From contig JAPLDH010000076.1 in NCBI GenBank assembly GCA_026391355.1, positions 1-64,000 of the forward strand: a stretch of 64,000 bases of DNA, written 5' to 3'. The DNA is from Bacteroidota bacterium (GTDB lineage: Bacteria > Bacteroidota > Bacteroidia > Bacteroidales > FEN-979). Position numbers and translations under genes: made by a program. The notes under the pieces were generated by a model. That model was not told the origin of the DNA. It saw only the letters and a list, made by a program, of their open reading frames with translations, and did no database searches. Positions 1 to 64,000 of the stretch are shown here, piece after piece. Each line of letters starts with the position of its first letter. Position 1 is the first letter of the stretch.

Positions 1-123
1 CAGTTCAAGTCTTTCACAGGAGCTGAGTCTTTTGCAATCCTGCGATCGGTCATCGATACTGCTATTAAAAATAACCTGAACCCTTTGCATTCCCTTTCCG
101 AAATTAATGCCCTATCTTTGTAA
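1..123 (+). mobile_element. C-terminal end of a transposase, probably IS66 type (partial)
   Basis: An open frame enters from the left edge and ends at TAA 121-123, giving 40 codons that include GAESFAILRSVIDTAIKNN. IS66-family transposases commonly end with a segment of the form F-R-S-x-x-G-A-x-x-F-x-x-I-R-S-x-I-x-T-A, which this resembles. Only the tail is visible, so completeness and activity cannot be judged, and the family assignment rests on remembered family resemblance. The last codons overlap a promoter-like TATCTTTG. Confidence 0.5.
113..120 (+). promoter_or_regulatory. -7 box TATCTTTG for the DUF3494 gene
   Basis: TATCTTTG matches the Bacteroidota -7 consensus TAnnTTTG and lies 44 nt before the ATG at 165. 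No TTG is seen at the ideal 19-21 nt upstream. It overlaps the final codons of the transposase frame. Confidence 0.5.
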
Positions 124-164
124 GGGGTGAATAGTTACAATTTTCACTGTATAAAACGATCTTT

Positions 165-971
165 ATGAAAAAACAACTACTCAGTTCAATTACAGCAGTT
201 ATACTGTTTTTAATGCCAACCGTGAATTTCGGACAGGCGCCTAACTTAGGGGCAGCTTCCGGTTTTGCGTATTTTACCTCCGCTGGAGCATTTAATGTTA
301 CCGGAGCATCAACAATCGTAACTGGTGATGTAGGCAATTATGTAGGTGCTTTCAGTGGATTTCCTCCGGGAATATTGCTTGGAGCAAAACACCTTGGTGA
401 TCCTCTTACTTTTCAAGCCAGCTCTGATCTGGCGGGTGCATGGGGACAACTGAGCGCACTTACTTGTGGTCTGGTTTTAGGAACTCCAATGACAAGCCAG
501 ATTCTTACCCCAAATGTTTACTGCATCCTAAGTGCTGGAGTATTAAATGGAGATGTAACGTTAGACGGGCAAAATAATCCCGGTTCTATATTTATTTTCA
601 AGATCGGTGGCGCTTTTGCGACAGACTATAATTCACACATATTTCTGATTAATCAAGCCAGCGCATGCAATGTGTATTGGCAGATAGATGGAGATTTCGC
701 ATTACATGGAGTCTCTGTTTTCAGGGGTACTGTAATTGCTAGCGGGGCTATCCACTTAACGGAAACTGCCGCTCTTTATGGTAGAGGACTATCAACTGCG
801 GGTGCTATTGACCTGACGAATAATACAGTCACACTATGTAGTACACTCCCTAACCCACCAGGTACGATTCCCACGATGTCCGAATGGGGTCTCATCATCT
901 TCGGGGTTTTGCTGCTTGGTGTTGGTACAGTTTATATTCTGCGAAGAAGGCAGACTTCCTATAATTTATAA
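165..971 (+). CDS. Secreted DUF3494 (ice-binding-like) protein with IPTL-CTERM sorting tail
   Basis: The 268-aa protein has a signal peptide (MKKQLLSSITAVILFLMPTV, cleaved near GQA), then a DUF3494-type domain at about residues 25-225, rich in Gly/Ala/Thr with the family opening NLGAASGFAYFTSAGAFNV. The family folds as a beta-helix and includes ice-binding proteins, but many members have not been shown to bind ice. The C-terminus is a textbook IPTL-CTERM tail: PTMSEWG, a hydrophobic segment (LIIFGVLLLGVGTVYIL), then RRR. That signal is known to be processed by exosortase H-type systems, so the mature protein is probably delivered to the cell surface. No exosortase is encoded in this window. 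A strong terminator follows, so it is likely monocistronic. Confidence 0.85.
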   Translation: MKKQLLSSITAVILFLMPTVNFGQAPNLGAASGFAYFTSAGAFNVTGASTIVTGDVGNYVGAFSGFPPGILLGAKHLGDPLTFQASSDLAGAWGQLSALTCGLVLGTPMTSQILTPNVYCILSAGVLNGDVTLDGQNNPGSIFIFKIGGAFATDYNSHIFLINQASACNVYWQIDGDFALHGVSVFRGTVIASGAIHLTETAALYGRGLSTAGAIDLTNNTVTLCSTLPNPPGTIPTMSEWGLIIFGVLLLGVGTVYILRRRQTSYNL

Positions 972-991
972 ATCATCCGAACCCATTCACT

Positions 992-1026
992 GATCAGACC
1001 CTGATAAGGGTCTGATCTTTTATTTC
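992..1026 (+). terminator. Rho-independent terminator after the DUF3494 gene
   Basis: A perfect 10-bp stem, gatcagaccc (992-1001) and gggtctgatc (1008-1017), closes a 6-nt loop and is followed by a T-rich run (ttttatttctt). It lies 20 nt after the stop codon. Confidence 0.9.
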
Positions 1027-1029
1027 TTA

Positions 1030-1083
1030 ACGATCGAGGGCAAGGTTACCCTTGATATCCATAACCTTTTCGGGCAAAGTTTA
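1030..1083 (+). pseudogene. Possible relic of a T9SS C-terminal sorting domain
   Basis: Eighteen codons read TIEGKVTLDIHNLFGQSL, resembling the core of Por-secretion (T9SS) C-terminal domains, which typically contain G-K-V-T-L-x-I-Y-N-x-x-G-Q. The frame decays on both sides and no start is available. It may be the leftover tail of a lost secreted protein, or chance. The rest of 1084-1217 shows nothing recognisable. Confidence 0.3.
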
Positions 1084-1217
1084 ATTTTTTCACCTCAACC
1101 CCCGTCCCGAGTACTCTGCCCTGGGGTTCATACCAATTGATTAACACTGGTGAGCGATCAGGAAACCAATATTGATCATTCCTTCAGTTTCGAGGCAAAC
1201 AATCTTTCCCATTGTAA

Positions 1218-1285
1218 ATGTGTGAATGATGTAACTCTTTTCTGCAATTGTGTAAGGCTTTTCGTAACCAAATGGCCCACCTTTG
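1218..1285 (+). promoter_or_regulatory. Stress-type promoter, copy A: paired TGTAA boxes plus CACCTTTG
   Basis: ATGTGTGAATGATGTAAC (1218-1235) is followed by a second box TGTAAG (1251-1256), starting exactly 21 bp after the first TGTAAC (1230-1235). After 21 more bases comes the -7-like CACCTTTG (1278-1285). The same arrangement occurs at 7837-7903, 18677-18744 and 19238-19303. The predicted start of transcription is near 1292, about 30 nt before the ATG at 1323. Confidence 0.75.
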
Positions 1286-1322
1286 TTCCGTGAAATTATT
1301 TCATGGTTTAAATTAAAAAAAG

Positions 1323-1835
1323 ATGAGAACAGTGAAATTTATGGTTATCGGCATGGCATTGTTTCTTGCAGGTGCAATACAGGCGCAGGTTTCAGTGAAT
1401 GTACATATTGGTGCACCTCCGCCCTGGGGCCCTGCCGGAGTTCCCGAAGTACGCTATTATTACCTGCCTGATGTGGAAGCCTATTATGATGTTCAGACTT
1501 CGATGTTTATCTATTTTGGAGGAGGAGTGTGGGTTCATCGGGCCAATCTTCCTTCGCAGTTCAGAAATTATGATTTATATGGTGGATATAAAGTGGTAAT
1601 GAAGGATTATCACGGCAATACACCTTATAATAATTTTAAAGAGCATAAAAGGAAATGGGGGAGAGGTTACCATGGGGAAGCCCAGAGAACGATTGGTGAG
1701 AGACCCGGAAAAGGAAACCCGGGGGGAAAAAATTCTCATGAAGGTAACCATGATAATAAAAGCGGTGGCCATGGTAATGATAAAAACATGAAAGAGGATC
1801 ATGGTCATGGTGATGGAAACGGAAAGAAAAAATAA
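1323..1835 (+). CDS. Small secreted protein with His/Gly-rich tail, unknown function
   Basis: The 170-aa product has a signal peptide (MRTVKFMVIGMALFLAGAIQ, cleaved after AQA) and an aromatic-rich middle (residues about 25-105, containing VRYYYLPDVEAYYDVQT and FIYFGGGVWVH) that looks like a small beta domain common in Bacteroidota secreted proteins. The tail (about 110-170) is rich in His, Gly, Asn and Lys and could bind metal; that is inference. The next gene begins 45 nt on and encodes a similar Tyr/Trp-rich domain, so the two probably form an operon from promoter copy A. Function is not known. Confidence 0.75.
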   Translation: MRTVKFMVIGMALFLAGAIQAQVSVNVHIGAPPPWGPAGVPEVRYYYLPDVEAYYDVQTSMFIYFGGGVWVHRANLPSQFRNYDLYGGYKVVMKDYHGNTPYNNFKEHKRKWGRGYHGEAQRTIGERPGKGNPGGKNSHEGNHDNKSGGHGNDKNMKEDHGHGDGNGKKK

Positions 1836-1880
1836 ATGGTAATAATAACAGTGTAATAACAGGATGATAAAAGAAAATGT

Positions 1881-3161
1881 ATGAAAGCTAAAATTAACAT
1901 TATTTCTCTGTTGCTCATGTTCTGTATAGTTGCATGGATAACACCTCAAAAAGCCACTGCACAGGGGGGATCTGTCAGCTTCCAGGTTTTTTATGATGAA
2001 TTAAGCCCTTATGGAACATGGGTAGATAACCCCGATTACGGATATGTCTGGGTACCCAACGTCGCTCCCGGGTTTTCTCCTTATGCTACGAACGGTTACT
2101 GGGTATTTACCGACGACGGGTGGACCTGGGTTTCCAATTATTCATGGGGATGGGCGCCTTTTCACTATGGTCGCTGGTACACCGATCCTACTTATGGACC
2201 TATGTGGGTTCCTGATAACGAATGGGGGCCTGGATGGGTTACCTGGAGAAGATCATCAAATTATTACGGGTGGGCGCCAATGGGACCCGGTATCAGTGTC
2301 AGTGTAGCTTATGGCGAAGGTTATAATGAACACTATAACCAATACACATTTGTCCGGGGTGGTTATATGGGAAGAACGAACATTAATAACTACTATGTCA
2401 ACAATTCAAACAATGTAACAATTATCAACAATTCCACTGTGATAAATAATACCAGGGTTGACAGAACGCGGAATGTAACATACAATGCAGGTCCCGACAG
2501 AGGTGAAGTTGAAAAGCGGGTTGGTAAACCAATCACCCCGGTCGCCATCAGGGAAAGCAGTAAACCCGGTCAGAATCTAAGCAAGAATCAGCTCCAGATA
2601 TACCGGCCACAGGTGCAAAGAAATGTCACCTCAGGGTCAAAACCTGCCCCGTTGAAAGTGGAGAACCTGAAAAATGTGAAACCTGCAGCACAAAGAACTG
2701 TTGAAACCCCGGTACAAAAAGCAAATCAAACCGTTAAGCAGCCATCACAACCAAAACCAGGAACACAACCGGTCAGGCAACCATCACAGCCGAAACAGGG
2801 TACACAACCTGTTAAGCAACCATCACAGCCAAAACAGGGTACACAACCTGTTAAGCAACCATCACAGCCAAAACAGGGTACACAACCTGTTAAACAGCCA
2901 TCACAACCACAAAGGACCGTACAACCGGATAAGAAGCAACCACAGCAACCGCAAAAGACCGTGCAACCACCTAAACAGCAACCACAGCAACCACAACGTA
3001 CTGTACAACCTCCTAAGCAGAAACCAGCACAACCACAGAAAACGGAGCCACCCAAAAAGGCAGAAGATGTGAAACAACCACAAAAAGACAACCCACCCAA
3101 AAAAGTGGAAGGTGAAAAAGAATTACAGCAACCTGTACCACCCAAATTTTTTAGGGAATAA
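1881..3161 (+). CDS. DUF6600-type secreted protein with Pro/Gln/Lys repeat tail
   Basis: The 426-aa protein begins with a signal peptide cleaved near ATAQG. Residues about 30-165 form a Trp/Gly/Tyr-rich region (SPYGTWVDNPDYGYVWVPN, SWGWAPFHYGRW, GWVTWRRSSNYYGWAPMGP) typical of DUF6600, an envelope family of unknown function. An Asn-rich stretch (about 168-200) follows, then a long hydrophilic tail (about 245-426) built of PxQP-K repeats, partly encoded by near-identical 39-nt repeats. Such tails usually span or bind the peptidoglycan layer; that is inference. It sits in the 1323-3400 cluster under the stress-type promoter. Confidence 0.8.
   Translation: MKAKINIISLLLMFCIVAWITPQKATAQGGSVSFQVFYDELSPYGTWVDNPDYGYVWVPNVAPGFSPYATNGYWVFTDDGWTWVSNYSWGWAPFHYGRWYTDPTYGPMWVPDNEWGPGWVTWRRSSNYYGWAPMGPGISVSVAYGEGYNEHYNQYTFVRGGYMGRTNINNYYVNNSNNVTIINNSTVINNTRVDRTRNVTYNAGPDRGEVEKRVGKPITPVAIRESSKPGQNLSKNQLQIYRPQVQRNVTSGSKPAPLKVENLKNVKPAAQRTVETPVQKANQTVKQPSQPKPGTQPVRQPSQPKQGTQPVKQPSQPKQGTQPVKQPSQPKQGTQPVKQPSQPQRTVQPDKKQPQQPQKTVQPPKQQPQQPQRTVQPPKQKPAQPQKTEPPKKAEDVKQPQKDNPPKKVEGEKELQQPVPPKFFRE
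2736..2930 (+). repeat. 39-bp tandem repeat inside the DUF6600 gene
   Basis: Five 39-bp units encode the 13-residue block KQPSQPKQGTQPV. Units 3 and 4 (2814-2852 and 2853-2891) are identical, unit 2 (2775-2813) is nearly so, and units 1 and 5 are diverged. The near identity points to recent expansion and probable length variation between strains. Confidence 0.9.
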
Positions 3162-3214
3162 AAGCAATTTTAATAACCAGTTCATTTATTATAAATAATT
3201 CTAAATCATTTATT

Positions 3215-3400
3215 ATGCCACTGTTCACTATTTTAATTGTACTGATTGTTGCTGGTGTCGTTCTATGGCTTGTCAATTCATACATCCCCATGGATCACAA
3301 GATCAAAACAATCTTCAACGTCGTAGTAGTAGTTGTTGTTATCGTTTGGCTTCTTAAGGTATTCGGACTTATTCATTACCTCATGAATATACATGTATAA
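3215..3400 (+). CDS. Thivi_2564-type small membrane protein
   Basis: The 61-aa protein has two membrane segments, residues about 3-22 (TILIVLIVAGVVLWLVNSYI) and 33-55, joined by the short charged loop PMDHKIKT. This pattern matches the Thivi_2564 family of small membrane proteins, whose role is unknown. It is the last gene of the 1323-3400 cluster and meets the oppositely oriented DUF3943 gene tail to tail with an 8-nt gap; no clear terminator hairpin lies between them. Confidence 0.8.
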   Translation: MPLFTILIVLIVAGVVLWLVNSYIPMDHKIKTIFNVVVVVVVIVWLLKVFGLIHYLMNIHV

Positions 3401-3408
3401 AACATGTT

Positions 3409-4980
3409 TCAATTATATTGACCTCTCCGCTGTTTATCCTCTAAATAGAACAACAGAAATATTTTCTGCTCATTCTGCCTTGAATGTAAACCTGGAGCAT
3501 TAAGTAAATACCGGTCATTGTAATAAAGAAAATATTCACATCCGATACTCAGATTTTTATAAAGCGTCACAGTAATTCTTGGTTTTAAAATGTGAATGTA
3601 ATTATTCCCACTTGCACCGATATAGGTTCGGATCATATAGAAATAATAGATCATTGACGCTGTCCCGTATTTACCAAGATTAAACGTGCTTTCAAACTTT
3701 CCCTCTACTCCTCCGCCATAAATATAATCTCTGACCTGGGTAGTATCCGATCCGACCTTTGCACTGCTTCCCGCAAAAGGTACGATAGCCAGATGAACCT
3801 TTGTATAAAGGTTGCTCGTTTTGCTTACCGGGTATTTGGAGATCACGCCACCACCGAAACCAATGGTACCCAACTCAAACTTTTTATTATCCCAGTAATC
3901 ATAATATTGAAATCCCCCGATGAGGAATGCCAGTTTTCCCAACTGTGCATTTTTACCGAATAAAATTCCATACCCGAGAATGTTATCCAGGTATTTTCGT
4001 CCCACACCGAAATTTAAATCTATGCGAAGCTTGAAAAAATCAAAAGGCTTTCGGGAACGGAGTTCAAAAGGATTTCCATAATCAAACTGAACGTTGACCA
4101 TTGCATTGTATGTTCCTTTTCCGAAGATACCTTTTGATGAATCATTGATCATACGTACCCCTCCGTAAAAAGAAATATTAATGGGCTCTTTCTCATATAC
4201 CTCTTTGTTGGTTCTCCTGAAAGTTTTCCCCTGTATCAGCCTGTTAAAACCCCTCATAGGGTCGATAATCCCGGCTCCTATTTCACGGAAAACCCTGTTT
4301 GCTCCTCTCGTACGGTCATCAAGAATATTCGAACTCAAGCGGTAAAGTATTTCTCCAAGAAATGTTCCATTGACCGGAGTATAGATAATATCATTATATG
4401 ACGGCCGCGTATTTTCTCCGAAATATTCCCACATCAAACTTCCGGCAACTGCAAAAGGAAAGGATTGAAGATAAGTGTAACCATTCGAACGCGCAGCATT
4501 ATAAGAAAGGGTTCCTGAATAGGGATGACCGATAAAATTTACCCCGAACCGGTCCTTATCCCATTCCCATCCGGCTTTGATATTATATTTCCAGGTTGGG
4601 ATCCCGATGTGTGCATAATCAGCATTCAATAGATACCTGTCCAGCGACCACGTCAAAACAAGGGTTCCCAGCACTTCAACTGCAGGTATCCATAGGTGAT
4701 ATCTTTTATTATACGCTGTATCATCATCAAGCAAATCCCCGTATTTATTTTGTTTTATGGTGTCAACGAGTACACTCTTCGCCGGCTCGTTGCCTGCTGA
4801 ATCTGAAAGCTTTTTTACTTTTACTGCCTTGATCTTATCGAGTTGCTTATCATCATTGCCTTTACTGCGGTTTATCGTATCATTGGGAGCCACTTTTTTG
4901 GGATTCTGAGGCGGCACATCTTGTCCATGCAGTAATGGAGAAAATAAAAATAATAAGGCTAATATGCAGGTTGCTTTCAT
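3409..4980 (-). CDS. DUF3943 outer-membrane protein
   Basis: The preferred start is the ATG at 4980, one base beyond the MlaD stop; it gives a 523-aa protein with a clear signal peptide (MKATCILALLFLFSPLLHG). A further 7 codons upstream would overlap MlaD. After a Lys/Asp-rich linker (about 20-85), residues about 90-260 carry the DUF3943 signature: a WSLDRYLLN segment, FIGHPYSGTLSYNAARSNG, YFGENTRPS and RGFNRLIQGK. The C-terminal half alternates polar and aromatic residues as a beta-barrel would. Being last in the MlaE-F-D operon, it may act at the outer-membrane end of the same lipid pathway; that is inference. Confidence 0.75.
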   Translation of the reverse strand: MKATCILALLFLFSPLLHGQDVPPQNPKKVAPNDTINRSKGNDDKQLDKIKAVKVKKLSDSAGNEPAKSVLVDTIKQNKYGDLLDDDTAYNKRYHLWIPAVEVLGTLVLTWSLDRYLLNADYAHIGIPTWKYNIKAGWEWDKDRFGVNFIGHPYSGTLSYNAARSNGYTYLQSFPFAVAGSLMWEYFGENTRPSYNDIIYTPVNGTFLGEILYRLSSNILDDRTRGANRVFREIGAGIIDPMRGFNRLIQGKTFRRTNKEVYEKEPINISFYGGVRMINDSSKGIFGKGTYNAMVNVQFDYGNPFELRSRKPFDFFKLRIDLNFGVGRKYLDNILGYGILFGKNAQLGKLAFLIGGFQYYDYWDNKKFELGTIGFGGGVISKYPVSKTSNLYTKVHLAIVPFAGSSAKVGSDTTQVRDYIYGGGVEGKFESTFNLGKYGTASMIYYFYMIRTYIGASGNNYIHILKPRITVTLYKNLSIGCEYFLYYNDRYLLNAPGLHSRQNEQKIFLLFYLEDKQRRGQYN

Positions 4981-4981
4981 C

Positions 4982-5782
4982 TTATTTTTTCTTTTTATCA
5001 ATTGCTTTTTGTTCTTTTATCTTTTGTTTTTCAGCTTCCTCTTTCTTTTTATTATTTGCTTTTTGTTCTTTTACCTTTTTTTCTTCAGCATCATCCTTCT
5101 TTTGTTGAGCCGCTTCTGCTTTCCTTCTGAAATAACCTCTTAAAAGCCAATTTTCCTTGGCTGCATTCATATTTTCATCCAACCCTTTGCTGCTTTTTTT
5201 AATATTCACCAAGGTCTGACTAAAATCATCTGCAATGGTTGAATCCTGGATTAATCTTCCGATTGTTCCCTGTCCACTATTTACTTTAATCATAATTTCT
5301 GCCAGGTTATCTGAAATAATTGCGGCATTAAATGCTGTCACCTGCAAACTTGCCATTATGGCATCTGTTTCAGCCGGCTCTTTTGACGCAATTTGTTCCC
5401 CGTCTTTTGCTAAAGGAGCATCATTACTTCCTTGCGTAAGAATTAAAATGCGATCACCAATGATTCCGGCAGAACCGATTCCTGCTTCACAATCCGATTT
5501 AATAAATTGACGGACACTTTTTTTAATTAACATTTCAACCTGTACAGTCGAATCATTTATTATATCAATATTATCAACAGTTCCTACATTGATTCCTGAA
5601 AAACGGACATTATTTCCTACCTGTAAGCCACTTACATTATAAAAAGTTGTGGTAAGTTTAAACACAGGATTAAATAAATTTTTCTGCTTTCCAATGAAGA
5701 ATATGGCAATTACAAAAAGTGCCAATCCTCCGACAATAAAAAGCCCTAACCGTACTTTGAATTTTGATGATTGAGTATCCAT
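4982..5782 (-). CDS. mlaD: MlaD-type MCE-domain lipid transport protein
   Basis: The 266-aa protein has one N-terminal membrane anchor (about 10-30, LGLFIVGGLALFVIAIFFIG) and an MCE domain (about 38-120) with the family pattern VSGLQVGNNVRFSGINVG and IIGDRILILTQGS. Proteins of this kind form periplasmic hexamers that receive lipids from the MlaE permease. The tail (about 205-266) is a Lys/Glu-rich coiled coil with repeats of the form EEAEKQKIKEQKA. It lies 36 nt after mlaF and 1 nt before the DUF3943 gene, so it is co-transcribed. Confidence 0.88.
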   Translation of the reverse strand: MDTQSSKFKVRLGLFIVGGLALFVIAIFFIGKQKNLFNPVFKLTTTFYNVSGLQVGNNVRFSGINVGTVDNIDIINDSTVQVEMLIKKSVRQFIKSDCEAGIGSAGIIGDRILILTQGSNDAPLAKDGEQIASKEPAETDAIMASLQVTAFNAAIISDNLAEIMIKVNSGQGTIGRLIQDSTIADDFSQTLVNIKKSSKGLDENMNAAKENWLLRGYFRRKAEAAQQKKDDAEEKKVKEQKANNKKKEEAEKQKIKEQKAIDKKKK

Positions 5783-5818
5783 ATTTTTATGGTATTAAAA
5801 CTGAGACTTTATAATTGA

Positions 5819-6595
5819 TTATTTAAAGAAAGATTTGATCAACGGGTCAGTTGACTTTTCAAACTTTTCCAATTCTCCTTCCTGATAAACTTCACCGTCG
5901 TGTAACATAATAACACGGTTTGCAGTTGTACGGGCACATTCAATATCATGGGTTATGATGATGGAAGAAGTTTTATATTTTTTCTGAACATCATTGATGA
6001 GTGAACTTATTTCATCTGAAGTTACCGGGTCGAGCCCCGTCGTGGGTTCATCATACAACATGATCATGGGGTCAACGACAATGGTTCGTGCCAGGCTGAT
6101 CCGTTTACGCATCCCCCCTGATAGTTGCGAAGGCATTTTATTCAAAGCATCAGCTAATCCCACGTTTTCAAGAACTTCTATTACTTTTTCGTCAATTTCT
6201 TGTTGTGTAAGATCCTTTTTTATTCTCCGCAATGGAAATTCCAGGTTTTGTTTCACAGTCATGGAATCATAGAGTGCACCACTCTGAAAAAGAAAACCAA
6301 TTTTTTTTCTCATCTCTCCCAAACCATCGCTGGTTAATTCACTCACATTTTCTCCAAGCACATTAATTGTTCCATGCTCGGGCTTTAATAAGCTAACAAT
6401 ACATTTTATCAGGACAGATTTTCCTGAGCCGGATTTTCCCAGCACGACCAGGTTTTCGCCATTAAAAAGCTGTAAAGACACATTTTTCAATACCTCCTGT
6501 GGACCAAATCCTTTCCGGAGCTCATTAATTTCAATGACCTGTTTTTCGCTTTTTGTTTTAGCCGGAGTAATCGGCGCTGTTTGGTTATCATTCAT
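5819..6595 (-). CDS. mlaF: MlaF-type ABC transporter ATPase
   Basis: This 258-aa cytoplasmic ATPase powers the MlaE/MlaD lipid transporter. Visible motifs: Walker A GKSGSGKS (about 53-60), signature LSGGMRKRISLAR (about 158-170), Walker B and catalytic Glu MIMLYDEPTTGLDP (about 177-190), and switch His IITHD (about 212-216). A non-conserved 20-residue N-terminal extension precedes the ABC core. It lies 29 nt downstream of mlaE; the spacer contains short ATTCATAATT repeats. Confidence 0.92.
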   Translation of the reverse strand: MNDNQTAPITPAKTKSEKQVIEINELRKGFGPQEVLKNVSLQLFNGENLVVLGKSGSGKSVLIKCIVSLLKPEHGTINVLGENVSELTSDGLGEMRKKIGFLFQSGALYDSMTVKQNLEFPLRRIKKDLTQQEIDEKVIEVLENVGLADALNKMPSQLSGGMRKRISLARTIVVDPMIMLYDEPTTGLDPVTSDEISSLINDVQKKYKTSSIIITHDIECARTTANRVIMLHDGEVYQEGELEKFEKSTDPLIKSFFK

Positions 6596-6624
6596 AATTT
6601 ATAATTCATCATTCATAATTATGA

Positions 6625-7470
6625 TTACAGCATATCGGTAATTTGCACAGCAATCAGGTCCACAATAATCACGAGTAATGAGGATAGTACTACAGCTGAA
6701 TTCGCTGCAATACCCACACTCTCTGTTCCCCGGCCTGCAGTATATCCTTTATAACAGCCGACCAAACCAATCACAGCACCGAAAAAAAACGTTTTGATAA
6801 ATGCCGGGAAAAAATCAAGAAACTGAACATGGCCGAATGCCTGTGAGAAAAACAATATAAAAGTTACATCTCCTTTGATATTCGCGCCTGCCCAGCTTCC
6901 TAAAATGCCAAGTCCGTCAGCATAGAGCACCAATATGGGTATCATCAGTGTTGCTGCCAGAACTCTTGTAACCACTAAAAATCGTATGGGATTGGTGGAT
7001 GATACCTCCATGGCATCAATCTGCTCCGTAACTTTCATTGAACCCAATTCTGCGCCCATGCCTGAACCTATTTTTCCTGCGCATATCAATGCCGTGATAA
7101 CCGGCCCCATTTCCCTGATGAGAGAAATGGTCACCATGCCCGGAAGCAGGGAAACTGCTCCGAAATTGACAAGGGCCGGACGCGATTGGATCGTAAGCAC
7201 CAGACCCATGATGATCCCGGTAACTGAAATCAGCGGCAGGGATTTATACCCGATTTGAAAACACTGACGCAGAAATTCCCTGAATTCAAAATCACGGGAA
7301 AAAGATTCCTTAATGGTGCATGATATGAATAAAAAAACACTGGCTACTTCTGAAAAAAAACTATTGGCTTCTACAGTTTTTTCAATAGTTTTTTCGCTGA
7401 GGCGGATAACATGTTTTTTTGCACCCTGAAGGTTTGGGATTCCTTTGATAACAGGACTAAATTTCTTCAT
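6625..7470 (-). CDS. mlaE: MlaE-type lipid ABC transporter permease
   Basis: The 281-aa integral membrane protein belongs to the MlaE/permease family (residues about 70-280, five or six membrane segments). It carries the signature region IREMGPVITALICAGKIG followed by GAELGSMKVTEQIDAMEV. The ATG at 7470 (MKKFSP) is preferred over the in-frame TTG two codons upstream. It is the first gene of the mlaE-mlaF-mlaD-DUF3943 operon and has a promoter-like CACCTTTG 25 nt upstream of the start. Confidence 0.92.
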   Translation of the reverse strand: MKKFSPVIKGIPNLQGAKKHVIRLSEKTIEKTVEANSFFSEVASVFLFISCTIKESFSRDFEFREFLRQCFQIGYKSLPLISVTGIIMGLVLTIQSRPALVNFGAVSLLPGMVTISLIREMGPVITALICAGKIGSGMGAELGSMKVTEQIDAMEVSSTNPIRFLVVTRVLAATLMIPILVLYADGLGILGSWAGANIKGDVTFILFFSQAFGHVQFLDFFPAFIKTFFFGAVIGLVGCYKGYTAGRGTESVGIAANSAVVLSSLLVIIVDLIAVQITDML

Positions 7471-7494
7471 GATCAACCGGTTATTTTAACAATA

Positions 7495-7502
7495 CAAAGG
7501 TG
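7495..7502 (-). promoter_or_regulatory. -7 box CACCTTTG for the mla operon
   Basis: CACCTTTG is read on the minus strand 25 nt before the mlaE start. It equals the -7 form used by three of the four stress-type promoters, but the paired TGTAA boxes are absent here. Confidence 0.45.
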
Positions 7503-7612
7503 AGTCATTACGATGAACGGAATTGCAAATTCCGCTCGATTCGCCAAGTACTTCAAATCATAAATAGAGGTATTTCCTGTGTAGAATACAGATAAATTTT
7601 CAATGAATGTCA

Positions 7613-7774
7613 TCACCACCAATTCCGGCGACTGCTAAACAAATCGAGGATGATCAGGATTACACCAATAACAATCAGTGCATGAACAATTGGAGAAGTT
7701 AAATGAAACGCAAAAAATCCAAGCAACCAAAGGACAATAAGTATGATCCCTATGATCATTAACAATCTAGCCAT
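7613..7774 (-). CDS. Lmo0937/DUF5670-type 53-aa membrane peptide
   Basis: An ATG at 7774 opens a 53-aa frame ending at TGA 7613-7615. It has two hydrophobic segments (about 4-23 and 31-46) with LLMIIGIILIVLWLLGFFAF, resembling the Lmo0937/DUF5670 family of stress-associated membrane peptides. A second member lies at 17335-17490. Its own promoter (copy B of the shared stress element) ends 62 nt upstream, so it can be expressed independently of the genes before it. Role unknown. Confidence 0.75.
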   Translation of the reverse strand: MARLLMIIGIILIVLWLLGFFAFHLTSPIVHALIVIGVILIILDLFSSRRNWW

Positions 7775-7836
7775 AGCTTTAAATTTTTAAAGTGAATACT
7801 CTTTTATTTTCAAATACTTATAAAAAAATTCCGGGT

Positions 7837-7903
7837 TAAAGGTAGGATCAAAACCAAAAAAAACATTACACAACTCTGGAAATAAGTTACATCATTCACA
7901 CAT
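7837..7903 (-). promoter_or_regulatory. Stress-type promoter, copy B
   Basis: On the minus strand TGTGTGAATGATGTAAC ends at 7886; the second box TGTAAT occupies 7870-7865, 21 bp after the first TGTAAC (7891-7886). After 20 bases comes TACCTTTA (7844-7837). Same architecture as at 1218, 18677 and 19238. It serves the 53-aa membrane peptide at 7774. Confidence 0.75.
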
Positions 7904-7921
7904 AATATTTATTGCAGAAAA

Positions 7922-8293
7922 CTACCGTAAACGTTTTACGCTGTCAACCAGATATCCCGAATCACCATGCCAGAATAAAGCTCCATTTTTTTGTTTATAA
8001 TGAACGATCACCATTCGTCCCTGCATAGTATCGAGCTGTTTTGCCATTTTTTCGTTAGTAACCGAAAAATAAAATTTTTCTGAAGCAATGGCAACATTCA
8101 TATTACTGGACACACTGCTTAATATCATTTCGCCTTCATAGGTTTTGATGATATTACCTTTATGAGAGAATTTCTGCAATAATCCGGCACGATACCCATC
8201 ACTGTATGTATAAAAATACTTCCAGTAAATGAAAATACCCGTTACAATTATTATCAGGGTAATAAATAAATAAAATGTTTTTTTAAGGATCAT
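7922..8293 (-). CDS. Conserved single-pass membrane protein, unknown function
   Basis: The ATG at 8293 overlaps the preceding stop as ATGA and is preferred over an upstream TTG. The 123-aa product has one N-terminal membrane segment (about 6-23) and a small extracytoplasmic domain with YSDGYRAGLLQKFSHKGNI and KTYEGEM. Close relatives are common in Bacteroidota and are sometimes labelled 6-phosphogluconate dehydrogenase, which its size rules out. It follows the bacterioferritin remnant and is probably co-transcribed with it. Confidence 0.7.
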   Translation of the reverse strand: MILKKTFYLFITLIIIVTGIFIYWKYFYTYSDGYRAGLLQKFSHKGNIIKTYEGEMILSSVSSNMNVAIASEKFYFSVTNEKMAKQLDTMQGRMVIVHYKQKNGALFWHGDSGYLVDSVKRLR

Positions 8294-8514
8294 TTTACCG
8301 GACAAACGGTTTGAGTAGCCAGATAATTTTCCATACCCATTTGCTCAATCTGAGCACGTTGTGCTTCTGCCCAATCTACATGGCCTTCTTCCATCTTGAG
8401 GATCCAGGTCAGTATGTCAACGGTACCCTGATCATCAACCTCACGGGCAAGTTTGATCGCGTCATCTGCCAGAAGCGAATTCAGGACTGTAATTAATTTT
8501 TTATTTCCTTTCAT
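8290..8514 (-). pseudogene. Bacterioferritin-like gene with an in-frame internal deletion
   Basis: The 74-aa frame joins a bacterioferritin-like N-terminus (MKGNKKLITVLNSLLAD, residues 1-17) directly to a C-terminal helix region (AIKLAREVDDQGTVDILTWI... EEGHVDWAEAQRAQIEQMG, about 19-66). Bacterioferritins are usually near 155 residues; the roughly 80 residues between, carrying helices A-B and most iron ligands (the E of LTDELTAINQY, the ExxH of the second helix), are missing. The EEGH pair of the last helix remains. It cannot fold as a normal ferritin; it may be a relic or a small protein kept for another reason. Start and downstream coupling (ATGA) are intact. Confidence 0.75.
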
Positions 8515-8576
8515 TGTTGTTTTTTTAATTCATAAGTAATATTTTAACCTGCCTTCTGTAGCTGATAAATCACATA

Positions 8577-9047
8577 TTAGCGCTGTTTTTTTGTGGGAAT
8601 GATGAACAGCGGTACAGAACTGTGATGTAAAACTTTTTCCGTTACACTTCCCATTAGTATTTCCTCCAGCCATCTGCGGCTGTGAGAACCCATAACAATA
8701 ATATCAACATGCAAGTCTTTCGCAGTTTTTAAGATAGATTCAGCAAAATCTCCTTCCAATACCAGGGTTTTAATGGTTTTATCACCCAGGTGTTGTTTTG
8801 ATTTATCAAGGAAGTGCTGAGATGCTTTTTTCAGTCCATCAACATTATCTAATTGAAATGGACCTGTATCCATGAAACCATCAAATCCCATAATCGGAGA
8901 ATATTCTGCTGAGGAATAATAAACCGGATCTGATATTACGTGCACCAATATTACTTCAGCATTCATGGCTTTAGCCAATGAAAAACCTGTTTCTGCCACT
9001 TTTTGTGCGGTTGGATTATAATCCAGGGCAATCAGTACTTTTTTCAT
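8577..9047 (-). CDS. Universal stress protein, UspA family
   Basis: This 156-aa cytoplasmic protein has one Usp domain. It opens with KKVLIALDYNPTAQ (first strand and ATP-site Asp) and contains the nucleotide-binding segment MGSHSRRWLEEILMGSVTEKV (about 119-139), followed by SSVPLFIIP, all usual for ATP-binding UspA proteins. It sits in the stress block between a PAS protein and the bacterioferritin remnant. The 71-nt gap before it shows no shared stress element. Confidence 0.88.
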   Translation of the reverse strand: MKKVLIALDYNPTAQKVAETGFSLAKAMNAEVILVHVISDPVYYSSAEYSPIMGFDGFMDTGPFQLDNVDGLKKASQHFLDKSKQHLGDKTIKTLVLEGDFAESILKTAKDLHVDIIVMGSHSRRWLEEILMGSVTEKVLHHSSVPLFIIPTKKQR

Positions 9048-9118
9048 TTTATTTGTTTTAAGGTTTGTTGGATGTTTTATTAAAGAAGAAGGTAAGAAAA
9101 GCAGTTCAATGGTAGTAT

Positions 9119-9682
9119 TTAAAGATTGTTCTGCTTTTTAAAGCCTGAAATATCAACCACCGATAAAAGGCTTGTCCGTTCATCGCCGGTAACTATGCCT
9201 TCAATATAAACAAAGCATAATGGATTATTTTCATAACCAAGCATCACTTCGCATGATTCTTTGGCATTGCTGGTATAAACCTTACTAAAAAAATCGTTAA
9301 ATACAGGCTGCGAATCTTCGGAAACGAATAGCTTAAAGTTGCTGTTTACCAAGCTAAATCGTTTATCATTAAGCATTTCGGCGCCAGTGAAGTTCATCTC
9401 GCAAATACTGCCGTCACGATCGAGTGTAAAATAGCCCATCGGGGCAAAATCGTACAACATGGTATATTTTTTAAGAGCAGTTTCTACCGTTTCATTTGCC
9501 TGACGCAACTCTTCGTTCTGCATTTCTAATTCAATCTGGTGCACCTGAAGTTCATGCAAAAGTTTTTTTGAGTCAGTTTCCATAACAGGTGTATCCGATT
9601 TTTTTTGTTTTTCTCTCAGCTTTTCTTCGGCCTTTCTGCGAAGCATTTGCTCATCCGTAAAATTCCGTTTTTCTTTACTCAT
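9119..9682 (-). CDS. PAS-domain protein with coiled-coil head
   Basis: The 187-aa protein begins with a charged coiled coil (about 5-65, including LHELQVHQIELEMQNEELRQ), then a PAS domain (about 72-180: YDFAPMGYFTLDRDG, FTGAEMLN). There is no kinase, cyclase or other output domain. It starts 7 nt after the CheB-CheR-PAS gene, whose own coiled coil and PAS domains are similar, so the two may pair as a split sensor; that is inference. Confidence 0.8.
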   Translation of the reverse strand: MSKEKRNFTDEQMLRRKAEEKLREKQKKSDTPVMETDSKKLLHELQVHQIELEMQNEELRQANETVETALKKYTMLYDFAPMGYFTLDRDGSICEMNFTGAEMLNDKRFSLVNSNFKLFVSEDSQPVFNDFFSKVYTSNAKESCEVMLGYENNPLCFVYIEGIVTGDERTSLLSVVDISGFKKQNNL

Positions 9683-9689
9683 TGTATAA

Positions 9690-12608
9690 TTATTTTTTTA
9701 GTGATAAAATCATTCCTGCTGGCATTTTCAGGTTGTTGAGCAGTACACTTACGGACCATTTATCAACTGTCATATTGCCTTCTGCTGCTAATACCTGCAT
9801 ATTGAATTTGCCACCCAGTAATTTGTTCAGGATTTTATTTATATCATTTTCAGTCTTTTTTCGTAAATTTTCAGGAATAAACATCTGAAAATAATTTTGG
9901 TTTACTGCATCCTCACGTTTTTGGCCGAAAAATTTTTCGGCTCCAGGATTAAACTCCAGTATTTTCCCGTCGGTTGATAGTTTAATTATTATATCTGAGG
10001 ATGATTTTAAGAGCAAACTATTCAACTGTTCTGTTTCGTGTAATTTTACTTCCACCTGCTTGAGATCGGAGATGTTGAAAAAAGTGATGACCAGGCCGTC
10101 TATTCTGTCGTCGAAGGTGCGGTATGGCATAATGCGAATGGAAAACCATCTCCCGTCTTTGGTTGGAATTGGTTTTTGTATAAAAACGAGGGAATTTAAT
10201 ACTTTGAGCGCATCTGCAGCCAATTCGGGGTATATAAGGTCGGAAACCAGGTCGGTAAAAGGTCGGCCAAGGTCGCTTTTTATCAGTTTAAAAAGTTTGG
10301 TAGCCTGAATGGTATAGCGACGGATATTCAATTCTTTGTCGAGAAACAGAGTAGCAATATCAGTACTGTTGAGCAGGTTTTTCATATCATTGTTCACCCG
10401 CAGAAAATCATCTACCTTCGACTGCAATTCAGCGTTTAACATTTGAAGTTCTTCATTCATGCTTTGCATTTCTTCTTTTGAACTCGTAAGTTCTTCATTG
10501 GTAGATTGCAGTTCTTCATTTGTAGATTGTAATTCCTCGTTTGTTGATTTCAGTTCTTCCTGCGAAGTCTGCATTTCTTCGAGCGTGTCCTGCATTTTTT
10601 CATGTGCATACTTTAACTCTTTCTCCAACTCTGTTTGCCTGATACTGTTGATAGTCTTCTTTTCTGTTTTTGCACGCAGTTTAATGTTGGTAATATCCGG
10701 CACATCAGTAAAGATTATCATTACCATGCCGTTTAAAGGCTCCGGTTTATCAATCCATTGAATGTTAACATTTACGATTTGTGTACCCCCATTTGTGCCT
10801 ACTTTGATATTACGCAAAATCACCGCTTCTTTGTTTATTATAGCTTTGTGGAAAGCGCCAGAAAAATCGTTGCGCAAGCCTTCACGTAACATTGCAAAAA
10901 TATTCATGTTTGCTTTCCCAACCGCCGGTTCCAGATATTTTCCCGTACGTCCGCTGATGTAAATAATATCGCCATTTTCGTTCACCAAAACACCTGCGGG
11001 TGAAAAGTGCTGCAACAACAGTTGATCGGCAAGCGTTTGAATATTCAGGGTTGATTTTACAAGTATTTGTTTTTCAATGTTGATCGGTTTAGACCGGGAA
11101 AATGTAGCGGGAAAATCGAAAAATTCAGGGGATAGATTAGTAATGGCGCGTTTGTAAATTTTCAATTTGGCATCCACAGGTGTAAAAAGATGACTCTGCA
11201 ACCCAAGCGTTTCGGAGCTGCCTAGCAGCATAATTCCTCCAGGGTTAATACTGTGATAAAACAGTCCTAACAATTTCTTTTGCAACTCGGGCTCCAGGTA
11301 AATAAGCAGATTCCGGCATGAAAGGATATCGATTTTGGTAAAAGGCGGATGCATGATAAGGTTGTGTTGTGCAAACACAACCGTTTCCCTTATTTCAGTA
11401 TTGATGAAATAGCCTTCATCTGTAGTAAGAAAAAAGCGATTCAAACGATTTGGTGTCACATCGGCAGCAATATTTGCAGGAAATATCCCTTTTCTGGCTG
11501 TTTCAATCGCTTCATTGTCGAGATCGGTAGCAAATATCTGTAACGAAAAGCCTCCATGCGGATTGATTTTTTCAAGTGCTTCTTTAAACACTATGGCTAA
11601 TGAATATGCTTCTTCTCCGGTAGAACACCCGGGTATCCATGCCCGCAATATTGAACCGGGTTGCAGGTTAGCAATAATAGTTGGAATAACCGTCTCTTTC
11701 AACTGTTCCCATACTAAAGCATCGCGGAAAAAAGTAGTGACACCAATCATCAATTCTTTGAAAAGAATATCTACTTCCTTTGGATTTTCCTGTAAAAATT
11801 GGACATATGAAGATATCTTATCAATTTTGTGGACGCCTATGCGTCTTTCGATGCGGCGATACATCGTATTCTTTTTATATAATGAAAAGTCATTGCCGGT
11901 ATAGGTTCGCAGCAGAATAATAATTTTTTCGAGAGCGCTTTTGTCTTTAATATCTGGATCCAGATCTGATTTGACAACCGGAATATGTTTTAGAAATTCC
12001 AGGAGCCTGGAGGGCAACTCGTTGGCTGGTGCCACAATATTGACCATTACGGAATCGATGGCGTTACGGGGCATGCTGTCATATTTGGCCGTGGTAGGGT
12101 CCTGTACCATCACTATTCCGTTTTTTTCTTTTATGGCCCGAAGTCCTAAACTGCCGTCGGAACCCATGCCCGAAAGAATGAGACCGATACTGCTTTCCTG
12201 TTGGTCGTTGGCAAGTGAGCGAAAGAAAAAATCAATCGGAAGGCGCAGTCCTCTTGCTTCCTGTGGTTCAAACAGGTGAAGCGCTCCCTTTGATATGGAC
12301 ATGCTCTTGTTCGGAGGAATTACATACACACAATTTATCTTGACAGCCATCCGGTCTTTTACCTGAAAAACTTTCATTTTGGAAATTCGCTGAAGCAACT
12401 CCGGCAACATGCCTTTTTGTGTAGGATCCAGATGTTGAATGACAACATACGCCATTCCGCTGTTTTCAGGCACATTACCGAGAAATTGCTCCAATGCTTC
12501 CAGTCCGCCAGCCGAAGCGCCGATACCGACAATTGGAAACAGACCGGCAGTTAAATCAGAACTCTTTTTTTTGGAAGATATGGTCGATTTTAGTTTCTTG
12601 GGTTTCAT
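9690..12608 (-). CDS. CheB-CheR-PAS fusion signalling protein
   Basis: The 972-aa cytoplasmic protein joins a CheB methylesterase (about 25-205: GIGASAGGLEALEQF, SGMGSDGSLGLRAIKEKNG, DSMPRNAI), a CheR methyltransferase (about 215-485: YRRIERRIG, IPGCSTGEEAYSLAI, ATDLDNEAIETARKG, SCRNLLIYL), a PAS-like region, a long coiled coil of STNEELQ-type repeats (about 650-720) and two further PAS domains. The CheB receiver domain and any kinase are absent. Such fusions are widespread in Bacteroidota without chemotaxis arrays. No methyl-accepting protein, CheA or CheW lies in the window. It follows a glycosyltransferase by 44 nt in the long minus-strand block. Confidence 0.9.
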   Translation of the reverse strand: MKPKKLKSTISSKKKSSDLTAGLFPIVGIGASAGGLEALEQFLGNVPENSGMAYVVIQHLDPTQKGMLPELLQRISKMKVFQVKDRMAVKINCVYVIPPNKSMSISKGALHLFEPQEARGLRLPIDFFFRSLANDQQESSIGLILSGMGSDGSLGLRAIKEKNGIVMVQDPTTAKYDSMPRNAIDSVMVNIVAPANELPSRLLEFLKHIPVVKSDLDPDIKDKSALEKIIILLRTYTGNDFSLYKKNTMYRRIERRIGVHKIDKISSYVQFLQENPKEVDILFKELMIGVTTFFRDALVWEQLKETVIPTIIANLQPGSILRAWIPGCSTGEEAYSLAIVFKEALEKINPHGGFSLQIFATDLDNEAIETARKGIFPANIAADVTPNRLNRFFLTTDEGYFINTEIRETVVFAQHNLIMHPPFTKIDILSCRNLLIYLEPELQKKLLGLFYHSINPGGIMLLGSSETLGLQSHLFTPVDAKLKIYKRAITNLSPEFFDFPATFSRSKPINIEKQILVKSTLNIQTLADQLLLQHFSPAGVLVNENGDIIYISGRTGKYLEPAVGKANMNIFAMLREGLRNDFSGAFHKAIINKEAVILRNIKVGTNGGTQIVNVNIQWIDKPEPLNGMVMIIFTDVPDITNIKLRAKTEKKTINSIRQTELEKELKYAHEKMQDTLEEMQTSQEELKSTNEELQSTNEELQSTNEELTSSKEEMQSMNEELQMLNAELQSKVDDFLRVNNDMKNLLNSTDIATLFLDKELNIRRYTIQATKLFKLIKSDLGRPFTDLVSDLIYPELAADALKVLNSLVFIQKPIPTKDGRWFSIRIMPYRTFDDRIDGLVITFFNISDLKQVEVKLHETEQLNSLLLKSSSDIIIKLSTDGKILEFNPGAEKFFGQKREDAVNQNYFQMFIPENLRKKTENDINKILNKLLGGKFNMQVLAAEGNMTVDKWSVSVLLNNLKMPAGMILSLKK

Positions 12609-12652
12609 GAGAAGTGTTTCTTAATGTCAGTAAATATCACAATTACGTATTT

Positions 12653-14869
12653 TTACGATTCATTTTGATACTTTTCCATGGTTAATCTAGCCATCAGGTA
12701 ACTTATCGTTGACTCTGCACCCTGATTGAGGTTCACATGGGTTTCCTCCAACCCGTCGTGACAACCTCCGGTACATGGGTTATAAATAATCTGATGTAAA
12801 CGGTTATTCCCTAAGAACCAGTTGAATGCAATTTCCATTTTTATGCGGTAGTTTTGGTCCTTAAACACATTGTAAAATTTACTTAATGTCATTATGGTAT
12901 AGGCAACATCAATGGGTTGTTCACCAAAATGCCCGGCTTCCTTTCCTTTCAGCAGCCAGTTTTTATTGGAAATCACTTCTATCCCGTTTTCATTAAAAGT
13001 TTGTGATAACAGAAATTTAAACGACGCTATGGCTACGTCCTTATAAATTGTTTCTCCAGTCAGCAACCAGGCATATAACATGGCTTCAGGCAATGTACTG
13101 TTGGCATAGGTAAGATAACCCTCAAACCATTCCCATTTTTCGTTCGATTCATGTTTATACATCTGAACCAAACGATCGGCGAATGTTTTTAAAAGAACAA
13201 GATTTTCAGGAGACTTTAGGGTGTTATGATAGTAATACAATCCTTTAATTGCGAAAGCCATGGCCCGCGTAGAATGAACCGTGACTATATGAATCAGGGA
13301 TTTTTCAATGATGGTTTTGGCCTCCGATATCATTTCTCCCGGTAAAAAATCAATCAGCGATACTAAATAGCCCAAAGCCCAAACGGCCCTTCCATTGGCA
13401 TCGTCTAAATTTACAGTTTTGTTTTGACCGGTTAATTTGTTGTCCATATCTACATAATTTATAAAATCGCCGGCAGGTAGCTGACATCGCTTTATAAAAT
13501 TGAGATATTTATGAATGTAATATACACTTTCACCATCGCCGGTCAATTTGACGTGCATGCACATGGCTACCAGGGCCCTGGCATTATCATCTAGGGTGTA
13601 ACCGGAACAGATATCGGGCTGGTTGATTTTTGAAAACTGGATGATCCCGGTACTGGTTGTCATATGTTTCAGGTGGGTCAGGTCGATGGCCGGGGGGGTG
13701 TACTTTAATGTAATTTCAGCACCTGCAATTTTTTCAAACAGCATGGCATGTCCAACGGCAGAATTTTCCCATGCAGTGGAAACTATTTTCTCCAGCGTAT
13801 TTGAACTGATATACCTTCGTAATGGTTCATTGTTGAGTAACCGGATTACGGCATCAGCTAACTGTCGGGAGTTGCGGAAATCAAAAATGATCCCTGTATC
13901 CTCAGTCAGGAATTCCCGTGCATGGGGAATTGGCGTTGAAATGATAGGGCAGGCGCAACTCATGGCATAGGCAAAAGTGTCGCTAACGGCCTGGTTTGGA
14001 TCGTTGGTCGTAAACAGGTAAATATCGGTAAGTTGAAGATATTCGAGCAGGTCAGGCAATGCAAGGTATTTGTTAATAAATATCACATGATCGCCAAGGC
14101 CATATTCCTCCACTTTTTGCTCAAGCATTTCACGGTATTTTTCTCCTTCTGTTTTTATCACTTCCGGATGTGTTTTACCTATGATCAGAAATACAACTTC
14201 AGGACTTTGCTTAACAATGGCAGGTAGAGCATCAATGGTGGTTTCAATGCTTTTTCCGGAACTGAGCAAACCAAATGTGGTAAGCACTTTCCGGCCCTTC
14301 AGCCCGTGCTTTATCTTCAGGAAATTCTTATTTAAGTGGGGAACCAGGTGGGTACCATGGGCGATAACTGATATTTTTTCCTCCTGCACAGCATAATCAT
14401 GCGTTAAAATCCCTTTCGAATTGTGGGTCATTACAATGATCGACTCACAAACAGCCACAATGTGCTGAACTTTTGATCTTAACGTATCATCCGGATGAGG
14501 CAATACGGTATGAAAAACAATAACAACCGGCTTCGAAAGATCATTTAAAAATTGCATGAATGGTTGCTCCTGCAATACATAAAAGCCAAACTCATGCTGG
14601 ATCAGGACGATATTAATGCGATTGTCCTTATTAATGGTCAATGCTAATTTTTTATATCCGTCAGCCAACGATGTTTTAAGAACATATTTTACTTCGGCGG
14701 GATATTGAAAATTTGCATCTCCTGATTCCAATGCACAAACCTTTATTGAAAATGAATTGCTGAATTTATTGTTCAACGCCTTTATCAAATCCTGGGAATA
14801 GGTTGCTATGCCACATTCCCTTGGTGGATATGAGGTAATAAACAATATTTCAGCCAGATCATTTTTCAT
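12653..14869 (-). CDS. Glycosyltransferase (GT4 type) fused to an (alpha/alpha)6-like domain
   Basis: Residues about 5-375 form a GT-B glycosyltransferase with the GT4 opening LFITSYPPRECGIATYSQDL, a hinge GLLSSGKSIETTIDALPAI, and a donor-site region with SCACPIISTPIPHAREFL. Residues about 395-735 look like an all-helical (alpha/alpha)6 toroid (YTLDDNARALVAMC, LDDANGRAVWALGYL, NQGAESTISYLMARL). The start overlaps the GH130 stop by 11 nt. With GH130 next door it probably builds or remodels a mannose-containing glycan; the exact substrate is unknown. Confidence 0.85.
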   Translation of the reverse strand: MKNDLAEILFITSYPPRECGIATYSQDLIKALNNKFSNSFSIKVCALESGDANFQYPAEVKYVLKTSLADGYKKLALTINKDNRINIVLIQHEFGFYVLQEQPFMQFLNDLSKPVVIVFHTVLPHPDDTLRSKVQHIVAVCESIIVMTHNSKGILTHDYAVQEEKISVIAHGTHLVPHLNKNFLKIKHGLKGRKVLTTFGLLSSGKSIETTIDALPAIVKQSPEVVFLIIGKTHPEVIKTEGEKYREMLEQKVEEYGLGDHVIFINKYLALPDLLEYLQLTDIYLFTTNDPNQAVSDTFAYAMSCACPIISTPIPHAREFLTEDTGIIFDFRNSRQLADAVIRLLNNEPLRRYISSNTLEKIVSTAWENSAVGHAMLFEKIAGAEITLKYTPPAIDLTHLKHMTTSTGIIQFSKINQPDICSGYTLDDNARALVAMCMHVKLTGDGESVYYIHKYLNFIKRCQLPAGDFINYVDMDNKLTGQNKTVNLDDANGRAVWALGYLVSLIDFLPGEMISEAKTIIEKSLIHIVTVHSTRAMAFAIKGLYYYHNTLKSPENLVLLKTFADRLVQMYKHESNEKWEWFEGYLTYANSTLPEAMLYAWLLTGETIYKDVAIASFKFLLSQTFNENGIEVISNKNWLLKGKEAGHFGEQPIDVAYTIMTLSKFYNVFKDQNYRIKMEIAFNWFLGNNRLHQIIYNPCTGGCHDGLEETHVNLNQGAESTISYLMARLTMEKYQNES

Positions 14870-15890
14870 AAGATAACAATTCAGACAACAGTTCTGATAA
14901 ATTCACCGAAGCGACGGCAATTTGAGTATCAGCAGCACCATAATAAATATATAAGGTATTTCCAAACAAGGAAGTACCGGTAGGGAAAACCACATTATTT
15001 ACATCTCCTTTTAATTCCCATTCGTATTCAGGCGAAAACAGTACATTGGGAAGCCGCGCCACTTCTTTCCAGGGATCATTCAAATCCAATAAGGCAGCAC
15101 ACGCTGAATATACAAACCCTTTATCAGTTTCTCCCCCTCCATGATAAATCAACAGCCATCCGTGTTCTGTTTCAATGGGAGTGCAGCCACCACCAATGTA
15201 ACTTGACTCATGCGGATAAACAGGGTCGAGCACGATATGGTCATGAAGGTTGAGAAAGTAATTTCCCCAAAATTCCTTGGTGAGTTCCTTTATGCTATTT
15301 ACAGAGACAATTTGAATGCCCGGCCTTATCCGGTGAAGAAAAACCAGTTTTCCACTAATCTTTCGGGGAAAGAAAATTACATCTTTGTCCCATAGCATTA
15401 TTTTTTTTTCCGGATCTGTTTCCTGATAGTAAAACTTATGATTGTGGTAATAATTTTGATTTATATTACCGGCAGATTCAGCGAGTGTTACAAATTCTGA
15501 ATACGTGATGGAAGGAACAATGATCCCCTGTTTTGTAAAATGTTTTAAATCTTCTGAAGTAGCTAATGCCCCACGGGCATTTGTCCCATCATACGCGGTG
15601 TACGTCATATAAAACAGATCATCAATTTTTACAATCCGTGGATCTTCAACGCCATGAGATTCATAATCGAATTCAGGAACCATGAAAGGCTTATCCCAAC
15701 GTTCAACAACTTTCAAGGGGCCTTCGAGCCTGCAGTAGCCGATACTTGAATGATTTCCCTGTTGCACGGCTCTGTAAAAAAGATGAATGGTTTCGCCTTC
15801 CTGTATTATAGCTGGATTCAGTACACCTTCGTTTTCAAATTCCAAACCGGTCTTTGTCAATATTATTCCTTCTTTTTTAACGGCTATCAT
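14859..15890 (-). CDS. GH130-family glycoside phosphorylase/hydrolase-like protein
   Basis: The 343-aa protein has the five-bladed propeller pattern of GH130: NEGVLNPAIIQEGETIHLFYR, GVEDPRIVKIDDLFYMTYTAYDG (with the usual catalytic Asp in EDPR), YIGGGCTPIETEHGWLLIYHG, and YYGAADTQIAVA. GH130 enzymes phosphorolyse or hydrolyse beta-mannosides. There is no signal peptide, so it should act in the cytoplasm. It overlaps the AI-2E-type gene upstream by 4 nt (ATGA) and the glycosyltransferase downstream by 11 nt, which implies tight coupling. Confidence 0.85.
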   Translation of the reverse strand: MIAVKKEGIILTKTGLEFENEGVLNPAIIQEGETIHLFYRAVQQGNHSSIGYCRLEGPLKVVERWDKPFMVPEFDYESHGVEDPRIVKIDDLFYMTYTAYDGTNARGALATSEDLKHFTKQGIIVPSITYSEFVTLAESAGNINQNYYHNHKFYYQETDPEKKIMLWDKDVIFFPRKISGKLVFLHRIRPGIQIVSVNSIKELTKEFWGNYFLNLHDHIVLDPVYPHESSYIGGGCTPIETEHGWLLIYHGGGETDKGFVYSACAALLDLNDPWKEVARLPNVLFSPEYEWELKGDVNNVVFPTGTSLFGNTLYIYYGAADTQIAVASVNLSELLSELLSYEK

Positions 15891-17020
15891 TTTGCCTTCT
15901 TTTTAATTTTTTTTAAGATCGGTTCAATTGTTATTATTGAGGGCATGGTATCACCTAATAAAAATCCCCAGGGTTTTAACGGTCCGATATGGTCGAAAAC
16001 AAGTTTTACAACAGCAAGGAGGGGTATGGAAAGGAACATACCGGGGATGCCCCATAAAGCATTCCCGGCGAGTACCACTAATATGGCAATAAGCGCGTTG
16101 ATTTTTACTTTTGAAGCAACAATATAAGGAACGATGTAGTGATTGTCGATCAGTTGGATGAAATAATAGGCTGCCAGGACATATACGGCATACCATGCGG
16201 TTGATTTGGTGGCCACTGCAATCATCATGGGCAATGCCACTGCCACAACTCCCCCTATGTATGGAATGACGTTGAGCAGTGCGCCTATGATTCCCAGCAG
16301 GATCGCATAATCGATCCCAAGTATCAACAGAGCAGTGGAATCCAGCACAGCTACAATGACTGCTTCGATAACCAGTCCTATAAGATAGCGTTGAATAACG
16401 CTTTTGGTTTGGGTAACTACCTCCTTTACCTCACTTTGGTGATCTGTGGCAAAGAGTCTTCTGATAAATTCCAGAAGCAGGGGCTGATAGTATAACAGCA
16501 TAAAGATGTAGACAGGAATTAAGAACAATACCACAATCCCACTACCAACGGTAAGGAGTGTTTGCCCGATTGCATTACTGCTGGTATTGATGAGTTCATC
16601 TTTCGTGTTTGTAATCCAGTCATGGATCTTTTGTGAGTCAATATCGAAATAGCCGGAAGCCCAGGTAATGGTTTGGTTGAATATTCCGGTGAATTTATCA
16701 ACCAGAACCGGCCAGGATGAACTGAACCGGCTTGCCTGCGAAAACAGAAAAGCGCCAAACGCGGCAATAAGAGAAAAGGCGAGAATCAAGGTAATCAGAA
16801 TAGCCAGAACCCTGTTTATTTTTCTCCGCACAAAAAAATCTACGACCGGGTGGAGTACAATGGCAATAATTATTGCAAACAGTAGGGGAACAATGATACC
16901 CTTACCGATGTACAACATCGCTAGTAAGGCAAACAAACCAATGAAAATTAAAGTTGCCTTAACGTAAAATGGCAGATTCAATGCTTTTCCTATCACGACT
17001 TGGGTTTTGACACCTTTCAA
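15887..17020 (-). CDS. AI-2E-type (PF01594) membrane transporter
   Basis: The 377-aa protein has about eight membrane segments in the layout of the AI-2E family (two near 20-60, one near 70-92, a long loop, then a helical bundle from 150 on). Family motifs include PYIGGVVAVALPMMIA and NALWGIPGMFLSIPLLA. Members export autoinducer-2, ions or unknown solutes. The start is a TTG overlapping the YtxH stop (TTGA); no nearer ATG keeps the first membrane helix. Confidence 0.87.
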   Translation of the reverse strand: MKGVKTQVVIGKALNLPFYVKATLIFIGLFALLAMLYIGKGIIVPLLFAIIIAIVLHPVVDFFVRRKINRVLAILITLILAFSLIAAFGAFLFSQASRFSSSWPVLVDKFTGIFNQTITWASGYFDIDSQKIHDWITNTKDELINTSSNAIGQTLLTVGSGIVVLFLIPVYIFMLLYYQPLLLEFIRRLFATDHQSEVKEVVTQTKSVIQRYLIGLVIEAVIVAVLDSTALLILGIDYAILLGIIGALLNVIPYIGGVVAVALPMMIAVATKSTAWYAVYVLAAYYFIQLIDNHYIVPYIVASKVKINALIAILVVLAGNALWGIPGMFLSIPLLAVVKLVFDHIGPLKPWGFLLGDTMPSIITIEPILKKIKKKAK

Positions 17021-17295
17021 TCCTTGACAGTTTTTCCGGCTTTTTCAGCTTTTTCCATCTTGACGTTGCCTTTTTCAGCCAATTCGGAAACTTCGTCCTT
17101 TACCATTTCAAAATTTTCAGTAATGCTTTTAAGAAATTCATTAAAATCTTCTTTTAATGAATCCGCATAGTCTTCTCCCTTTTTAGATATTTTTTTTCTG
17201 GTTTTGGACCCTTTATCGGGGGCAAACAAGACCCCTAACAATGCACCGGCAGCAACACCGGCCAGTAAGCCTAATAAAACTTTTCCCGAGCTCAT
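17017..17295 (-). CDS. YtxH-domain stress protein
   Basis: This 92-aa protein starts with a Gly/Ala-rich hydrophobic segment (LLGLLAGVAAGALLGVLFAP) followed by DKGSKTRKKISKKGEDYADS and a charged amphipathic helix rich in Lys/Glu, the standard YtxH layout. YtxH proteins are general-stress membrane proteins of unknown mechanism. It overlaps the AI-2E-type gene by 4 nt and is part of the YceI-led operon. Confidence 0.88.
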   Translation of the reverse strand: MSSGKVLLGLLAGVAAGALLGVLFAPDKGSKTRKKISKKGEDYADSLKEDFNEFLKSITENFEMVKDEVSELAEKGNVKMEKAEKAGKTVKD

Positions 17296-17334
17296 ACTGT
17301 TATATTTAAAATAATTGTTAATAAAGCGTTGAAA

Positions 17335-17490
17335 TTAAAGAATTTTTCTTCCCTGAATAACCCTGAACAGGATTGCAATAATTGCAATAACAAGAAGAAT
17401 GTGTATAATGCCTCCGGCACTGTAGGCAAAAAATCCGATGGCCCATGCAATGACCAGGATCACTGCTACGATATAAAGTAAGTTTCCCAT
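17335..17490 (-). CDS. Lmo0937/DUF5670-type 51-aa membrane peptide
   Basis: An ATG at 17490 opens a 51-aa frame ending at TAA 17335-17337. It carries two hydrophobic segments (about 4-22 and 27-44: LLYIVAVILVIAWAIGFFAY and GGIIHILLVIAIIAILF) and a basic end (QGRKIL). It is paralogous to the 53-aa peptide at 7613-7774 and lies between a coiled-coil lipoprotein and YtxH in the same orientation. Confidence 0.8.
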   Translation of the reverse strand: MGNLLYIVAVILVIAWAIGFFAYSAGGIIHILLVIAIIAILFRVIQGRKIL

Positions 17491-17512
17491 GACGATAAGA
17501 TTTTAAGATTAA

Positions 17513-17962
17513 TTATTTATTTTTAACTGTGAAATTTTTAAAAGCTTTTCCGAGTTCGGCCATATCATGTTTAAATTTGAACCTGAATGCATCCCATTTG
17601 TCTTTTTGATCTTCCCTGAATTCTTCCAGATCCTTTTTCATTTGGTTGTTCTTCTGTTCCAACAAGGTCAATTGCCTTTCGTACTCGGCTCTGTTTTCTT
17701 TTCTTTCCTTTGCTATTTTTACTTTAAATTCTGCGATGCTTTTTTCATTGGCGTTGATTTGTTCCTGAGATTCTTTTTTGAATTGTTGAATAGAATCTTT
17801 AATCGTCTGATTCAGTTCTTGTTTGGCTTCTATCACTTTATCTTTTGCTTCCTGCACTTTGTCCTGAGCATTTTCTACTTTTGTAGATGACGACTGGCAA
17901 CCGGTAAACATTGTTCCTGCCATAAGCATTGTTATGGCAAGGGTAAAAATTGTTTTCTTCAT
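17513..17962 (-). CDS. Coiled-coil lipoprotein
   Basis: The 149-aa protein has a lipoprotein signal ending in the lipobox FTGC (Cys21), so it is probably anchored in the outer membrane facing the periplasm. The rest is one long charged coiled coil with heptad-like repeats (AQDKVQEAKDKVIEAKQEL, then E/K-rich to residue 149). It shares the stress-gene neighbourhood (YceI upstream, membrane peptide downstream). A structural or envelope-spacer role is possible but unproven. Confidence 0.8.
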   Translation of the reverse strand: MKKTIFTLAITMLMAGTMFTGCQSSSTKVENAQDKVQEAKDKVIEAKQELNQTIKDSIQQFKKESQEQINANEKSIAEFKVKIAKERKENRAEYERQLTLLEQKNNQMKKDLEEFREDQKDKWDAFRFKFKHDMAELGKAFKNFTVKNK

Positions 17963-18029
17963 TTAGTTTGGTTTTTCTTGTTTAAGAATTTTGTTGACTG
18001 GTATTAAAATTTCTTATCAGGATTTCCTG

Positions 18030-18638
18030 TTAAATCTCAACTTTATTGTCGGTTCCAGGTTCCAGTTGCATTGTCAGGTCTTCCTGACCGATATTGATGA
18101 GTTCAATTTCGCAAGAAATTGTTACCTCATCACTCACCATTAATCCTCCGGTTTCCAGGGATGCATTCCATGTAAGGTCCCAGTTGCTTCTGTTGATTTT
18201 TCCGGTAACATTAAATCCTGCTTTTTCATTACCCCAGGGGTCATTTACAATTCCTCCGAATTGTACATTTAACTTTATGTTTTTGGTCACCCCCCTCATT
18301 GTTAATTCTCCCCATAATTCATGATTACCATCCGGATCTGATTTTCCAATCGTGCTTGAAATGAATGTTATTTGTTTATGGTTTTGAACATCAAAGAAAT
18401 CAGCGCTTTTTAAATGCTCATCACGTTTTGCATCACCTGTAGTTATCGAGGAGGCGTCTATCCACAGGTCAATTTCAGAAGTACTGAAGTCTTTGGCAAT
18501 TGTATAAATACTTGCATCAAATATTCTGAATGCACCTTTAACATGGGCAATCATTAAATGTCGCACTTTAAATGCAATTTCACTATGGGCCTGGTCGATT
18601 GACCATTTTGTTTTTGTTGTATCATCATCTGTTCTCAT
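18030..18638 (-). CDS. YceI-family protein
   Basis: The 202-aa protein has the YceI lipocalin-like pattern: WSIDQAHSEIAFKVRHLMIA (about 12-31), IDASSITTGDAKRDEHLKSADFFDV, and FNVTGKINRSNWDLTWN. YceI proteins bind isoprenoid-like lipids and are often induced by stress. No signal peptide is visible, unlike many relatives, so a cytoplasmic location is likely. The promoter is copy C of the shared stress element, 39 nt upstream of the start; it probably heads the operon that runs to the chemotaxis-like genes. Confidence 0.9.
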   Translation of the reverse strand: MRTDDDTTKTKWSIDQAHSEIAFKVRHLMIAHVKGAFRIFDASIYTIAKDFSTSEIDLWIDASSITTGDAKRDEHLKSADFFDVQNHKQITFISSTIGKSDPDGNHELWGELTMRGVTKNIKLNVQFGGIVNDPWGNEKAGFNVTGKINRSNWDLTWNASLETGGLMVSDEVTISCEIELINIGQEDLTMQLEPGTDNKVEI

Positions 18639-18676
18639 TTCTGTTTTTTTAATTGTTTTGTTTGGAATTTAGGATA

Positions 18677-18744
18677 CAAAGGTGATTCCCTTTGACCTGA
18701 AAAGTGTTACACAACTCCGGCAATAAGTTACATCATTCACACAT
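18677..18744 (-). promoter_or_regulatory. Stress-type promoter, copy C
   Basis: On the minus strand ATGTGTGAATGATGTAAC (18744-18727) is followed by TGTAAC (18711-18706), 21 bp from the first TGTAAC, and 21 bases later by CACCTTTG (18684-18677). It drives the YceI gene. Confidence 0.8.
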
Positions 18745-18783
18745 TTGAGGTGAATTGGTTGGGAATATCAACGCCATTGCCAT

Positions 18784-19122
18784 TTATTCATAACCGCTTT
18801 TAATGATGGTCGAAATCATTTTAAAACGTTCGTTACCTTTAACACTATTTGCCATATGAGCCGGAATAATAATCGAATCACCTGTATCGAGGAAATTCGA
18901 TATTCCATCAATCAGGATCTCGGCTTTGCCGTCAATGATCTGGACAAATGTGTCGAATGGGATTATTTTTTCAGCCATGGCCTCACCAGTATCACATGAA
19001 ACCGCTGTGACATTCCCGGTTGTTTTTTTTATTATGGTTTTAATAACTACTGAATTTGGAATATATTCAATGATCTCAACTATAATGAATGCTTTTGCTT
19101 TCTCAACTTCGGTAGTTTCCAT
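18784..19122 (-). CDS. Cupin-domain protein
   Basis: The 112-aa protein shows a single cupin fold: IPFDTFVQIIDGKAEILIDG (about 58-77) and LDTGDSIIIPAHMANSVKGNERFKMI (about 80-105). The usual first-motif His pair is not evident, so metal binding is doubtful. Small cupins of this type often accompany stress or sensor genes. Its promoter is copy D of the shared element, 116 nt upstream; the leader contains a short overlapping frame described separately. Confidence 0.75.
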   Translation of the reverse strand: METTEVEKAKAFIIVEIIEYIPNSVVIKTIIKKTTGNVTAVSCDTGEAMAEKIIPFDTFVQIIDGKAEILIDGISNFLDTGDSIIIPAHMANSVKGNERFKMISTIIKSGYE

Positions 19123-19180
19123 GTCCTTTTGATATAAAAGTTATTACTTCCCTGACCTTTTTTATTTTAAGGGTTGACAT
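19103..19180 (-). other. Possible 25-codon leader frame overlapping the cupin start
   Basis: An ATG at 19180, preceded by AAAGGAG at good spacing, opens a 25-codon basic frame (MSTLKIKKVREVITFISKGH...) that ends inside the cupin gene in another frame. The cupin ATG itself has its purine run only about 2 nt away. The short frame could couple translation, or be chance. Confidence 0.3.
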
Positions 19181-19237
19181 TATTATTCTCCTTTGATTCA
19201 ATCCGGAATGTGAATGTGGGAATAAGAAATTACACCA

Positions 19238-19303
19238 CAAAGGTGCGACTCATTATTTTGAAACCCGTTACATAACTTTGGAAATAAGTTACATCATTCA
19301 CAT
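19238..19303 (-). promoter_or_regulatory. Stress-type promoter, copy D
   Basis: On the minus strand TGTGAATGATGTAAC ends at 19288; TGTAAC (19272-19267) follows 21 bp after the first TGTAAC, and 21 bases later comes CACCTTTG (19245-19238). The upstream half overlaps the last codons of the AraC-type regulator. It serves the cupin gene. Confidence 0.78.
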
Positions 19304-19864
19304 GTTTTCCAACGTGCTGCGCCTTTTGTTTTTGAGTGATTTAAAGTGGGAAGGGGTAAGCCCAGTTATTTTTTTAAATTGGTTTGACAGGTGGGCCACA
19401 CTGCTGTAATGCAGTTTATAGGCAATTTCGGTAAGCGAGAGCTCATCATACACAAGTAGTTCTTTTACCTTTTCTATCTTATGGGCCAGGTAGAAATTTT
19501 CAATGGTAGTCCCCTTGACCTCTGAAAAAAGATTAGCAAGGTATGTGTAATTGTGATTGAGTTTTTCGCTCAGGTAATTGGAAAGGTTAATTTTGATTTG
19601 TTCATCGTCATCAGAATAGTGGACCAGTTCAACGATGATCATTTTTATTTTCTCCACCAGGATGCTTTTTTTATCATCCATCAATTCCAACCCGGTCTTT
19701 CTAAGGCCAACAGCCAAACGTTCCATTTGTTCCGGGGAAATATCCTCCAAAATTTCAACTTCGCCCAATTCAACTGTGGTGTAATGCAACCCAAGTTTTT
19801 TCAACTCGGATTTCACGACCATTCTGCACCGGATACAAACCATATTTCTGATGTAGATCTTCAA
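19298..19864 (-). CDS. AraC-type regulator with an HMA-like CxxC head
   Basis: Residues about 1-70 resemble a heavy-metal-associated (ferredoxin-like) domain with the motif MVCIRCRMVV (Cys10, Cys13). Residues about 85-180 are an AraC DNA-binding domain with two helix-turn-helices (YLANLFSEVKGTTIENFYLAHKI; LTEIAYKLHYSSVAHLSNQFKKITGLTPSHFK). This fusion is common in Bacteroidota; the ligand is unknown. Being adjacent to promoters C and D it is a natural candidate to bind the repeated TGTAAC boxes. Its own -7 box TATCTTTG lies at 19966-19959. Confidence 0.85.
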   Translation of the reverse strand: MKIYIRNMVCIRCRMVVKSELKKLGLHYTTVELGEVEILEDISPEQMERLAVGLRKTGLELMDDKKSILVEKIKMIIVELVHYSDDDEQIKINLSNYLSEKLNHNYTYLANLFSEVKGTTIENFYLAHKIEKVKELLVYDELSLTEIAYKLHYSSVAHLSNQFKKITGLTPSHFKSLKNKRRSTLENM

Positions 19865-19958
19865 ATTATTATATCTTCATGTATGGTTCAATTGATAATA
19901 AGCAATGATTTTTCCAACATAAAAAATCTTTTTTTCCAATGTTTCAGAATGTCTTATA

Positions 19959-19966
19959 CAAAGATA
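19959..19966 (-). promoter_or_regulatory. -7 box TATCTTTG for the AraC-type gene
   Basis: TATCTTTG on the minus strand, 94 nt before the start codon at 19864. The region 19865-20120 is the divergent spacer between this gene and the FIST gene; the paired TGTAAC element is absent from it. Confidence 0.5.
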
Positions 19967-20120
19967 CAACATAAATATAAATATGTGGTTTGTCAGGGAA
20001 ATTTTTTAGATTTGTTTCCGGAATCAAATCTTCAGATCATTAACTTTATATTACTTGGTTTGAAAATAAACGTATTACTTTTAGAAAAGTATTCAGAAAT
20101 CATAACCGAAAAATAAAAAG

Positions 20121-21263
20121 ATGAAAACAGAGCAAAGTATCTTTTCGGAAGCCAAAGGCTGGGTTAAGAAAAGCGAAAATCAGCTGGACAACATTGCTCA
20201 GCTTGTTTTCTTATTTGGTAACAAGGAGTTACTAAAGAAACAACAGCATATCGATTATGTGCATGCCAATTACCCGGTTGCTCAAATCGTTGGCTGTTCT
20301 ACCGCCGGGGAAATTTGCCAGGAAGAAGTTTTTAACGGCAATATTATTTGTACTGCTGTTTGGTTTGAAAAAACAACCGTTAGTATTGCCAAAGAGCATA
20401 TCAGTTCGATGGAAGACAGCTTCAGCATCGGTGAAAAACTTGCCCGGCAATTGGCTGAAGAAAATCTCGTTCACGTCCTGATACTTTCTGAAGGTTTGAA
20501 TATAAACGGGAGTGAACTCACCAAAGGATTAAACAACCTTTTCAACAACAGGATCCCGGTTACCGGTGGTCTGGCCGGCGATGATGCCAACTTTGCAGAA
20601 ACTGTTATTGTCCACAACCATGCAGGCGAAAAAAATCTTATATTAGCCGTAGGGTTCTATGGGGAACATCTTCAGGTCGGTTACGGTTCAATGGGAGGCT
20701 GGGATTCTTTTGGAGTCGACAGGATGGTTACCAGGTCAAACAGGAATATTCTTTACGAACTTGATGGTCATCCTGCCCTTGAATTATATAAACGGTACCT
20801 TGGCGACCATGCCGCAGACCTTCCAGCTTCTGCCCTGTTATTTCCATTAAGCCTCCGTCTGAAAAATTCGGAAACAGCCCTTGTTCGGACTGTTTTGTCA
20901 GTCAATGAAGCCGACGGAAGTATGGTCTTTGCGGGGGACATTCCTGAGGGTGAATATGTAAGACTGATGAAGGCGAATTTTGAAAGACTTATTGAAGGGG
21001 CCAATGAAGCGGCCGAAATGTCGAAAATCAGTCTGAGGAATTCATCTCCCGACCTTGCCATTCTGATCAGTTGTGTGGGACGAAAACTTGTGCTAAAGCA
21101 AAGAGTGGAAGAAGAATTGGAGAGTGTAAGGGAGGTTATCGGCAACCATGCCACCATGACCGGTTTTTATTCTTATGGAGAAATATGTCCCATCAAACCA
21201 TTTGAGAACCATTGTGAACTTCACAACCAAACCATGACTATTACTGTATTTAAGGAAGTGTAA
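20121..21263 (+). CDS. FIST-domain sensor protein
   Basis: The 380-aa cytoplasmic protein has FIST_N (about 20-215: IVGCSTAGEICQEEVFNG, PVTGGLAGDDANF) and FIST_C (about 220-365: ALELYKRYLGDHA, ending with GFYSYGEICP). FIST domains are small-ligand (probably amino-acid) sensors that work with signal-transduction proteins. It starts the + strand signalling block, and a hybrid kinase begins 12 nt after its stop, so it very likely feeds that kinase. Confidence 0.9.
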   Translation: MKTEQSIFSEAKGWVKKSENQLDNIAQLVFLFGNKELLKKQQHIDYVHANYPVAQIVGCSTAGEICQEEVFNGNIICTAVWFEKTTVSIAKEHISSMEDSFSIGEKLARQLAEENLVHVLILSEGLNINGSELTKGLNNLFNNRIPVTGGLAGDDANFAETVIVHNHAGEKNLILAVGFYGEHLQVGYGSMGGWDSFGVDRMVTRSNRNILYELDGHPALELYKRYLGDHAADLPASALLFPLSLRLKNSETALVRTVLSVNEADGSMVFAGDIPEGEYVRLMKANFERLIEGANEAAEMSKISLRNSSPDLAILISCVGRKLVLKQRVEEELESVREVIGNHATMTGFYSYGEICPIKPFENHCELHNQTMTITVFKEV

Positions 21264-21275
21264 ACGCCACTCTTT

Positions 21276-23261
21276 ATGGACAACTCTTTGAACAAACTCC
21301 TATTACGCCAAATAAAACGACACTTCGTGTCAATTGACAATCTGCCGGAGGAAGTAAAAGGTATTTTTCAGGACATCAACACCACCTATGATGCCTTTGA
21401 TGATGATATCCGTCTGCTTCAGAACTCCATTGAAATCAGCTCACAGGAACTCAGGGATGCCTACCTCAAACAAAAGCAGGATGCGGAAGCTCAAAAGGAG
21501 ACGATCGATAAAATAAAAGAAGCCATTTATGCACTGTCTCCTGATGGACATACCTTTACCAGCGACAGTATATCCATTCCTTCAGAAAACAGCTATTTGT
21601 TTGCTTCATTGATCAAACTGATCGATGAGCGAAAGCAGATGGAAACGGCAATAATTAAAGCCAAGGAAGCTGCTGAAACTGCCAGCAAGACTAAATCAGA
21701 GTTTCTTGCCAACATGAGCCATGAAATTCGTACTCCGCTGAACGGTGTGATCGGGTTTTCGGATCTGCTGATGAAAACCAAGTTGAATGATACCCAAAAG
21801 CACTATATGCAAACGGTGTTTTATTCTGCCAATTCACTGCTCGATTTGCTCAATGACATCCTTGATTTCTCCAAAATTGAGTCTGGCAAATTTGAACTGA
21901 ATCCTGAAAAAACCGATGTGATCATTTTGTCAGAACAAATCGCAGATGTCCTGAAATTCAGGGCACATCAAAAGGGACTTGAATTGCTTCTTAACCTGCC
22001 GGTCGACATGCCCCGCTTCATCTATGTAGATTCGATCAGGTTGCGGCAGGTTCTCGTGAATTTATTAGGCAATGCTTTTAAATTCACCGACGTTGGTGAA
22101 GTTGAGTTTAAAATTGAAACTGAAACGCTGAACCTTTCGACCGGAGAAACGCGGATTACCTTCTCTGTGAGGGACACAGGAATCGGTATAGCCAAAGACA
22201 AACAACAGAAAATTTTCGATTCTTTTTCGCAAGCCGACTCCACTACTACCCGCAAATACGGAGGCACAGGGCTTGGCCTTGCCATTTCAAACAAACTGGT
22301 GGAGATGATGGGCGCCAAACTGGAGATTGAAAGTGAACCCGAAAAAGGAAGCCGTTTCTTTTTTTCCATTGTCGTTCCGGCAGAACATGGAGATCCGATC
22401 GTTTATGGCGACATCAATTACATTAATAATGTTTTGGTGGTTGATGATAACGAAAACAATCGCATTATTATTCAACACATGCTTCAAACACGGAATATTC
22501 ATTCCGATTTGGCTGCAAGCGGCAAGGAAGCATTGGAGAAAATAAACGCCAACCTGAATTACGACGTGGTTATCATTGATTACAACATGCCGGAAATGAA
22601 TGGGATTGAAGTCATTCGACTTATCCGTGAAAAATGCAATATTCCTATTGAAAAACAGCCAATCATCTTTCTTCATAGTTCGTCGGACGACGAAAAAATT
22701 CACAAGGAAAGTAAGAAACTTGGGGTAAGGGTTACTCTTGTGAAACCGGTAAAAATGACACAGTTGTTCGATGCGTTATCGAAAATTCATTCTTCTGCTG
22801 ATCTTTCCCCTGAAGATATCAGGAAAACATATCCAAAAGAGCAGGAGTATCTTTCAAGGAATCATTATAAGATAATGATTGCCGAGGACAATAAAATAAA
22901 CATGATGCTTGCCTCGACCATCATTTCCTATTTATTGCCTGGTTCTTCAATCATAAAAGCCAATAATGGATTGGAAGCAGTAAACCTCTATTGTGAAACC
23001 AAACCTGATTTTCTTTTTATGGACATTCAGATGCCCGAGTTGAATGGGTACGAAGCTACCCAGGAAATACGCAGGATTGAAATGATATCAGGAAACCATA
23101 TTCCCATCATAGCCCTTACAGCAGGAACCGTTAAAGGAGAGAAAGAACGCTGTCGGATTGCCGGAATGGACGATTACGTTTCGAAACCTGTTATTGAAGA
23201 AACCATAAAAAGGGTGCTGAAAACATGGCTACTCAATTCAGGAACGGGTGTGGGCACGTAA
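21276..23261 (+). CDS. Hybrid histidine kinase with two receiver domains
   Basis: The 661-aa protein has no membrane segment. After a helical N-terminus (1-130) comes the HisKA box FLANMSHEIRTPLNGVIGF (phospho-acceptor His149), then an HATPase (LRQVLVNLLGNAFKFT, DTGIGI, GGTGLGLAI), receiver 1 (about 388-505; phospho-Asp in IIDYNMPEMNG) and receiver 2 (about 535-655; phospho-Asp in FMDIQMPELNG). There is no HPt or DNA-binding domain, so output must pass to another protein. With FIST upstream it forms a cytoplasmic ligand-sensing pair. Confidence 0.93.
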   Translation: MDNSLNKLLLRQIKRHFVSIDNLPEEVKGIFQDINTTYDAFDDDIRLLQNSIEISSQELRDAYLKQKQDAEAQKETIDKIKEAIYALSPDGHTFTSDSISIPSENSYLFASLIKLIDERKQMETAIIKAKEAAETASKTKSEFLANMSHEIRTPLNGVIGFSDLLMKTKLNDTQKHYMQTVFYSANSLLDLLNDILDFSKIESGKFELNPEKTDVIILSEQIADVLKFRAHQKGLELLLNLPVDMPRFIYVDSIRLRQVLVNLLGNAFKFTDVGEVEFKIETETLNLSTGETRITFSVRDTGIGIAKDKQQKIFDSFSQADSTTTRKYGGTGLGLAISNKLVEMMGAKLEIESEPEKGSRFFFSIVVPAEHGDPIVYGDINYINNVLVVDDNENNRIIIQHMLQTRNIHSDLAASGKEALEKINANLNYDVVIIDYNMPEMNGIEVIRLIREKCNIPIEKQPIIFLHSSSDDEKIHKESKKLGVRVTLVKPVKMTQLFDALSKIHSSADLSPEDIRKTYPKEQEYLSRNHYKIMIAEDNKINMMLASTIISYLLPGSSIIKANNGLEAVNLYCETKPDFLFMDIQMPELNGYEATQEIRRIEMISGNHIPIIALTAGTVKGEKERCRIAGMDDYVSKPVIEETIKRVLKTWLLNSGTGVGT

Positions 23262-23278
23262 CATTATACACTCCCGGG

Positions 23279-26200
23279 ATGCCAGAGAGCAGATCACTAT
23301 TGGTTTTTTTACTCACTCTCCTGATCGTCTGTATCATTCAGGATTTAGCCTCCGCCCAGGACAACCATAGTCAGGTCAAATTATCCGGTGATACGATCGC
23401 GTTTACCCATCTGACCAAAGCTGACGGGCTCCCTTCCAACCGAACCCGTTGTGTGATCCAGGATTTTCAGGGCTATGTTTGGATCGGAACTGATAATGGG
23501 CTGGTGAGGTTTGATGGGCATAATGCCACGGTATTCAGGCACGACCGCAATGATCCCTCTTCGGTTATCGATATCTGTATCAATGCATTGTACGAAACAC
23601 GGGATTCTATATTGCTGATAGGCGCCATTGATGGTCTTTCCATATATAATCCCTTTACAAAAGAATTTACAGGGTATTCCATTTACAGCAAGGGGAAAGC
23701 CTGGTTTCCCGTAACAAGCCTGACCTGTTTTTATGAGGATTCAGATCGCAGTATCTGGATCGGTACCGAAAACGGCTTAGTACATATGAAACGGCAACCG
23801 GTTGGGTTTTCCTGTTGTTCGCTCAGGAAAAGTGAAAAGAAAACTGACAGGGAATATAATTTCAACTTTGTCACTTGCATTATCCAGGATCCCAGGGAGA
23901 AGGATAAACTGCTCATCTCAACCCTGGGCGGTTTGCTGCAGTTTGATAAGGTGACCAACACCATCACCCATGACTATAAAAAAATCAACAACAACATGGC
24001 CGATATCATCGCCCTCAACCTGGATGCCGGGCATTATCTCTGGAGTTGCGGATGGGGAATTGGATTGAATTGCTTGGACCTGGAAACCGGGAAGTGGCAG
24101 GAATACCCGTATGATGCACAAACGCCCATCAGCATAGTGGGCATCACTAAAAGAAACCGGGATGAATTCTGGCTTGCTACGATCGATCATGGGCTTGGGA
24201 TATTCAGAAAATCTGACCACTCATTCCGGTTCTATCAAAAAATACCCGGAGATGAGAGATCATTGCTCTCTAATCTGCTCATCAAAATAAAATACCTGAA
24301 TAATAAAAAAGACCTCTGGATTCTCAGTGACGATGGGATCAATATAATGGACATGCGATTTCAATCCTTCCGGGATGTAGCTATTCCCTTCAAAAACAAT
24401 TTTATCAGATCATTTTTCAGGGACAAGGAAACCGGACATTTATATGTTGGCGCAATAGATTGTAAGGGGCTCTTTGACTGGGATGAAAAGAACAACAGGT
24501 GGAGTATTATTGCACCCTCTGGGGATCCCGGGGGAAAGGGTCTCAGTATTCTCACGATGTATAAAGATTCACGTTCCGTTCTTTGGCTTGGAACAGTGTC
24601 GGGGCTCTGGTTTCTTGACCCTTCAATCCGGAAACTGAGGATGTTCAGGACACCCGGTGGTAACACTTTGCCATTGAAAGACCCCCATTTATCCACCATC
24701 ATGGAGGACGAGCGGTTCAATTTGTGGATAGGGACACGGAATGAAGGGGTCATCAGGATTGATTCCACCCGGTCCCGGATCACCCATTATCAGCATAATC
24801 CGCAGGATCCTTCAAGTATCATTGATGGTAGCCGGATCAGTTCCATCTGTTCTGATAAGTTTCATAATATCTGGATTGGTACCGATAATGGCATTAGCAT
24901 TTATGATCCGGTTGAAAATCGTTTCCGCAATGACCTTATGGATTCGCTGCTGCAATTCGGTGTAACCAAACGATGGATCAATGGCATCGTGCGCGACACA
25001 CTGGGCAGGATGTGGATGATTGTTGACGTCGCAGGGTTGCTTCGGGTTGATGTGTCGGAAAACAGACAATTCAGTTTTAAATTGTTTAACACTTCCAATG
25101 CATTGAATAACCCGTCAACGGGCAGGATGGCAATGGATGCAAGGGGTGGAATATGGACGATCAATTACGGGCTGTTTTACATCAATCCCTATGATGAATC
25201 GATCCACCTTTTCAATGAACACAATGGGCTTACCCGACCAATGGGTCTTGATGAAAGTCTTTACATAGATCCCGACGGAAATGTTTACGTTGGCGGCAAA
25301 GAGAGGTTTGAAGCAATAAACATCAGGGATCTCGATTTTACTCCTTTGACCATCAAATTGCTTCTTGAATCACTGGAGATCAACGGGAAGAATGTTTCGC
25401 TGGAAAAAAACAGTGATCCGGATCATCCACGCATCCTGAGCGCAGGCCAGAATAATTTGTTATTCCATTACACCGGCATCTGCTTCCAGGATGTGGAGCA
25501 GATGCTGTTCAGGTATAAAATGGAGGGATATGATAAAGATTGGATCATGGCAGGAACGGGAAGGGAAGCGCGTTACACCAACCTGCCCCCGGGGAAATAC
25601 CGGTTTGTCTTCCAGGTGTCGAACCGGAGTATCTGGCTTGCACAGGAATCGTCGATGTGGCTCATTATCCGTCCTTTGTTCTGGAAAACATGGTGGTTCA
25701 TCACAATGGTCATCCTTGTAACCGGGTTTATCCTCTTCAGTATTTACCGTTACAGAGTGAGGGAACTACTCCGGCTCGAACGGCTGAGAACCCGCATTGC
25801 AACCGATCTCCACGATGATATTGGATCCACCCTGAGCAGTATCTCCATCCTCAGCGATATCCTATTGCAACAGGTTGAAAATCCGAAATCGGCTAAAATG
25901 TTGGGAACCATTGGTACCAATGCTCATAAAATGCTGGAAAAGATCGATGATATCATCTGGGTCGTAAACCCGACAAACGATAAGTTCCAGAATCTTGGGT
26001 TACGTATCCGGGAATTCGCGATTCCTCTGTTTGAATCGAAAAATATCAGGCATGAGATCATCTTTGATAAACAGATGAACACCCTCCAACTTCCGATGGA
26101 AATCAGACGAAATATATACCTGATCGCCAAAGAGACAATCAACAATGCTATAAAATACTCCGAATGTAAATCGGTGAAAATTTTATTCCGGCAGCAGCAT

Positions 26201-26374
26201 CACGGCTTCATCATGGAGATCAGTGATGACGGAAAAGGATTTAATCCGGATGTATTAACATCACGCAACGGTATTAAAAATATGAAACTGAGAACCGGTC
26301 AGATCCACTCGCAAATTGATATTAAATCAGCACTTGGAGAGGGAACTCAAATTACAGTTCGGGTGAATTTATAA
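23279..26374 (+). CDS. Reg_prop/Y_Y_Y sensor kinase of the NarL (HisKA_3) class
   Basis: The ATG at 23279 gives a signal peptide (SLLVFLLTLLIVCIIQDLASA) and 17 nt of spacing from the previous stop; an upstream in-frame ATG would overlap that gene. The 1031-aa protein has a large periplasmic double propeller with Reg_prop repeats (VWIGTDNGLVRFDG, IWIGTENGLVHM, LWIGTRNEGVIRI, IWIGTDNGISIYDP), a Y_Y_Y domain (about 725-800), one membrane helix (about 805-830), and a HisKA_3 kinase (DLHDDIGSTLSSISILSDIL with the acceptor His; ATPase SDDGKGF). There is no fused receiver or AraC domain, so the next gene is its likely partner. Confidence 0.92.
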   Translation: MPESRSLLVFLLTLLIVCIIQDLASAQDNHSQVKLSGDTIAFTHLTKADGLPSNRTRCVIQDFQGYVWIGTDNGLVRFDGHNATVFRHDRNDPSSVIDICINALYETRDSILLIGAIDGLSIYNPFTKEFTGYSIYSKGKAWFPVTSLTCFYEDSDRSIWIGTENGLVHMKRQPVGFSCCSLRKSEKKTDREYNFNFVTCIIQDPREKDKLLISTLGGLLQFDKVTNTITHDYKKINNNMADIIALNLDAGHYLWSCGWGIGLNCLDLETGKWQEYPYDAQTPISIVGITKRNRDEFWLATIDHGLGIFRKSDHSFRFYQKIPGDERSLLSNLLIKIKYLNNKKDLWILSDDGINIMDMRFQSFRDVAIPFKNNFIRSFFRDKETGHLYVGAIDCKGLFDWDEKNNRWSIIAPSGDPGGKGLSILTMYKDSRSVLWLGTVSGLWFLDPSIRKLRMFRTPGGNTLPLKDPHLSTIMEDERFNLWIGTRNEGVIRIDSTRSRITHYQHNPQDPSSIIDGSRISSICSDKFHNIWIGTDNGISIYDPVENRFRNDLMDSLLQFGVTKRWINGIVRDTLGRMWMIVDVAGLLRVDVSENRQFSFKLFNTSNALNNPSTGRMAMDARGGIWTINYGLFYINPYDESIHLFNEHNGLTRPMGLDESLYIDPDGNVYVGGKERFEAINIRDLDFTPLTIKLLLESLEINGKNVSLEKNSDPDHPRILSAGQNNLLFHYTGICFQDVEQMLFRYKMEGYDKDWIMAGTGREARYTNLPPGKYRFVFQVSNRSIWLAQESSMWLIIRPLFWKTWWFITMVILVTGFILFSIYRYRVRELLRLERLRTRIATDLHDDIGSTLSSISILSDILLQQVENPKSAKMLGTIGTNAHKMLEKIDDIIWVVNPTNDKFQNLGLRIREFAIPLFESKNIRHEIIFDKQMNTLQLPMEIRRNIYLIAKETINNAIKYSECKSVKILFRQQHHGFIMEISDDGKGFNPDVLTSRNGIKNMKLRTGQIHSQIDIKSALGEGTQITVRVNL

Positions 26375-26376
26375 TC

Positions 26377-26424
26377 GTAACGCGTTACGCGTCACGCGTC
26401 ACGATTTTCCGTCACGCGTCACGA
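26377..26424. repeat. Heptamer tandem repeats GTnACGC
   Basis: Units gtaacgc, gttacgc, gtcacgc, gtcacga, then after a 6-base break gtcacgc and gtcacga. They begin 2 nt after the kinase stop codon. Confidence 0.85.
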
Positions 26425-26441
26425 TTTATTAAACCATACAA

Positions 26442-26480
26442 TTATCCGGTTGTGATCCGGATTTTATCGTTGTAATATTG
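26442..26480 (+). promoter_or_regulatory. Promoter with TTATCCGGTTG at -33, copy 1 (response regulator)
   Basis: TTATCCGGTTG (26442-26452) supplies the -33 TTG; exactly 20 nt later comes TAATATTG (26473-26480), a near-match to TAnnTTTG. The start codon of the response regulator is at 26505. The same element occurs at 27196 and 28772. Confidence 0.65.
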
Positions 26481-26504
26481 CATATTGATACTCTTTTCTG
26501 AACG

Positions 26505-27143
26505 ATGAACATCAAGGTTTCCATTTACGAAGACAACGACGACCTGCGCGAAAGCCTTTCATACCTGGTATTGGGAACGCGCACCCTTGAATTGATGGGC
26601 GCCTATCCTGATTGTTCACAGGTGATGGAAAACTGTGTCGTGGCCAAACCGGATGTCATCCTGATGGACATTGACATGCCGGGAATATCAGGCATTGAGG
26701 CCACTGCCATGATCAAAGCGACATTCCCGGAGATCAACATCATGATCCTCACCATTTTTGAAGATAAGAATAAAGTATTTGAAGCGCTTTGCGCCGGTGC
26801 TACCGGATATATGCTCAAGAAATCCTCTGCTGTGGAGATCATCGAGGCCATTGCCGAACTTCATAACGGAGGCTCCCCAATGACCGGGGAAATTGCCCGA
26901 AAAGTATTCGAATTTTTCGCCAATCCCGCCATTGCAAAAAGTAATGATTATGCCCTGTCGGCGAGGGAGTTCGATATCCTCAAATGCATTGTGGAAGGCG
27001 ACAGCTACAAGATGATCGCCGATACCTGTTCCATCTCAATGGGTACCGTTCGGTTCCACATCAATAACATTTATAAAAAGCTCCACGTAAACTCCAAGTC
27101 AGAAGCTGTTATCAAAGCACTCAGGGAGCGGTTGGTGAAATAA
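26505..27143 (+). CDS. NarL/LuxR-type response regulator
   Basis: The 212-aa protein has a receiver (about 4-120: VSIYEDNDDLRESL, phospho-Asp in ILMDIDMPGISG, Lys in MLKKSSA) and a LuxR-type helix-turn-helix (about 145-207: ALSAREFDILKCIVEGDSYKMIADT, FHINNIYKKLHVNSKSEAV). It follows the matching HisKA_3 kinase and is the expected output. Its own promoter and those of the next two genes share TTATCCGGTTG, so it probably regulates all three; this is inference. Confidence 0.93.
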   Translation: MNIKVSIYEDNDDLRESLSYLVLGTRTLELMGAYPDCSQVMENCVVAKPDVILMDIDMPGISGIEATAMIKATFPEINIMILTIFEDKNKVFEALCAGATGYMLKKSSAVEIIEAIAELHNGGSPMTGEIARKVFEFFANPAIAKSNDYALSAREFDILKCIVEGDSYKMIADTCSISMGTVRFHINNIYKKLHVNSKSEAVIKALRERLVK

Positions 27144-27145
27144 AA

Positions 27146-27177
27146 GTGACAAGGTGACAGAGTGACAAAGTGACAAA
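27146..27177. repeat. Octamer tandem repeats GTGACAAA
   Basis: Four units: gtgacaag, gtgacaga, gtgacaaa, gtgacaaa, beginning 2 nt after the response-regulator stop. Confidence 0.85.
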
Positions 27178-27195
27178 GCAGAAAATCCAAGTCCT

Positions 27196-27234
27196 TTATC
27201 CGGTTGCAGCCCTTTTCCTTCCTTCCTAATTTTG
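27196..27234 (+). promoter_or_regulatory. Promoter with TTATCCGGTTG at -33, copy 2
   Basis: TTATCCGGTTG (27196-27206), exactly 20 nt, then TAATTTTG (27227-27234), a full TAnnTTTG box. The start codon of the S74 protein is 27 nt on. Confidence 0.78.
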
Positions 27235-27261
27235 ACTAAACATTCATTAACTCACTTTGCC

Positions 27262-28639
27262 ATGAAAAACCTCATCGCTGCTTTTTTGTTTTTTTCCCTT
27301 TTAGTTAATGCTGCGATCGCCCAGGTGGGCATTAATACCGATGGCACTTCACCCGATCCATCCGCCATGCTTGATGTGAAGAGCACTTCAAAAGGCATCC
27401 TGATCCTAAGAATGACCCAGTCCGAACGGGATGTCATCTCTACTCCTGCCAAAGGATTAATGATTTTTCAAACGGACAATACGCCCGGGTTTTATTATAA
27501 TTCAGCCACGTCATCAAATTCCTGTCTGGACAATGGTTGGCGGCAGCGGCAGTGGCTGGAGCCTGACCGGCAATAGCGGCACCGATGCCGGTACAAGTTT
27601 TATCGGGACCACCGATATTATGCCCCTGACATTCAGGGTAAACAATCAGCAGGCTGGAAAAATTGATTATGCGTTATTCAACACATCGCTGGGTTATAAA
27701 GCGCTCTCTTCAACCACAACAGGACATTCAAATGTAGCATATGGGACAAATGCTTTGTTTCAAAATACCACCCGCAGCAACTTAGTAGCCATTGGCGATT
27801 CAGCGCTTTATAATAATGGATTGGGGGTTGTTTCAGCATGGGATGCAACTGGAAATACCGCTGTCGGGTCAAAAGCGCTTTTTGAAAATACCTCAGGATA
27901 CGACAATACTGCCAATGGCTATGGTGCCCTTCATGCCAATTCAACAGGAATCGAAAACACAGTCACAGGAGTGAATGCCATGGTAAATAACACTACAGGC
28001 ACCTCTGGCACTGCTATTGGCACTTATGCCCTCAGCAACAGTATCGGGGGTACCAACCTGACCGGTATCGGATGGAATGCCAATGTGGTTAATGGCTACA
28101 TGGATGACGCCAATGCCATCGGGTTTAACGCGCTCGTCAATGCTAACGGCACCACAATGATAGGCGATATCTGGCAAAACCAAATTGGAGGATGGTGTGG
28201 ATGGACCAACTATTCCGATGGAAGATTCAAGACCGATGTAAAAGAAGATGTGAAGGGGCTCGGGTTTATTTTAATGCTGCGTCCGGTGACCTACAACTTT
28301 GAGAACCGTAAACTTGAAGAGTACCTGATCAGCAATTTTTCCGATAGTGTAAAACAACGTTACCGGGATAGTAAACATCCGGGTTTCAATGCTTCACGGA
28401 AAACCGGGTTTGTTGCCCAGGAAGTGGAAACAACCGCCAAATTCGTAGGGTACGACTTCGATGGAGTACATGTACCTGCAAATGAAAATGACACTTACAG
28501 CCTCGCGTATGAAGCGTTTGTCGTACCGCTCGTAAAAGCCGTGCAGGAACAGCAGGAGATGATCGATGAGCTGAAAAAAGAGAATGCAGCACTCAAAGCC
28601 CGGATGGAGGCTCTTGAATCGAAGCTGAATGGAAAATAG
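27262..28639 (+). pseudogene. Secreted tail-fiber-like protein with S74 chaperone domain, frameshifted
   Basis: The N-terminal frame starts at 27262 (signal peptide MKNLIAAFLFFSLLVNAAIA, then VGINTDGTSPDPSAMLDVKS) and runs out near 27576; the second frame, from about 27523, continues as VWTMVGGSGSGWSLTGNSG and so on. One extra base around 27521-27523 explains the shift. The second part has Asn/Gly-rich head repeats (LGYKALSSTTTGHSNVAYG), an S74 intramolecular chaperone (WTNYSDGRFKTDVKEDV to about 28530) and a C-terminal coiled coil. S74 proteins usually form trimeric fibers. It may be a true lesion or an assembly error. Confidence 0.8.
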
Positions 28640-28665
28640 AACTACAAATGCCGAGTTTTCTCCGA

Positions 28666-28748
28666 AAAACCTTCCAGGTTTGAATCAATACAGTAGGACT
28701 ATATTATCTGTCTGTAATTATGTTTATTAGCAAAACCTGGAAGGTTTT
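28666..28748 (+). terminator. Long hairpin between the two secreted-protein genes
   Basis: Perfect 16-bp arms aaaaccttccaggttt (28666-28681) and aaacctggaaggtttt (28733-28748) enclose a 51-nt loop, just after the S74 gene. It could terminate or insulate transcription before the next promoter, but there is no clear T-run after it. Confidence 0.6.
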
Positions 28749-28771
28749 ACAGTAGTGTAAAACCCATACCT

Positions 28772-28810
28772 TTATCCGGTTGCCCATCCTTTTCATCCTC
28801 CCTAACTTTG
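28772..28810 (+). promoter_or_regulatory. Promoter with TTATCCGGTTG at -33, copy 3
   Basis: TTATCCGGTTG (28772-28782), exactly 20 nt, then TAACTTTG (28803-28810), a full -7 box. The sequence between is also alike in copies 2 and 3 (a CCTTTTC-rich stretch). Confidence 0.78.
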
Positions 28811-28832
28811 ACCCATGTTCAATACCCATATT

Positions 28833-31800
28833 ATGAAAAAAACAGTTCTCCTTTCCGTACTATTTCTGTTCACAGGAATCGCATATGCCCAGATCACAAG
28901 AACAGTAGGAACCGGCGGGAATTATGCAACGCTTAAACTGGCGTTTGATTCCATCAATGCCGGAACCCTCACAGGAGATGTCACCCTGAATATTATTTCG
29001 GATATTACGGATAATAATTCTGCCGTCCTGTATGGTTCAGGAACGGGGGCTTCATCCTATACCTCCGTGCTGATCGAGCCAACCGGATTACCGCCAGACG
29101 GAAACTGGACATTGACGGCCAATATCAATCTGTCCATCATCGACCTTGACGGGGCCCAGAATGTGACCATCAACGGACAGCTTGATGGTGCGAGTTGGGA
29201 ACAGAACCTTTATCTGGTCAATAATGGAGCGACTAACCAGGGAGAAGTCATCGTTTTCCGGGGAAATGCAATTTATAATACAGTCGAATATTGTCACCTT
29301 ACCTGCAATAATTTAACCTCCAGCGGGGCTGTTAATTTCGCTTTAGGGTCATCGTCAACCCAGGGGAATAGCCATAACCTCATCGATCATTGTGACATAT
29401 CCCGGACTTTGACGGGTGGAATGAACAATGGGATCACTTCCACAAGTAGCTGGAATACCAACAACGTCATCATGAGTTGTAAAATCTATGACTGGCGTGT
29501 GGTGGGTATCAATTTAAGCCCCAATTGCGGACGCGGATGGATCATCGGGGGATCAAGTGAATTGGGAGGAAATCATTTTTATCAGACATCCACTTTCTCT
29601 TCCCCCGGTGAGCATTACGCGATAAAAGTCACAGACAGCGACAGCGTTGCGATCACAGGCAATTACATCGGGGGTGGAAGCCCCTACTGTGGCATACCGG
29701 AATGGACCAATACCAACACTACGGATGCATCCTATGGGATCTACGTGTCGGGAACCTCCGGGGCCGACACCTTTTACATCAATTCAAACAGGATCCATAA
29801 TATGGGTTTTTCGGGACCTGGATATACCGCTATCGAAGTTCATGGGACCAAGCTGTCCATCGGAAATTATGGCCCGAATCAAATTGGAGGAAATAGCTCC
29901 TACTCTGAAATTAAAATGAACGGAACAGGTTATCTGATGGGGATACATGCCTGGGCTGATGCCGGCGCTCCTGATTTCAACATCTCCAATAACGTGGTCC
30001 AGCAACTTAAGATCAATAATACATCCAATTCCCAACCCGTAACAGGAATTTCATTGTCAAGCAGCATGAACGGGACCCTGATGGCTATTGAAAACAATGT
30101 TGTCCAGGACATCCGTTCCAACGGAAATTCAACTGCATTAGCCGTGAGGGGCATTGGTGTCACTGCAAACTATTCAACATTCTCACTATCCGGAAATGTG
30201 ATCAGCCGGCTGACCGAGTCAAACGGGGGAGGGAATGCTGCAAAGGTGAAAGGCATTACACTGGATGCAGATAATTCCAACATTACCCTTTCAAGAAATC
30301 AGATCACAGAGATGAGGAACAACTGTACAGGCTCCACAGGGAATGCGGAAATAGTCGGGATCCAGGTCTATTACCTGAATGGGAACATCACTGCCTCAAA
30401 CAACATGATCTCCATTACGAATGACGAGAATACCAATGACATCAATATATACGGGATATGGGACCAGGGAATCTCAGGAACCGGGTTTGGAGTTCACCAC
30501 TACTATTTCAATTCAATTTATATCGGCGGAATGACCATCGGATATGGGGCTGCTGCCTGCTACAGGCGTGATGCCGATCTGGCGTCAGTTCTTGTCAACA
30601 ACGTTTTTTTCAATGACCGTTTCAGCATCGACCCGGCGAAAACCCTTGCCATGATCGTCAATTCCAATAACAGTACCTACATTTCGAGCAACCATAATGA
30701 CTTGTTCACAAGAGATGCAGATTATGTATGTTCAGCAGACGGAGGATCGACAGCGCTTTCATTGGCAAGCTGGAAAACTGCTTTCACCCCGAACACGGAC
30801 CTTGCTTCCCGGAACCTCTATCCAAAATTCACCTCCCACACCGATCTTCGCATCATCGGGAATGCTTACCTGGATAACATGGGAGATCCGTCGACCGGGA
30901 TCTACGATGATATCGACTGGATCACACGAAGCGGCCTGACCCCTGATCCCGGCATCAGTGAATTCAGCTATAACTCATATACCGTGGGTACCGGCGGTGA
31001 CTTTGTTTCCCTGAAACATGCATTTGACCGCATCAATGATGGTACGATAACAGGGAATATCCAGCTCGAGATCATCTCAGATATCTCTTTTTTCAATCAT
31101 GATTCAGTTTGTGAACTTCATGCAAGCGGAACCGGAACTCCCGCTTCGGATTATTCCCAGGTTCTCATTCAGCCGGGAGGGACCCTTTTACCACCCACCA
31201 CCTTATCCTGGAGGATGTACCTTGAACGGACAGGGCCGATAATCATCCTTGACGGCGCTGCCAATGTTACCTTCGACGGAAGGATCCAGGGGGCGACCAC
31301 CGGACGAAACCTGGCACTGGAAAACCTAGGCGTTTATCATGACAATGGCGAAGTGGTCCGATTCCAGAACGGGGCAAATTCAAATACCATCAAAAATTGT
31401 GTTATCATAGCAGAGAACCAGGGAATCTTCGGGGCGATCCATTTCGGGAGTTCAGGCGCCAGTATTTCAGGGAACAGCTATAATACTATTGAAAACTGTG
31501 ATATTAGTCCGGGAAGCGAGAAGTTGCGAAATGCTATTTATTGCGATTCCACCGAACACAACAATAACTGGAACATTATCAGGAATTGCAATATTTATAA
31601 CTGGACGGATCATGGAATATTAATATCCCGGCCCATCTTACCGGGCGACGGCTGGGTTGAATACGGGAATGATTCATGGTGGATCACCGGGAACAGCTTT
31701 TATCGCAGCGATTCGGATATTCCTGACAGAGGAGTTGCTATCGAACTGCAAAAGGGGAATTCGCATCAGATCCTGAATAATTTTATCGGGGGTACCGAAC

Positions 31801-33272
31801 CAGGGGCAAATGGGGCAAGTTCCAGCATCTCCTCTGGCATTACTGTGATGGGCACCTACTATAATTATCCCGGCCTGCCGGATTACATCGAGGGAAATAT
31901 CATCAGAAGGATCCACTCCTCTGTCTTCAAAGGAATTTATGTTTTAGCCCAGAATGTGGATATAGGAAGTGTACAGGGGAATATAATTGGTGACAGCCTG
32001 CTGGCTGATGCAGTATGGTGCAATGGCCCCGGCACTTTTGGGATCTATATTCTGAATCACCTGGATAATGTCGCCAATATCCGGAATAATATGGTCGCCA
32101 ACATGGTGGACTCGGCATGGAGTGATGGGGACGCCCTTGTCGGGATCGGTACGATCCGCAATGGAACCGCCTCCTTTATCGGGTGCAACGGCGAAATATC
32201 AAACAACCGGATCTTTGCCCTCAAGGACATGTGTGCCACAACTATATATAATGGCACCTATCTGCCGGCACATCCCAAAGTCTTCGGAATAATAGCCAAA
32301 GGAAAGAACCTCACAGTGAGGAACAATAAGATATATGATTTGAGGGTTGAGCTTTCACTGTGGCCTGAAGTAAATGATACAGTCGTCGGGATCGCGACAG
32401 AATCGCACCCCGGTAGTTATTATGACAGTTGCATGATCTACAACAATATGATTTCACTTGGTTCCCATTCATCCAATTGTTTAATGGAATCGCACATTGG
32501 TTTATTGGAAACCTCTATAGGACAGGGGCATAATTACTACTATTACAATTCTGTGTACATCAATGGAGCCTGTGTTGGCAATGAGAATTCAACCTTTTGC
32601 TTTTTAAAGAAGAGTTATGCGGGTAGCTTTACAGCGAATATCTATAATAATTTATTTATCAACAGTCGGGTTTCGATTTATACGGGTTGGGGCAGAGGGA
32701 ACTATGCCATCGGTTCCGGTGATAATGCCGGTGTGTACAGCAATCATAATGACCTTTATTCAGGTACCCCTGCCTATCTGGGTACAGTTCATGCCGGCCA
32801 ATACCCGCTCAGCTTTGAGGGTTGGCAATCTGCATTTTTGCACCCGGTGGATCAACTTTCAGTCTCCATCCTTCCTTCCTTTGTATCCACTGCAAACGAC
32901 CTGCGTTGTACCGGGCCTGAAGATCTGGATAACCTGGGTATCTGTATTGACGGGATCCATGATGACATTCTTGGAAATGTGAGGCAAAATCCACCCGATA
33001 TGGGGATCAATGAATTTGATGTAAAAATTTATAAGACATGGCTGGGCTTGTTTCCTTACTGGGATACTCCCTTAAACTGGTCACCTGCGGGTCTGCCAAC
33101 GGCTTCGGATAATGTAAGACTTACTCCCGGGATTAATTACAATCCCACGATCCGCAACCCGGGCGCAATATGCAAGGATCTGCTGATTGAACCGGATGTT
33201 CACCTTTCCACAAACCCCGGTACATCGCTCGATATCATGGGAGTTTTCGTTCTGGTAAAATACTGCCCGTGA
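28833..33272 (+). CDS. Large secreted right-handed beta-helix protein, possibly truncated
   Basis: The ATG at 28833 gives a signal peptide (MKKTVLLSVLFLFTGIAYA); another ATG six codons upstream is less suitable. The 1479-aa protein consists of two related halves, each opening with a similar segment: TVGTGGNYATLKLAFDSIN near residue 25 and TVGTGGDFVSLKHAFDRIN near residue 718. Each holds many parallel beta-helix coils with Asn ladders (NLIDHCDIS, NTIENCDIS). Proteins of this type are usually exported by T9SS with a C-terminal sorting domain, but this one stops at VLVKYCP soon after a plug-like region and lacks one. It may be truncated. Confidence 0.75.
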   Translation: MKKTVLLSVLFLFTGIAYAQITRTVGTGGNYATLKLAFDSINAGTLTGDVTLNIISDITDNNSAVLYGSGTGASSYTSVLIEPTGLPPDGNWTLTANINLSIIDLDGAQNVTINGQLDGASWEQNLYLVNNGATNQGEVIVFRGNAIYNTVEYCHLTCNNLTSSGAVNFALGSSSTQGNSHNLIDHCDISRTLTGGMNNGITSTSSWNTNNVIMSCKIYDWRVVGINLSPNCGRGWIIGGSSELGGNHFYQTSTFSSPGEHYAIKVTDSDSVAITGNYIGGGSPYCGIPEWTNTNTTDASYGIYVSGTSGADTFYINSNRIHNMGFSGPGYTAIEVHGTKLSIGNYGPNQIGGNSSYSEIKMNGTGYLMGIHAWADAGAPDFNISNNVVQQLKINNTSNSQPVTGISLSSSMNGTLMAIENNVVQDIRSNGNSTALAVRGIGVTANYSTFSLSGNVISRLTESNGGGNAAKVKGITLDADNSNITLSRNQITEMRNNCTGSTGNAEIVGIQVYYLNGNITASNNMISITNDENTNDINIYGIWDQGISGTGFGVHHYYFNSIYIGGMTIGYGAAACYRRDADLASVLVNNVFFNDRFSIDPAKTLAMIVNSNNSTYISSNHNDLFTRDADYVCSADGGSTALSLASWKTAFTPNTDLASRNLYPKFTSHTDLRIIGNAYLDNMGDPSTGIYDDIDWITRSGLTPDPGISEFSYNSYTVGTGGDFVSLKHAFDRINDGTITGNIQLEIISDISFFNHDSVCELHASGTGTPASDYSQVLIQPGGTLLPPTTLSWRMYLERTGPIIILDGAANVTFDGRIQGATTGRNLALENLGVYHDNGEVVRFQNGANSNTIKNCVIIAENQGIFGAIHFGSSGASISGNSYNTIENCDISPGSEKLRNAIYCDSTEHNNNWNIIRNCNIYNWTDHGILISRPILPGDGWVEYGNDSWWITGNSFYRSDSDIPDRGVAIELQKGNSHQILNNFIGGTEPGANGASSSISSGITVMGTYYNYPGLPDYIEGNIIRRIHSSVFKGIYVLAQNVDIGSVQGNIIGDSLLADAVWCNGPGTFGIYILNHLDNVANIRNNMVANMVDSAWSDGDALVGIGTIRNGTASFIGCNGEISNNRIFALKDMCATTIYNGTYLPAHPKVFGIIAKGKNLTVRNNKIYDLRVELSLWPEVNDTVVGIATESHPGSYYDSCMIYNNMISLGSHSSNCLMESHIGLLETSIGQGHNYYYYNSVYINGACVGNENSTFCFLKKSYAGSFTANIYNNLFINSRVSIYTGWGRGNYAIGSGDNAGVYSNHNDLYSGTPAYLGTVHAGQYPLSFEGWQSAFLHPVDQLSVSILPSFVSTANDLRCTGPEDLDNLGICIDGIHDDILGNVRQNPPDMGINEFDVKIYKTWLGLFPYWDTPLNWSPAGLPTASDNVRLTPGINYNPTIRNPGAICKDLLIEPDVHLSTNPGTSLDIMGVFVLVKYCP

Positions 33273-33305
33273 ATCCAGTGAACAGAGAAAAACGAATAGT
33301 TATTT

Positions 33306-33398
33306 CCCGAATGCCTTAAACAACTGTCCAAAGAGGTTTAGCGCATTGGCCACAACCTGTTCATTTTCCACGGGGATCTTCAGGTATGTTTTGCAGGA
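33306..33398 (-). other. In-frame codons after the helicase stop, possible lost C-terminal tail
   Basis: Just past the TAA of the helicase gene the same frame stays open to about 33306, with sequence such as KTYLKIPVENEQVVANALNL then FGQLFKAFGK and a stop. It has protein-like composition but no ATG, GTG or TTG start at its beginning. It could be the original C-terminus cut off by a nonsense change, a gene remnant, or chance. Nothing else is seen in 33273-33407. Confidence 0.3.
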
Positions 33399-33407
33399 GG
33401 CAGATTT

Positions 33408-36236
33408 TTACCACCCCAACCTCTCTCTTCTCTGCTTATCTTTCTCTAACTTTTTTTTCCATTCTTCTATCTCTTTCTTTTGCTTTTCAAGGGAATGTGC
33501 CTTGATCTCCTCCACGTTAATGTCCTGGGTTTCCACAATGTTGTTCACAGGTTCCCATTCGCCGCCATGCCAGATTTGCAGATCCGGATTGAGGATGTAT
33601 GTCCCGCGGTCAATGCGCAAAAAGAGTTTTTTATTGTAGGGATTGTTGCTGCCGGTTTCGTTCCTGGCAAGCACTGCCAGCCAATACTCCCGTTTTTTAC
33701 GGAAAACCGGCAGTACGGTTTCCGGGAAATATTGAAGGTTCACGAGCAGATCGTCGGTTTTAATCCCAAGTGATTGAAAATAACGTTTGGTTTGTTGGAT
33801 GGCGGATTGAATAGCAATAAAGAGATGTACCATCAGGAACTCGATCTTGTGCGGATCAATCTTGATCAGAGAGCCTCCAACCTGGATCTTTAGCGAATCG
33901 GTTAGTAAGAGCGGATAGATTTTTCCCAACTTGCTTTTTGCATATTCGGGCATCAAAAATGCCTGTCGTAGTGCAATCTGAACGGGTGTTTTATGAAAAG
34001 TATCGGCAAGTTCAGGATTTGCGCCATTTTCAAGCAGGGCTACCGTAATCTTGACAGCTCCTGAAAATACGGCTGCAAGCAGTGGAGTGAAATTATGGAC
34101 ATCGCGGTAATCGATGCCATACCGGTTCACCTCCTGAACAATCATCTTCAGGTTATCTTCCTTGTAATAGTGATAATATTTGCGAAATATGGAACCGCGC
34201 TCTGTCTCGTAATTTTCGGCACGTCGGTATTTCAGTCCGGCAAGTTTTTCAAGGATCAGCGACTGGTTATGGATCAATGCAAAATCGAAAAGCCGGTCCT
34301 TTGACTTCTTATTAAAGTTCTCCGGATCAAGCGCCTCTTTTTTAACGGCCAGATAACGCTCATAAGTCATCGGTTCCCAGTTGGGCGTTGAGGTGATCAG
34401 GATATTTTTACGGATTGCTTCGGCCTGTTCAGTCTTCCCCTGCATATCCAGCCGCCGGGCTTCCCTCTTCCAGTCATCTGACGAGGATACTTCCTCCCTG
34501 ATGATCCTTTCCTTTGAATCCTCCTGGATACCCAATAACCTGATCAGCTTATGCCCGCGGGTCTGCTCCACGATATAAACATTCTTCACGGCACGGGTGA
34601 TGGCAACATAGAGGGAGTTGATATAGAACTTATAAACATCAAGCGATTTATCGGATTTGTCCCTCCCCCGCGCATATACCAGACTGTCACCGGTCAGCGC
34701 TTCCTGTGTCACCCCATCGCAAACATTGTTGTATTCAGAGGCATTGTCGGAAATGAAGTTGTAAAGGATGATATTTTCATATTCAAGTCCCTTGGATTCC
34801 TGAACCGAGAAAAGCAGGGGTGAGGGAAACAGGGAACGAGCTTTTGACTTATCTTCATTACGCAGTACCAATACGGCATAGTTGACCGACATACGTGTTT
34901 TCCTTGCAAGGTCTGAAACTGTTTTTCCCTTCTCCTCCAGAAAAACCATTTCCCCTTCCGTTTGAGAGACAGTTGAAACGAGATAGTTGCTCTCCTTATC
35001 CAGAGAACCGAAACGGGCATTCTTGATCTTCAGCAGGCGGTTAGCGAGGCTTGAGATAGCAGGACTGTTACGATAATTGGCATGAAGGATCCTGATCTCA
35101 TTTCCCTTTACCTCTTGCTGATAAAACATACTTTTGAGATGCGACCAGGAGAAGAAATTGGGATGGACCACCTGGTTGGCATCGCCGCAAAGGATGAAAT
35201 TCAACGACTTTTTCAGGGATTTCAGGATCAGGTACAACTGGATATTTGTGAAATCCTGTACCTCGTCCACTACAATGTAATCGTAGAAGGGCTGGCAAAC
35301 CTGCAACAGGTGATGGGAATAGATATTGATGTCGTAGGAGTGGTTTTCTTTCAGGAAGAGCAGGTACTTTTCAAAAAGGTTGTAAACTCTTTCACGTTCT
35401 TCTGCCAGAAAAATAGATTGTTTGACACCCAGCCCAAGGTAATCCTCCCGTGTAAGATATTCCTTCGAGATATCCAGTCCGGTGATAACCCCCCGGAACT
35501 CCTCAAATACCGAATGGGCATCAGTGAGGCGGGTAGCCTGCCTGTATCCCAGAAACCACACATAAAAGACCCTGAAATCCACCTCTTTCCCTTCCGGGAT
35601 CCGGATCGATTCAACAAATTCTTTATAGGAAAGTAAATCCACCTCCTGATGTTCATTGTCATAATGGTTGGCATAGTACCATCGGGATGAATTTTCGGCG
35701 AGATATGCGGAGAGTGTCACATAAAGCACCCGGCCGGGAAGGGTTTTGATCCGTTCGAGGGTCAGGGCTGTTTTACCGCTTCCTGCCGAACCAATAACAA
35801 TCTGTGGCAAGGGAAAGTTAAGTATCTCCTCCTGTTGATCATCAAAGGAAAGGATCTTATCCAGCAGGTGGAATTTAGGAAAGCGCCTGTTGACATAAGT
35901 CAGGGAGACCTGATCGGCGGCAGGCAGTTCGCGGGCGTTTTGCAACGGTAGAAGTTTCGATTCGTCAATTTCAGCCCCGCGCAGGAATCGGGATTTACTG
36001 TAATCGTGATGTAAGATGATCTCCAGTAACAGTAGAAAGGTTTGGCCGTCGTACCTGGCGAACCGGAATAGCAGACGGTTTTCATGATCCAGCCGTGCCC
36101 GGTAAAACAGGGTTCCGGCCATTTTCTTCACCTCCGCTGCTGCAAAGTTGCCGGCTGCAAGTTCTTCGACCGTTTTATCAAATTGCTTCCGGAGTTTTCC
36201 AGGGTTAAGGTCGTTTATAAAAAGTATTTCGTGCAT
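33408..36236 (-). CDS. RelE-like head + UvrD-type helicase + ankyrin repeat protein
   Basis: The 942-aa protein has three parts. Residues about 1-95 resemble a RelE/ParE-type toxin fold (LFRFARYDGQTFLLLLEIIL, HHDYSKSRFLRG). Residues about 125-570 are a superfamily 1 helicase: Walker A GSAGSGKT (149-156), Walker B/DEXX IVVDEVQD (321-328), motif III GDANQVV, motif V/VI ESKGLEYENII and LYVAITRAVKNVYIV. Residues about 710-765 hold ankyrin-type repeats (NFTPLLAAVFSGAVKITVALLENGAN), followed by a charged C-terminal coil. Such fusions suggest nucleic-acid quality control or defence, but the function is not established. A weak -7 box TATTTTTG lies at 36261-36254. Confidence 0.8.
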   Translation of the reverse strand: MHEILFINDLNPGKLRKQFDKTVEELAAGNFAAAEVKKMAGTLFYRARLDHENRLLFRFARYDGQTFLLLLEIILHHDYSKSRFLRGAEIDESKLLPLQNARELPAADQVSLTYVNRRFPKFHLLDKILSFDDQQEEILNFPLPQIVIGSAGSGKTALTLERIKTLPGRVLYVTLSAYLAENSSRWYYANHYDNEHQEVDLLSYKEFVESIRIPEGKEVDFRVFYVWFLGYRQATRLTDAHSVFEEFRGVITGLDISKEYLTREDYLGLGVKQSIFLAEERERVYNLFEKYLLFLKENHSYDINIYSHHLLQVCQPFYDYIVVDEVQDFTNIQLYLILKSLKKSLNFILCGDANQVVHPNFFSWSHLKSMFYQQEVKGNEIRILHANYRNSPAISSLANRLLKIKNARFGSLDKESNYLVSTVSQTEGEMVFLEEKGKTVSDLARKTRMSVNYAVLVLRNEDKSKARSLFPSPLLFSVQESKGLEYENIILYNFISDNASEYNNVCDGVTQEALTGDSLVYARGRDKSDKSLDVYKFYINSLYVAITRAVKNVYIVEQTRGHKLIRLLGIQEDSKERIIREEVSSSDDWKREARRLDMQGKTEQAEAIRKNILITSTPNWEPMTYERYLAVKKEALDPENFNKKSKDRLFDFALIHNQSLILEKLAGLKYRRAENYETERGSIFRKYYHYYKEDNLKMIVQEVNRYGIDYRDVHNFTPLLAAVFSGAVKITVALLENGANPELADTFHKTPVQIALRQAFLMPEYAKSKLGKIYPLLLTDSLKIQVGGSLIKIDPHKIEFLMVHLFIAIQSAIQQTKRYFQSLGIKTDDLLVNLQYFPETVLPVFRKKREYWLAVLARNETGSNNPYNKKLFLRIDRGTYILNPDLQIWHGGEWEPVNNIVETQDINVEEIKAHSLEKQKKEIEEWKKKLEKDKQRRERLGW

Positions 36237-36349
36237 GGTGGATTATGACGCTTCAAAAATAGAGAAATATTGGAAACCATTCAGTCATGGTTTTTTTCTT
36301 GGATAAAATCCGAAATCAATATTTTGCATTTTACCCTTTTACCATTTGA

Positions 36350-37504
36350 TCAGTGTTCCGGGAATAATTCAATTATCACATCGTTTAACGGCATTACCCA
36401 AACACCGTTTTTGAGTGGGTATTTGTCCACGACCGGTGCAACAATGATGGCATGATCAATTTCTAGTTCTTCAACCGCTGAATAAAACCCACGGCCGACG
36501 ATGGGAACAGAAGAAGCTTTACATTCAATCGCAATTATTTTTCCTTTTTTTTCCAGCACCAGGTCAATTTCAGCGCCTGCCGGTGTGCGGTAGAACCCAT
36601 AGTCGCCTTCCCATCCGGCCAATAATTGCTCAATTACCATTGTTTCCCAGGAGGGTCCGAAAACAGGATGCCCCAACAGGTCTTCAATGCTCCTTATGTT
36701 CAGCAATGCATGAAGTATTCCGGTATCCCGAAGATAGACCTTGGGCGTTTTAACAACTCTTTTACCGGTATTTGCATCGAATGGCTGAAGGATCCGCAAC
36801 ATATAGGTGTCTCTTAACAAATCAAGGTAAATCCTTACTGAAGTATGGCTGACACCAAGAGATTGGCCCAACCTGGATAAATTACTGAGCTGACCCTGTT
36901 GATGGGCACACATCATCCAGAGTTTCCGCATGGTCTCGGGGGGATAGCCAAACCCAAGAAGAGCCAGATCCTGCTCAAGGAAAGCGCTTATAAAACTTCG
37001 CCTCCACTGAAAACTTATTTCATCATCCACTGCCAGAAAACTGCGCGGGAAACCACCCCGCAACTGAAATCCGAAAAGTGATTCTTTTTTTGTTTCTATA
37101 AACTGGAATGGTGTGAGTTCCTGGTATACCAACCTTCCGGCCAGCGATTCTGAACTTTGATGTATCAATTCCCGTGAAGCGGATCCAAGAATCAGGAACT
37201 GTCCATTGCTGTTGTTGGCATCGATCACCGAACGTAAAATTTGAAAAAGTTCCGGAATACGCTGAATTTCATCCAAACAGATCAATTTTCCTGCATGAAG
37301 ATGAAAAAAAAGTCCGGGATCTCTCAGTTTCATCCGGTCCTCAGGATTTTCCAAATCCAGAAATATTGCTCCCGGATAATCTTTTAAAAGATGCCTCGCC
37401 AGTGTCGACTTGCCACATTGACGAGGACCAAGGATGGCAACTGCCGGAAAATTCTCAAGATATTTTTTTATCCTTGCTGATTCAATCCGCTGAATATATT
37501 GCAT
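36350..37504 (-). CDS. AAA ATPase with DUF4143 (AAA_14 family)
   Basis: The 384-aa protein has an AAA_14 domain (about 12-145: Walker A LGPRQCGKSTLARHLL, Walker B FLDLENPEDR and ICLDEIQRIPELF, sensor LGSASREL) and a DUF4143 domain (about 190-350) with a nuclease-like IDLVLEKKGKIIAIECKAS. The family is abundant and its function is unknown. The ATG at 37504 is chosen because the -7 box TATCTTTG sits only 13 nt before it, which makes a nearly leaderless transcript; an in-frame TTG five codons earlier overlaps the promoter. Confidence 0.85.
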   Translation of the reverse strand: MQYIQRIESARIKKYLENFPAVAILGPRQCGKSTLARHLLKDYPGAIFLDLENPEDRMKLRDPGLFFHLHAGKLICLDEIQRIPELFQILRSVIDANNSNGQFLILGSASRELIHQSSESLAGRLVYQELTPFQFIETKKESLFGFQLRGGFPRSFLAVDDEISFQWRRSFISAFLEQDLALLGFGYPPETMRKLWMMCAHQQGQLSNLSRLGQSLGVSHTSVRIYLDLLRDTYMLRILQPFDANTGKRVVKTPKVYLRDTGILHALLNIRSIEDLLGHPVFGPSWETMVIEQLLAGWEGDYGFYRTPAGAEIDLVLEKKGKIIAIECKASSVPIVGRGFYSAVEELEIDHAIIVAPVVDKYPLKNGVWVMPLNDVIIELFPEH

Positions 37505-37516
37505 AGATTTTTTTTG

Positions 37517-37524
37517 CAAAGATA
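37517..37524 (-). promoter_or_regulatory. -7 box TATCTTTG for the DUF4143 ATPase
   Basis: TATCTTTG read on the minus strand, ending 12 nt before the ATG at 37504. The rest of 37525-37693 is AT-rich with fragments such as attttgccatttt that recall the palindromes near 54 kb. Confidence 0.6.
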
Positions 37525-37693
37525 CGTTTTAACAAAGCAATTTGCAAGTTTAACATTCAGATTGTGCTATTGTTTTTTTTATTTTGCCATTTTCCATATT
37601 ACTATTTTAGATTTGTCTTTTCTCTAACTATTAACCAAATCCTATCGGTAACCAAATAAATCATACCGGTTGCTAATTCCTGCTTGAAATTTC

Positions 37694-37723
37694 TTGTGTC
37701 ACATTCAATATTTTGTACCTTTG
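37694..37723 (+). promoter_or_regulatory. Consensus promoter for the acidic unknown gene
   Basis: TTG (37694-37696), exactly 19 nt, TACCTTTG (37716-37723): a full match to the Bacteroidota housekeeping promoter. The start codon is at 37776. Confidence 0.75.
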
Positions 37724-37775
37724 GTTATAACTCCACGCAGATCAATGGCAAAACAACCAATTATAAAAATCCAAT

Positions 37776-38279
37776 ATGCAACGCTCCATCCAACACCTTA
37801 TCGAAGACCTCGAAGAAGCCGCAAACAACCCGCCGGCCTCACCATTTATTGAACCGCCTCCACATCTTGACGACAACCCGATAGCGGCAGAACTGGCGCT
37901 GGTTCCGTTTAAACCCATTTCAGAATGGACAGGAATTGACGAAAATATTTTTCCGGAAATGTACCTGCTATCTGCCGATGATATGACCCGGATCAATAAG
38001 GCCATACTCAACTTGCTGGAAAGTATCGGGGTTGAAATTGTTGACATCCCCGATAATTTTCCCCCCGAACTACTTTATGATGTACTCCGCAGTAATTGGG
38101 ACGAACCGGTTCAATATTTACCTTCTTCGGGTTATGACCTGGAACTATGTACCGGAGATCCTGAAACTTGTCCGTATGGCGAATCATGCAGTTGCAGCAC
38201 ATTTGATGACCTGTTCGATGAAGAAGAACCCCCCGGAGTCAACCCAACAAATTACGAAGAAACAGAACTCCCGTTTTAA
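37776..38279 (+). CDS. Acidic protein of unknown function
   Basis: The 167-aa protein is strongly acidic and Pro-rich, with no signal peptide or membrane segment. Visible features: a helical start (SIQHLIEDLEEAANNPP), a middle WTGIDENIFPEMYLLSADDM and LLESIGVEIVDIPDNFPPEL, a Cys cluster CTGDPETCPYGESCSCS (five Cys, about 132-148), and an acidic tail. The Cys cluster could bind metal; no family is recognised. It has its own consensus promoter and stands alone between two ATPase genes. Confidence 0.7.
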   Translation: MQRSIQHLIEDLEEAANNPPASPFIEPPPHLDDNPIAAELALVPFKPISEWTGIDENIFPEMYLLSADDMTRINKAILNLLESIGVEIVDIPDNFPPELLYDVLRSNWDEPVQYLPSSGYDLELCTGDPETCPYGESCSCSTFDDLFDEEEPPGVNPTNYEETELPF

Positions 38280-38366
38280 GCTTTGAGGTTACTCCGGTTG
38301 ATGGTAACGATAGGCAGGCAGTAGGCAGAGATAATACGGAAAAACACGAATAAAAAATGTAGCGTA

Positions 38367-38414
38367 TTATAAATTATGCAGGAGAAACATTATCTTTGTC
38401 ATGCATAATTATAA
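38367..38414 (+). promoter_or_regulatory. Inverted repeat bracketing a TATCTTTG promoter (possible operator)
   Basis: Arms ttataaattatgca (38367-38380) and tgcataattataa (38402-38414) are inverted copies with one base gap and flank the -7 box TATCTTTG (38391-38398), 10 nt ahead of the ATG at 38424. A dimeric regulator bound here would block the promoter. Confidence 0.55.
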
Positions 38415-38423
38415 AAAAATTGC

Positions 38424-39791
38424 ATGTTCATCAACAGGGATAAGGAAATAGCAAGGCTTCATCAGGCCCTGGCAAATGAAAAAGCCCAATTGATTATTGT
38501 TTATGGCCGGCGACGCTGTGGTAAATCCACTCTTTTACGTTCGGTATTGCCGAAAAATGCAATCTATTTTTCAGCCGACCTTAGAGAAACATCACTGCAA
38601 ATAGGGGCATTGGCAAAACAGATCGACACTTTACTACCTGGCTTTAGCAAGCCCATTTATCCGGATTGGGAAACCATCCTGAAAAGTCTCAATCTTGCTC
38701 TTAAAGCCCGGACGACACTTTGCCTTGATGAATTTCCTTATCTGGTGAAAAATAATCCCGAACTACCTTCAGTAATTCAAAAAATCATTGATGAACAGGG
38801 ACATGACAACTTCAACCTGATCTTATGCGGTTCTTCACAACAGATGATGTATGGTTTGGCGCTCGAAGGCGCATCCCCGCTATATGGCAGAAGCGATGAA
38901 ATCATTCGCATCAAACCTATGGCAGTTAATCATTTGCGTGAATACCTCAACATCTCTTCCTTAGAGACTATTAAGGAATTTGGCGTTTGGGGAGGTGTAC
39001 CACGTTACTGGGAAATACGTAAACAAAGTAATAACTTTGAAGAAGCTATCAGGTATCATGTACTCGACCAATATGGGATATTGTATGAAGAACCGGAGAG
39101 GCTTTTTTCGGACGAGATGCGAACATCCGTTCAGGCCTTTTCTGTATTAAGCTTAATTGGTGCAGGATGTCATAGGATTTCTGAAATTGCCGGAAGACTG
39201 GGAAAACCTACAACACAATTGTCACGTTTGCTGGGATTTCTGACCGACCTTGGGTATATCAGGCGCGAAATCCCATTCGGTGAATCAGTCAGGTCAACAA
39301 AGAAAAGTCTGTATAAAATCGAGGATCCTTTTTTACATTTCTATTTTACATTTCTCGTTCCCAACAAAAGCAAGCTCGAATTTGGACTGATTGATCAGGT
39401 TCTTATGGATATCAGCAGGAATTACGATAAATATTTATCCGGATTATGGGAAGAGTTGTGCAGAAGTGCGGTTCCTTATTTAGAGTGTCAAGGCAACCGG
39501 TTTAACCCGGCTTCACGATGGTGGGGAAATGGCATTGATGGAAAAACCATGGAAATTGATATGATTGCTGAATCAACAGATAAACGCATCTTATTGGTTG
39601 GAGAAGTCAAATGGTCCGACAAAGTATCATTCAACGAAATAAAAAAGTTGCTGGATCGAAAATGTGCTAACCTTCCTATTATCGGAAATAAACGGTTTGT
39701 TAAAGCTATTTTTTTAAAAGAAAAACCAACAATAACCCTTCCTGAAGTTTTTGTTTTCGTGCCAGATGACATTTTAAGTGTAATGTTATAG
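38424..39791 (+). CDS. AAA ATPase of the archaeal-type/DUF234 family
   Basis: The 455-aa protein has an AAA domain (about 1-200: Walker A YGRRRCGKSTLL, Walker B TLCLDEFPYLV, sensor LILCGSSQQMM), a winged-helix region (about 235-285: RISEIAGRLGKPTTQLSRLLGFLTDLGYIRRE) and a DUF234 nuclease-like end (about 340-440: EIDMIAESTDKRILLVGEVKW). Such proteins are frequent in archaea and Bacteroidota; their role, perhaps in mobile-element or DNA maintenance, is unclear. Confidence 0.88.
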   Translation: MFINRDKEIARLHQALANEKAQLIIVYGRRRCGKSTLLRSVLPKNAIYFSADLRETSLQIGALAKQIDTLLPGFSKPIYPDWETILKSLNLALKARTTLCLDEFPYLVKNNPELPSVIQKIIDEQGHDNFNLILCGSSQQMMYGLALEGASPLYGRSDEIIRIKPMAVNHLREYLNISSLETIKEFGVWGGVPRYWEIRKQSNNFEEAIRYHVLDQYGILYEEPERLFSDEMRTSVQAFSVLSLIGAGCHRISEIAGRLGKPTTQLSRLLGFLTDLGYIRREIPFGESVRSTKKSLYKIEDPFLHFYFTFLVPNKSKLEFGLIDQVLMDISRNYDKYLSGLWEELCRSAVPYLECQGNRFNPASRWWGNGIDGKTMEIDMIAESTDKRILLVGEVKWSDKVSFNEIKKLLDRKCANLPIIGNKRFVKAIFLKEKPTITLPEVFVFVPDDILSVML

Positions 39792-39909
39792 TAGATGAGT
39801 TGGGTAATTTATCAAATAAAAACTACTATCAGCTAAGTGTAAAAATACACTAAGGTTTGTGAATTTCTTAAAAATTGTTAATTTCACGGCAATGAATAAC
39901 AAATAGTTA

Positions 39910-39917
39910 TATCTTTG
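39910..39917 (+). promoter_or_regulatory. -7 box TATCTTTG for the adenylate cyclase
   Basis: TATCTTTG 62 nt before the ATG at 39980; no well-spaced TTG is evident. Confidence 0.5.
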
Positions 39918-39979
39918 TATTAAATCAGTCTAAATAAAAATAGAATACATCATCCTGTTTTCTGAAATATAAGCACCCA

Positions 39980-40897
39980 ATGAAAAAAGTGCTATTTCTC
40001 ATCATCGTCATTGCAGTCATATCGAGTCAATCATTTGGTCAAAACCAGAGACAAAAGGAAATTGACTCCCTCGGCTTCGTTTTAAAAACCGCAAAAGCAG
40101 ACACAACCAAAGGAAAAACGCTGAATGCGCTTCCTTTCGAATTAATATTTACCGGATTAGGCATCCTCTTGCTGGTCGGTGGATTATTGAGCAGGTTACG
40201 ATATATAAGGAGGACGACAGCCATCATTCAAAAAGAAAAAGAGCGTTCAGAGGCTCTGCTGCTCAATATCCTTCCTGCAGAGATCGCAAGGGAACTCAAA
40301 GAAAAAGGGAAAGCCGACGCAAAGGATTTCGAGGAAGTCAGTGTCCTCTTTGCCGATTTCGAGGATTTCACAGTCACCTCTGAAAAACTGTCGGCTCAGG
40401 AACTGGTTGCTGAGATCCACGCATGTTTCGAAGCTTTTGATGGAATCATCGGCAAGTATGGTATAGAGAAGATCAAAACCATAGGGGATGCTTATATGGC
40501 AGCAGGCGGGTTACCCATACATTTTCCGGATTCGGTAAAAAACACGGTTAAAGCTGGTCTGGAAATGCAGGAGTTCATGATCATGCGAAAGCAGAAACGG
40601 GAAACACAAGGTTTTCTCGCTTTTGATATGAGACTTGGCATTCATACGGGTCCCCTGGTTGCAGGAATAGTAGGGGTGAAAAAATTTCAGTATGATATAT
40701 GGGGCGATACGGTAAATGTTGCTGCCCGGATGGAAGACAATGGAGAGATCAGGAAGGTCAACATTTCACAGTCCACCTTTGAATTCATTAAAGAGGATCC
40801 TTGGTTTTATTTTGAATATCGCGGTAAAATCGAGGCGAAGCACAAAGGCGAACTTGATATGTATTTTGTTGCAATCCCAAACCATTCAGTTATATAA
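39980..40897 (+). CDS. Membrane class III adenylate cyclase, apparently lacking its TPR region
   Basis: The 305-aa protein has a signal peptide or first helix (1-20), a short periplasmic segment ending KADTTKGKTLNALP, a membrane helix (about 54-74), a coiled linker and a class III cyclase domain (about 110-300). Metal sites appear in LFADFEDFT and TIGDAYMA; adenine-selecting Lys and Asp are in EKIKTIGD and QYDIWGD; the transition-state Asn/Arg are in VNVAARM. It should make cAMP from ATP. Relatives in this phylum normally carry several TPR repeats between the signal and the helix; here only the first fragment (EIDSLGFVLKTAKADT) is left, implying an in-frame internal deletion. Confidence 0.88.
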   Translation: MKKVLFLIIVIAVISSQSFGQNQRQKEIDSLGFVLKTAKADTTKGKTLNALPFELIFTGLGILLLVGGLLSRLRYIRRTTAIIQKEKERSEALLLNILPAEIARELKEKGKADAKDFEEVSVLFADFEDFTVTSEKLSAQELVAEIHACFEAFDGIIGKYGIEKIKTIGDAYMAAGGLPIHFPDSVKNTVKAGLEMQEFMIMRKQKRETQGFLAFDMRLGIHTGPLVAGIVGVKKFQYDIWGDTVNVAARMEDNGEIRKVNISQSTFEFIKEDPWFYFEYRGKIEAKHKGELDMYFVAIPNHSVI

Positions 40898-40922
40898 TGG
40901 CAGGAGTGTTATACCATTTTGC

Positions 40923-40930
40923 TATCTTTG
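40923..40930 (+). promoter_or_regulatory. -7 box TATCTTTG for the MFS/GMC pair
   Basis: TATCTTTG 36 nt before the ATG at 40967; consistent with one transcript for the transporter and the oxidoreductase. Confidence 0.5.
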
Positions 40931-40966
40931 TTACGGAGATAAAATCCAAAACAAACCCTGAATCTC

Positions 40967-42274
40967 ATGCCAGACCCTGCTGACTTATTATTTTCTGATG
41001 TACAGCCTAAGCTTCTTAACGAATACGAAAAATTAACCTCCCGTCATTATAAGATACTGGCCATGAGCTGGGCGGGATGGGTATTTGATTTCTATGACCT
41101 GATCCTCTTTACTTTTTTGCTGATCCCCATCTCCGTCGAGTATCATTTTACAGATCTGCAGATGTCGTATGTGCTTGGGGCCAGCCTGGCTGCAACAGCA
41201 ATAGGAGGGGTGATCTTCGGGATACTTTCTGATCGTTACGGCCGCCGGCCTATACTGCAATGGACCATCCTGACCTATTCCATCGGTTCCTTTCTATCTG
41301 GACTATCCGGCAGTTTCTGGATGCTGATGATCTTCCGGATACTTACCGGGTTGGGTGTCGGAGGAGAATGGGGTACCGGTCAGACCTATATCGGTGAAAC
41401 ATTTCCTGCAAAGGTCCGCGGGCGCTATTGCGCCATGATGCAAACCGGCGCACCTATTGGAATTGCCCTTGCTTCGGTCGTGGGTGGACTGATCTCACCA
41501 ATCATAGGCTGGAGAGCCTGTTTCTTTGTCTCTATTCTTCCTGCCATCCTGGTGCTGTTTATCAGAGGGTATTTACCTGAATCCGATCTCTGGTTACGCC
41601 GGAAAAAGGTTATTAAATCAGGCATTGAAACAATCATGGGAAATGTAACCACTGGTATTCAGCAAATTCGGCTGCTCTTTTCAACAGCCAACCGGAAATA
41701 TTTTATCCTCGGACTGGTTTTGGCGATCTTCGACATGTCAGCATACTGGCTGACTTACTCCTGGATGCCGGGTTATCTTCATAGCGAACGACACTTTACA
41801 CTTACCAAATCGGCCATCTGGATCCTGGTAACGCAAACAGGCGGATTTCTCGGTTACCTGATTTTCGGAGTGGTGGCAGACAAATTTGGAAGACGGCCGG
41901 CCTACAGTATTTATTCGGTTATCATGGCGCTGGGATTGGTCATGGTGACCATTTTCTGGGATTACATTGTGATATACCCCTTCATCATCCTTGCATTTAT
42001 GTTCATGGTAGGATTTGGTACAGGAATGTTTGGCGGGTTCGGCTCCTTGTTTTCAGAGCTGTTCCCGACCTCCATCCGCAGCACAGCCATGGGATCTGCA
42101 TTCAATCTTGCACGCGGTATCCAGTTTTTTACCCCGGTTGTTATTTCCATAATTGCAGTGCGTTTTGGCCTGGGTGGAGGGATCTCGCTGGCAGCTTTAT
42201 TTGCACTGCTAACCGGAGCCTGGATCTGGACCTTCCCGGAAACCAGGGAAAAAAAGTTGTACCCGGGGGATTAA
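40967..42274 (+). CDS. MFS transporter (sugar/metabolite:H+ symporter-like)
   Basis: The 435-aa protein has twelve predicted membrane segments. The loop-2 signature GILSDRYGRRP (about 84-94) and its repeat GVVADKFGRRP in the second half are the classic MFS motifs; GWVFDFYDLILFTFLL in helix 1 and FRILTGLGVGGEWGTG resemble the SHS/MHS metabolite-proton symporters. The substrate cannot be read from the sequence. The GMC oxidoreductase follows after 34 nt, so the transported compound may be its substrate or product. Confidence 0.88.
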   Translation: MPDPADLLFSDVQPKLLNEYEKLTSRHYKILAMSWAGWVFDFYDLILFTFLLIPISVEYHFTDLQMSYVLGASLAATAIGGVIFGILSDRYGRRPILQWTILTYSIGSFLSGLSGSFWMLMIFRILTGLGVGGEWGTGQTYIGETFPAKVRGRYCAMMQTGAPIGIALASVVGGLISPIIGWRACFFVSILPAILVLFIRGYLPESDLWLRRKKVIKSGIETIMGNVTTGIQQIRLLFSTANRKYFILGLVLAIFDMSAYWLTYSWMPGYLHSERHFTLTKSAIWILVTQTGGFLGYLIFGVVADKFGRRPAYSIYSVIMALGLVMVTIFWDYIVIYPFIILAFMFMVGFGTGMFGGFGSLFSELFPTSIRSTAMGSAFNLARGIQFFTPVVISIIAVRFGLGGGISLAALFALLTGAWIWTFPETREKKLYPGD

Positions 42275-42308
42275 TAGGCAACTTAGAAACATTGAAAAAG
42301 AAAACCAG

Positions 42309-43889
42309 ATGGAACTGAAAGAATCTTACGATTATATCATCATTGGTTCCGGGTTTGGAGGCTCTGTTTCTGCGTTGCGGTTGGCAGAAAAGGGATACTC
42401 TGTTCTGATTATTGAAAAAGGAAAGAAATACAGTTGTACCGATTTTCCGGAAACAAACTGGAATGTCCGCAAATGGTTCTGGGTACCGCGAATAAAATTA
42501 TTTGGTATTCAAAAATTGACTTTTTTCCGTCATATCACCATTCTCAGCGGTATTGGTGTTGGTGGTGGTTCATTGGTGTATGCAAATACATTACCAAAGC
42601 CCAAATCCGCTTTTTTCAATCAGGGTTCATGGGCCGGTTTGGAAAACTGGGAATCAGAATTGGCTCCTTTTTATGAAACAGCCTCTAAAATGCTGGGAGC
42701 GGCTGAAAACCCGCTTCTGGCGGAAAGTGACCTGGCGCTGCAAAAACTGGCGCAACAGATCAACAGATCCGGTTGCTTCGCCCCAACAACAGCAGGGGTG
42801 TTCTTCGGAGAACCTGATAAAACGGTAAAAGATCCTTATTTTAACGGGAAAGGCCCGGAAAGGAAAGGCTGTATCCATTGTGGTGCCTGCATGACAGGCT
42901 GCCGGCAGAATGCGAAAAACTCTCTCGATAAAAACTATCTTTACCTGGCGCAGGATCTCGGTGTGGAAATTCTTCCTGAACATGAAGTTACTGAGGTAAA
43001 ACCGATTGGAGAGCGGGGAGAGAAAGGGTACGCGGTTACATTCAGACAATCAACAAAATATTTTTCCCGTAAGAACAAAATAACCTCAAATGGAGTCATA
43101 TTCTCGGGAGGTGTCCTGGGAACAGTTCCGTTGCTCTTAAAACTCAGAAAATCGACATTGCCCTTTCTGAGCCCGCGTGTCGGAGATATGATCCGGTCGA
43201 ACAATGAAGCGTTGATCGTAAATACAACGATTAATAAGAATCCGGAACTGCATAAAGGGCTTGCCATCGGTTCAATCCTTGAACTTGACGAGAACAGTCA
43301 CCTGGAACCGGTCAGGTATGGTGAAGGTTCAGGTTTCTGGCGAATTACCATGATGCCCATGGTAAGTGAACCGAATTTCTTCAAACGCATCATAAAGCTG
43401 ATCATTTTGCTTTTTAAATATCCAATTACATGGTTAAAGATTTTATTTGTCAGGGATTATGCCAAAAGCTCTTCCATCTTATTATTCATGCAGCACCTTG
43501 AAAGTACCCTGAAATTAAGGAGAGGGGTTTTCGGTACCAATACAAGGGTCGAAAAAGGGAAAGCCCCCACGCCATTTATCCCGGAAGCGCACTCTATAGC
43601 ACAGGCCTATTCAAAAATTATCAATGGAAAGCCACAGGTTATCATGACAGAGACCATTACAGGGATCCCTTCGACAGCGCATATACTGGGAGGGTCCTGC
43701 ATGGGGAAAACAAAGGAAGATGGCGTGATCGACAGTAACAATCACGTTTTCGGCTACGAAAACATGTATGTCTTCGACGGCTCTGTGATCTCAGCAAATC
43801 CCGGGGTGAACCCGGCGCTGACAATTACGGCAATTTCCGAAAGAGGGATTAGTAAAATTCAAAGTGCAAAAAGCAAAATGCAAAATTAG
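42309..43889 (+). CDS. GMC-family FAD-dependent oxidoreductase
   Basis: The 526-aa protein opens with a dinucleotide-binding motif (YDYIIIGSGFGGSVSALRLA) and ends with a GMC_oxred_C region (PSTAHILGGSCMGKTKEDG; VFDGSVISANPGVNPALTITA). A four-Cys insert, CIHCGACMTGC (about 186-196), is seen in cholesterol-oxidase-like and gluconate-type relatives. There is no signal peptide. The last residues (IQSAKSKMQN) are encoded inside one arm of the 43867-43933 hairpin, so the original C-terminus may have been replaced. Substrate unknown, perhaps a sterol-like or sugar alcohol. Confidence 0.88.
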   Translation: MELKESYDYIIIGSGFGGSVSALRLAEKGYSVLIIEKGKKYSCTDFPETNWNVRKWFWVPRIKLFGIQKLTFFRHITILSGIGVGGGSLVYANTLPKPKSAFFNQGSWAGLENWESELAPFYETASKMLGAAENPLLAESDLALQKLAQQINRSGCFAPTTAGVFFGEPDKTVKDPYFNGKGPERKGCIHCGACMTGCRQNAKNSLDKNYLYLAQDLGVEILPEHEVTEVKPIGERGEKGYAVTFRQSTKYFSRKNKITSNGVIFSGGVLGTVPLLLKLRKSTLPFLSPRVGDMIRSNNEALIVNTTINKNPELHKGLAIGSILELDENSHLEPVRYGEGSGFWRITMMPMVSEPNFFKRIIKLIILLFKYPITWLKILFVRDYAKSSSILLFMQHLESTLKLRRGVFGTNTRVEKGKAPTPFIPEAHSIAQAYSKIINGKPQVIMTETITGIPSTAHILGGSCMGKTKEDGVIDSNNHVFGYENMYVFDGSVISANPGVNPALTITAISERGISKIQSAKSKMQN

Positions 43890-43933
43890 AATAATGAATT
43901 ACCTTAAATTTGATTTTTGCATTTTGCTTTTTG
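43867..43933. terminator. Bidirectional hairpin between convergent genes
   Basis: Perfect 19-bp arms, caaaaagcaaaatgcaaaa (43867-43885) and ttttgcattttgctttttg (43915-43933), enclose a 29-nt loop. It is placed between the GMC gene (+) and the S46 peptidase gene (-), and is built from 7-nt units (gtgcaaa, aagcaaa, atgcaaa). Its left arm overlaps the GMC stop region. Confidence 0.8.
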
Positions 43934-43943
43934 ATTTTTGTAT

Positions 43944-46091
43944 TTACTTCCCAACTCCCATCTCATCCAGTAAAAACCCGGCTTTTCCTACTTTCTCTGT
44001 AATAAACAGCACATAATGAATATCCACATTAATGCAACGCTGGAGGGAATAATCATACTGCCAGTCGCTGATCATGGATTCATAATTTCCATCGAATGCC
44101 ACGCCACAGATCTCTCCTTTTGCATTTAGCACCGGGCTTCCGCTGTTGCCGCCGGTTATATCGCACTGGTTCAGCCAGGCTACCGGAACATCTTTCATTG
44201 CCGGATTCTCCCATCTGCCGAAATCCTTTTTGTTATAAAGATCAACAAGTTTGGCAGGAGCATCAAAAGGTTCAATGCCTGTGTTCTTTTCAACCACACC
44301 TTCCAGGCTGGTGAAGGGATAATACCACACTGCGTCGGCGGGACGGTAACCCTTGACCTTTCCCCAGGTAAACCGTTTGGTTCCATTCGCGTCGGGATAC
44401 ATTCCGGTGCCTTTCCATTCATATAAACCATCGAGATATACTTTTCTCAATTCCGTAACATTATTGCCAAATCTCTGTGTGGTTTTCTGGATATCAATGG
44501 CCATCGGATCAATACTGTAAGCCAGATTGATAAAGGGATCATTCAGCGCCTGGAGTTCCTTTGTAGATTTTTTAAAGAGGGTCTTCGTAAAATTCAGGTC
44601 CAACAGTTTTGACGACTTAAATGTTTCATCCGTAAATTGTTCTATACTTTTCGAATTGTTATTGAAAACATAATCCAGTCCTGTGATCCGCTGGTTCTGG
44701 GGTAAATTCTTAGCTAATTTCAGTACGCGAATCATCAGGGCTTTATCCACAGGTTCGAAATAATTGGCATAGGTGTACTCCAGTCCTTCAATCGTTTGGT
44801 TTACTCTTTCTTCGTTAAAACCAGGATCCCTTTCACTTTCAGGTTTATCCCTTTCCTGGGCAAAAAATATTATTTGTTGGGCAACAGTCAATGGAGTACC
44901 CGCCAATCCCTGGAATATGCCGAAAACATTATCCCTTTCCCTGGTGGTTTCAAGAACTGTATATTCTGCCTTTTCCTTTTCCAGGATATCGGCATATTTT
45001 GTTTTGGACTCAGGCTTGCTGTTCGCCCACTTTACAAATTCTTTCTCAAATTCCAGTTTCTTTTCATAGAAATGGGTTTTCTTCATCCCATCGACTTTTC
45101 CCTGGTAATTTTTCATGACATTGGCCAGGCCTTTCTTCAGGTTTGCCACCTTCAACTGGCCTTCATGGTTGTCTTTGGTAAGTTGATCACAGAGGTCGAT
45201 GATCTCCTGAAAATTCTTGATTGAAAAGGGATAATTGTAATGCTCATTCCAATAGACCGAGGTAGATGAACGATAGCGGGTGGTCTGACCAGGATATCCA
45301 ATGATGAAATTGAAATCCCCGTCCTTCAGGAAATCCTTTGCAATCTTGAGCCATACTTTCGGGTGATAAGGCACGTTATCAGAAGCGTATTCCTTCCCGG
45401 TCCCGTCAGGTGCACAATACACCCTCAGAAAGGAGAAGTCGCCGGTATGCCTCGGCCACATCCAGTTGTCGGTCTCTCCGCCGTAGTTTCCAATGGAACT
45501 TGGCGGGGCATAAACGATACGTATATCCTTGAAAACCTTATGAACGAAAAGGATATACTGTTTTCCGTTATACATCTGAGCCACAGAAGCATCAATGTCT
45601 TTTTTATCACCTTTGATGGCATCCGTCATTTTAGCGATCTTTTCATTGATCTTTTTACTCTTTTCTGTTGGATCAGTGAGACCTTTTGCAGCCTCCAGCA
45701 CCTCCATAGTGACATCTCTCATATCAGTGAGAAGCCTGGCGCGGTATCCCGGAGCCTTGATCTCATCGCTGCGTTTGGTTGCAAGAAAACCATTGATCAG
45801 GTAATCGCTGCTGACGCTCGAAGCTCTCTGGAGAGCGCCAAACGCCACATGATGATTGGTGATGAGCAACCCATCCGCGGAAACAAAGGATGCTGTCCCT
45901 CCCCCCAATTGCACAATGGCATCAGAAATGGATGGTTTATCCTTGCTATATACATCACTGACCGCTACCTGCAATCCTTTCTTGCTAAGATCAAGCTGGT
46001 TGATCTGTGAAAGTAGCCACATCCCCTCCTGAGCATGCAACTGCAGAATAAACCCAAATACTAATAAAATTACGAATGTTGATTTTTTCAT
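43944..46091 (-). CDS. S46-family dipeptidyl peptidase, DPP7-like
   Basis: The ATG at 46091 is preferred: GGAGGGA lies 5 nt upstream, inside a weaker upstream ATG frame. The 715-aa protein has a signal peptide (MKKSTFVILLVFGFILQLHA) and S46 features: catalytic His in LLITNHHVAFG, Asp in ETDNWMWPRHTGDF, Ser in ITGGNSGSPVLN. The position that separates DPP7 (Gly) from DPP11 (Arg) is Gly in VAFDGNYESM, so hydrophobic P1 residues are expected. It would release dipeptides from peptides in the periplasm as part of peptide nutrition. Confidence 0.92.
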   Translation of the reverse strand: MKKSTFVILLVFGFILQLHAQEGMWLLSQINQLDLSKKGLQVAVSDVYSKDKPSISDAIVQLGGGTASFVSADGLLITNHHVAFGALQRASSVSSDYLINGFLATKRSDEIKAPGYRARLLTDMRDVTMEVLEAAKGLTDPTEKSKKINEKIAKMTDAIKGDKKDIDASVAQMYNGKQYILFVHKVFKDIRIVYAPPSSIGNYGGETDNWMWPRHTGDFSFLRVYCAPDGTGKEYASDNVPYHPKVWLKIAKDFLKDGDFNFIIGYPGQTTRYRSSTSVYWNEHYNYPFSIKNFQEIIDLCDQLTKDNHEGQLKVANLKKGLANVMKNYQGKVDGMKKTHFYEKKLEFEKEFVKWANSKPESKTKYADILEKEKAEYTVLETTRERDNVFGIFQGLAGTPLTVAQQIIFFAQERDKPESERDPGFNEERVNQTIEGLEYTYANYFEPVDKALMIRVLKLAKNLPQNQRITGLDYVFNNNSKSIEQFTDETFKSSKLLDLNFTKTLFKKSTKELQALNDPFINLAYSIDPMAIDIQKTTQRFGNNVTELRKVYLDGLYEWKGTGMYPDANGTKRFTWGKVKGYRPADAVWYYPFTSLEGVVEKNTGIEPFDAPAKLVDLYNKKDFGRWENPAMKDVPVAWLNQCDITGGNSGSPVLNAKGEICGVAFDGNYESMISDWQYDYSLQRCINVDIHYVLFITEKVGKAGFLLDEMGVGK

Positions 46092-46103
46092 ACTTCCCTC
46101 CAT

Positions 46104-46489
46104 GATTGGTTTATTTGTTTGTTTAAGACCATTTTTATAGGATGCTATTTCCTTTAAAAAGTTACAAAATACAAATCAAATTGTTGAAGAATTATTTTAT
46201 TCTTCCTTGAACTGACTTATTCAAGGTTTTATGTTTTTGGAACGTTATAAAAATAAGACAGGCATCAGAATTATTAAAATCCTTTCGCTGAGACCGGTAT
46301 TTTTTCCGGTATATTCTAGATAATAATCTGTTAAGGATATGTTTATTAGGCTTCTTGAATGTTGTTTTATAGACTTGACCTGATCTTTTTCACCATTTAC
46401 AGAATATTTTCAGCTATGATTTTTAAAGGAATTATCTTTGAAACAGGATTATCTTAAAACAATAATGGGCTCTGTTAAAATAGTTTGAA
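46104..46489. other. Intergenic region with one -7 box
   Basis: AT-rich, with no coding sequence. A TATCTTTG box at 46433-46440 (+) lies 50 nt before the broken SUMF1-type gene. Confidence 0.4.
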
Positions 46490-47006
46490 ATGAGAATCAT
46501 AGTGTTGATTTTTTTTATAGCGGCCTTAAATTTTCTTTCTGTACAGAAAATTGATTTACCGCCTTATTTTCAGGAAATGACCAATCCTGAAATGGTATAT
46601 ATCCGGGGTGGAAAATTCAAAATGGGATCTGATCTGGGAGTAAAAGATGAACAACCGGTTCATGATGTTTTTTTAAGTGATTTCTACATAGGTAAATTTG
46701 AAGTTACCCAGGAACAGTGGAAATTCCGGTAATTCAACTCATCCTGCAGGCAGGAAAAAGCCAAATGAATTAGGGATTTATGACATGACAGGGAACGTTT
46801 TTGAATGGTGTTCTGACTGGTATTCTCCAACCTGGTACCAGATATCTGAGAAAGAAAATCCAACGGGACCACCAAGTGGGACATCGCGTGTAATGCGCGG
46901 TGGAAGCTGGTTTCAGGATCATACGGGGTTGCGGGTTACAGAACGTGCATATGGAAATCCAACCTTCAGGTATGGGTATGTCGGATTCCGGTTATGTCGT
47001 TTTTAG
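46490..47006 (+). pseudogene. SUMF1/formylglycine-generating-enzyme-type gene, internal deletion and frameshift
   Basis: The first frame (46490-46732) has a signal peptide and the SUMF1-type start MVYIRGGKFKMGSDLG, DEQPVHDVFLSDFYIGKFEVTQEQW. The second frame (to 47006) holds the family end: GNSTHPAGRKKPNELGIYDM, GNVFEWCSDWY, SRVMRGGSWF, YVGFRLCRF. About 80-120 residues between them (the LPTEAEWE region) are missing. The junction contains ACAGTGG, compatible with both the upstream EQW codons and the downstream NSGNSG codons, so a microhomology-mediated deletion is likely. The gene is inactive. Confidence 0.85.
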
Positions 47007-47027
47007 ACCTGGATGGTGAACTTCAGA

Positions 47028-47141
47028 AAAGAAGAAAATGAAAGACAGGAAAAAAGTGAAAGGTCAGATGCAGAATTCTATGCAAAAACATGCATTGTGG
47101 TGGAGGAATGCAATGAGACCCAATTCTGGTGTGACTATTTA
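47028..47141 (+). pseudogene. Rearranged fragment of an S23-type four-helix-bundle gene
   Basis: Nucleotides 47028-47066 match the 3' end of the intact gene near 54438-54475 (aagaagaaaatgaaagacag..., ending aaggtca), and 47060-47141 match its middle at 54274-54355. The order is thus 3' end followed by middle, joined at aaggtca, a 7-base word present at both places in the intact gene. It is a remnant of tandem or circular copies, not a functional gene. 47142-47268 shows nothing clear. Confidence 0.8.
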
Positions 47142-47268
47142 CATTTTAACGGTGAATCGAATGAAAAACGGCGTAAATTGCCATTCTGAATTGTCAAAGC
47201 CGCCATTTCAGCTATCCTTAACTCTATTAACACACTCAATAACATAGTGTTACACTTAATTCCCTAGC

Positions 47269-48630
47269 ATGAAAACAAGAACCAGATCCCTTATCAGCTC
47301 ATTGGTCATCATGAGTTTTTTATTTTTGTTAAACACCGGCTGCAAGAAGAAAGACAGCAAAAATACCGCCACGGGTAAAGATGTTTACACGATCGCGGTA
47401 ATTTCCGACATTCACTACATGGATCCGTCATTGTGGTGCGACACCAGTACCGCGTTTAAAATATTTGTCACATTTGACCAGCGGCTGCCCGCCGAAAGCG
47501 ATGCGATCATGAGAGAGGTCGTACAGGAACTGATCAATGCAAAACCAAAACCCGACCTTGTCCTGATACCGGGCGATCTGTCGTTCGACGGTGAATTGGT
47601 CAGCCACAATAAGGTTGCCGTGTATCTTTCAGAATTGACCAGTGCAGGCATCAAAGTCAGGGTGATCGATGGGAACCACGATATAAACTTCAGATATGCA
47701 GTCAGTTATCTCGGTTACGACACCGTACCTGTGGCAAATATTCTGCCGTCTGACTTTAAAAGAATTTATACAGACTTTGGTTACAGCGATGCCATCTCTC
47801 TCGACCCTGCTTCGCTCAGTTATGTTTCGGAACCGCTGCCGGGACTCTGGCTGCTTTCGATCGACGCCTGCATATACGATAAAGACCTTGCGTATGCTAC
47901 TACGGGGGGCGGAAACATACGGCAGGCAACCATGACCTGGGCGCTGGCGCGCCTGGCTGAAGCGGCAGCCAAAGGCAAAACAGTGTTCGGCATGATGCAT
48001 CACGCGCTGGTCAATCATTTTACTGACCAGGATTTATTATACCAATATAATGTTGTTCAACGCTCAACAACGGTATCAGACTCGCTCATGAACGGAGGAT
48101 TAAAGTTGATGTTCACCGGCCATGGTCATTCAACCGACATCGTGAAAAAGACATCAGGAAACAAATTTTTGTACGATATTGAAACCAGCTCTACCGTTGC
48201 TTATCCATGTACTTACCGGATGATCACCTATATTAAAGATTCTGCACTGATCATTTCAACCATTCCCATCACCCATATCGATTTTCCAATACCTGCAGGA
48301 CTAACATTCCAGGCCTACGCAGAGCAAAGGATCCAGTGTGCCGTGGATACAGATAACGCCTACTTTTATACTAAACCGCCTTATAACTATAAACCAGATA
48401 CCGCATGGCGACTTGCCCGGAGGATGGCGCGTGCATTGATGGCTCAAATGGCCGGTGATGAACAAATCTTATCAACCTCCGAGTATGACTCGATCGAACC
48501 AACCATAAACTTGTTAGGCGCAGGTTTTTTACCGATCCGCACCAATTGGCTCAATTTGTGGAACGACCTGGAGCCCGCCGACAATTCGCTGGTGATCTTC
48601 CTGAAGTCGGGTGCCTCCTATAAAAAATAG
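47269..48630 (+). CDS. Metallophosphoesterase lipoprotein
   Basis: The 453-aa protein has a lipoprotein signal with lipobox LNTGC (Cys25). The metallophosphoesterase motifs are in order: AVISDIHYMD (about 44-53), IPGDLSFDGE, DGNHDINFR, GMMHHALVNH and FTGHGHSTDI. It should be an exported or outer-membrane phosphoesterase binding two metals, of unknown substrate. It may belong functionally with the second phosphoesterase at 48942, although the two are not closely similar. Confidence 0.88.
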   Translation: MKTRTRSLISSLVIMSFLFLLNTGCKKKDSKNTATGKDVYTIAVISDIHYMDPSLWCDTSTAFKIFVTFDQRLPAESDAIMREVVQELINAKPKPDLVLIPGDLSFDGELVSHNKVAVYLSELTSAGIKVRVIDGNHDINFRYAVSYLGYDTVPVANILPSDFKRIYTDFGYSDAISLDPASLSYVSEPLPGLWLLSIDACIYDKDLAYATTGGGNIRQATMTWALARLAEAAAKGKTVFGMMHHALVNHFTDQDLLYQYNVVQRSTTVSDSLMNGGLKLMFTGHGHSTDIVKKTSGNKFLYDIETSSTVAYPCTYRMITYIKDSALIISTIPITHIDFPIPAGLTFQAYAEQRIQCAVDTDNAYFYTKPPYNYKPDTAWRLARRMARALMAQMAGDEQILSTSEYDSIEPTINLLGAGFLPIRTNWLNLWNDLEPADNSLVIFLKSGASYKK

Positions 48631-48941
48631 GTGAGATAATACCTAAACCCTCGCTCCATCAATGCCCGCAGGATCTGCAAGTATTGATGGCAGCAAAGAA
48701 GTTGGCAATTATAGCTGCTATTTTTCATTACTGTTACAAAAGGCCTAATCAAAAAGGAAACTATTTTGGATCAGAAATGAGATCTTTATTGAAACTTTTT
48801 GTATCCTTGCAAATGGGAACGTTTGTTTTTTGCTTTACAAACTCAAAGATATTAAATATCAATGACTGAACAAGTTTCTACTCCTTTTTGTGAATAATTC
48901 ATGTTAATTGGTAAAAATTTTGTATTCTGAAATTTACACGT
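48631..48941. other. Intergenic region, nothing recognised
   Basis: 310 nt. A 61-codon open frame (48684-48869, + strand) has no recognisable family or good start site; it might be a decayed gene. No hairpin or promoter stands out. Confidence 0.4.
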
Positions 48942-50639
48942 ATGAAGAAAACCTTACTTTACTCATTACTTCTGGTGCTTTTTGTTTTTATTAACAACGG
49001 GTGTAAAAAAAATAATAATATTAATATCACACCGGGGTCAAAGTTTATAACAACCGTGGATAGAACTCTTGTACAAGATGCCATTCCATCTACCCATGAT
49101 ACCATTACTGATCCTGAACATTTTGCAAAAAATGGTTATGGCACGTGGCATTATGGACCAGGAGTTCCAATACAAAGACGAACGGATCTTATGCCATCCG
49201 GATATGACCCTTTACCTGTTACAAATGGCATTAATCTTCTACGTTTTTTTACGATTACAGACATTCATCTTACAGATAAAGAATCGCCCGTTCAAGGTAT
49301 GTACTTTGCTCGTGAAGTCGGACAGGGCGGAATTGGTATGTTAGCGCCCCTTATGTGTTATACTACTCAGGTTTTCAACGCTGCGGTAAACACCATTAAT
49401 GATATTCATAATGTTGATCCGTTTGATTTAGGATTGGCTATAGGGGATGAGGGAAATAGCTCCGGGCAGTATATTGAATTGCGATGGTTCATTGACATCA
49501 TGGACGGGCAACTGATAACCCCAAGTTCAGGTACCCAACCCGCCGGAGTAAATGTTCCGTACCAGCAGCCGTTTCAGGCTGTAGGACTCAATAAAGCTAT
49601 TCCCTGGTATGCTGCCGTTGGAAATCATGATCATTTTTGGGAAGGTTCAAAACGTGTGACCGATAAAATAAGGCATGCATTGTTGGGTGATTCAATTATT
49701 CGGGTTGGAGATATTATAAACGACCCAAACGCAATGAATGAAAATACTATTTCTGTCGGCACCTATGATTGTAGTGGTCCATATCCAAAAGTGATTGGTT
49801 GTGGACTGGTTGCAGATTTGGGGCCAATTCCGACTGTATCTCCCGATCCAAACCGTCGTGCTCTTTCATTAACGGATTGGGTTAATGAATTTAGTCATAC
49901 CACTTCGAGTCCGGTAGGTCATGGATTTATCGAAAGTGATCCTGCAAATGTATTCGGTGCATGTTACTCTTTTATTCCAAAAGCAAATTTACCATTAAAA
50001 ATTATTGTGCTTGATGATACTCAGAATCCTGATGAAGCTCCATATCAGGAAGGTGTGTATGGACATGGTGAATTAGACGGTGGCAGGTACGAGTGGCTTA
50101 TCGCTCAGCTTCGCGCTGGTCAGAATGCAAATCAGCTAATGATTATTTCAGCACATGTTCCAATCGGTGTAGTTAGTTCAGTTAACCCTTTTGCCTGGGA
50201 ACCTACTCCTTCATATCAAAGTGAGGCATCACTGATAGATACGCTTAAATCATACTCAAATCTTATTCTCTGGGTAGCAGGACATCGTCATCTTAACAAT
50301 ATTACTGCACTTTCATCCAATACTCCAGGTCATCCTGAAAATGGATTCTGGGAAGTTGAAACAAAATCTATAAGAGAATTTCCAGAGCAATTCCGAACAT
50401 TTGATATCGTAAGAAATAGTGATAACTCAATCTCTATAATCGCTATCGATGTGGATGCAAATATACCAGAGGGCTCACAGGCTGCGATTGGACGATCATA
50501 TGCCATTGCTTCGAACCAGATTTATGGATTGGTTGGTCAGCCATTAGAAACCGGTTCAGTTTCCTATAATGCCGAATTGATGAAACAATTAAGTCCGGCG
50601 ATGAAAGAAACGATTAAAAATTACGTTCCAGTAAAATGA
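48942..50639 (+). CDS. Metallophosphoesterase lipoprotein, PPA1498-like
   Basis: The 565-aa protein has a lipoprotein signal with lipobox INNGC (Cys21). Motifs: FTITDIHLTDKESPV, AIGDEGNSS, AAVGNHDHFWEGS, ISAHVPIG, VAGHRHLNN. Long inserts between the motifs and the start TDPEHFAKNGYGTWHYGPG resemble the TIGR03768 (PPA1498) family. Base composition is somewhat more AT-rich than the preceding gene, which may indicate separate acquisition. Confidence 0.82.
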   Translation: MKKTLLYSLLLVLFVFINNGCKKNNNINITPGSKFITTVDRTLVQDAIPSTHDTITDPEHFAKNGYGTWHYGPGVPIQRRTDLMPSGYDPLPVTNGINLLRFFTITDIHLTDKESPVQGMYFAREVGQGGIGMLAPLMCYTTQVFNAAVNTINDIHNVDPFDLGLAIGDEGNSSGQYIELRWFIDIMDGQLITPSSGTQPAGVNVPYQQPFQAVGLNKAIPWYAAVGNHDHFWEGSKRVTDKIRHALLGDSIIRVGDIINDPNAMNENTISVGTYDCSGPYPKVIGCGLVADLGPIPTVSPDPNRRALSLTDWVNEFSHTTSSPVGHGFIESDPANVFGACYSFIPKANLPLKIIVLDDTQNPDEAPYQEGVYGHGELDGGRYEWLIAQLRAGQNANQLMIISAHVPIGVVSSVNPFAWEPTPSYQSEASLIDTLKSYSNLILWVAGHRHLNNITALSSNTPGHPENGFWEVETKSIREFPEQFRTFDIVRNSDNSISIIAIDVDANIPEGSQAAIGRSYAIASNQIYGLVGQPLETGSVSYNAELMKQLSPAMKETIKNYVPVK

Positions 50640-50647
50640 CGAATTTT

Positions 50648-50929
50648 TTATTGATTTGAATCAACGGAAAGGTCTTCGAGTTCCACGAGGTTTATTTTAT
50701 GGCCAAAAAGTACTTCCCGTTGCCCTTTCACGATGATGTCGGTGTGCTGTTCATAAATTGAAAACAGTTTTTCTTCACTGGGAACTTTTTCCCCTTGAAT
50801 TTCCTAACGATAGGCAACATCATATACCTGAACCATCAGTCTAAGCAATTTAGCAAGTTCTTCCTGGATGCCCCAGGCGCTCCAATCGGGCTTTTCGAAT
50901 TTCAGAAGTAAATCGTTGAATATTCTCAT
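50648..50929 (-). pseudogene. ISNCY-type transposase remnant
   Basis: The minus-strand frame from ATG 50929 reads for about 41 codons to a TAG (VYDVAYR then stop), then continues in the same frame as EIQGEKVPSEEKLFSIYEQH, TDIIVKGQREVLFGHKINL. The latter closely resembles the segment (x)SIFExHTDIIVKG(x)RE(x)xFGHK of ISNCY transposases. The stop corresponds to a CAG-to-TAG change. Both ends are truncated, so it is a dead fragment. Confidence 0.7.
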
Positions 50930-50933
50930 GGAT

Positions 50934-53900
50934 TCATTTTAGATTTGTAACCTTTATCTCCTCCTCTGTTAATCCGTATAGTTGGTAAACCATTTTGTTG
51001 ATCTTATCGTCGCAGTAGTCAATCCGGGCTTTTATCTGCTCTTTCTGATCAGGAAGAGTAGCGGATTGCAGGTCTTTGTTTAATTGCAAAATATGGTCAA
51101 CATTGGATATTATCGAATTGTAGATGGATTTTTCGGAATCGTTTGCCTGATCGATCTGTTTTATTGGAATTATTTCAAGATACTGCCTGATAAATCTTAA
51201 ATAACCACCCCGGATTGAACTGCTTAGCTTGGAATAGAATAAATGAACGAGTTTTGAATTCAAAACGGCCAATAAATATTTATCATCCACAGGAATAATA
51301 TAGGCTGTATTAACACAAAAATACCGATTCTTATCATATGTGGCCTCCATTTTCAATGCGATATCAGGTAAAAGAATTTTCGGTTTCTCGAATTCTTCAT
51401 AGTAATCACAAGTTCTCAGTTCCCACCAATAATCTCCCTGATCAAATCTTTTCTTTGCTTTGGTTTCATATTGGACCAGATGATTTGCAATAGCATGATA
51501 ATTATCCTGTAACCACCTCCATGGATAACCCTTATTGTTTCTTTGTTCATTGGTAAAACCCTTTGGAAAAAAGATCAGGTATTTATCGCTTTTGAGAGGA
51601 AAGTAACGCTTAATGTCCCTTCCGGCAAGAAAGGGTTTGATCACCCCGGCGCTCCGTGGATCTTCCCGGATGAGCCGCTCTTTGGTTGCTTCGTCAATGA
51701 CATAAGCTTCATTCAACCCGGTTTTTATTCCATAGTATATCTTCCCTTTCACATATTCTCCAAGCGGGATGCCGGCGTTCTTTATTTTTAAAAGCAGTTG
51801 CTGTTCGGTTTCATTTCCGAGATTCCAACCTGAATCATCAAGCGATGACTGGTCGATCATCGTATGGTTGCCGGCCACATATTTATCCAGGGAATCAAAT
51901 TGCAGGGTCTTTATGACGGTCAAACGGATCTGCTTTTCAACATCGCCATTTCCACAGATTAAGATACAGGGATATGTGGTCGCACCTTTGAAAATCTGCA
52001 GGTCACCGAAATCGATGATCTCCCTGATGTTCCTTGTTTTGATCCATTTTCTCAGGGGTTCGCCATAGTTTGCACGCATCCATTTATTGGCAACAATGAA
52101 TCCGAAAAGACCTTTCTCCTTTAACAGGCCGATGCCACGTTCAATGAAATAGCTATATAAATCGGCCATTCCGTGATATACCTTGTATTTTTGCTGAAAG
52201 TATTCTTTCTGGTCGCCCAGCATCTCCTGCCTCACATAAGGCGGATTTCCGATCACCACATCAAAACCGCCACCTGCAAACACTGAAGGAAAGGATCTCT
52301 CCCAACTGAATGGTTTGATCTTTTTCTGCTGGCCCAGGTCAAGTTCCTGATCATAGAAATCGAGGTCGATGAGACTATTGCCGCTTTTGATGTTATCGTC
52401 GAGGCTGGGAAGTACCCGCTCATTCCATAGAGTGAACTGTTGCTTAATGGATGCCTGTGTTTCACCCTCCATACATTTGAGCAGAAGGCTGAGCTTGGTC
52501 ACTTCAACTGCGTTTACATCAATGTCAACACCGAAAATATGGGTTGTCAGAATACGTTTTTTTTCAGCGGTCGACAGATTCCCTTCCGGCGTCAGGGGTT
52601 GTTCTTTTTTCCCCCGTGAAGGAAGCGTATAATCAATGTACCATGATCTGTAAAAATCAAGCAAATACCGGTAGGCGCCAAGGAGAAAACTGCCGCTTCC
52701 GCAAGCCGGATCCACAATACGTATCGTTGCAATTTCCACCGGTGATTTCCCGTCGATCAACCGTCCGACGGTATTCTTAACAATATAATCCACGATATAC
52801 TGTGGAGTATAATAAACGCCGCCGGCCTTGCGAACTTCTGGTTTCTCTTCAACCTTCACCCGGTGACTGCCGGTTATATGGATCTGTTTCCCAAGAAACT
52901 GTTCGTAGGCAGAACCGAGGATTTCAACCGGCAAAACAGAAAATTCATAAGGGCAGGAGGGATAATAAAGTTCATTGATAATACCTTTTACCACCTTTGC
53001 ATCCAATTGCAGAAAAGGTGTGATTGTATCTTTCTTAAAATCAAACAGTCCTGAATTGTACTTTTCATCTGCACGATTGAAAAGCGCCAACAGGTTGGCA
53101 TATGCCTCGCCCTGACCTGTGGCGAGACTCAGGTTACCGTAAGGCTCAATATTGCGGTCCTCGGCAATACGCAGAAATATCAGGCGATCGAGAATGCATT
53201 GTACGGCAAAGTTCAACTCCTCTTCAAGGATGTTGTTGTTCGCCTTGCTGATGCCTGCGGCCAGCGTTTTGCGCCAATCGTCGAGTGAAAGAAGGAACTC
53301 CTTATCCACAGTTGCCGTTCCTTTTTTAGCTGTATCGCTCTGAACGAATTTGTCAAAACTCCCTTTTAAAACCTTCTCCTTGCTGAAAGTATCCCAGATA
53401 AAATCAAATTCAGCAAGGTATTCTTTCCAGGTGAGGTAACGGATGCGGCAAACAGCGGGATTGTCATTTGGAGAAGGTTTTCTGGTACAGTCGTAAATTG
53501 AAAATTCTTCAAAATCGGTAATAATAGAGATTGGAAGTTTGGCGCTCCAACCATACCGCCTTATCTGGTATGCAGGGAGAATGTCGTTCTTTATATCGAT
53601 TTGCGGCTTTTTAGCCTCCACGAAAAAGAGCCGTTTTCCCCCTGGAAGTTTAAAGGAATAATCGGGAGCTTTTGTTGCGCCGCAGACGTTGACTTTATCC
53701 TCATGGATCACCTCCCTGTATGCCTCCGCATACCCCTGTGAATTATCCATATCCCATCCGAGAGCCCTGAAAAAAGGATCGATAAAATCCCGCCGGGTCA
53801 AGGTTTCATTATAGTTATCAGACTTGTAGGAAGAAAATTGTTCTTCAAACCGGATGACAAGTGATTTTATCTGTTCGAAGGCGGTTTCTTTGGAGATCAT
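50934..53900 (-). CDS. Type IIG restriction-modification enzyme (Eco57I-like)
   Basis: The 988-aa start at 53900 (MISKETAFE) lies 24 nt after the -7 box; a longer frame would overlap the promoter. The N-terminus is a PD-(D/E)XK nuclease (PDYSF about 79-83 and FFVEAKK about 93-99). Then come GGVYYTP, methyltransferase motif I VDPACGSGSFLLGAYRYL (about 396-413) and motif IV FDVVIGNPPYVRQ (about 546-558), and a TaqI/Eco57I-type target-recognition region in the last 300 residues. One polypeptide therefore methylates adenine and cuts. It is transcribed toward the transposase remnant and has no separate partner gene. Confidence 0.88.
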   Translation of the reverse strand: MISKETAFEQIKSLVIRFEEQFSSYKSDNYNETLTRRDFIDPFFRALGWDMDNSQGYAEAYREVIHEDKVNVCGATKAPDYSFKLPGGKRLFFVEAKKPQIDIKNDILPAYQIRRYGWSAKLPISIITDFEEFSIYDCTRKPSPNDNPAVCRIRYLTWKEYLAEFDFIWDTFSKEKVLKGSFDKFVQSDTAKKGTATVDKEFLLSLDDWRKTLAAGISKANNNILEEELNFAVQCILDRLIFLRIAEDRNIEPYGNLSLATGQGEAYANLLALFNRADEKYNSGLFDFKKDTITPFLQLDAKVVKGIINELYYPSCPYEFSVLPVEILGSAYEQFLGKQIHITGSHRVKVEEKPEVRKAGGVYYTPQYIVDYIVKNTVGRLIDGKSPVEIATIRIVDPACGSGSFLLGAYRYLLDFYRSWYIDYTLPSRGKKEQPLTPEGNLSTAEKKRILTTHIFGVDIDVNAVEVTKLSLLLKCMEGETQASIKQQFTLWNERVLPSLDDNIKSGNSLIDLDFYDQELDLGQQKKIKPFSWERSFPSVFAGGGFDVVIGNPPYVRQEMLGDQKEYFQQKYKVYHGMADLYSYFIERGIGLLKEKGLFGFIVANKWMRANYGEPLRKWIKTRNIREIIDFGDLQIFKGATTYPCILICGNGDVEKQIRLTVIKTLQFDSLDKYVAGNHTMIDQSSLDDSGWNLGNETEQQLLLKIKNAGIPLGEYVKGKIYYGIKTGLNEAYVIDEATKERLIREDPRSAGVIKPFLAGRDIKRYFPLKSDKYLIFFPKGFTNEQRNNKGYPWRWLQDNYHAIANHLVQYETKAKKRFDQGDYWWELRTCDYYEEFEKPKILLPDIALKMEATYDKNRYFCVNTAYIIPVDDKYLLAVLNSKLVHLFYSKLSSSIRGGYLRFIRQYLEIIPIKQIDQANDSEKSIYNSIISNVDHILQLNKDLQSATLPDQKEQIKARIDYCDDKINKMVYQLYGLTEEEIKVTNLK

Positions 53901-53923
53901 CCGGCAAAAGTGTAGGTAATTGA

Positions 53924-53931
53924 CAAATGTA
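53924..53931 (-). promoter_or_regulatory. -7 box TACATTTG for the type IIG gene
   Basis: TACATTTG on the minus strand, with the start codon at 53900. It lies between the start and the palindrome at 53949. Confidence 0.55.
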
Positions 53932-53948
53932 GGCAAAACTAAAAAAGC

Positions 53949-53989
53949 AAAATGGCAAAATCTAAAATCTAAAATTATTTTGCCATTTT
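53949..53989. repeat. Palindrome, left flank of the S23-type gene
   Basis: Arms aaaatggcaaaat (53949-53961) and attttgccatttt (53977-53989) are perfect inverts; the sequence runs on as ggattttaccattttag. A near-identical element lies at 54491-54531. Confidence 0.8.
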
Positions 53990-54091
53990 GGATTTTACCA
54001 TTTTAGAATTCAAATCTGTCCATTTGAAAAAAATCCTTCATGATTGTATGACCTTTTGCCCTCTTCCCTGATTAATGACAAAAACCAGCAT

Positions 54092-54484
54092 ATGGAAAAT
54101 CAGGAGGAAGAAAATTTCAATAAAAGCATGCGCGAAAGAACTATGAAAATGGCAATCAATATTCATGGCTTATTTCAATCAAAAAAAATAATCCAGATCA
54201 ACCGCCCGATGATCCATCAGCTCATCAGGAGTTCCTCGTCGGTGGCAGCGAATTGCAGGGCAGCAACAAGAGCAAGGTCAGATGCAGAATTCTATGCAAA
54301 AATATGCATTGTGGTGGAGGAATGTGATGAGACCCAATTCTGGTGTGACTATTTAATACGGATCGGGATTTTATCAGCATTAGAAACAATTGAATTACGA
54401 GACGAGGTGGATCAATTAACTAAAATCTTTACGACTATAAAGAAGAAAATGAAAGACAGGACAAAAGTGAAAGGTCAAATCTAA
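54092..54484 (+). CDS. S23-type four-helix-bundle protein
   Basis: The ATG at 54092 (MENQEEENF) is favoured over one 16 codons upstream because family members begin near this point. The 130-aa protein shows the four-helix-bundle signature of 23S-rRNA intervening-sequence proteins: QLIRSSSSVAANCRAATRAR, CIVVEECDETQFWCDYL. The biochemical role is unknown; such genes often sit in rRNA insertions or as stand-alone genes in variable regions. It is flanked on both sides by the palindromic repeat. Confidence 0.85.
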   Translation: MENQEEENFNKSMRERTMKMAINIHGLFQSKKIIQINRPMIHQLIRSSSSVAANCRAATRARSDAEFYAKICIVVEECDETQFWCDYLIRIGILSALETIELRDEVDQLTKIFTTIKKKMKDRTKVKGQI

Positions 54485-54490
54485 AATTGC

Positions 54491-54531
54491 AAAATGGCAA
54501 AATCTAAAATTTAAAATTATTTTGCCATTTT
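54491..54531. repeat. Palindrome, right flank of the S23-type gene
   Basis: Arms aaaatggcaaaat (54491-54503) and attttgccatttt (54519-54531), in the same context as the left copy, starting 6 nt after the stop codon; outer sequences (taaaatct, attttaccattttag) also match. It may act as a terminator. Confidence 0.8.
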
Positions 54532-54552
54532 AGATTTTACCATTTTAGATTT

Positions 54553-54874
54553 GGTATCAACTTGTATCTCCGGTATGAATCGAACGTATATTAAATATCC
54601 GAACTTTCAATGAACTTCCACTCTATGCGGGCAGAAGGATTAAGATTTGTTACAATTATGGAGAATTCTTCAAAACTATTTACTATCCGTACTTTGAAAT
54701 CAATGTTTGAATTTACTAATTTTACTTTCCCATGCAGTTTTTCACCCTTTTATGTGCAGGTATAGGGGTTTATATCCTGGGAATAACAAATGAATTTTAG
54801 GACAACAAAAGGAATAGGGAGAATTAACGATTTCATTGTTACGTTTTTATAAAGATAATACAATCAAGAATAAA
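54553..54874. other. Intergenic region, nothing recognised
   Basis: A 51-codon + strand frame from ATG 54610 has no recognisable match. No promoter consensus or hairpin is evident. Confidence 0.4.
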
Positions 54875-55729
54875 ATGAGTTACGGGGGATATGTAAAATG
54901 TAATTGTTACGAAGAAGGAAAAACTTCGGAGCCTCCTTTTAAAGAGTTCGTTCGTATCATCCCGGATTATGGCCCGGCGTTGAAATATCCTGAACATATC
55001 AAAAATACTTCAAGAATGAACACGAAATTCATGGATTGGAGGAGTTCGGCATGTCCTCATAGCGATTTCAACTATGCATCAATCAGGTTCAATGATTTTC
55101 CTGGATTTGAATCGGTTTATGAATATATTGCAGAAAAAAAATACGATGAGGATTTTGAATGTGTAAATCTATTTCCAATACTATATCAATATCTTCCCGA
55201 TGGTTATGAAGATAAAATACCCATTATCGATGTCCTTCCATTTATGAATGAATTGCTCGCATTTCAAGAGATAACGGAAAAACGGAAATTTGTGGTTTTT
55301 AATGGGATGAATCCGGATAAAATTATTGCGGTAACGAATTATGGATACCCCAGGGTTATCGCTTATGACGCTAAATACGCTGGTGGGATTGATGATAATG
55401 GATTTTTTATCACAAAAGCATTTCACGGACATATTGATAGAAACTATGAAATGAATATAGTTTTCCGGTCTTCATTTTTCAGCCAATCCACTCATTTGGT
55501 GTATGGATTTGTTATTACCGACATTTCGACAGGAAAGGAATTTATCACTTCATTTCATATCCTTCAACAAATTATGGAAGGGAATATCCCGGATATAAAA
55601 AAGAAGTTGATATTCAGGGTTTCCATCGAAGAAATCCCAATAACCCGCCTATGCCGTGATTTCATTGATTCACTGATAAAATTATGCGCTGCCTCTCTTG
55701 AAACAGGGAATCCGGTGGTATGGTATTGA
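54875..55729 (+). CDS. Unknown accessory protein A
   Basis: The ATG at 54875 (MSYGGYVKC) gives 284 aa; an upstream in-frame codon is less likely as the start. There is no signal peptide or membrane segment. Features: a Cys pair near the start (CNCYEEG), acidic and aromatic-rich middle (FECVNLFPILYQYLPDGYED), YPRVIAYDAKYAGGIDDNG, and VVWY at the end. No family is recognised. AT-rich codon use and the accessory neighbourhood suggest horizontal acquisition. The next gene begins 92 nt on in the same direction. Confidence 0.65.
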   Translation: MSYGGYVKCNCYEEGKTSEPPFKEFVRIIPDYGPALKYPEHIKNTSRMNTKFMDWRSSACPHSDFNYASIRFNDFPGFESVYEYIAEKKYDEDFECVNLFPILYQYLPDGYEDKIPIIDVLPFMNELLAFQEITEKRKFVVFNGMNPDKIIAVTNYGYPRVIAYDAKYAGGIDDNGFFITKAFHGHIDRNYEMNIVFRSSFFSQSTHLVYGFVITDISTGKEFITSFHILQQIMEGNIPDIKKKLIFRVSIEEIPITRLCRDFIDSLIKLCAASLETGNPVVWY

Positions 55730-55821
55730 ATTATTTAATGACATAAAAATAGTTTTAACTTTGTTATGAATCATGTAGATAACGATTGAAACTATTAATC
55801 AATATTAAAGGTATAAAGGCA

Positions 55822-56504
55822 ATGATTGGACAAAATGAAGAGTTGACGAAGGGTATTTTACCATTTTACCATCTTCTTACTGTTGAATTTTATATCAAGG
55901 AACATGGTCATGCCAAAGCTACAATTGTAATGGGTTCAAATTATTGTTTTATCAATCCGGATGAGATCAGGGCATTATTGACTGAAAAGACCAGGGTTAC
56001 TTTCAACGATGAATTAAAGGGTGCAATTCTTCTGAAAATGATATTGCTTTCAAGATGGATGCAAAGAAGAACCTTTACTGGGCTGCTCTCACTGATTTTG
56101 ATAAAAAATATGATAACATAAGCCGATTGAAAACAGCCATTGAAAACAATAATGTCACTGGTGGTTTTTCCACATATTCAGATAAACAATTTGGGGAATT
56201 GGATTACTTCGGATTTTACAGGTTTGCAAGTGAATTTTATGGAAAGCCTGTTGATGGTTATCGAAATCTGACAGAATTCAGCGGTGGCCCGGCTAATGTT
56301 GCAGACATCAAAATAGTTGACCCGGATAAAATTCCCAGATTCCCTGATCTTGACTTTTCAAAGACAATGTTCATTCAACCGGTTCTTTACTTTCCCTGTG
56401 ATTATTTCAAGAGTGATGAAGATGAGCAGAACGGTTGGATTGAAGTAAGGATTTCCGATGATATTGAAGGTACTGATTCGACAGCAAAAGTTCCTATCCA
56501 ATGA
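55822..56504 (+). pseudogene. Unknown accessory protein B, frameshifted
   Basis: The first frame (from ATG 55822, MIGQNEELTKGILPFYHLLT) ends at 56121; the second, ending at 56504, can be extended upstream as SENDIAFKMDAKKNLYWAAL. Loss of one base in the repeated TTCTTC stretch around 56027-56032 explains the break. The joined product would be about 227 aa. Visible segments: KATIVMGSNYCFINPDEIRALL, GGFSTYSDKQFGELDYFGF, GWIEVRISDDIEG. No family recognised. Confidence 0.65.
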
Positions 56505-56548
56505 AAATAGTGTGCCTTCATGGTTCTCGAATCTATAATCTGGCATTT

Positions 56549-56690
56549 CATTCGTCATTCGTCATTCGCATATTCGTCATTTACCTTACATTACAGATCT
56601 TCAATAATCAAAAATGGGAACACGATTTTGCCATTTCGCATTTTGCTATTTTACCATTTTGGATTTTATCATTTTGCATTTGCAAAAAGT
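56549..56690. repeat. Short-period repeats: CATTCGT heptamers, then ATTTTGCC-type octamers
   Basis: cattcgt, cattcgt, cattcgc (56549-56569) are followed, from about 56630, by attttgcc/attttgct/attttacc/attttgg/attttatc units alike in wording to the palindromes near 54 kb. It lies just before the enolase promoter and after protein B. Confidence 0.7.
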
Positions 56691-56692
56691 TG

Positions 56693-56700
56693 TATCTTTG
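56693..56700 (+). promoter_or_regulatory. -7 box TATCTTTG for the enolase transcript
   Basis: TATCTTTG places transcription start near 56706, right where the riboswitch aptamer begins, so the RNA starts with the aptamer. Confidence 0.7.
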
Positions 56701-56705
56701 CCCCA

Positions 56706-56756
56706 ATGGCAATGGAGTCTGCCCTTAACAATGCCAAATGACTGATGACTCCTTAC
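56706..56756 (+). ncRNA. Fluoride riboswitch (crcB motif) controlling enolase
   Basis: The sequence fits the fluoride aptamer: GGCAATGGAGTCTGCC (compare the conserved GGNGATGGNGTTCGCC), then AACAATGCC and the hallmark CTGATGACTCCT (conserved GNTGATGRCNCCTAC). GGAGTC pairs with GACTCC, and GGC with GCC. An alternative pairing, TGACTGA (56739-56745) with TCAGTCA (56765-56771), would disrupt the conserved CTGATGAC and may serve as the switch. The next gene is enolase, an enzyme strongly inhibited by fluoride and a known crcB-motif target. The leader of about 180 nt after the aptamer shows no clear terminator. Confidence 0.9.
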
Positions 56757-56925
56757 AATCCAGGTCAGTCATGCATGCATTATGTCCGCTAAACCATCCT
56801 TTTTAGTCTCCTGATAAATGAAAAAGTACACTATCTGCAAACCATATCCGTTCTATAAAGGCAATTAGAATTTTGTCGATAGGATTTTATAAAAGATTAA
56901 AAAATTAGTAATGTAAAACCAATAA

Positions 56926-58218
<1,293 letters not shown>

Positions 58219-58247
58219 GGCTTTGGAAAAATGCTTATCTTCGTGAC

Positions 58248-58550
58248 ATGAGTGAGAAAATGAAACCGGTCTTTAACAAGCGCATTTTCTGGGATGTTAA
58301 TTTTGAAAAACTGGACTATGACCTCAGGGCCAATTTCATTATTGAACGGGTATTTGAGCGGGGCGATGTGGACGATATCCGCCAGTGCCGGAGGTATTAT
58401 GGTGATGAGAAGGTGACATACGCTTTGCTGAAAGCAAAATTTTTGCCATTACATACCATTTATTTTGCCAGCGCAATATTAGATAAACCTGTGAATGAAT
58501 TCAGATGTTACACACTGAGACAGTTGAATCCGGGACTTTTTCCTTACTGA
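58248..58550 (+). CDS. DUF6922 antitoxin-type protein
   Basis: The 100-aa protein contains KRIFWDVNFEKLDYDLRANF, RGDVDDIRQCRRYYGDEKV, and ends RCYTLRQLNPGLFPY, as DUF6922 proteins do. These are encoded just before AbiEii-type nucleotidyltransferases and probably neutralise them. The start of the toxin gene overlaps its end by 46 nt in another frame, implying coupled translation. A TATCTTCG box occurs shortly upstream of its ATG. Confidence 0.8.
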   Translation: MSEKMKPVFNKRIFWDVNFEKLDYDLRANFIIERVFERGDVDDIRQCRRYYGDEKVTYALLKAKFLPLHTIYFASAILDKPVNEFRCYTLRQLNPGLFPY

Positions 58551-59131
58551 AGAGGTTGATGACCCTATCATCGCTTCAATTATTCTCTCTTGTGGGAGGG
58601 ACCGCCTTATCACTTCGATACGGACACCGCAGTTCCATTGATTTGGATTTGTTCTTTCATGAAAAATTTAATCATCAACCGGTTATTGATGAACTGGAAT
58701 CAGTGTTTGGGAATGAGTTTGTTTATAAACAACAACATACACAATTTGGGATTTTCTGTTTCATTGAAAATATAAAAGTCGATTTTGTTCACTTCCCTCA
58801 TCTTCCAATAAGATCAATAGAAACGATTGAGGAAATCAGATTTTACAGCGATGCCGATATTGCTGCCATGAAGATTCAGGCAATTCTAGGAAGGGCAAAG
58901 AAAAAGGACTTCTGGGATTTGTTTGAATTATTTCAAAATTATTCCCTTCAACAGATCATGGACTGGCATATGGAGAAATACCCGAGTCAAATGTTAGCGA
59001 TCAGTATTCCGCATGCTCTTACATACTTTATTGATGCTGAGGAAACCGAGGACCCTGTTAGTTATAAAAACCAGACGTGGACGGGTGTAAAGAAAGGGAT
59101 CATGAAAGTTGTCAGGGATTATCTGAAATAA
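58505..59131 (+). CDS. AbiEii/AbiGii-type nucleotidyltransferase toxin
   Basis: The 208-aa protein begins MLHTETVESGTF, as is typical, and carries the nucleotidyltransferase core LVGGTALSLRYGHRSSIDLDLFF (GG and DxD, about 31-53), then VDFVHFP and DIAAMKIQAILGRAKKKDFWD. Toxins of this family transfer nucleotides (for instance to tRNA) and can act in phage abortive infection. With the overlapping DUF6922 gene it forms a toxin-antitoxin pair inserted next to enolase. Confidence 0.88.
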   Translation: MLHTETVESGTFSLLKRLMTLSSLQLFSLVGGTALSLRYGHRSSIDLDLFFHEKFNHQPVIDELESVFGNEFVYKQQHTQFGIFCFIENIKVDFVHFPHLPIRSIETIEEIRFYSDADIAAMKIQAILGRAKKKDFWDLFELFQNYSLQQIMDWHMEKYPSQMLAISIPHALTYFIDAEETEDPVSYKNQTWTGVKKGIMKVVRDYLK

Positions 59132-59163
59132 GAGGGGACCGTCAGGTATTAGCCCAGTTTATA

Positions 59164-59308
59164 GTTTCCAGTTTCCAGTTCCCAGTTTGCAGTTCCCGGT
59201 TTGCAGTTCCCGGTTTCTCATTAACTTTTCCAGATAACTTTTTCAAGATTGTATATTTAATAAAAACTCTTACCGAAACTGCAAACTGGAAACCGGGAAC
59301 TGCAAACT
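59164..59308. repeat. Heptamer repeats and a long inverted repeat after AbiEii
   Basis: Units gtttcca, gtttcca, gttccca, gtttgca, gttcccg, gtttgca, gttcccg (59164-59212) include the arm agtttgcagttcccggttt (59184-59202), perfectly inverted at aaaccgggaactgcaaact (59290-59308), with an 87-nt loop. Confidence 0.85.
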
Positions 59309-59493
59309 ATTTTTTCTTATTTTCCGCACAATACCTTACCCGACTCTTTTCTATTTGGATTTTTTGCAACTCTCTAACCATTTTTAAGATGTTTTCCGGG
59401 GTTTTCTGCCACAGAAACCCTAAAGTCCTGAAATATCAATTTCATTCCTTTGTTTTCCTGAAGTACTTTCGTTGAAATTTAAGCCGAAAAAAC

Positions 59494-59641
59494 ATGAAAA
59501 AAGCAATTTACCTTTTTTTTAGTATTGATCCATACAGGGATCACGGCATTTTTCCAGTGGGTAATTCAACCTTTGGGAACAACCGTGCAACTCCATTCTG
59601 TGTATTTCCCCGGATTGAAAAACAGAGGGCAACTGCCTTAA
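59494..59641 (+). pseudogene. Relic of a secreted YCF48-like protein
   Basis: The first frame gives MKKAIYLFF; removing one T from the T8 tract at 59513-59520 yields a signal peptide (MKKAIYLFLVLIHTGITAFF) followed by QWVIQPLGTTVQLHSVYFPG, the opening seen in T9SS-exported YCF48-like propellers. It then breaks off at a stop. Only about 48 codons survive. 59309-59493 and 59642-59768 contain no recognised gene. Confidence 0.55.
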
Positions 59642-59768
59642 AAATCTATCCTGATACGGCTGAAGCATCTAGAACTAATTGAATGTAGAGACAATCTCAA
59701 AAAAGAAAATAAGTAGTTAAATCAATTTCACCATTAAAATAAGTAAATGGTCACTTAAAATTAAAACC

Positions 59769-60710
59769 ATGAAAACGGCCCAAATCTTTCAAAAGCTCTG
59801 TCTGACCTTTTTCTTAATTGCGATCTGTTCTTTTTTGACATTCGGGCAGAAGAGAATTGATACGCTGGCAAAATTTCATGATACGGCCTCTTTTGTCGTT
59901 GTCAAATTCAAGGAAGGTTCCACCTATTTCGGGAAACTTAAGGAAAACAAAAATGACACACTGACTTTGATCATGGAAGACCTGGGATCCGTTAAAATCC
60001 CATATGACAGGATAAAAAAGGTTGAAACGGTGGAATACATGGTTATGAAAAAAGGGAAGTACTGGTTTCCTACGCCGCTGCCCGGAAGGTATTTGTTTGC
60101 ACCCTCAGCATTCACCTTGAATCCCGGCGAGGGGTATTACCAGAACACGATGCTTGCGCTGAATTCTGTTAATGTAGGAGTGACGAAATGGTTTTCAATA
60201 GGGGGAGGCCTGGAATTCTTTTCAACGATCGGTTCGATTACTGCCGGGGAATTCAAGCCCACATTTTATGTTTCTCCCAAGGTGGGGTTTAAAATAGCTG
60301 AAAACCTGAGAGCCGGTTGTGGAGTGATCTATGCACAGTTCCTGGGCAACGACTTCCAGGCCGGAATTCTTTATGGTGTTGTGACCTATGGTAATCCGGA
60401 TTATAACGCGACTGCAGGCGTAGGATGGGGTTTTTCAAAGACTAATTCGTCCTCTTTTACATTTGGGAAAAATCCGATGATAACGGTATGCGGTACTGCA
60501 AGGGTTGCCCGCAAAATCGCACTTGTTACGGAAAATTGGATTATTACATACAAGGATAATTCAATGTTGACCTGTTACCCTGTTTATTCCTATGGCGTTC
60601 GCTTCTTTGGGGAAACTGTGAGTTTTGACCTTGCGTTTATCAACAATAAGGATATCTCAGGCATCCTCTTCATCGGGATACCCTTTTTATCCTGTACGGT
60701 TAAGTTTTAA
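59769..60710 (+). CDS. Secreted/outer-membrane protein of unknown function
   Basis: The 313-aa protein has a signal peptide cleaved after TFG (about residue 26), a small domain rich in charged residues (FVVVKFKEGSTYFGKLKENK, IPYDRIKKVETVEY, about 40-95), then a glycine/aromatic-rich part with alternating residues (about 130-313) like an outer-membrane barrel, ending FLSCTVKF. No known family is certain. It stands alone. Confidence 0.7.
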   Translation: MKTAQIFQKLCLTFFLIAICSFLTFGQKRIDTLAKFHDTASFVVVKFKEGSTYFGKLKENKNDTLTLIMEDLGSVKIPYDRIKKVETVEYMVMKKGKYWFPTPLPGRYLFAPSAFTLNPGEGYYQNTMLALNSVNVGVTKWFSIGGGLEFFSTIGSITAGEFKPTFYVSPKVGFKIAENLRAGCGVIYAQFLGNDFQAGILYGVVTYGNPDYNATAGVGWGFSKTNSSSFTFGKNPMITVCGTARVARKIALVTENWIITYKDNSMLTCYPVYSYGVRFFGETVSFDLAFINNKDISGILFIGIPFLSCTVKF

Positions 60711-60815
60711 TAATGGTAAATCGATCCACGTGATTATTGAGCTATTTAACTTTACAAGAATACCCAATTACATTTCTAAAGTATTATATGACGGTTAATT
60801 ATTAGGAAAAATAGT

Positions 60816-63800
60816 ATGAAAGAATTTGATATTTCACTGGAATGTCCATTGCGGCTTTCTGCGGAAAAGCCAAAGACGATTGGTCAGATCCTTTATGATG
60901 ACATGCCCGGGAGGGATGAAAAGGATCTGGTTATCCTGAGTCATGTGGAGAAGAAATACACGGAAGTAAGTCTGCGAAGGTTAAGGTTTATCGTTTCAAA
61001 ACTATTGGAAGATTTCACCCGTCACAGGATTGCCTCCGGGGATACTGTTCTATTATTGAACTTCCCCGGATGCAATGAGATGTATACCGCATTGTTTTTC
61101 CTTGCATTGGCAACGAAAGGGTGCAGGGTTTTCCTTCCCATGTTTTCGGAAACGGTCGAATTCAGCCGCTGGCTGGAAGTTGCCAACGTAAAACATATTA
61201 TCATGCCGGAAGGAGAGGTGATGAGTCTTGAGGGACATGATAAGGAAAAGGATTCGGTAAAAGCCATCCGCAGGATTGCAGAAATGGAAAAAATCCCTGT
61301 CCTGGATATGCTTTCCGGTTTCAGTTTCCTGGAAAATAGTGAAACAGAAACGATCCCGGATCAACCCTTTTCCGGGGAAGTTATCAACTCGCTACAACAG
61401 GTTCAACCTGAAGATGAAGCGCTGATCATCACCACCTCCGGTACCTCCGGCCATTCAAAACTGGTGGTCTATACCCATGAATCCTATTGGTTCAATTGCA
61501 TGGCATGGCAGCAGGCAGGGTTTTATGATAAAGAGTCGCTGGGCGGAACAGGATTCACCCCGATGTTTACCCATACCATGGGGATCCGGGCTTTTATCAA
61601 TGCTTTATGGACGGGATCACCGGTTTGTCTCATCATTACAGAATGGTTTACACGTAAACCGGAAACGGTCCGTTATCTATTGTTGAAAATGAAACCGGCC
61701 CACATCACCGGGGGACCTGCCGTTTATAATGCATTCCTTGAGCTTTACCGCCTTTATCCTGAACTTAAATCCTCGTTGACCCCTCATTTTAAAACATTGG
61801 TTTCAAGTGGAGCCGGCTATAATCCGGTCACCGCGCAGGAAGTTCTTGATGCAACCGGGCTGGTGCTTCACAATGCATACGGGACTACTGAAACACAACA
61901 GGCGTTTTCCACTTTACTGAGTGAACAGAGTATTTTTAGCCACGGGTTGTTGCCACTTGGCAATCCATTGCCGGGAGTTTCTGTCGGACTTATCCGTTCA
62001 GATACAGGACAAGAGTGTTATCATCTTTATGTGCGTTCTGTATTTGGTCACAAATACTGCATCGGGGAGGACGAGGCACAGGAATATTTCGACACCGGTG
62101 ACCTTGTCACACTTACAGAAGATCAAAGTCTCCTTTATATTGGAAGGGCCAGCAGGGATTATTTCAAGGATAATTTCGGAGTTAAAATTCCTGTCCCGGC
62201 ACTCAGGGATTATTATGGCGGGTTGATGAACCAGATCCTTCATGCAGAGTTTTTCCCGATGTTCAACTTTCCCGGGTTATCTGCCCTCCTGTTTATTGAA
62301 GAACCATGCCAGCCGGAAGGGATCATCACCCAACCTGCAGTTTTGAAAAAATATGCCGGTAGTATTGAAGGAATAAATAACCGGTTGAAGAGCAGGATTG
62401 AACCCTTTGAATTTTACCACAGGCACATCTGCAGAATTGCTGTCATTAACCAACCTCCCCCCTGTACAAGAAAAGGGACCATCTCATCAAAAGAGATCAA
62501 TTTAGCCTATGGAGAATTGATAGAACGTTTACAGGACTCCAGAAAAGATTCTGCAGGAATTGAAATTACCGAAAGTCATTATCTGTCGACCGACAAATAT
62601 TCACGGTACATCAGCCCGCAGATCGGAACCATGCTCTCCGCTTTAAAAATGAACCTGGTCTTTCATGCTGGAAAGAAAGATTCAATCTACACTTTTATCC
62701 ATGGAAAAGAAACGGAAATACTGGATCTTGCCGGCGGATACGGGACAAACCTGGTTGGCCATTCCAATCCCCGGATCACTGAAGCCATCACCTCGTTTCT
62801 GGCATCCGGGAGAATCTCACTGAACAACCAGTTGAGTATTCCCTATTATACCGGGTTGCTTGCGGAAAAGCTCAGCCTGATGGTCGGACAGGATACGGGA
62901 AGAAGTTTCAAGGTTTTGTTTGGCAACAGTGGTTCAGAAGCTGTGGAGATGGCACTTCATCATGCTTTGTTTGAATGGAAAAACCGGATCGGAAAGCTGC
63001 GTGATTTCCAGTTGCAGATGTATGGGAGTCTCACATATATTGATGTGGCAGGAATATGGAGGAAGAATGAAGAAATTATCCGGCAGGCTCCGGTCCGGCT
63101 GATCGCACTTGCCGATGCGTTTCATGGACATACAACGGGTGCGCGCAGCGGGTTGGGGAATCAGAAGAAGAGAACCTGCTTTTCTAATCTTCCGAAGGTG
63201 GAAGCTGTTTTTGTGAATGATCGAAGGGCAGACTGGCAGAAACAGATAAAAGATATCCTGGACGAATCCTTTGTTCAACTGGAGAAGGTGGTCCAGACCA
63301 ACGGGCATGCCGTAATTGAATCTTTCAAGGTCAGTTCGGTCATTGCTGCCATTGCAGAACCCGTTATCGGTGAAGGCGGGGTGAGAAAAGTGAACCCGGA
63401 AGTATTGTCAAAGCTTGCAGAGTATGAATTTCCGCTGATCGCTGATGAGATCCAGTGCGGATTGGGACGTACCGGGCACTTTCCTGCTTTTCGTAAAGCG
63501 GATTATTATCTTTTTGGCAAGGCACTGGGAGGAGGTGTTGAGAAAATATCGGCTGTATTGATCGACAGTCAGCGGTTTCGATTTGATTTCAGTGAAAATT
63601 ATGTCAGCACATTCGGAAATGGCGAAATGGCTGCACTGGCTGCCCTGAAAACATTGGAGATCATTGAAGAAGAAAGAGTAGCAGAAAGGGCATCCCGGAT
63701 CGGAAAATTCCTCTTACAGGAATTAGCCGGATTACGGGATAAATATCCCTCGGTGATCAGCGATGTTAAAGGAGAAGGGGTTATGCTGGGGGTATCTTTC

Positions 63801-64000
63801 AATCCTGAATGTGGTTCAGAAAATGTCGTTCTCAGAGCCCTGTTTAACACTGAAAAAGCCGGTTATCTCCTCTCTGCGTGGTTTTTTCATAAGCATCATA
63901 TAAGGTTATTCCCTACTCTCTCAGCACCCGCAACCCTCCGGGTCGAACCTTCAGCCTGGTTTACAGAGGGTGAGGCAAACCGTTTTTACAATGCATTGGA
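60816..64000 (+). CDS. Adenylation domain fused to class III aminotransferase (partial at window edge)
   Basis: From ATG 60816 the frame is open to the window end (at least 1061 aa). Residues about 20-585 are an acyl-adenylating enzyme: ALIITTSGTSGHSKLVV (ATP loop), NAYGTTET, YFDTGDLVTL, YIGRASRDYFKDNFGVKI, and TRKGTISSKEI with the terminal Lys. Residues about 630-1061 are a PLP aminotransferase: FGNSGSEAVEMALHHA, DAFHGHTTGARSG, IADEIQCGLGRTGHF, and the Schiff-base Lys in LFGKALGGG. No carrier-protein domain is visible between them. Such fusions occur in biosynthesis of amino-group-bearing specialised metabolites; substrate unknown, and more domains may follow past 64000. Confidence 0.85.
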   Translation, partial: MKEFDISLECPLRLSAEKPKTIGQILYDDMPGRDEKDLVILSHVEKKYTEVSLRRLRFIVSKLLEDFTRHRIASGDTVLLLNFPGCNEMYTALFFLALATKGCRVFLPMFSETVEFSRWLEVANVKHIIMPEGEVMSLEGHDKEKDSVKAIRRIAEMEKIPVLDMLSGFSFLENSETETIPDQPFSGEVINSLQQVQPEDEALIITTSGTSGHSKLVVYTHESYWFNCMAWQQAGFYDKESLGGTGFTPMFTHTMGIRAFINALWTGSPVCLIITEWFTRKPETVRYLLLKMKPAHITGGPAVYNAFLELYRLYPELKSSLTPHFKTLVSSGAGYNPVTAQEVLDATGLVLHNAYGTTETQQAFSTLLSEQSIFSHGLLPLGNPLPGVSVGLIRSDTGQECYHLYVRSVFGHKYCIGEDEAQEYFDTGDLVTLTEDQSLLYIGRASRDYFKDNFGVKIPVPALRDYYGGLMNQILHAEFFPMFNFPGLSALLFIEEPCQPEGIITQPAVLKKYAGSIEGINNRLKSRIEPFEFYHRHICRIAVINQPPPCTRKGTISSKEINLAYGELIERLQDSRKDSAGIEITESHYLSTDKYSRYISPQIGTMLSALKMNLVFHAGKKDSIYTFIHGKETEILDLAGGYGTNLVGHSNPRITEAITSFLASGRISLNNQLSIPYYTGLLAEKLSLMVGQDTGRSFKVLFGNSGSEAVEMALHHALFEWKNRIGKLRDFQLQMYGSLTYIDVAGIWRKNEEIIRQAPVRLIALADAFHGHTTGARSGLGNQKKRTCFSNLPKVEAVFVNDRRADWQKQIKDILDESFVQLEKVVQTNGHAVIESFKVSSVIAAIAEPVIGEGGVRKVNPEVLSKLAEYEFPLIADEIQCGLGRTGHFPAFRKADYYLFGKALGGGVEKISAVLIDSQRFRFDFSENYVSTFGNGEMAALAALKTLEIIEEERVAERASRIGKFLLQELAGLRDKYPSVISDVKGEGVMLGVSFNPECGSENVVLRALFNTEKAGYLLSAWFFHKHHIRLFPTLSAPATLRVEPSAWFTEGEANRFYNAL

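Follow-up and report, generated by a model that had tools for sequence, protein, structure and literature searches.

The four promoters of a window of 64,000 nucleotides (the whole stretch of DNA analysed) that share a two-box element are, in our assessment, very probably activator-dependent promoters that are bound by the AraC-type regulator encoded at 19298-19864 and serve envelope- and stress-type genes. The basis of this proposal is established by sequence comparison and comprises the geometry of the element, the register of its -7 box, the co-occurrence of boxes and regulator across genomes, their adjacency and the recurrence of particular targets; binding, activation, the signal, the stress role and any role of the neighboring kinases are inferred. 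Across the genomes compared, the same regulator, the same putative switch and the same stress- and envelope-type kinds of genes recur in many Bacteroidota.

The layout that the original prediction had attributed to four promoters was recovered in all of them. Exact copies of TGTGAATGATGTAAC occur four times in the window, and each constitutes box 1 of one of these promoters, while a second TGTAA begins exactly 21 bp past the first in every copy, as had been claimed. The predicted third element, 20-21 bp further on, is likewise present, with CACCTTTG following after 21 bp in three copies and TACCTTTA after 20 bp in the remaining one. Promoter A (1221-1285, plus strand) has box 1 at 1221-1235, box 2 (TGTAAG) at 1251-1256, a putative -7 box at 1278-1285 and a predicted start at about 1290. 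The other three lie on the minus strand: promoter B (7837-7900) with its boxes at 7900-7886 and 7870-7865, the TACCTTTA -7 box at 7844-7837 and a start predicted at about 7832; promoter C (18677-18741) with corresponding elements at 18741-18727, 18711-18706 and 18684-18677 and a start at about 18672; and promoter D (19238-19302) with elements at 19302-19288, 19272-19267 and 19245-19238 and a start at about 19233. Allowing three mismatches to TGTGAATGATGTAAC added only two weak matches in the window, and the resulting total of six does not exceed chance (mean 2.98; 10 of 100 shuffles reach six); hence, the case for the element has to be made from the exact copies and from further evidence. Similarity between alignment columns at a lag of 21 (0.262 over 15 columns) is the highest among lags 5-29; the value at lag 30 is higher (0.313) but derives from only six columns. 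By their sequence the boxes thus satisfy the description of tandem direct repeats with a 21-bp period, about two helical turns apart, as in operators of the AraC/XylS type. The third element looks like a -7 promoter box, an identification that goes beyond the original prediction.

A motif search of the genome to which the window belongs revealed a set larger than four. A profile search recovered 12 promoters, after which the E-values leap from 1.9e-8 to 0.097, and the two-box pattern with up to two mismatches was found 12 times as against once for the reversed pattern (13 versus 3 with three mismatches). This profile test scored 150 of 3266 first-look candidates, and it is not fully independent because the training sites were chosen with a matrix built from the same genome. 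Beyond 10 bp on the upstream side of the box, and starting 100 bp past the box start, the mean pairwise identity of the 12 copies is 0.22-0.31, and they are therefore not duplicates of one long repeat.

The candidate activator encoded at 19298-19864 (minus strand) is a protein of 188 amino acids with an N-terminal HMA-like domain and a C-terminal AraC-type DNA-binding domain, and only one full-length regulator homolog occurs in the genome. The C-terminus matches the Pfam HTH_18 profile over residues 98-175 (E 1.2e-16), fulfilling membership of the HTH_18/HTH_AraC group. The N-terminal domain bears the motif M8-x-C10-x-R12-C13, and the Pfam HMA profile did not match this domain at an E-value of 0.001. 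In Foldseek searches with the predicted structure (mean pLDDT 87), chains of the CopZ, GolB and Atx1 type were retrieved with probability 1.00, target TM-scores of 0.62-0.68 and E-values of 0.06-0.09, ranking below the AraC-domain matches; the modeled domain accordingly qualifies as a ferredoxin-like HMA fold, with a modest fold match. The MxCxxC motif is present in the window's regulator and in a C subtype (28 of 80 related regulators), while an S subtype (52 of 80) has MxSxxC; an Arg-Cys pair at positions 12-13 is found in 78 of the 80, the match frames being shifted in the other two. Neither Pfam nor NCBIfam has a dedicated family for this regulator, all NCBIfam matches being far below the curated cut-offs, and the only solved structures that match it by sequence are AraC-type chains (six sequences). 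A literature search with little coverage of subscription journals returned no description of the motif or the regulator. Divergent from the regulator gene are genes for a FIST-domain protein and a hybrid histidine kinase (20121-23261, plus strand), which are possible signaling partners, an inference from position alone.

In relatives, boxes were detected in 71 of 80 regulator loci, for a total of 211 sites, as against none with a column-reversed matrix. These include loci titled Flavobacterium, Chitinophaga, Mucilaginibacter and Niastella, among others. The box overlaps the 3' end of the regulator gene in 25 of the 80 loci, abuts it in one and lies 84-197 nt before its start in 22 others; in the window, box 1 of promoter D overlaps the regulator's last codon and stop. 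A random placement of boxes relative to genes would have refuted the original prediction, and it was not observed: an ATG-initiated ORF of at least 40 codons' worth of protein (≥40 aa) begins 66-260 nt downstream of 191 of the 211 boxes versus 2235 of 4220 random positions, although some ORFs called by this simple ATG rule will be wrong.

Boxes and regulator also co-occur across genomes. In a sample of 198 genomes from the order, three or more boxes are present in 33 of 45 genomes with a close regulator versus 8 of 153 others (p 3.6e-20), and within families the expected direction is seen in 18 of 21 discordant pairs (Wilcoxon p 3e-4). A phylum-wide profile search, in which the filters were tighter and 26 candidates were scored per genome, found sites in 12 of 24 genomes with a close regulator versus 7 of 174 (p 1.6e-8), or in 11 of 23 when the window's own genome is left out. 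In the order sample, a reversed-pattern control also tracks regulator similarity, albeit weakly (rho 0.15, p 0.035, versus 0.50 for the real pattern). There are misfits on both sides. Of the 45 genomes of the order that have a close regulator, 12 have fewer than three sites, and 12 of the 24 such phylum genomes have no site at E 1e-4, one of them (G210) having none even at 0.05. Conversely, eight order genomes have at least three sites without a close regulator (G004, G046, G107, G150, G053, G055, G128 and G174), G107 encoding only an N-terminal fragment of one, cut off by a stop codon at around residue 75, approximately 100 nt before the contig end. Upon re-inspection G004, G046 and G150 have boxes without a close regulator, and their assemblies might be incomplete. 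Two further genomes (G208 and G213) have seven strong sites each and only distant regulator homologs, and G389 has two strong sites and no regulator homolog at 1e-8.

Such genomes with boxes and no close regulator leave some room for an unlikely but not negligible alternative, in which the HMA-AraC protein merely belongs to the regulon and the boxes are bound by another DNA-binding protein, for instance a response regulator of the adjoining kinases. PAS-domain proteins, which follow the regulator in 29 of 35 scanned S-subtype loci, could be cited in its support. Against it stand the 21-bp direct repeat, which is an AraC-type arrangement, the co-occurrence of boxes and regulator within families, and the fact that the DNA-binding protein with a box at the end or front of its gene is the AraC-type protein. 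The originally suspected regulator remains the best candidate on grounds of position, co-occurrence and type of site.

The -7 core (A..TTT) has a fixed register relative to the boxes across sites, with a single offset in 157 of 210 sites and one base nearer in 29. Of the 157 sites in exact register, only 44 have T as the first base of the -7 box, a position otherwise relaxed to C or G. A study of Flavobacterium psychrophilum places the sigma-A promoter box TAnnTTTG at -12 to -5 (PMC9723704). We propose that the element would function as a class II-like activator-dependent promoter, in which two copies of the regulator would bind the direct-repeat half-sites 21 bp apart, the TGTAAC stretches of which fall at roughly -60 to -55 and -39 to -34. 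The downstream half-site would stand in for the -33 element of sigma-A promoters, with RNA polymerase using the weakened -7 box. The HMA-like domain, which carries the conserved Arg-Cys and in one subtype the complete MxCxxC motif, may sense a cue, whether a thiol, a metal or some other stress signal, possibly with a contribution from the adjoining histidine kinases. Once active, the regulator would turn on genes of the envelope and stress type and also, in many relatives, the gene that encodes it.

AraC-type proteins can activate as well as repress. This, together with the lack of expression data, means that the regulator could conceivably be a repressor of the box promoters that is released by a signal; we consider this improbable, since box 2 in the place of the -33 element and a weakened -7 box are features to be expected of a promoter that depends on an activator. 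The fixed spacing between the upstream element and the -10 region would also suit recognition by an alternative (ECF-type) sigma factor, with the boxes as an upstream element. This is very improbable: the direct repeats extend back to about -69, and to our knowledge sigma factors do not contact DNA that far upstream. Further, the box on the downstream side looks like a variant of TAnnTTTG, the sigma-A box (PMC9723704). A mobile or recombination repeat devoid of promoter function can be practically discounted as an account of the boxes, despite the clusters of several boxes in some loci, with the flanks in the window's genome being unrelated, the part between the boxes diverging, and both the -7 register and the distance to the start codon being constrained. 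The -7 register, the divergent flanks and the reversed-pattern controls were the grounds for dismissing an alternative sigma factor, a mobile repeat and chance.

Returning to the proposed activator-dependent promoter, target A, a secreted His/Gly-rich protein (1323-1835, plus strand), has BLAST homologs that are box targets in 4 of 80 named loci; it is probably co-transcribed, by inference, with the gene for a DUF6600 protein (1881-3161, plus strand), one homolog of which is a box target in one named locus, while a second (63% identity) lies behind a box in locus L185. Target B, a DUF5670/Lmo0937-type membrane peptide (7613-7774, minus strand), has homologs as targets in six named loci. Downstream of it, on the same strand and with co-transcription inferred, are genes for an MlaE permease (6625-7476), an ABC ATPase (5819-6595) and MlaD (4982-5782), together spanning 4982-7476. 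Target C encodes YceI (18030-18638, minus strand), a homolog of which is a target in one named locus, and is followed in an inferred co-transcribed run by genes for an sll1863-family stress protein (17513-17962, minus strand) and YtxH (17017-17295, minus strand). Homologs of target D (18784-19122, minus strand) are targets in 19 of the 80 loci; it lacks a Pfam match of its own, and the name cupin-like is taken from its relatives.

Among the best 25 of 68 matched families, recurrent targets in relatives are ice-binding proteins, CsbD, cupin, OmpA, DUF5670, BON, MlaE, ferritin and the regulator itself. In 150 scanned targets, again considering the best 25 of 68 families, we counted 10 CsbD, six DUF5670, three BON, three MlaE and two Ferritin proteins, without a background rate. 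These 150 were taken from 182 distinct complete ORFs, of which 167 were left once ORFs that exceed 800 aa or begin over 200 nt away from the box had been excluded; the first 150 by locus order were used, and loci after L139 are absent. The target set does include general-stress families, no background rate having been computed, and the stress role is inferred from the gene families. The comparative data thus point to a tandem-site activator at stress- and envelope-type genes, as originally predicted, in the absence of binding or expression data. We know of no general stress regulon established for Bacteroidota. It is a tentative possibility, which we hold to be somewhat less probable than its converse, that the HMA-AraC activator and the two-box promoter direct a general stress and envelope response, acting as SigB or RpoS do elsewhere, in Bacteroidota and some neighboring groups, with sensor kinases inside the regulon. 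The candidate regulator, operator, promoter geometry and target list are assembled here as one testable package, which offers a regulatory context for little-known families such as DUF5670, the cupin-like protein and the ice-binding proteins; the element's promoter could be used as a reporter.

E. coli AraC at araI1-I2 exemplifies the direct-repeat half-site arrangement of AraC-type proteins. As in such AraC/XylS activators, the regulator has a C-terminal AraC-type helix-turn-helix and putative direct-repeat half-sites 21 bp apart beside the core promoter; it differs from E. coli AraC in being only 188 aa long, in having an HMA-like rather than a sugar-binding cupin-type N-terminal domain, and in its apparent targets, which are of the stress and envelope type rather than of sugar catabolism. 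With metal-binding proteins of the HMA/CopZ type it shares the fold matched by CopZ, GolB and Atx1 and, in the C subtype, the MxCxxC motif. Unlike in those proteins, the usual metal-binding pair is absent from the S subtype on account of its MxSxxC, and the target families seen (best 25 of 68) are not metal-efflux genes. General stress regulons, namely those of SigB in Bacillus and Listeria and of RpoS, include CsbD, ferritin/Dps, BON, small membrane peptides and YtxH among their target families. The first four of these are also found among the targets of the element, and YtxH is encoded in the window's YceI run; the difference lies in the inferred use of a sequence-specific activator at sigma-A-type promoters, with no alternative sigma factor. 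Finally, the element resembles Bacteroidota sigma-A promoters (PMC9723704) in the AnnTTT(G/A) core of its putative -7 box and differs from them in its relaxed first T and in the second box, which occupies the -33 position.

The original prediction of four promoter copies in the window was borne out: the copies, at positions 1221-1285(+), 7837-7900(-), 18677-18741(-) and 19238-19302(-), are exact, all four have TGTGAATGATGTAAC as box 1, and the predicted fixed spacing holds, with the second TGTAA beginning 21 bp past the first in every copy. The third element follows as CACCTTTG 21 bp later in three copies and as TACCTTTA 20 bp later in the remaining one. A genome-wide motif search, proposed along with that prediction, yielded 12 two-box matches at up to two mismatches in the 4.83 Mb genome, eight of them exact, versus a single match for a reversed-pattern control. 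A sequence profile of both boxes and the third element, trained on 63 sites from other organisms, recovered the identical 12 places, all at an E-value of 1.9e-8 or better, the next-best match being at 0.097. The flanks of these copies are unrelated outside the element.

Within the window the element precedes genes for a His/Gly-rich secreted protein, a DUF5670 peptide that is the first gene of an MlaE-ABC-MlaD run, a YceI protein with an sll1863-type protein and YtxH behind it, and a cupin-like protein. Elsewhere in the genome its targets are four proteins named by family (CsbD, PAP2, OmpA and patatin), a 42-aa ORF with a 135-aa protein behind it, a 73-aa His-rich peptide that begins like a signal peptide, and two that lack any Pfam hit, namely a 190-aa ORF that appears HlyD-like by eye and a 276-aa protein. 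Immediately upstream of the promoter at 1221-1285(+) lies a gene for an ice-binding (DUF3494-type) protein with a weak IPTL-CTERM tail (165-971(+)), before which the genome-wide profile search found no box. A 74-aa ORF at 8290-8514(-) matches just positions 100-142 of the 142-position ferritin profile and, judged by this match, looks like a truncated Dps-type remnant.

The candidate activator encoded at 19298-19864(-) is the one full-length representative of its family that this genome yielded, a second match being partial with 28% identity. It has a C-terminal AraC-type domain, preceded in a structure model (mean pLDDT 87) by an HMA-like fold whose matches to CopZ, GolB and Atx1-type chains have modest E-values; a Pfam scan of the protein gave no HMA hit. 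Met8, Arg12 and Cys13 are invariant in an alignment of 30 relatives, and the best 80 named of at least 543 candidates comprise two subtypes, MxCxRC (C, 28) and MxSxRC (S, 52). On one contig (L094) an S-subtype and a C-subtype gene stand head to head (9170-9910(-) and 10001-10558(+)), which suggests paralogs, perhaps with a single shared operator. A regulator with 72% identity and one box also occur on a contig (L093) titled Myxococcales bacterium, which horizontal transfer or mis-binning could explain.

The loci of these best 80 of at least 543 confirmed candidates were scanned at a cut-off of 10 bits with a matrix derived from the genome's own 12 sites. This located 211 boxes in 71 loci and none in the other nine; the column-reversed matrix gave zero boxes in the same 80 at the same cut-off. 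Adjacency is directly observed: in 26 of the 80 a box lies at the 3' end of the regulator gene, 25 of these overlapping the last codon and stop and one (L089) directly following the stop. A further 22 loci, each with an S-subtype regulator, have a box ahead of the regulator match start (84-112 nt in 21, 197 nt in one), which points to autoregulation in these loci. If the neighbor in this set is taken as the first ORF of 100 aa or longer past the regulator on its strand, it resembles a cupin by eye in 10 of the 17 C-subtype loci having one, as in the window, and contains a PAS domain in 29 of the 35 scanned S-subtype neighbors (38 found), those outside the scan (L102, L105, L138) not being PAS-like in appearance. 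Divergent from the window's regulator, genes for a FIST-domain protein, a hybrid histidine kinase and a Reg_prop/Y_Y_Y histidine kinase stand in series at 20121-26374(+), a possible input to the regulon.

Among 150 downstream proteins scanned in relatives, the most frequent families are AraC-type regulators (20) and ice-binding proteins (16), followed by CsbD (10), OmpA (9), cupin (9), Big_5 (7), DUF5670 (6), glycine zippers (5), MlaE (3), BON (3) and ferritin (2), with no background frequency behind these counts. In the best 80 of at least 543 loci, BLAST homologs of the genome's own targets are themselves box targets in 19 loci for the cupin-like protein, 13 for CsbD, six for DUF5670, four for the His/Gly-rich protein, one for YceI and none for the 73-aa peptide.

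The association also holds across genomes. In an order-level sample of 198 genomes those with a close regulator have a mean of 7.3 sites versus 0.4 to 1.2 in the other classes, and 18 of 21 discordant within-family pairs fit the co-occurrence; a phylum-level sample displays the same contrast but more weakly (12 of 24 with a close regulator versus 7 of 174). When laxer filters were applied to the 12 phylum genomes that have a close regulator yet lack a strong site, 11 had at least one weak match at E 0.05, and in two (G347, G258) a weak match lay no more than 50 nt from the regulator gene; G210 had none even then, despite its close regulator. Conversely, eight order genomes have at least three sites without a close regulator (four examined, none settled). 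All such misfits, including those below, leave room for gene loss and assembly gaps, for diverged relatives or for a second reader of the box. G107, with 15 boxes, retains the N-terminal part of an S-subtype regulator (L193:6246-6440, G107:C193), which diverges after about 60 residues and then runs into a stop. G208 and G213 have seven strong sites each and regulator homologs that are distant at best, with a weak match 72-185 nt beyond each; G389 has two strong sites and no regulator homolog at 1e-8. All three are outside the window's class and may have another reader of the box.

The motif is a direct repeat of itself with a 21-bp period, the arrangement of AraC half-sites. The box matrix is limited to the 36-bp two-box stretch, and the third element lies outside it; independently of the matrix, 157 of 210 sites have A..TTT downstream at one fixed position and 29 have it one base closer, versus 0 to 9 sites at the other offsets tested (-20 to +23). 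The Bacteroidota sigma-A -7 box is reported as TAnnTTTG at -12 to -5 (PMC9723704), and on sequence grounds the third element looks like this box with its first base relaxed. Counting back from it, TGTAAC of box 2 falls at about -39 to -34 and that of box 1 at about -60 to -55; 133 of 191 called ORFs begin 80-119 nt from the box start. The simplest reading of this observed geometry and register is that regulator copies would occupy the tandem half-sites and activate putative sigma-A-type promoters lacking a -33 element of their own, both binding and the sign of regulation being inferred. The signal, likewise inferred, may enter via the HMA-like domain, with further input perhaps from neighboring kinases.

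A literature search found no description of this regulator architecture, its operator or a widespread stress-type regulon; the DNA-binding mode is already known. We know of no general stress response in the phylum Bacteroidota, and if several stresses were shown to induce this regulon, it would constitute one.
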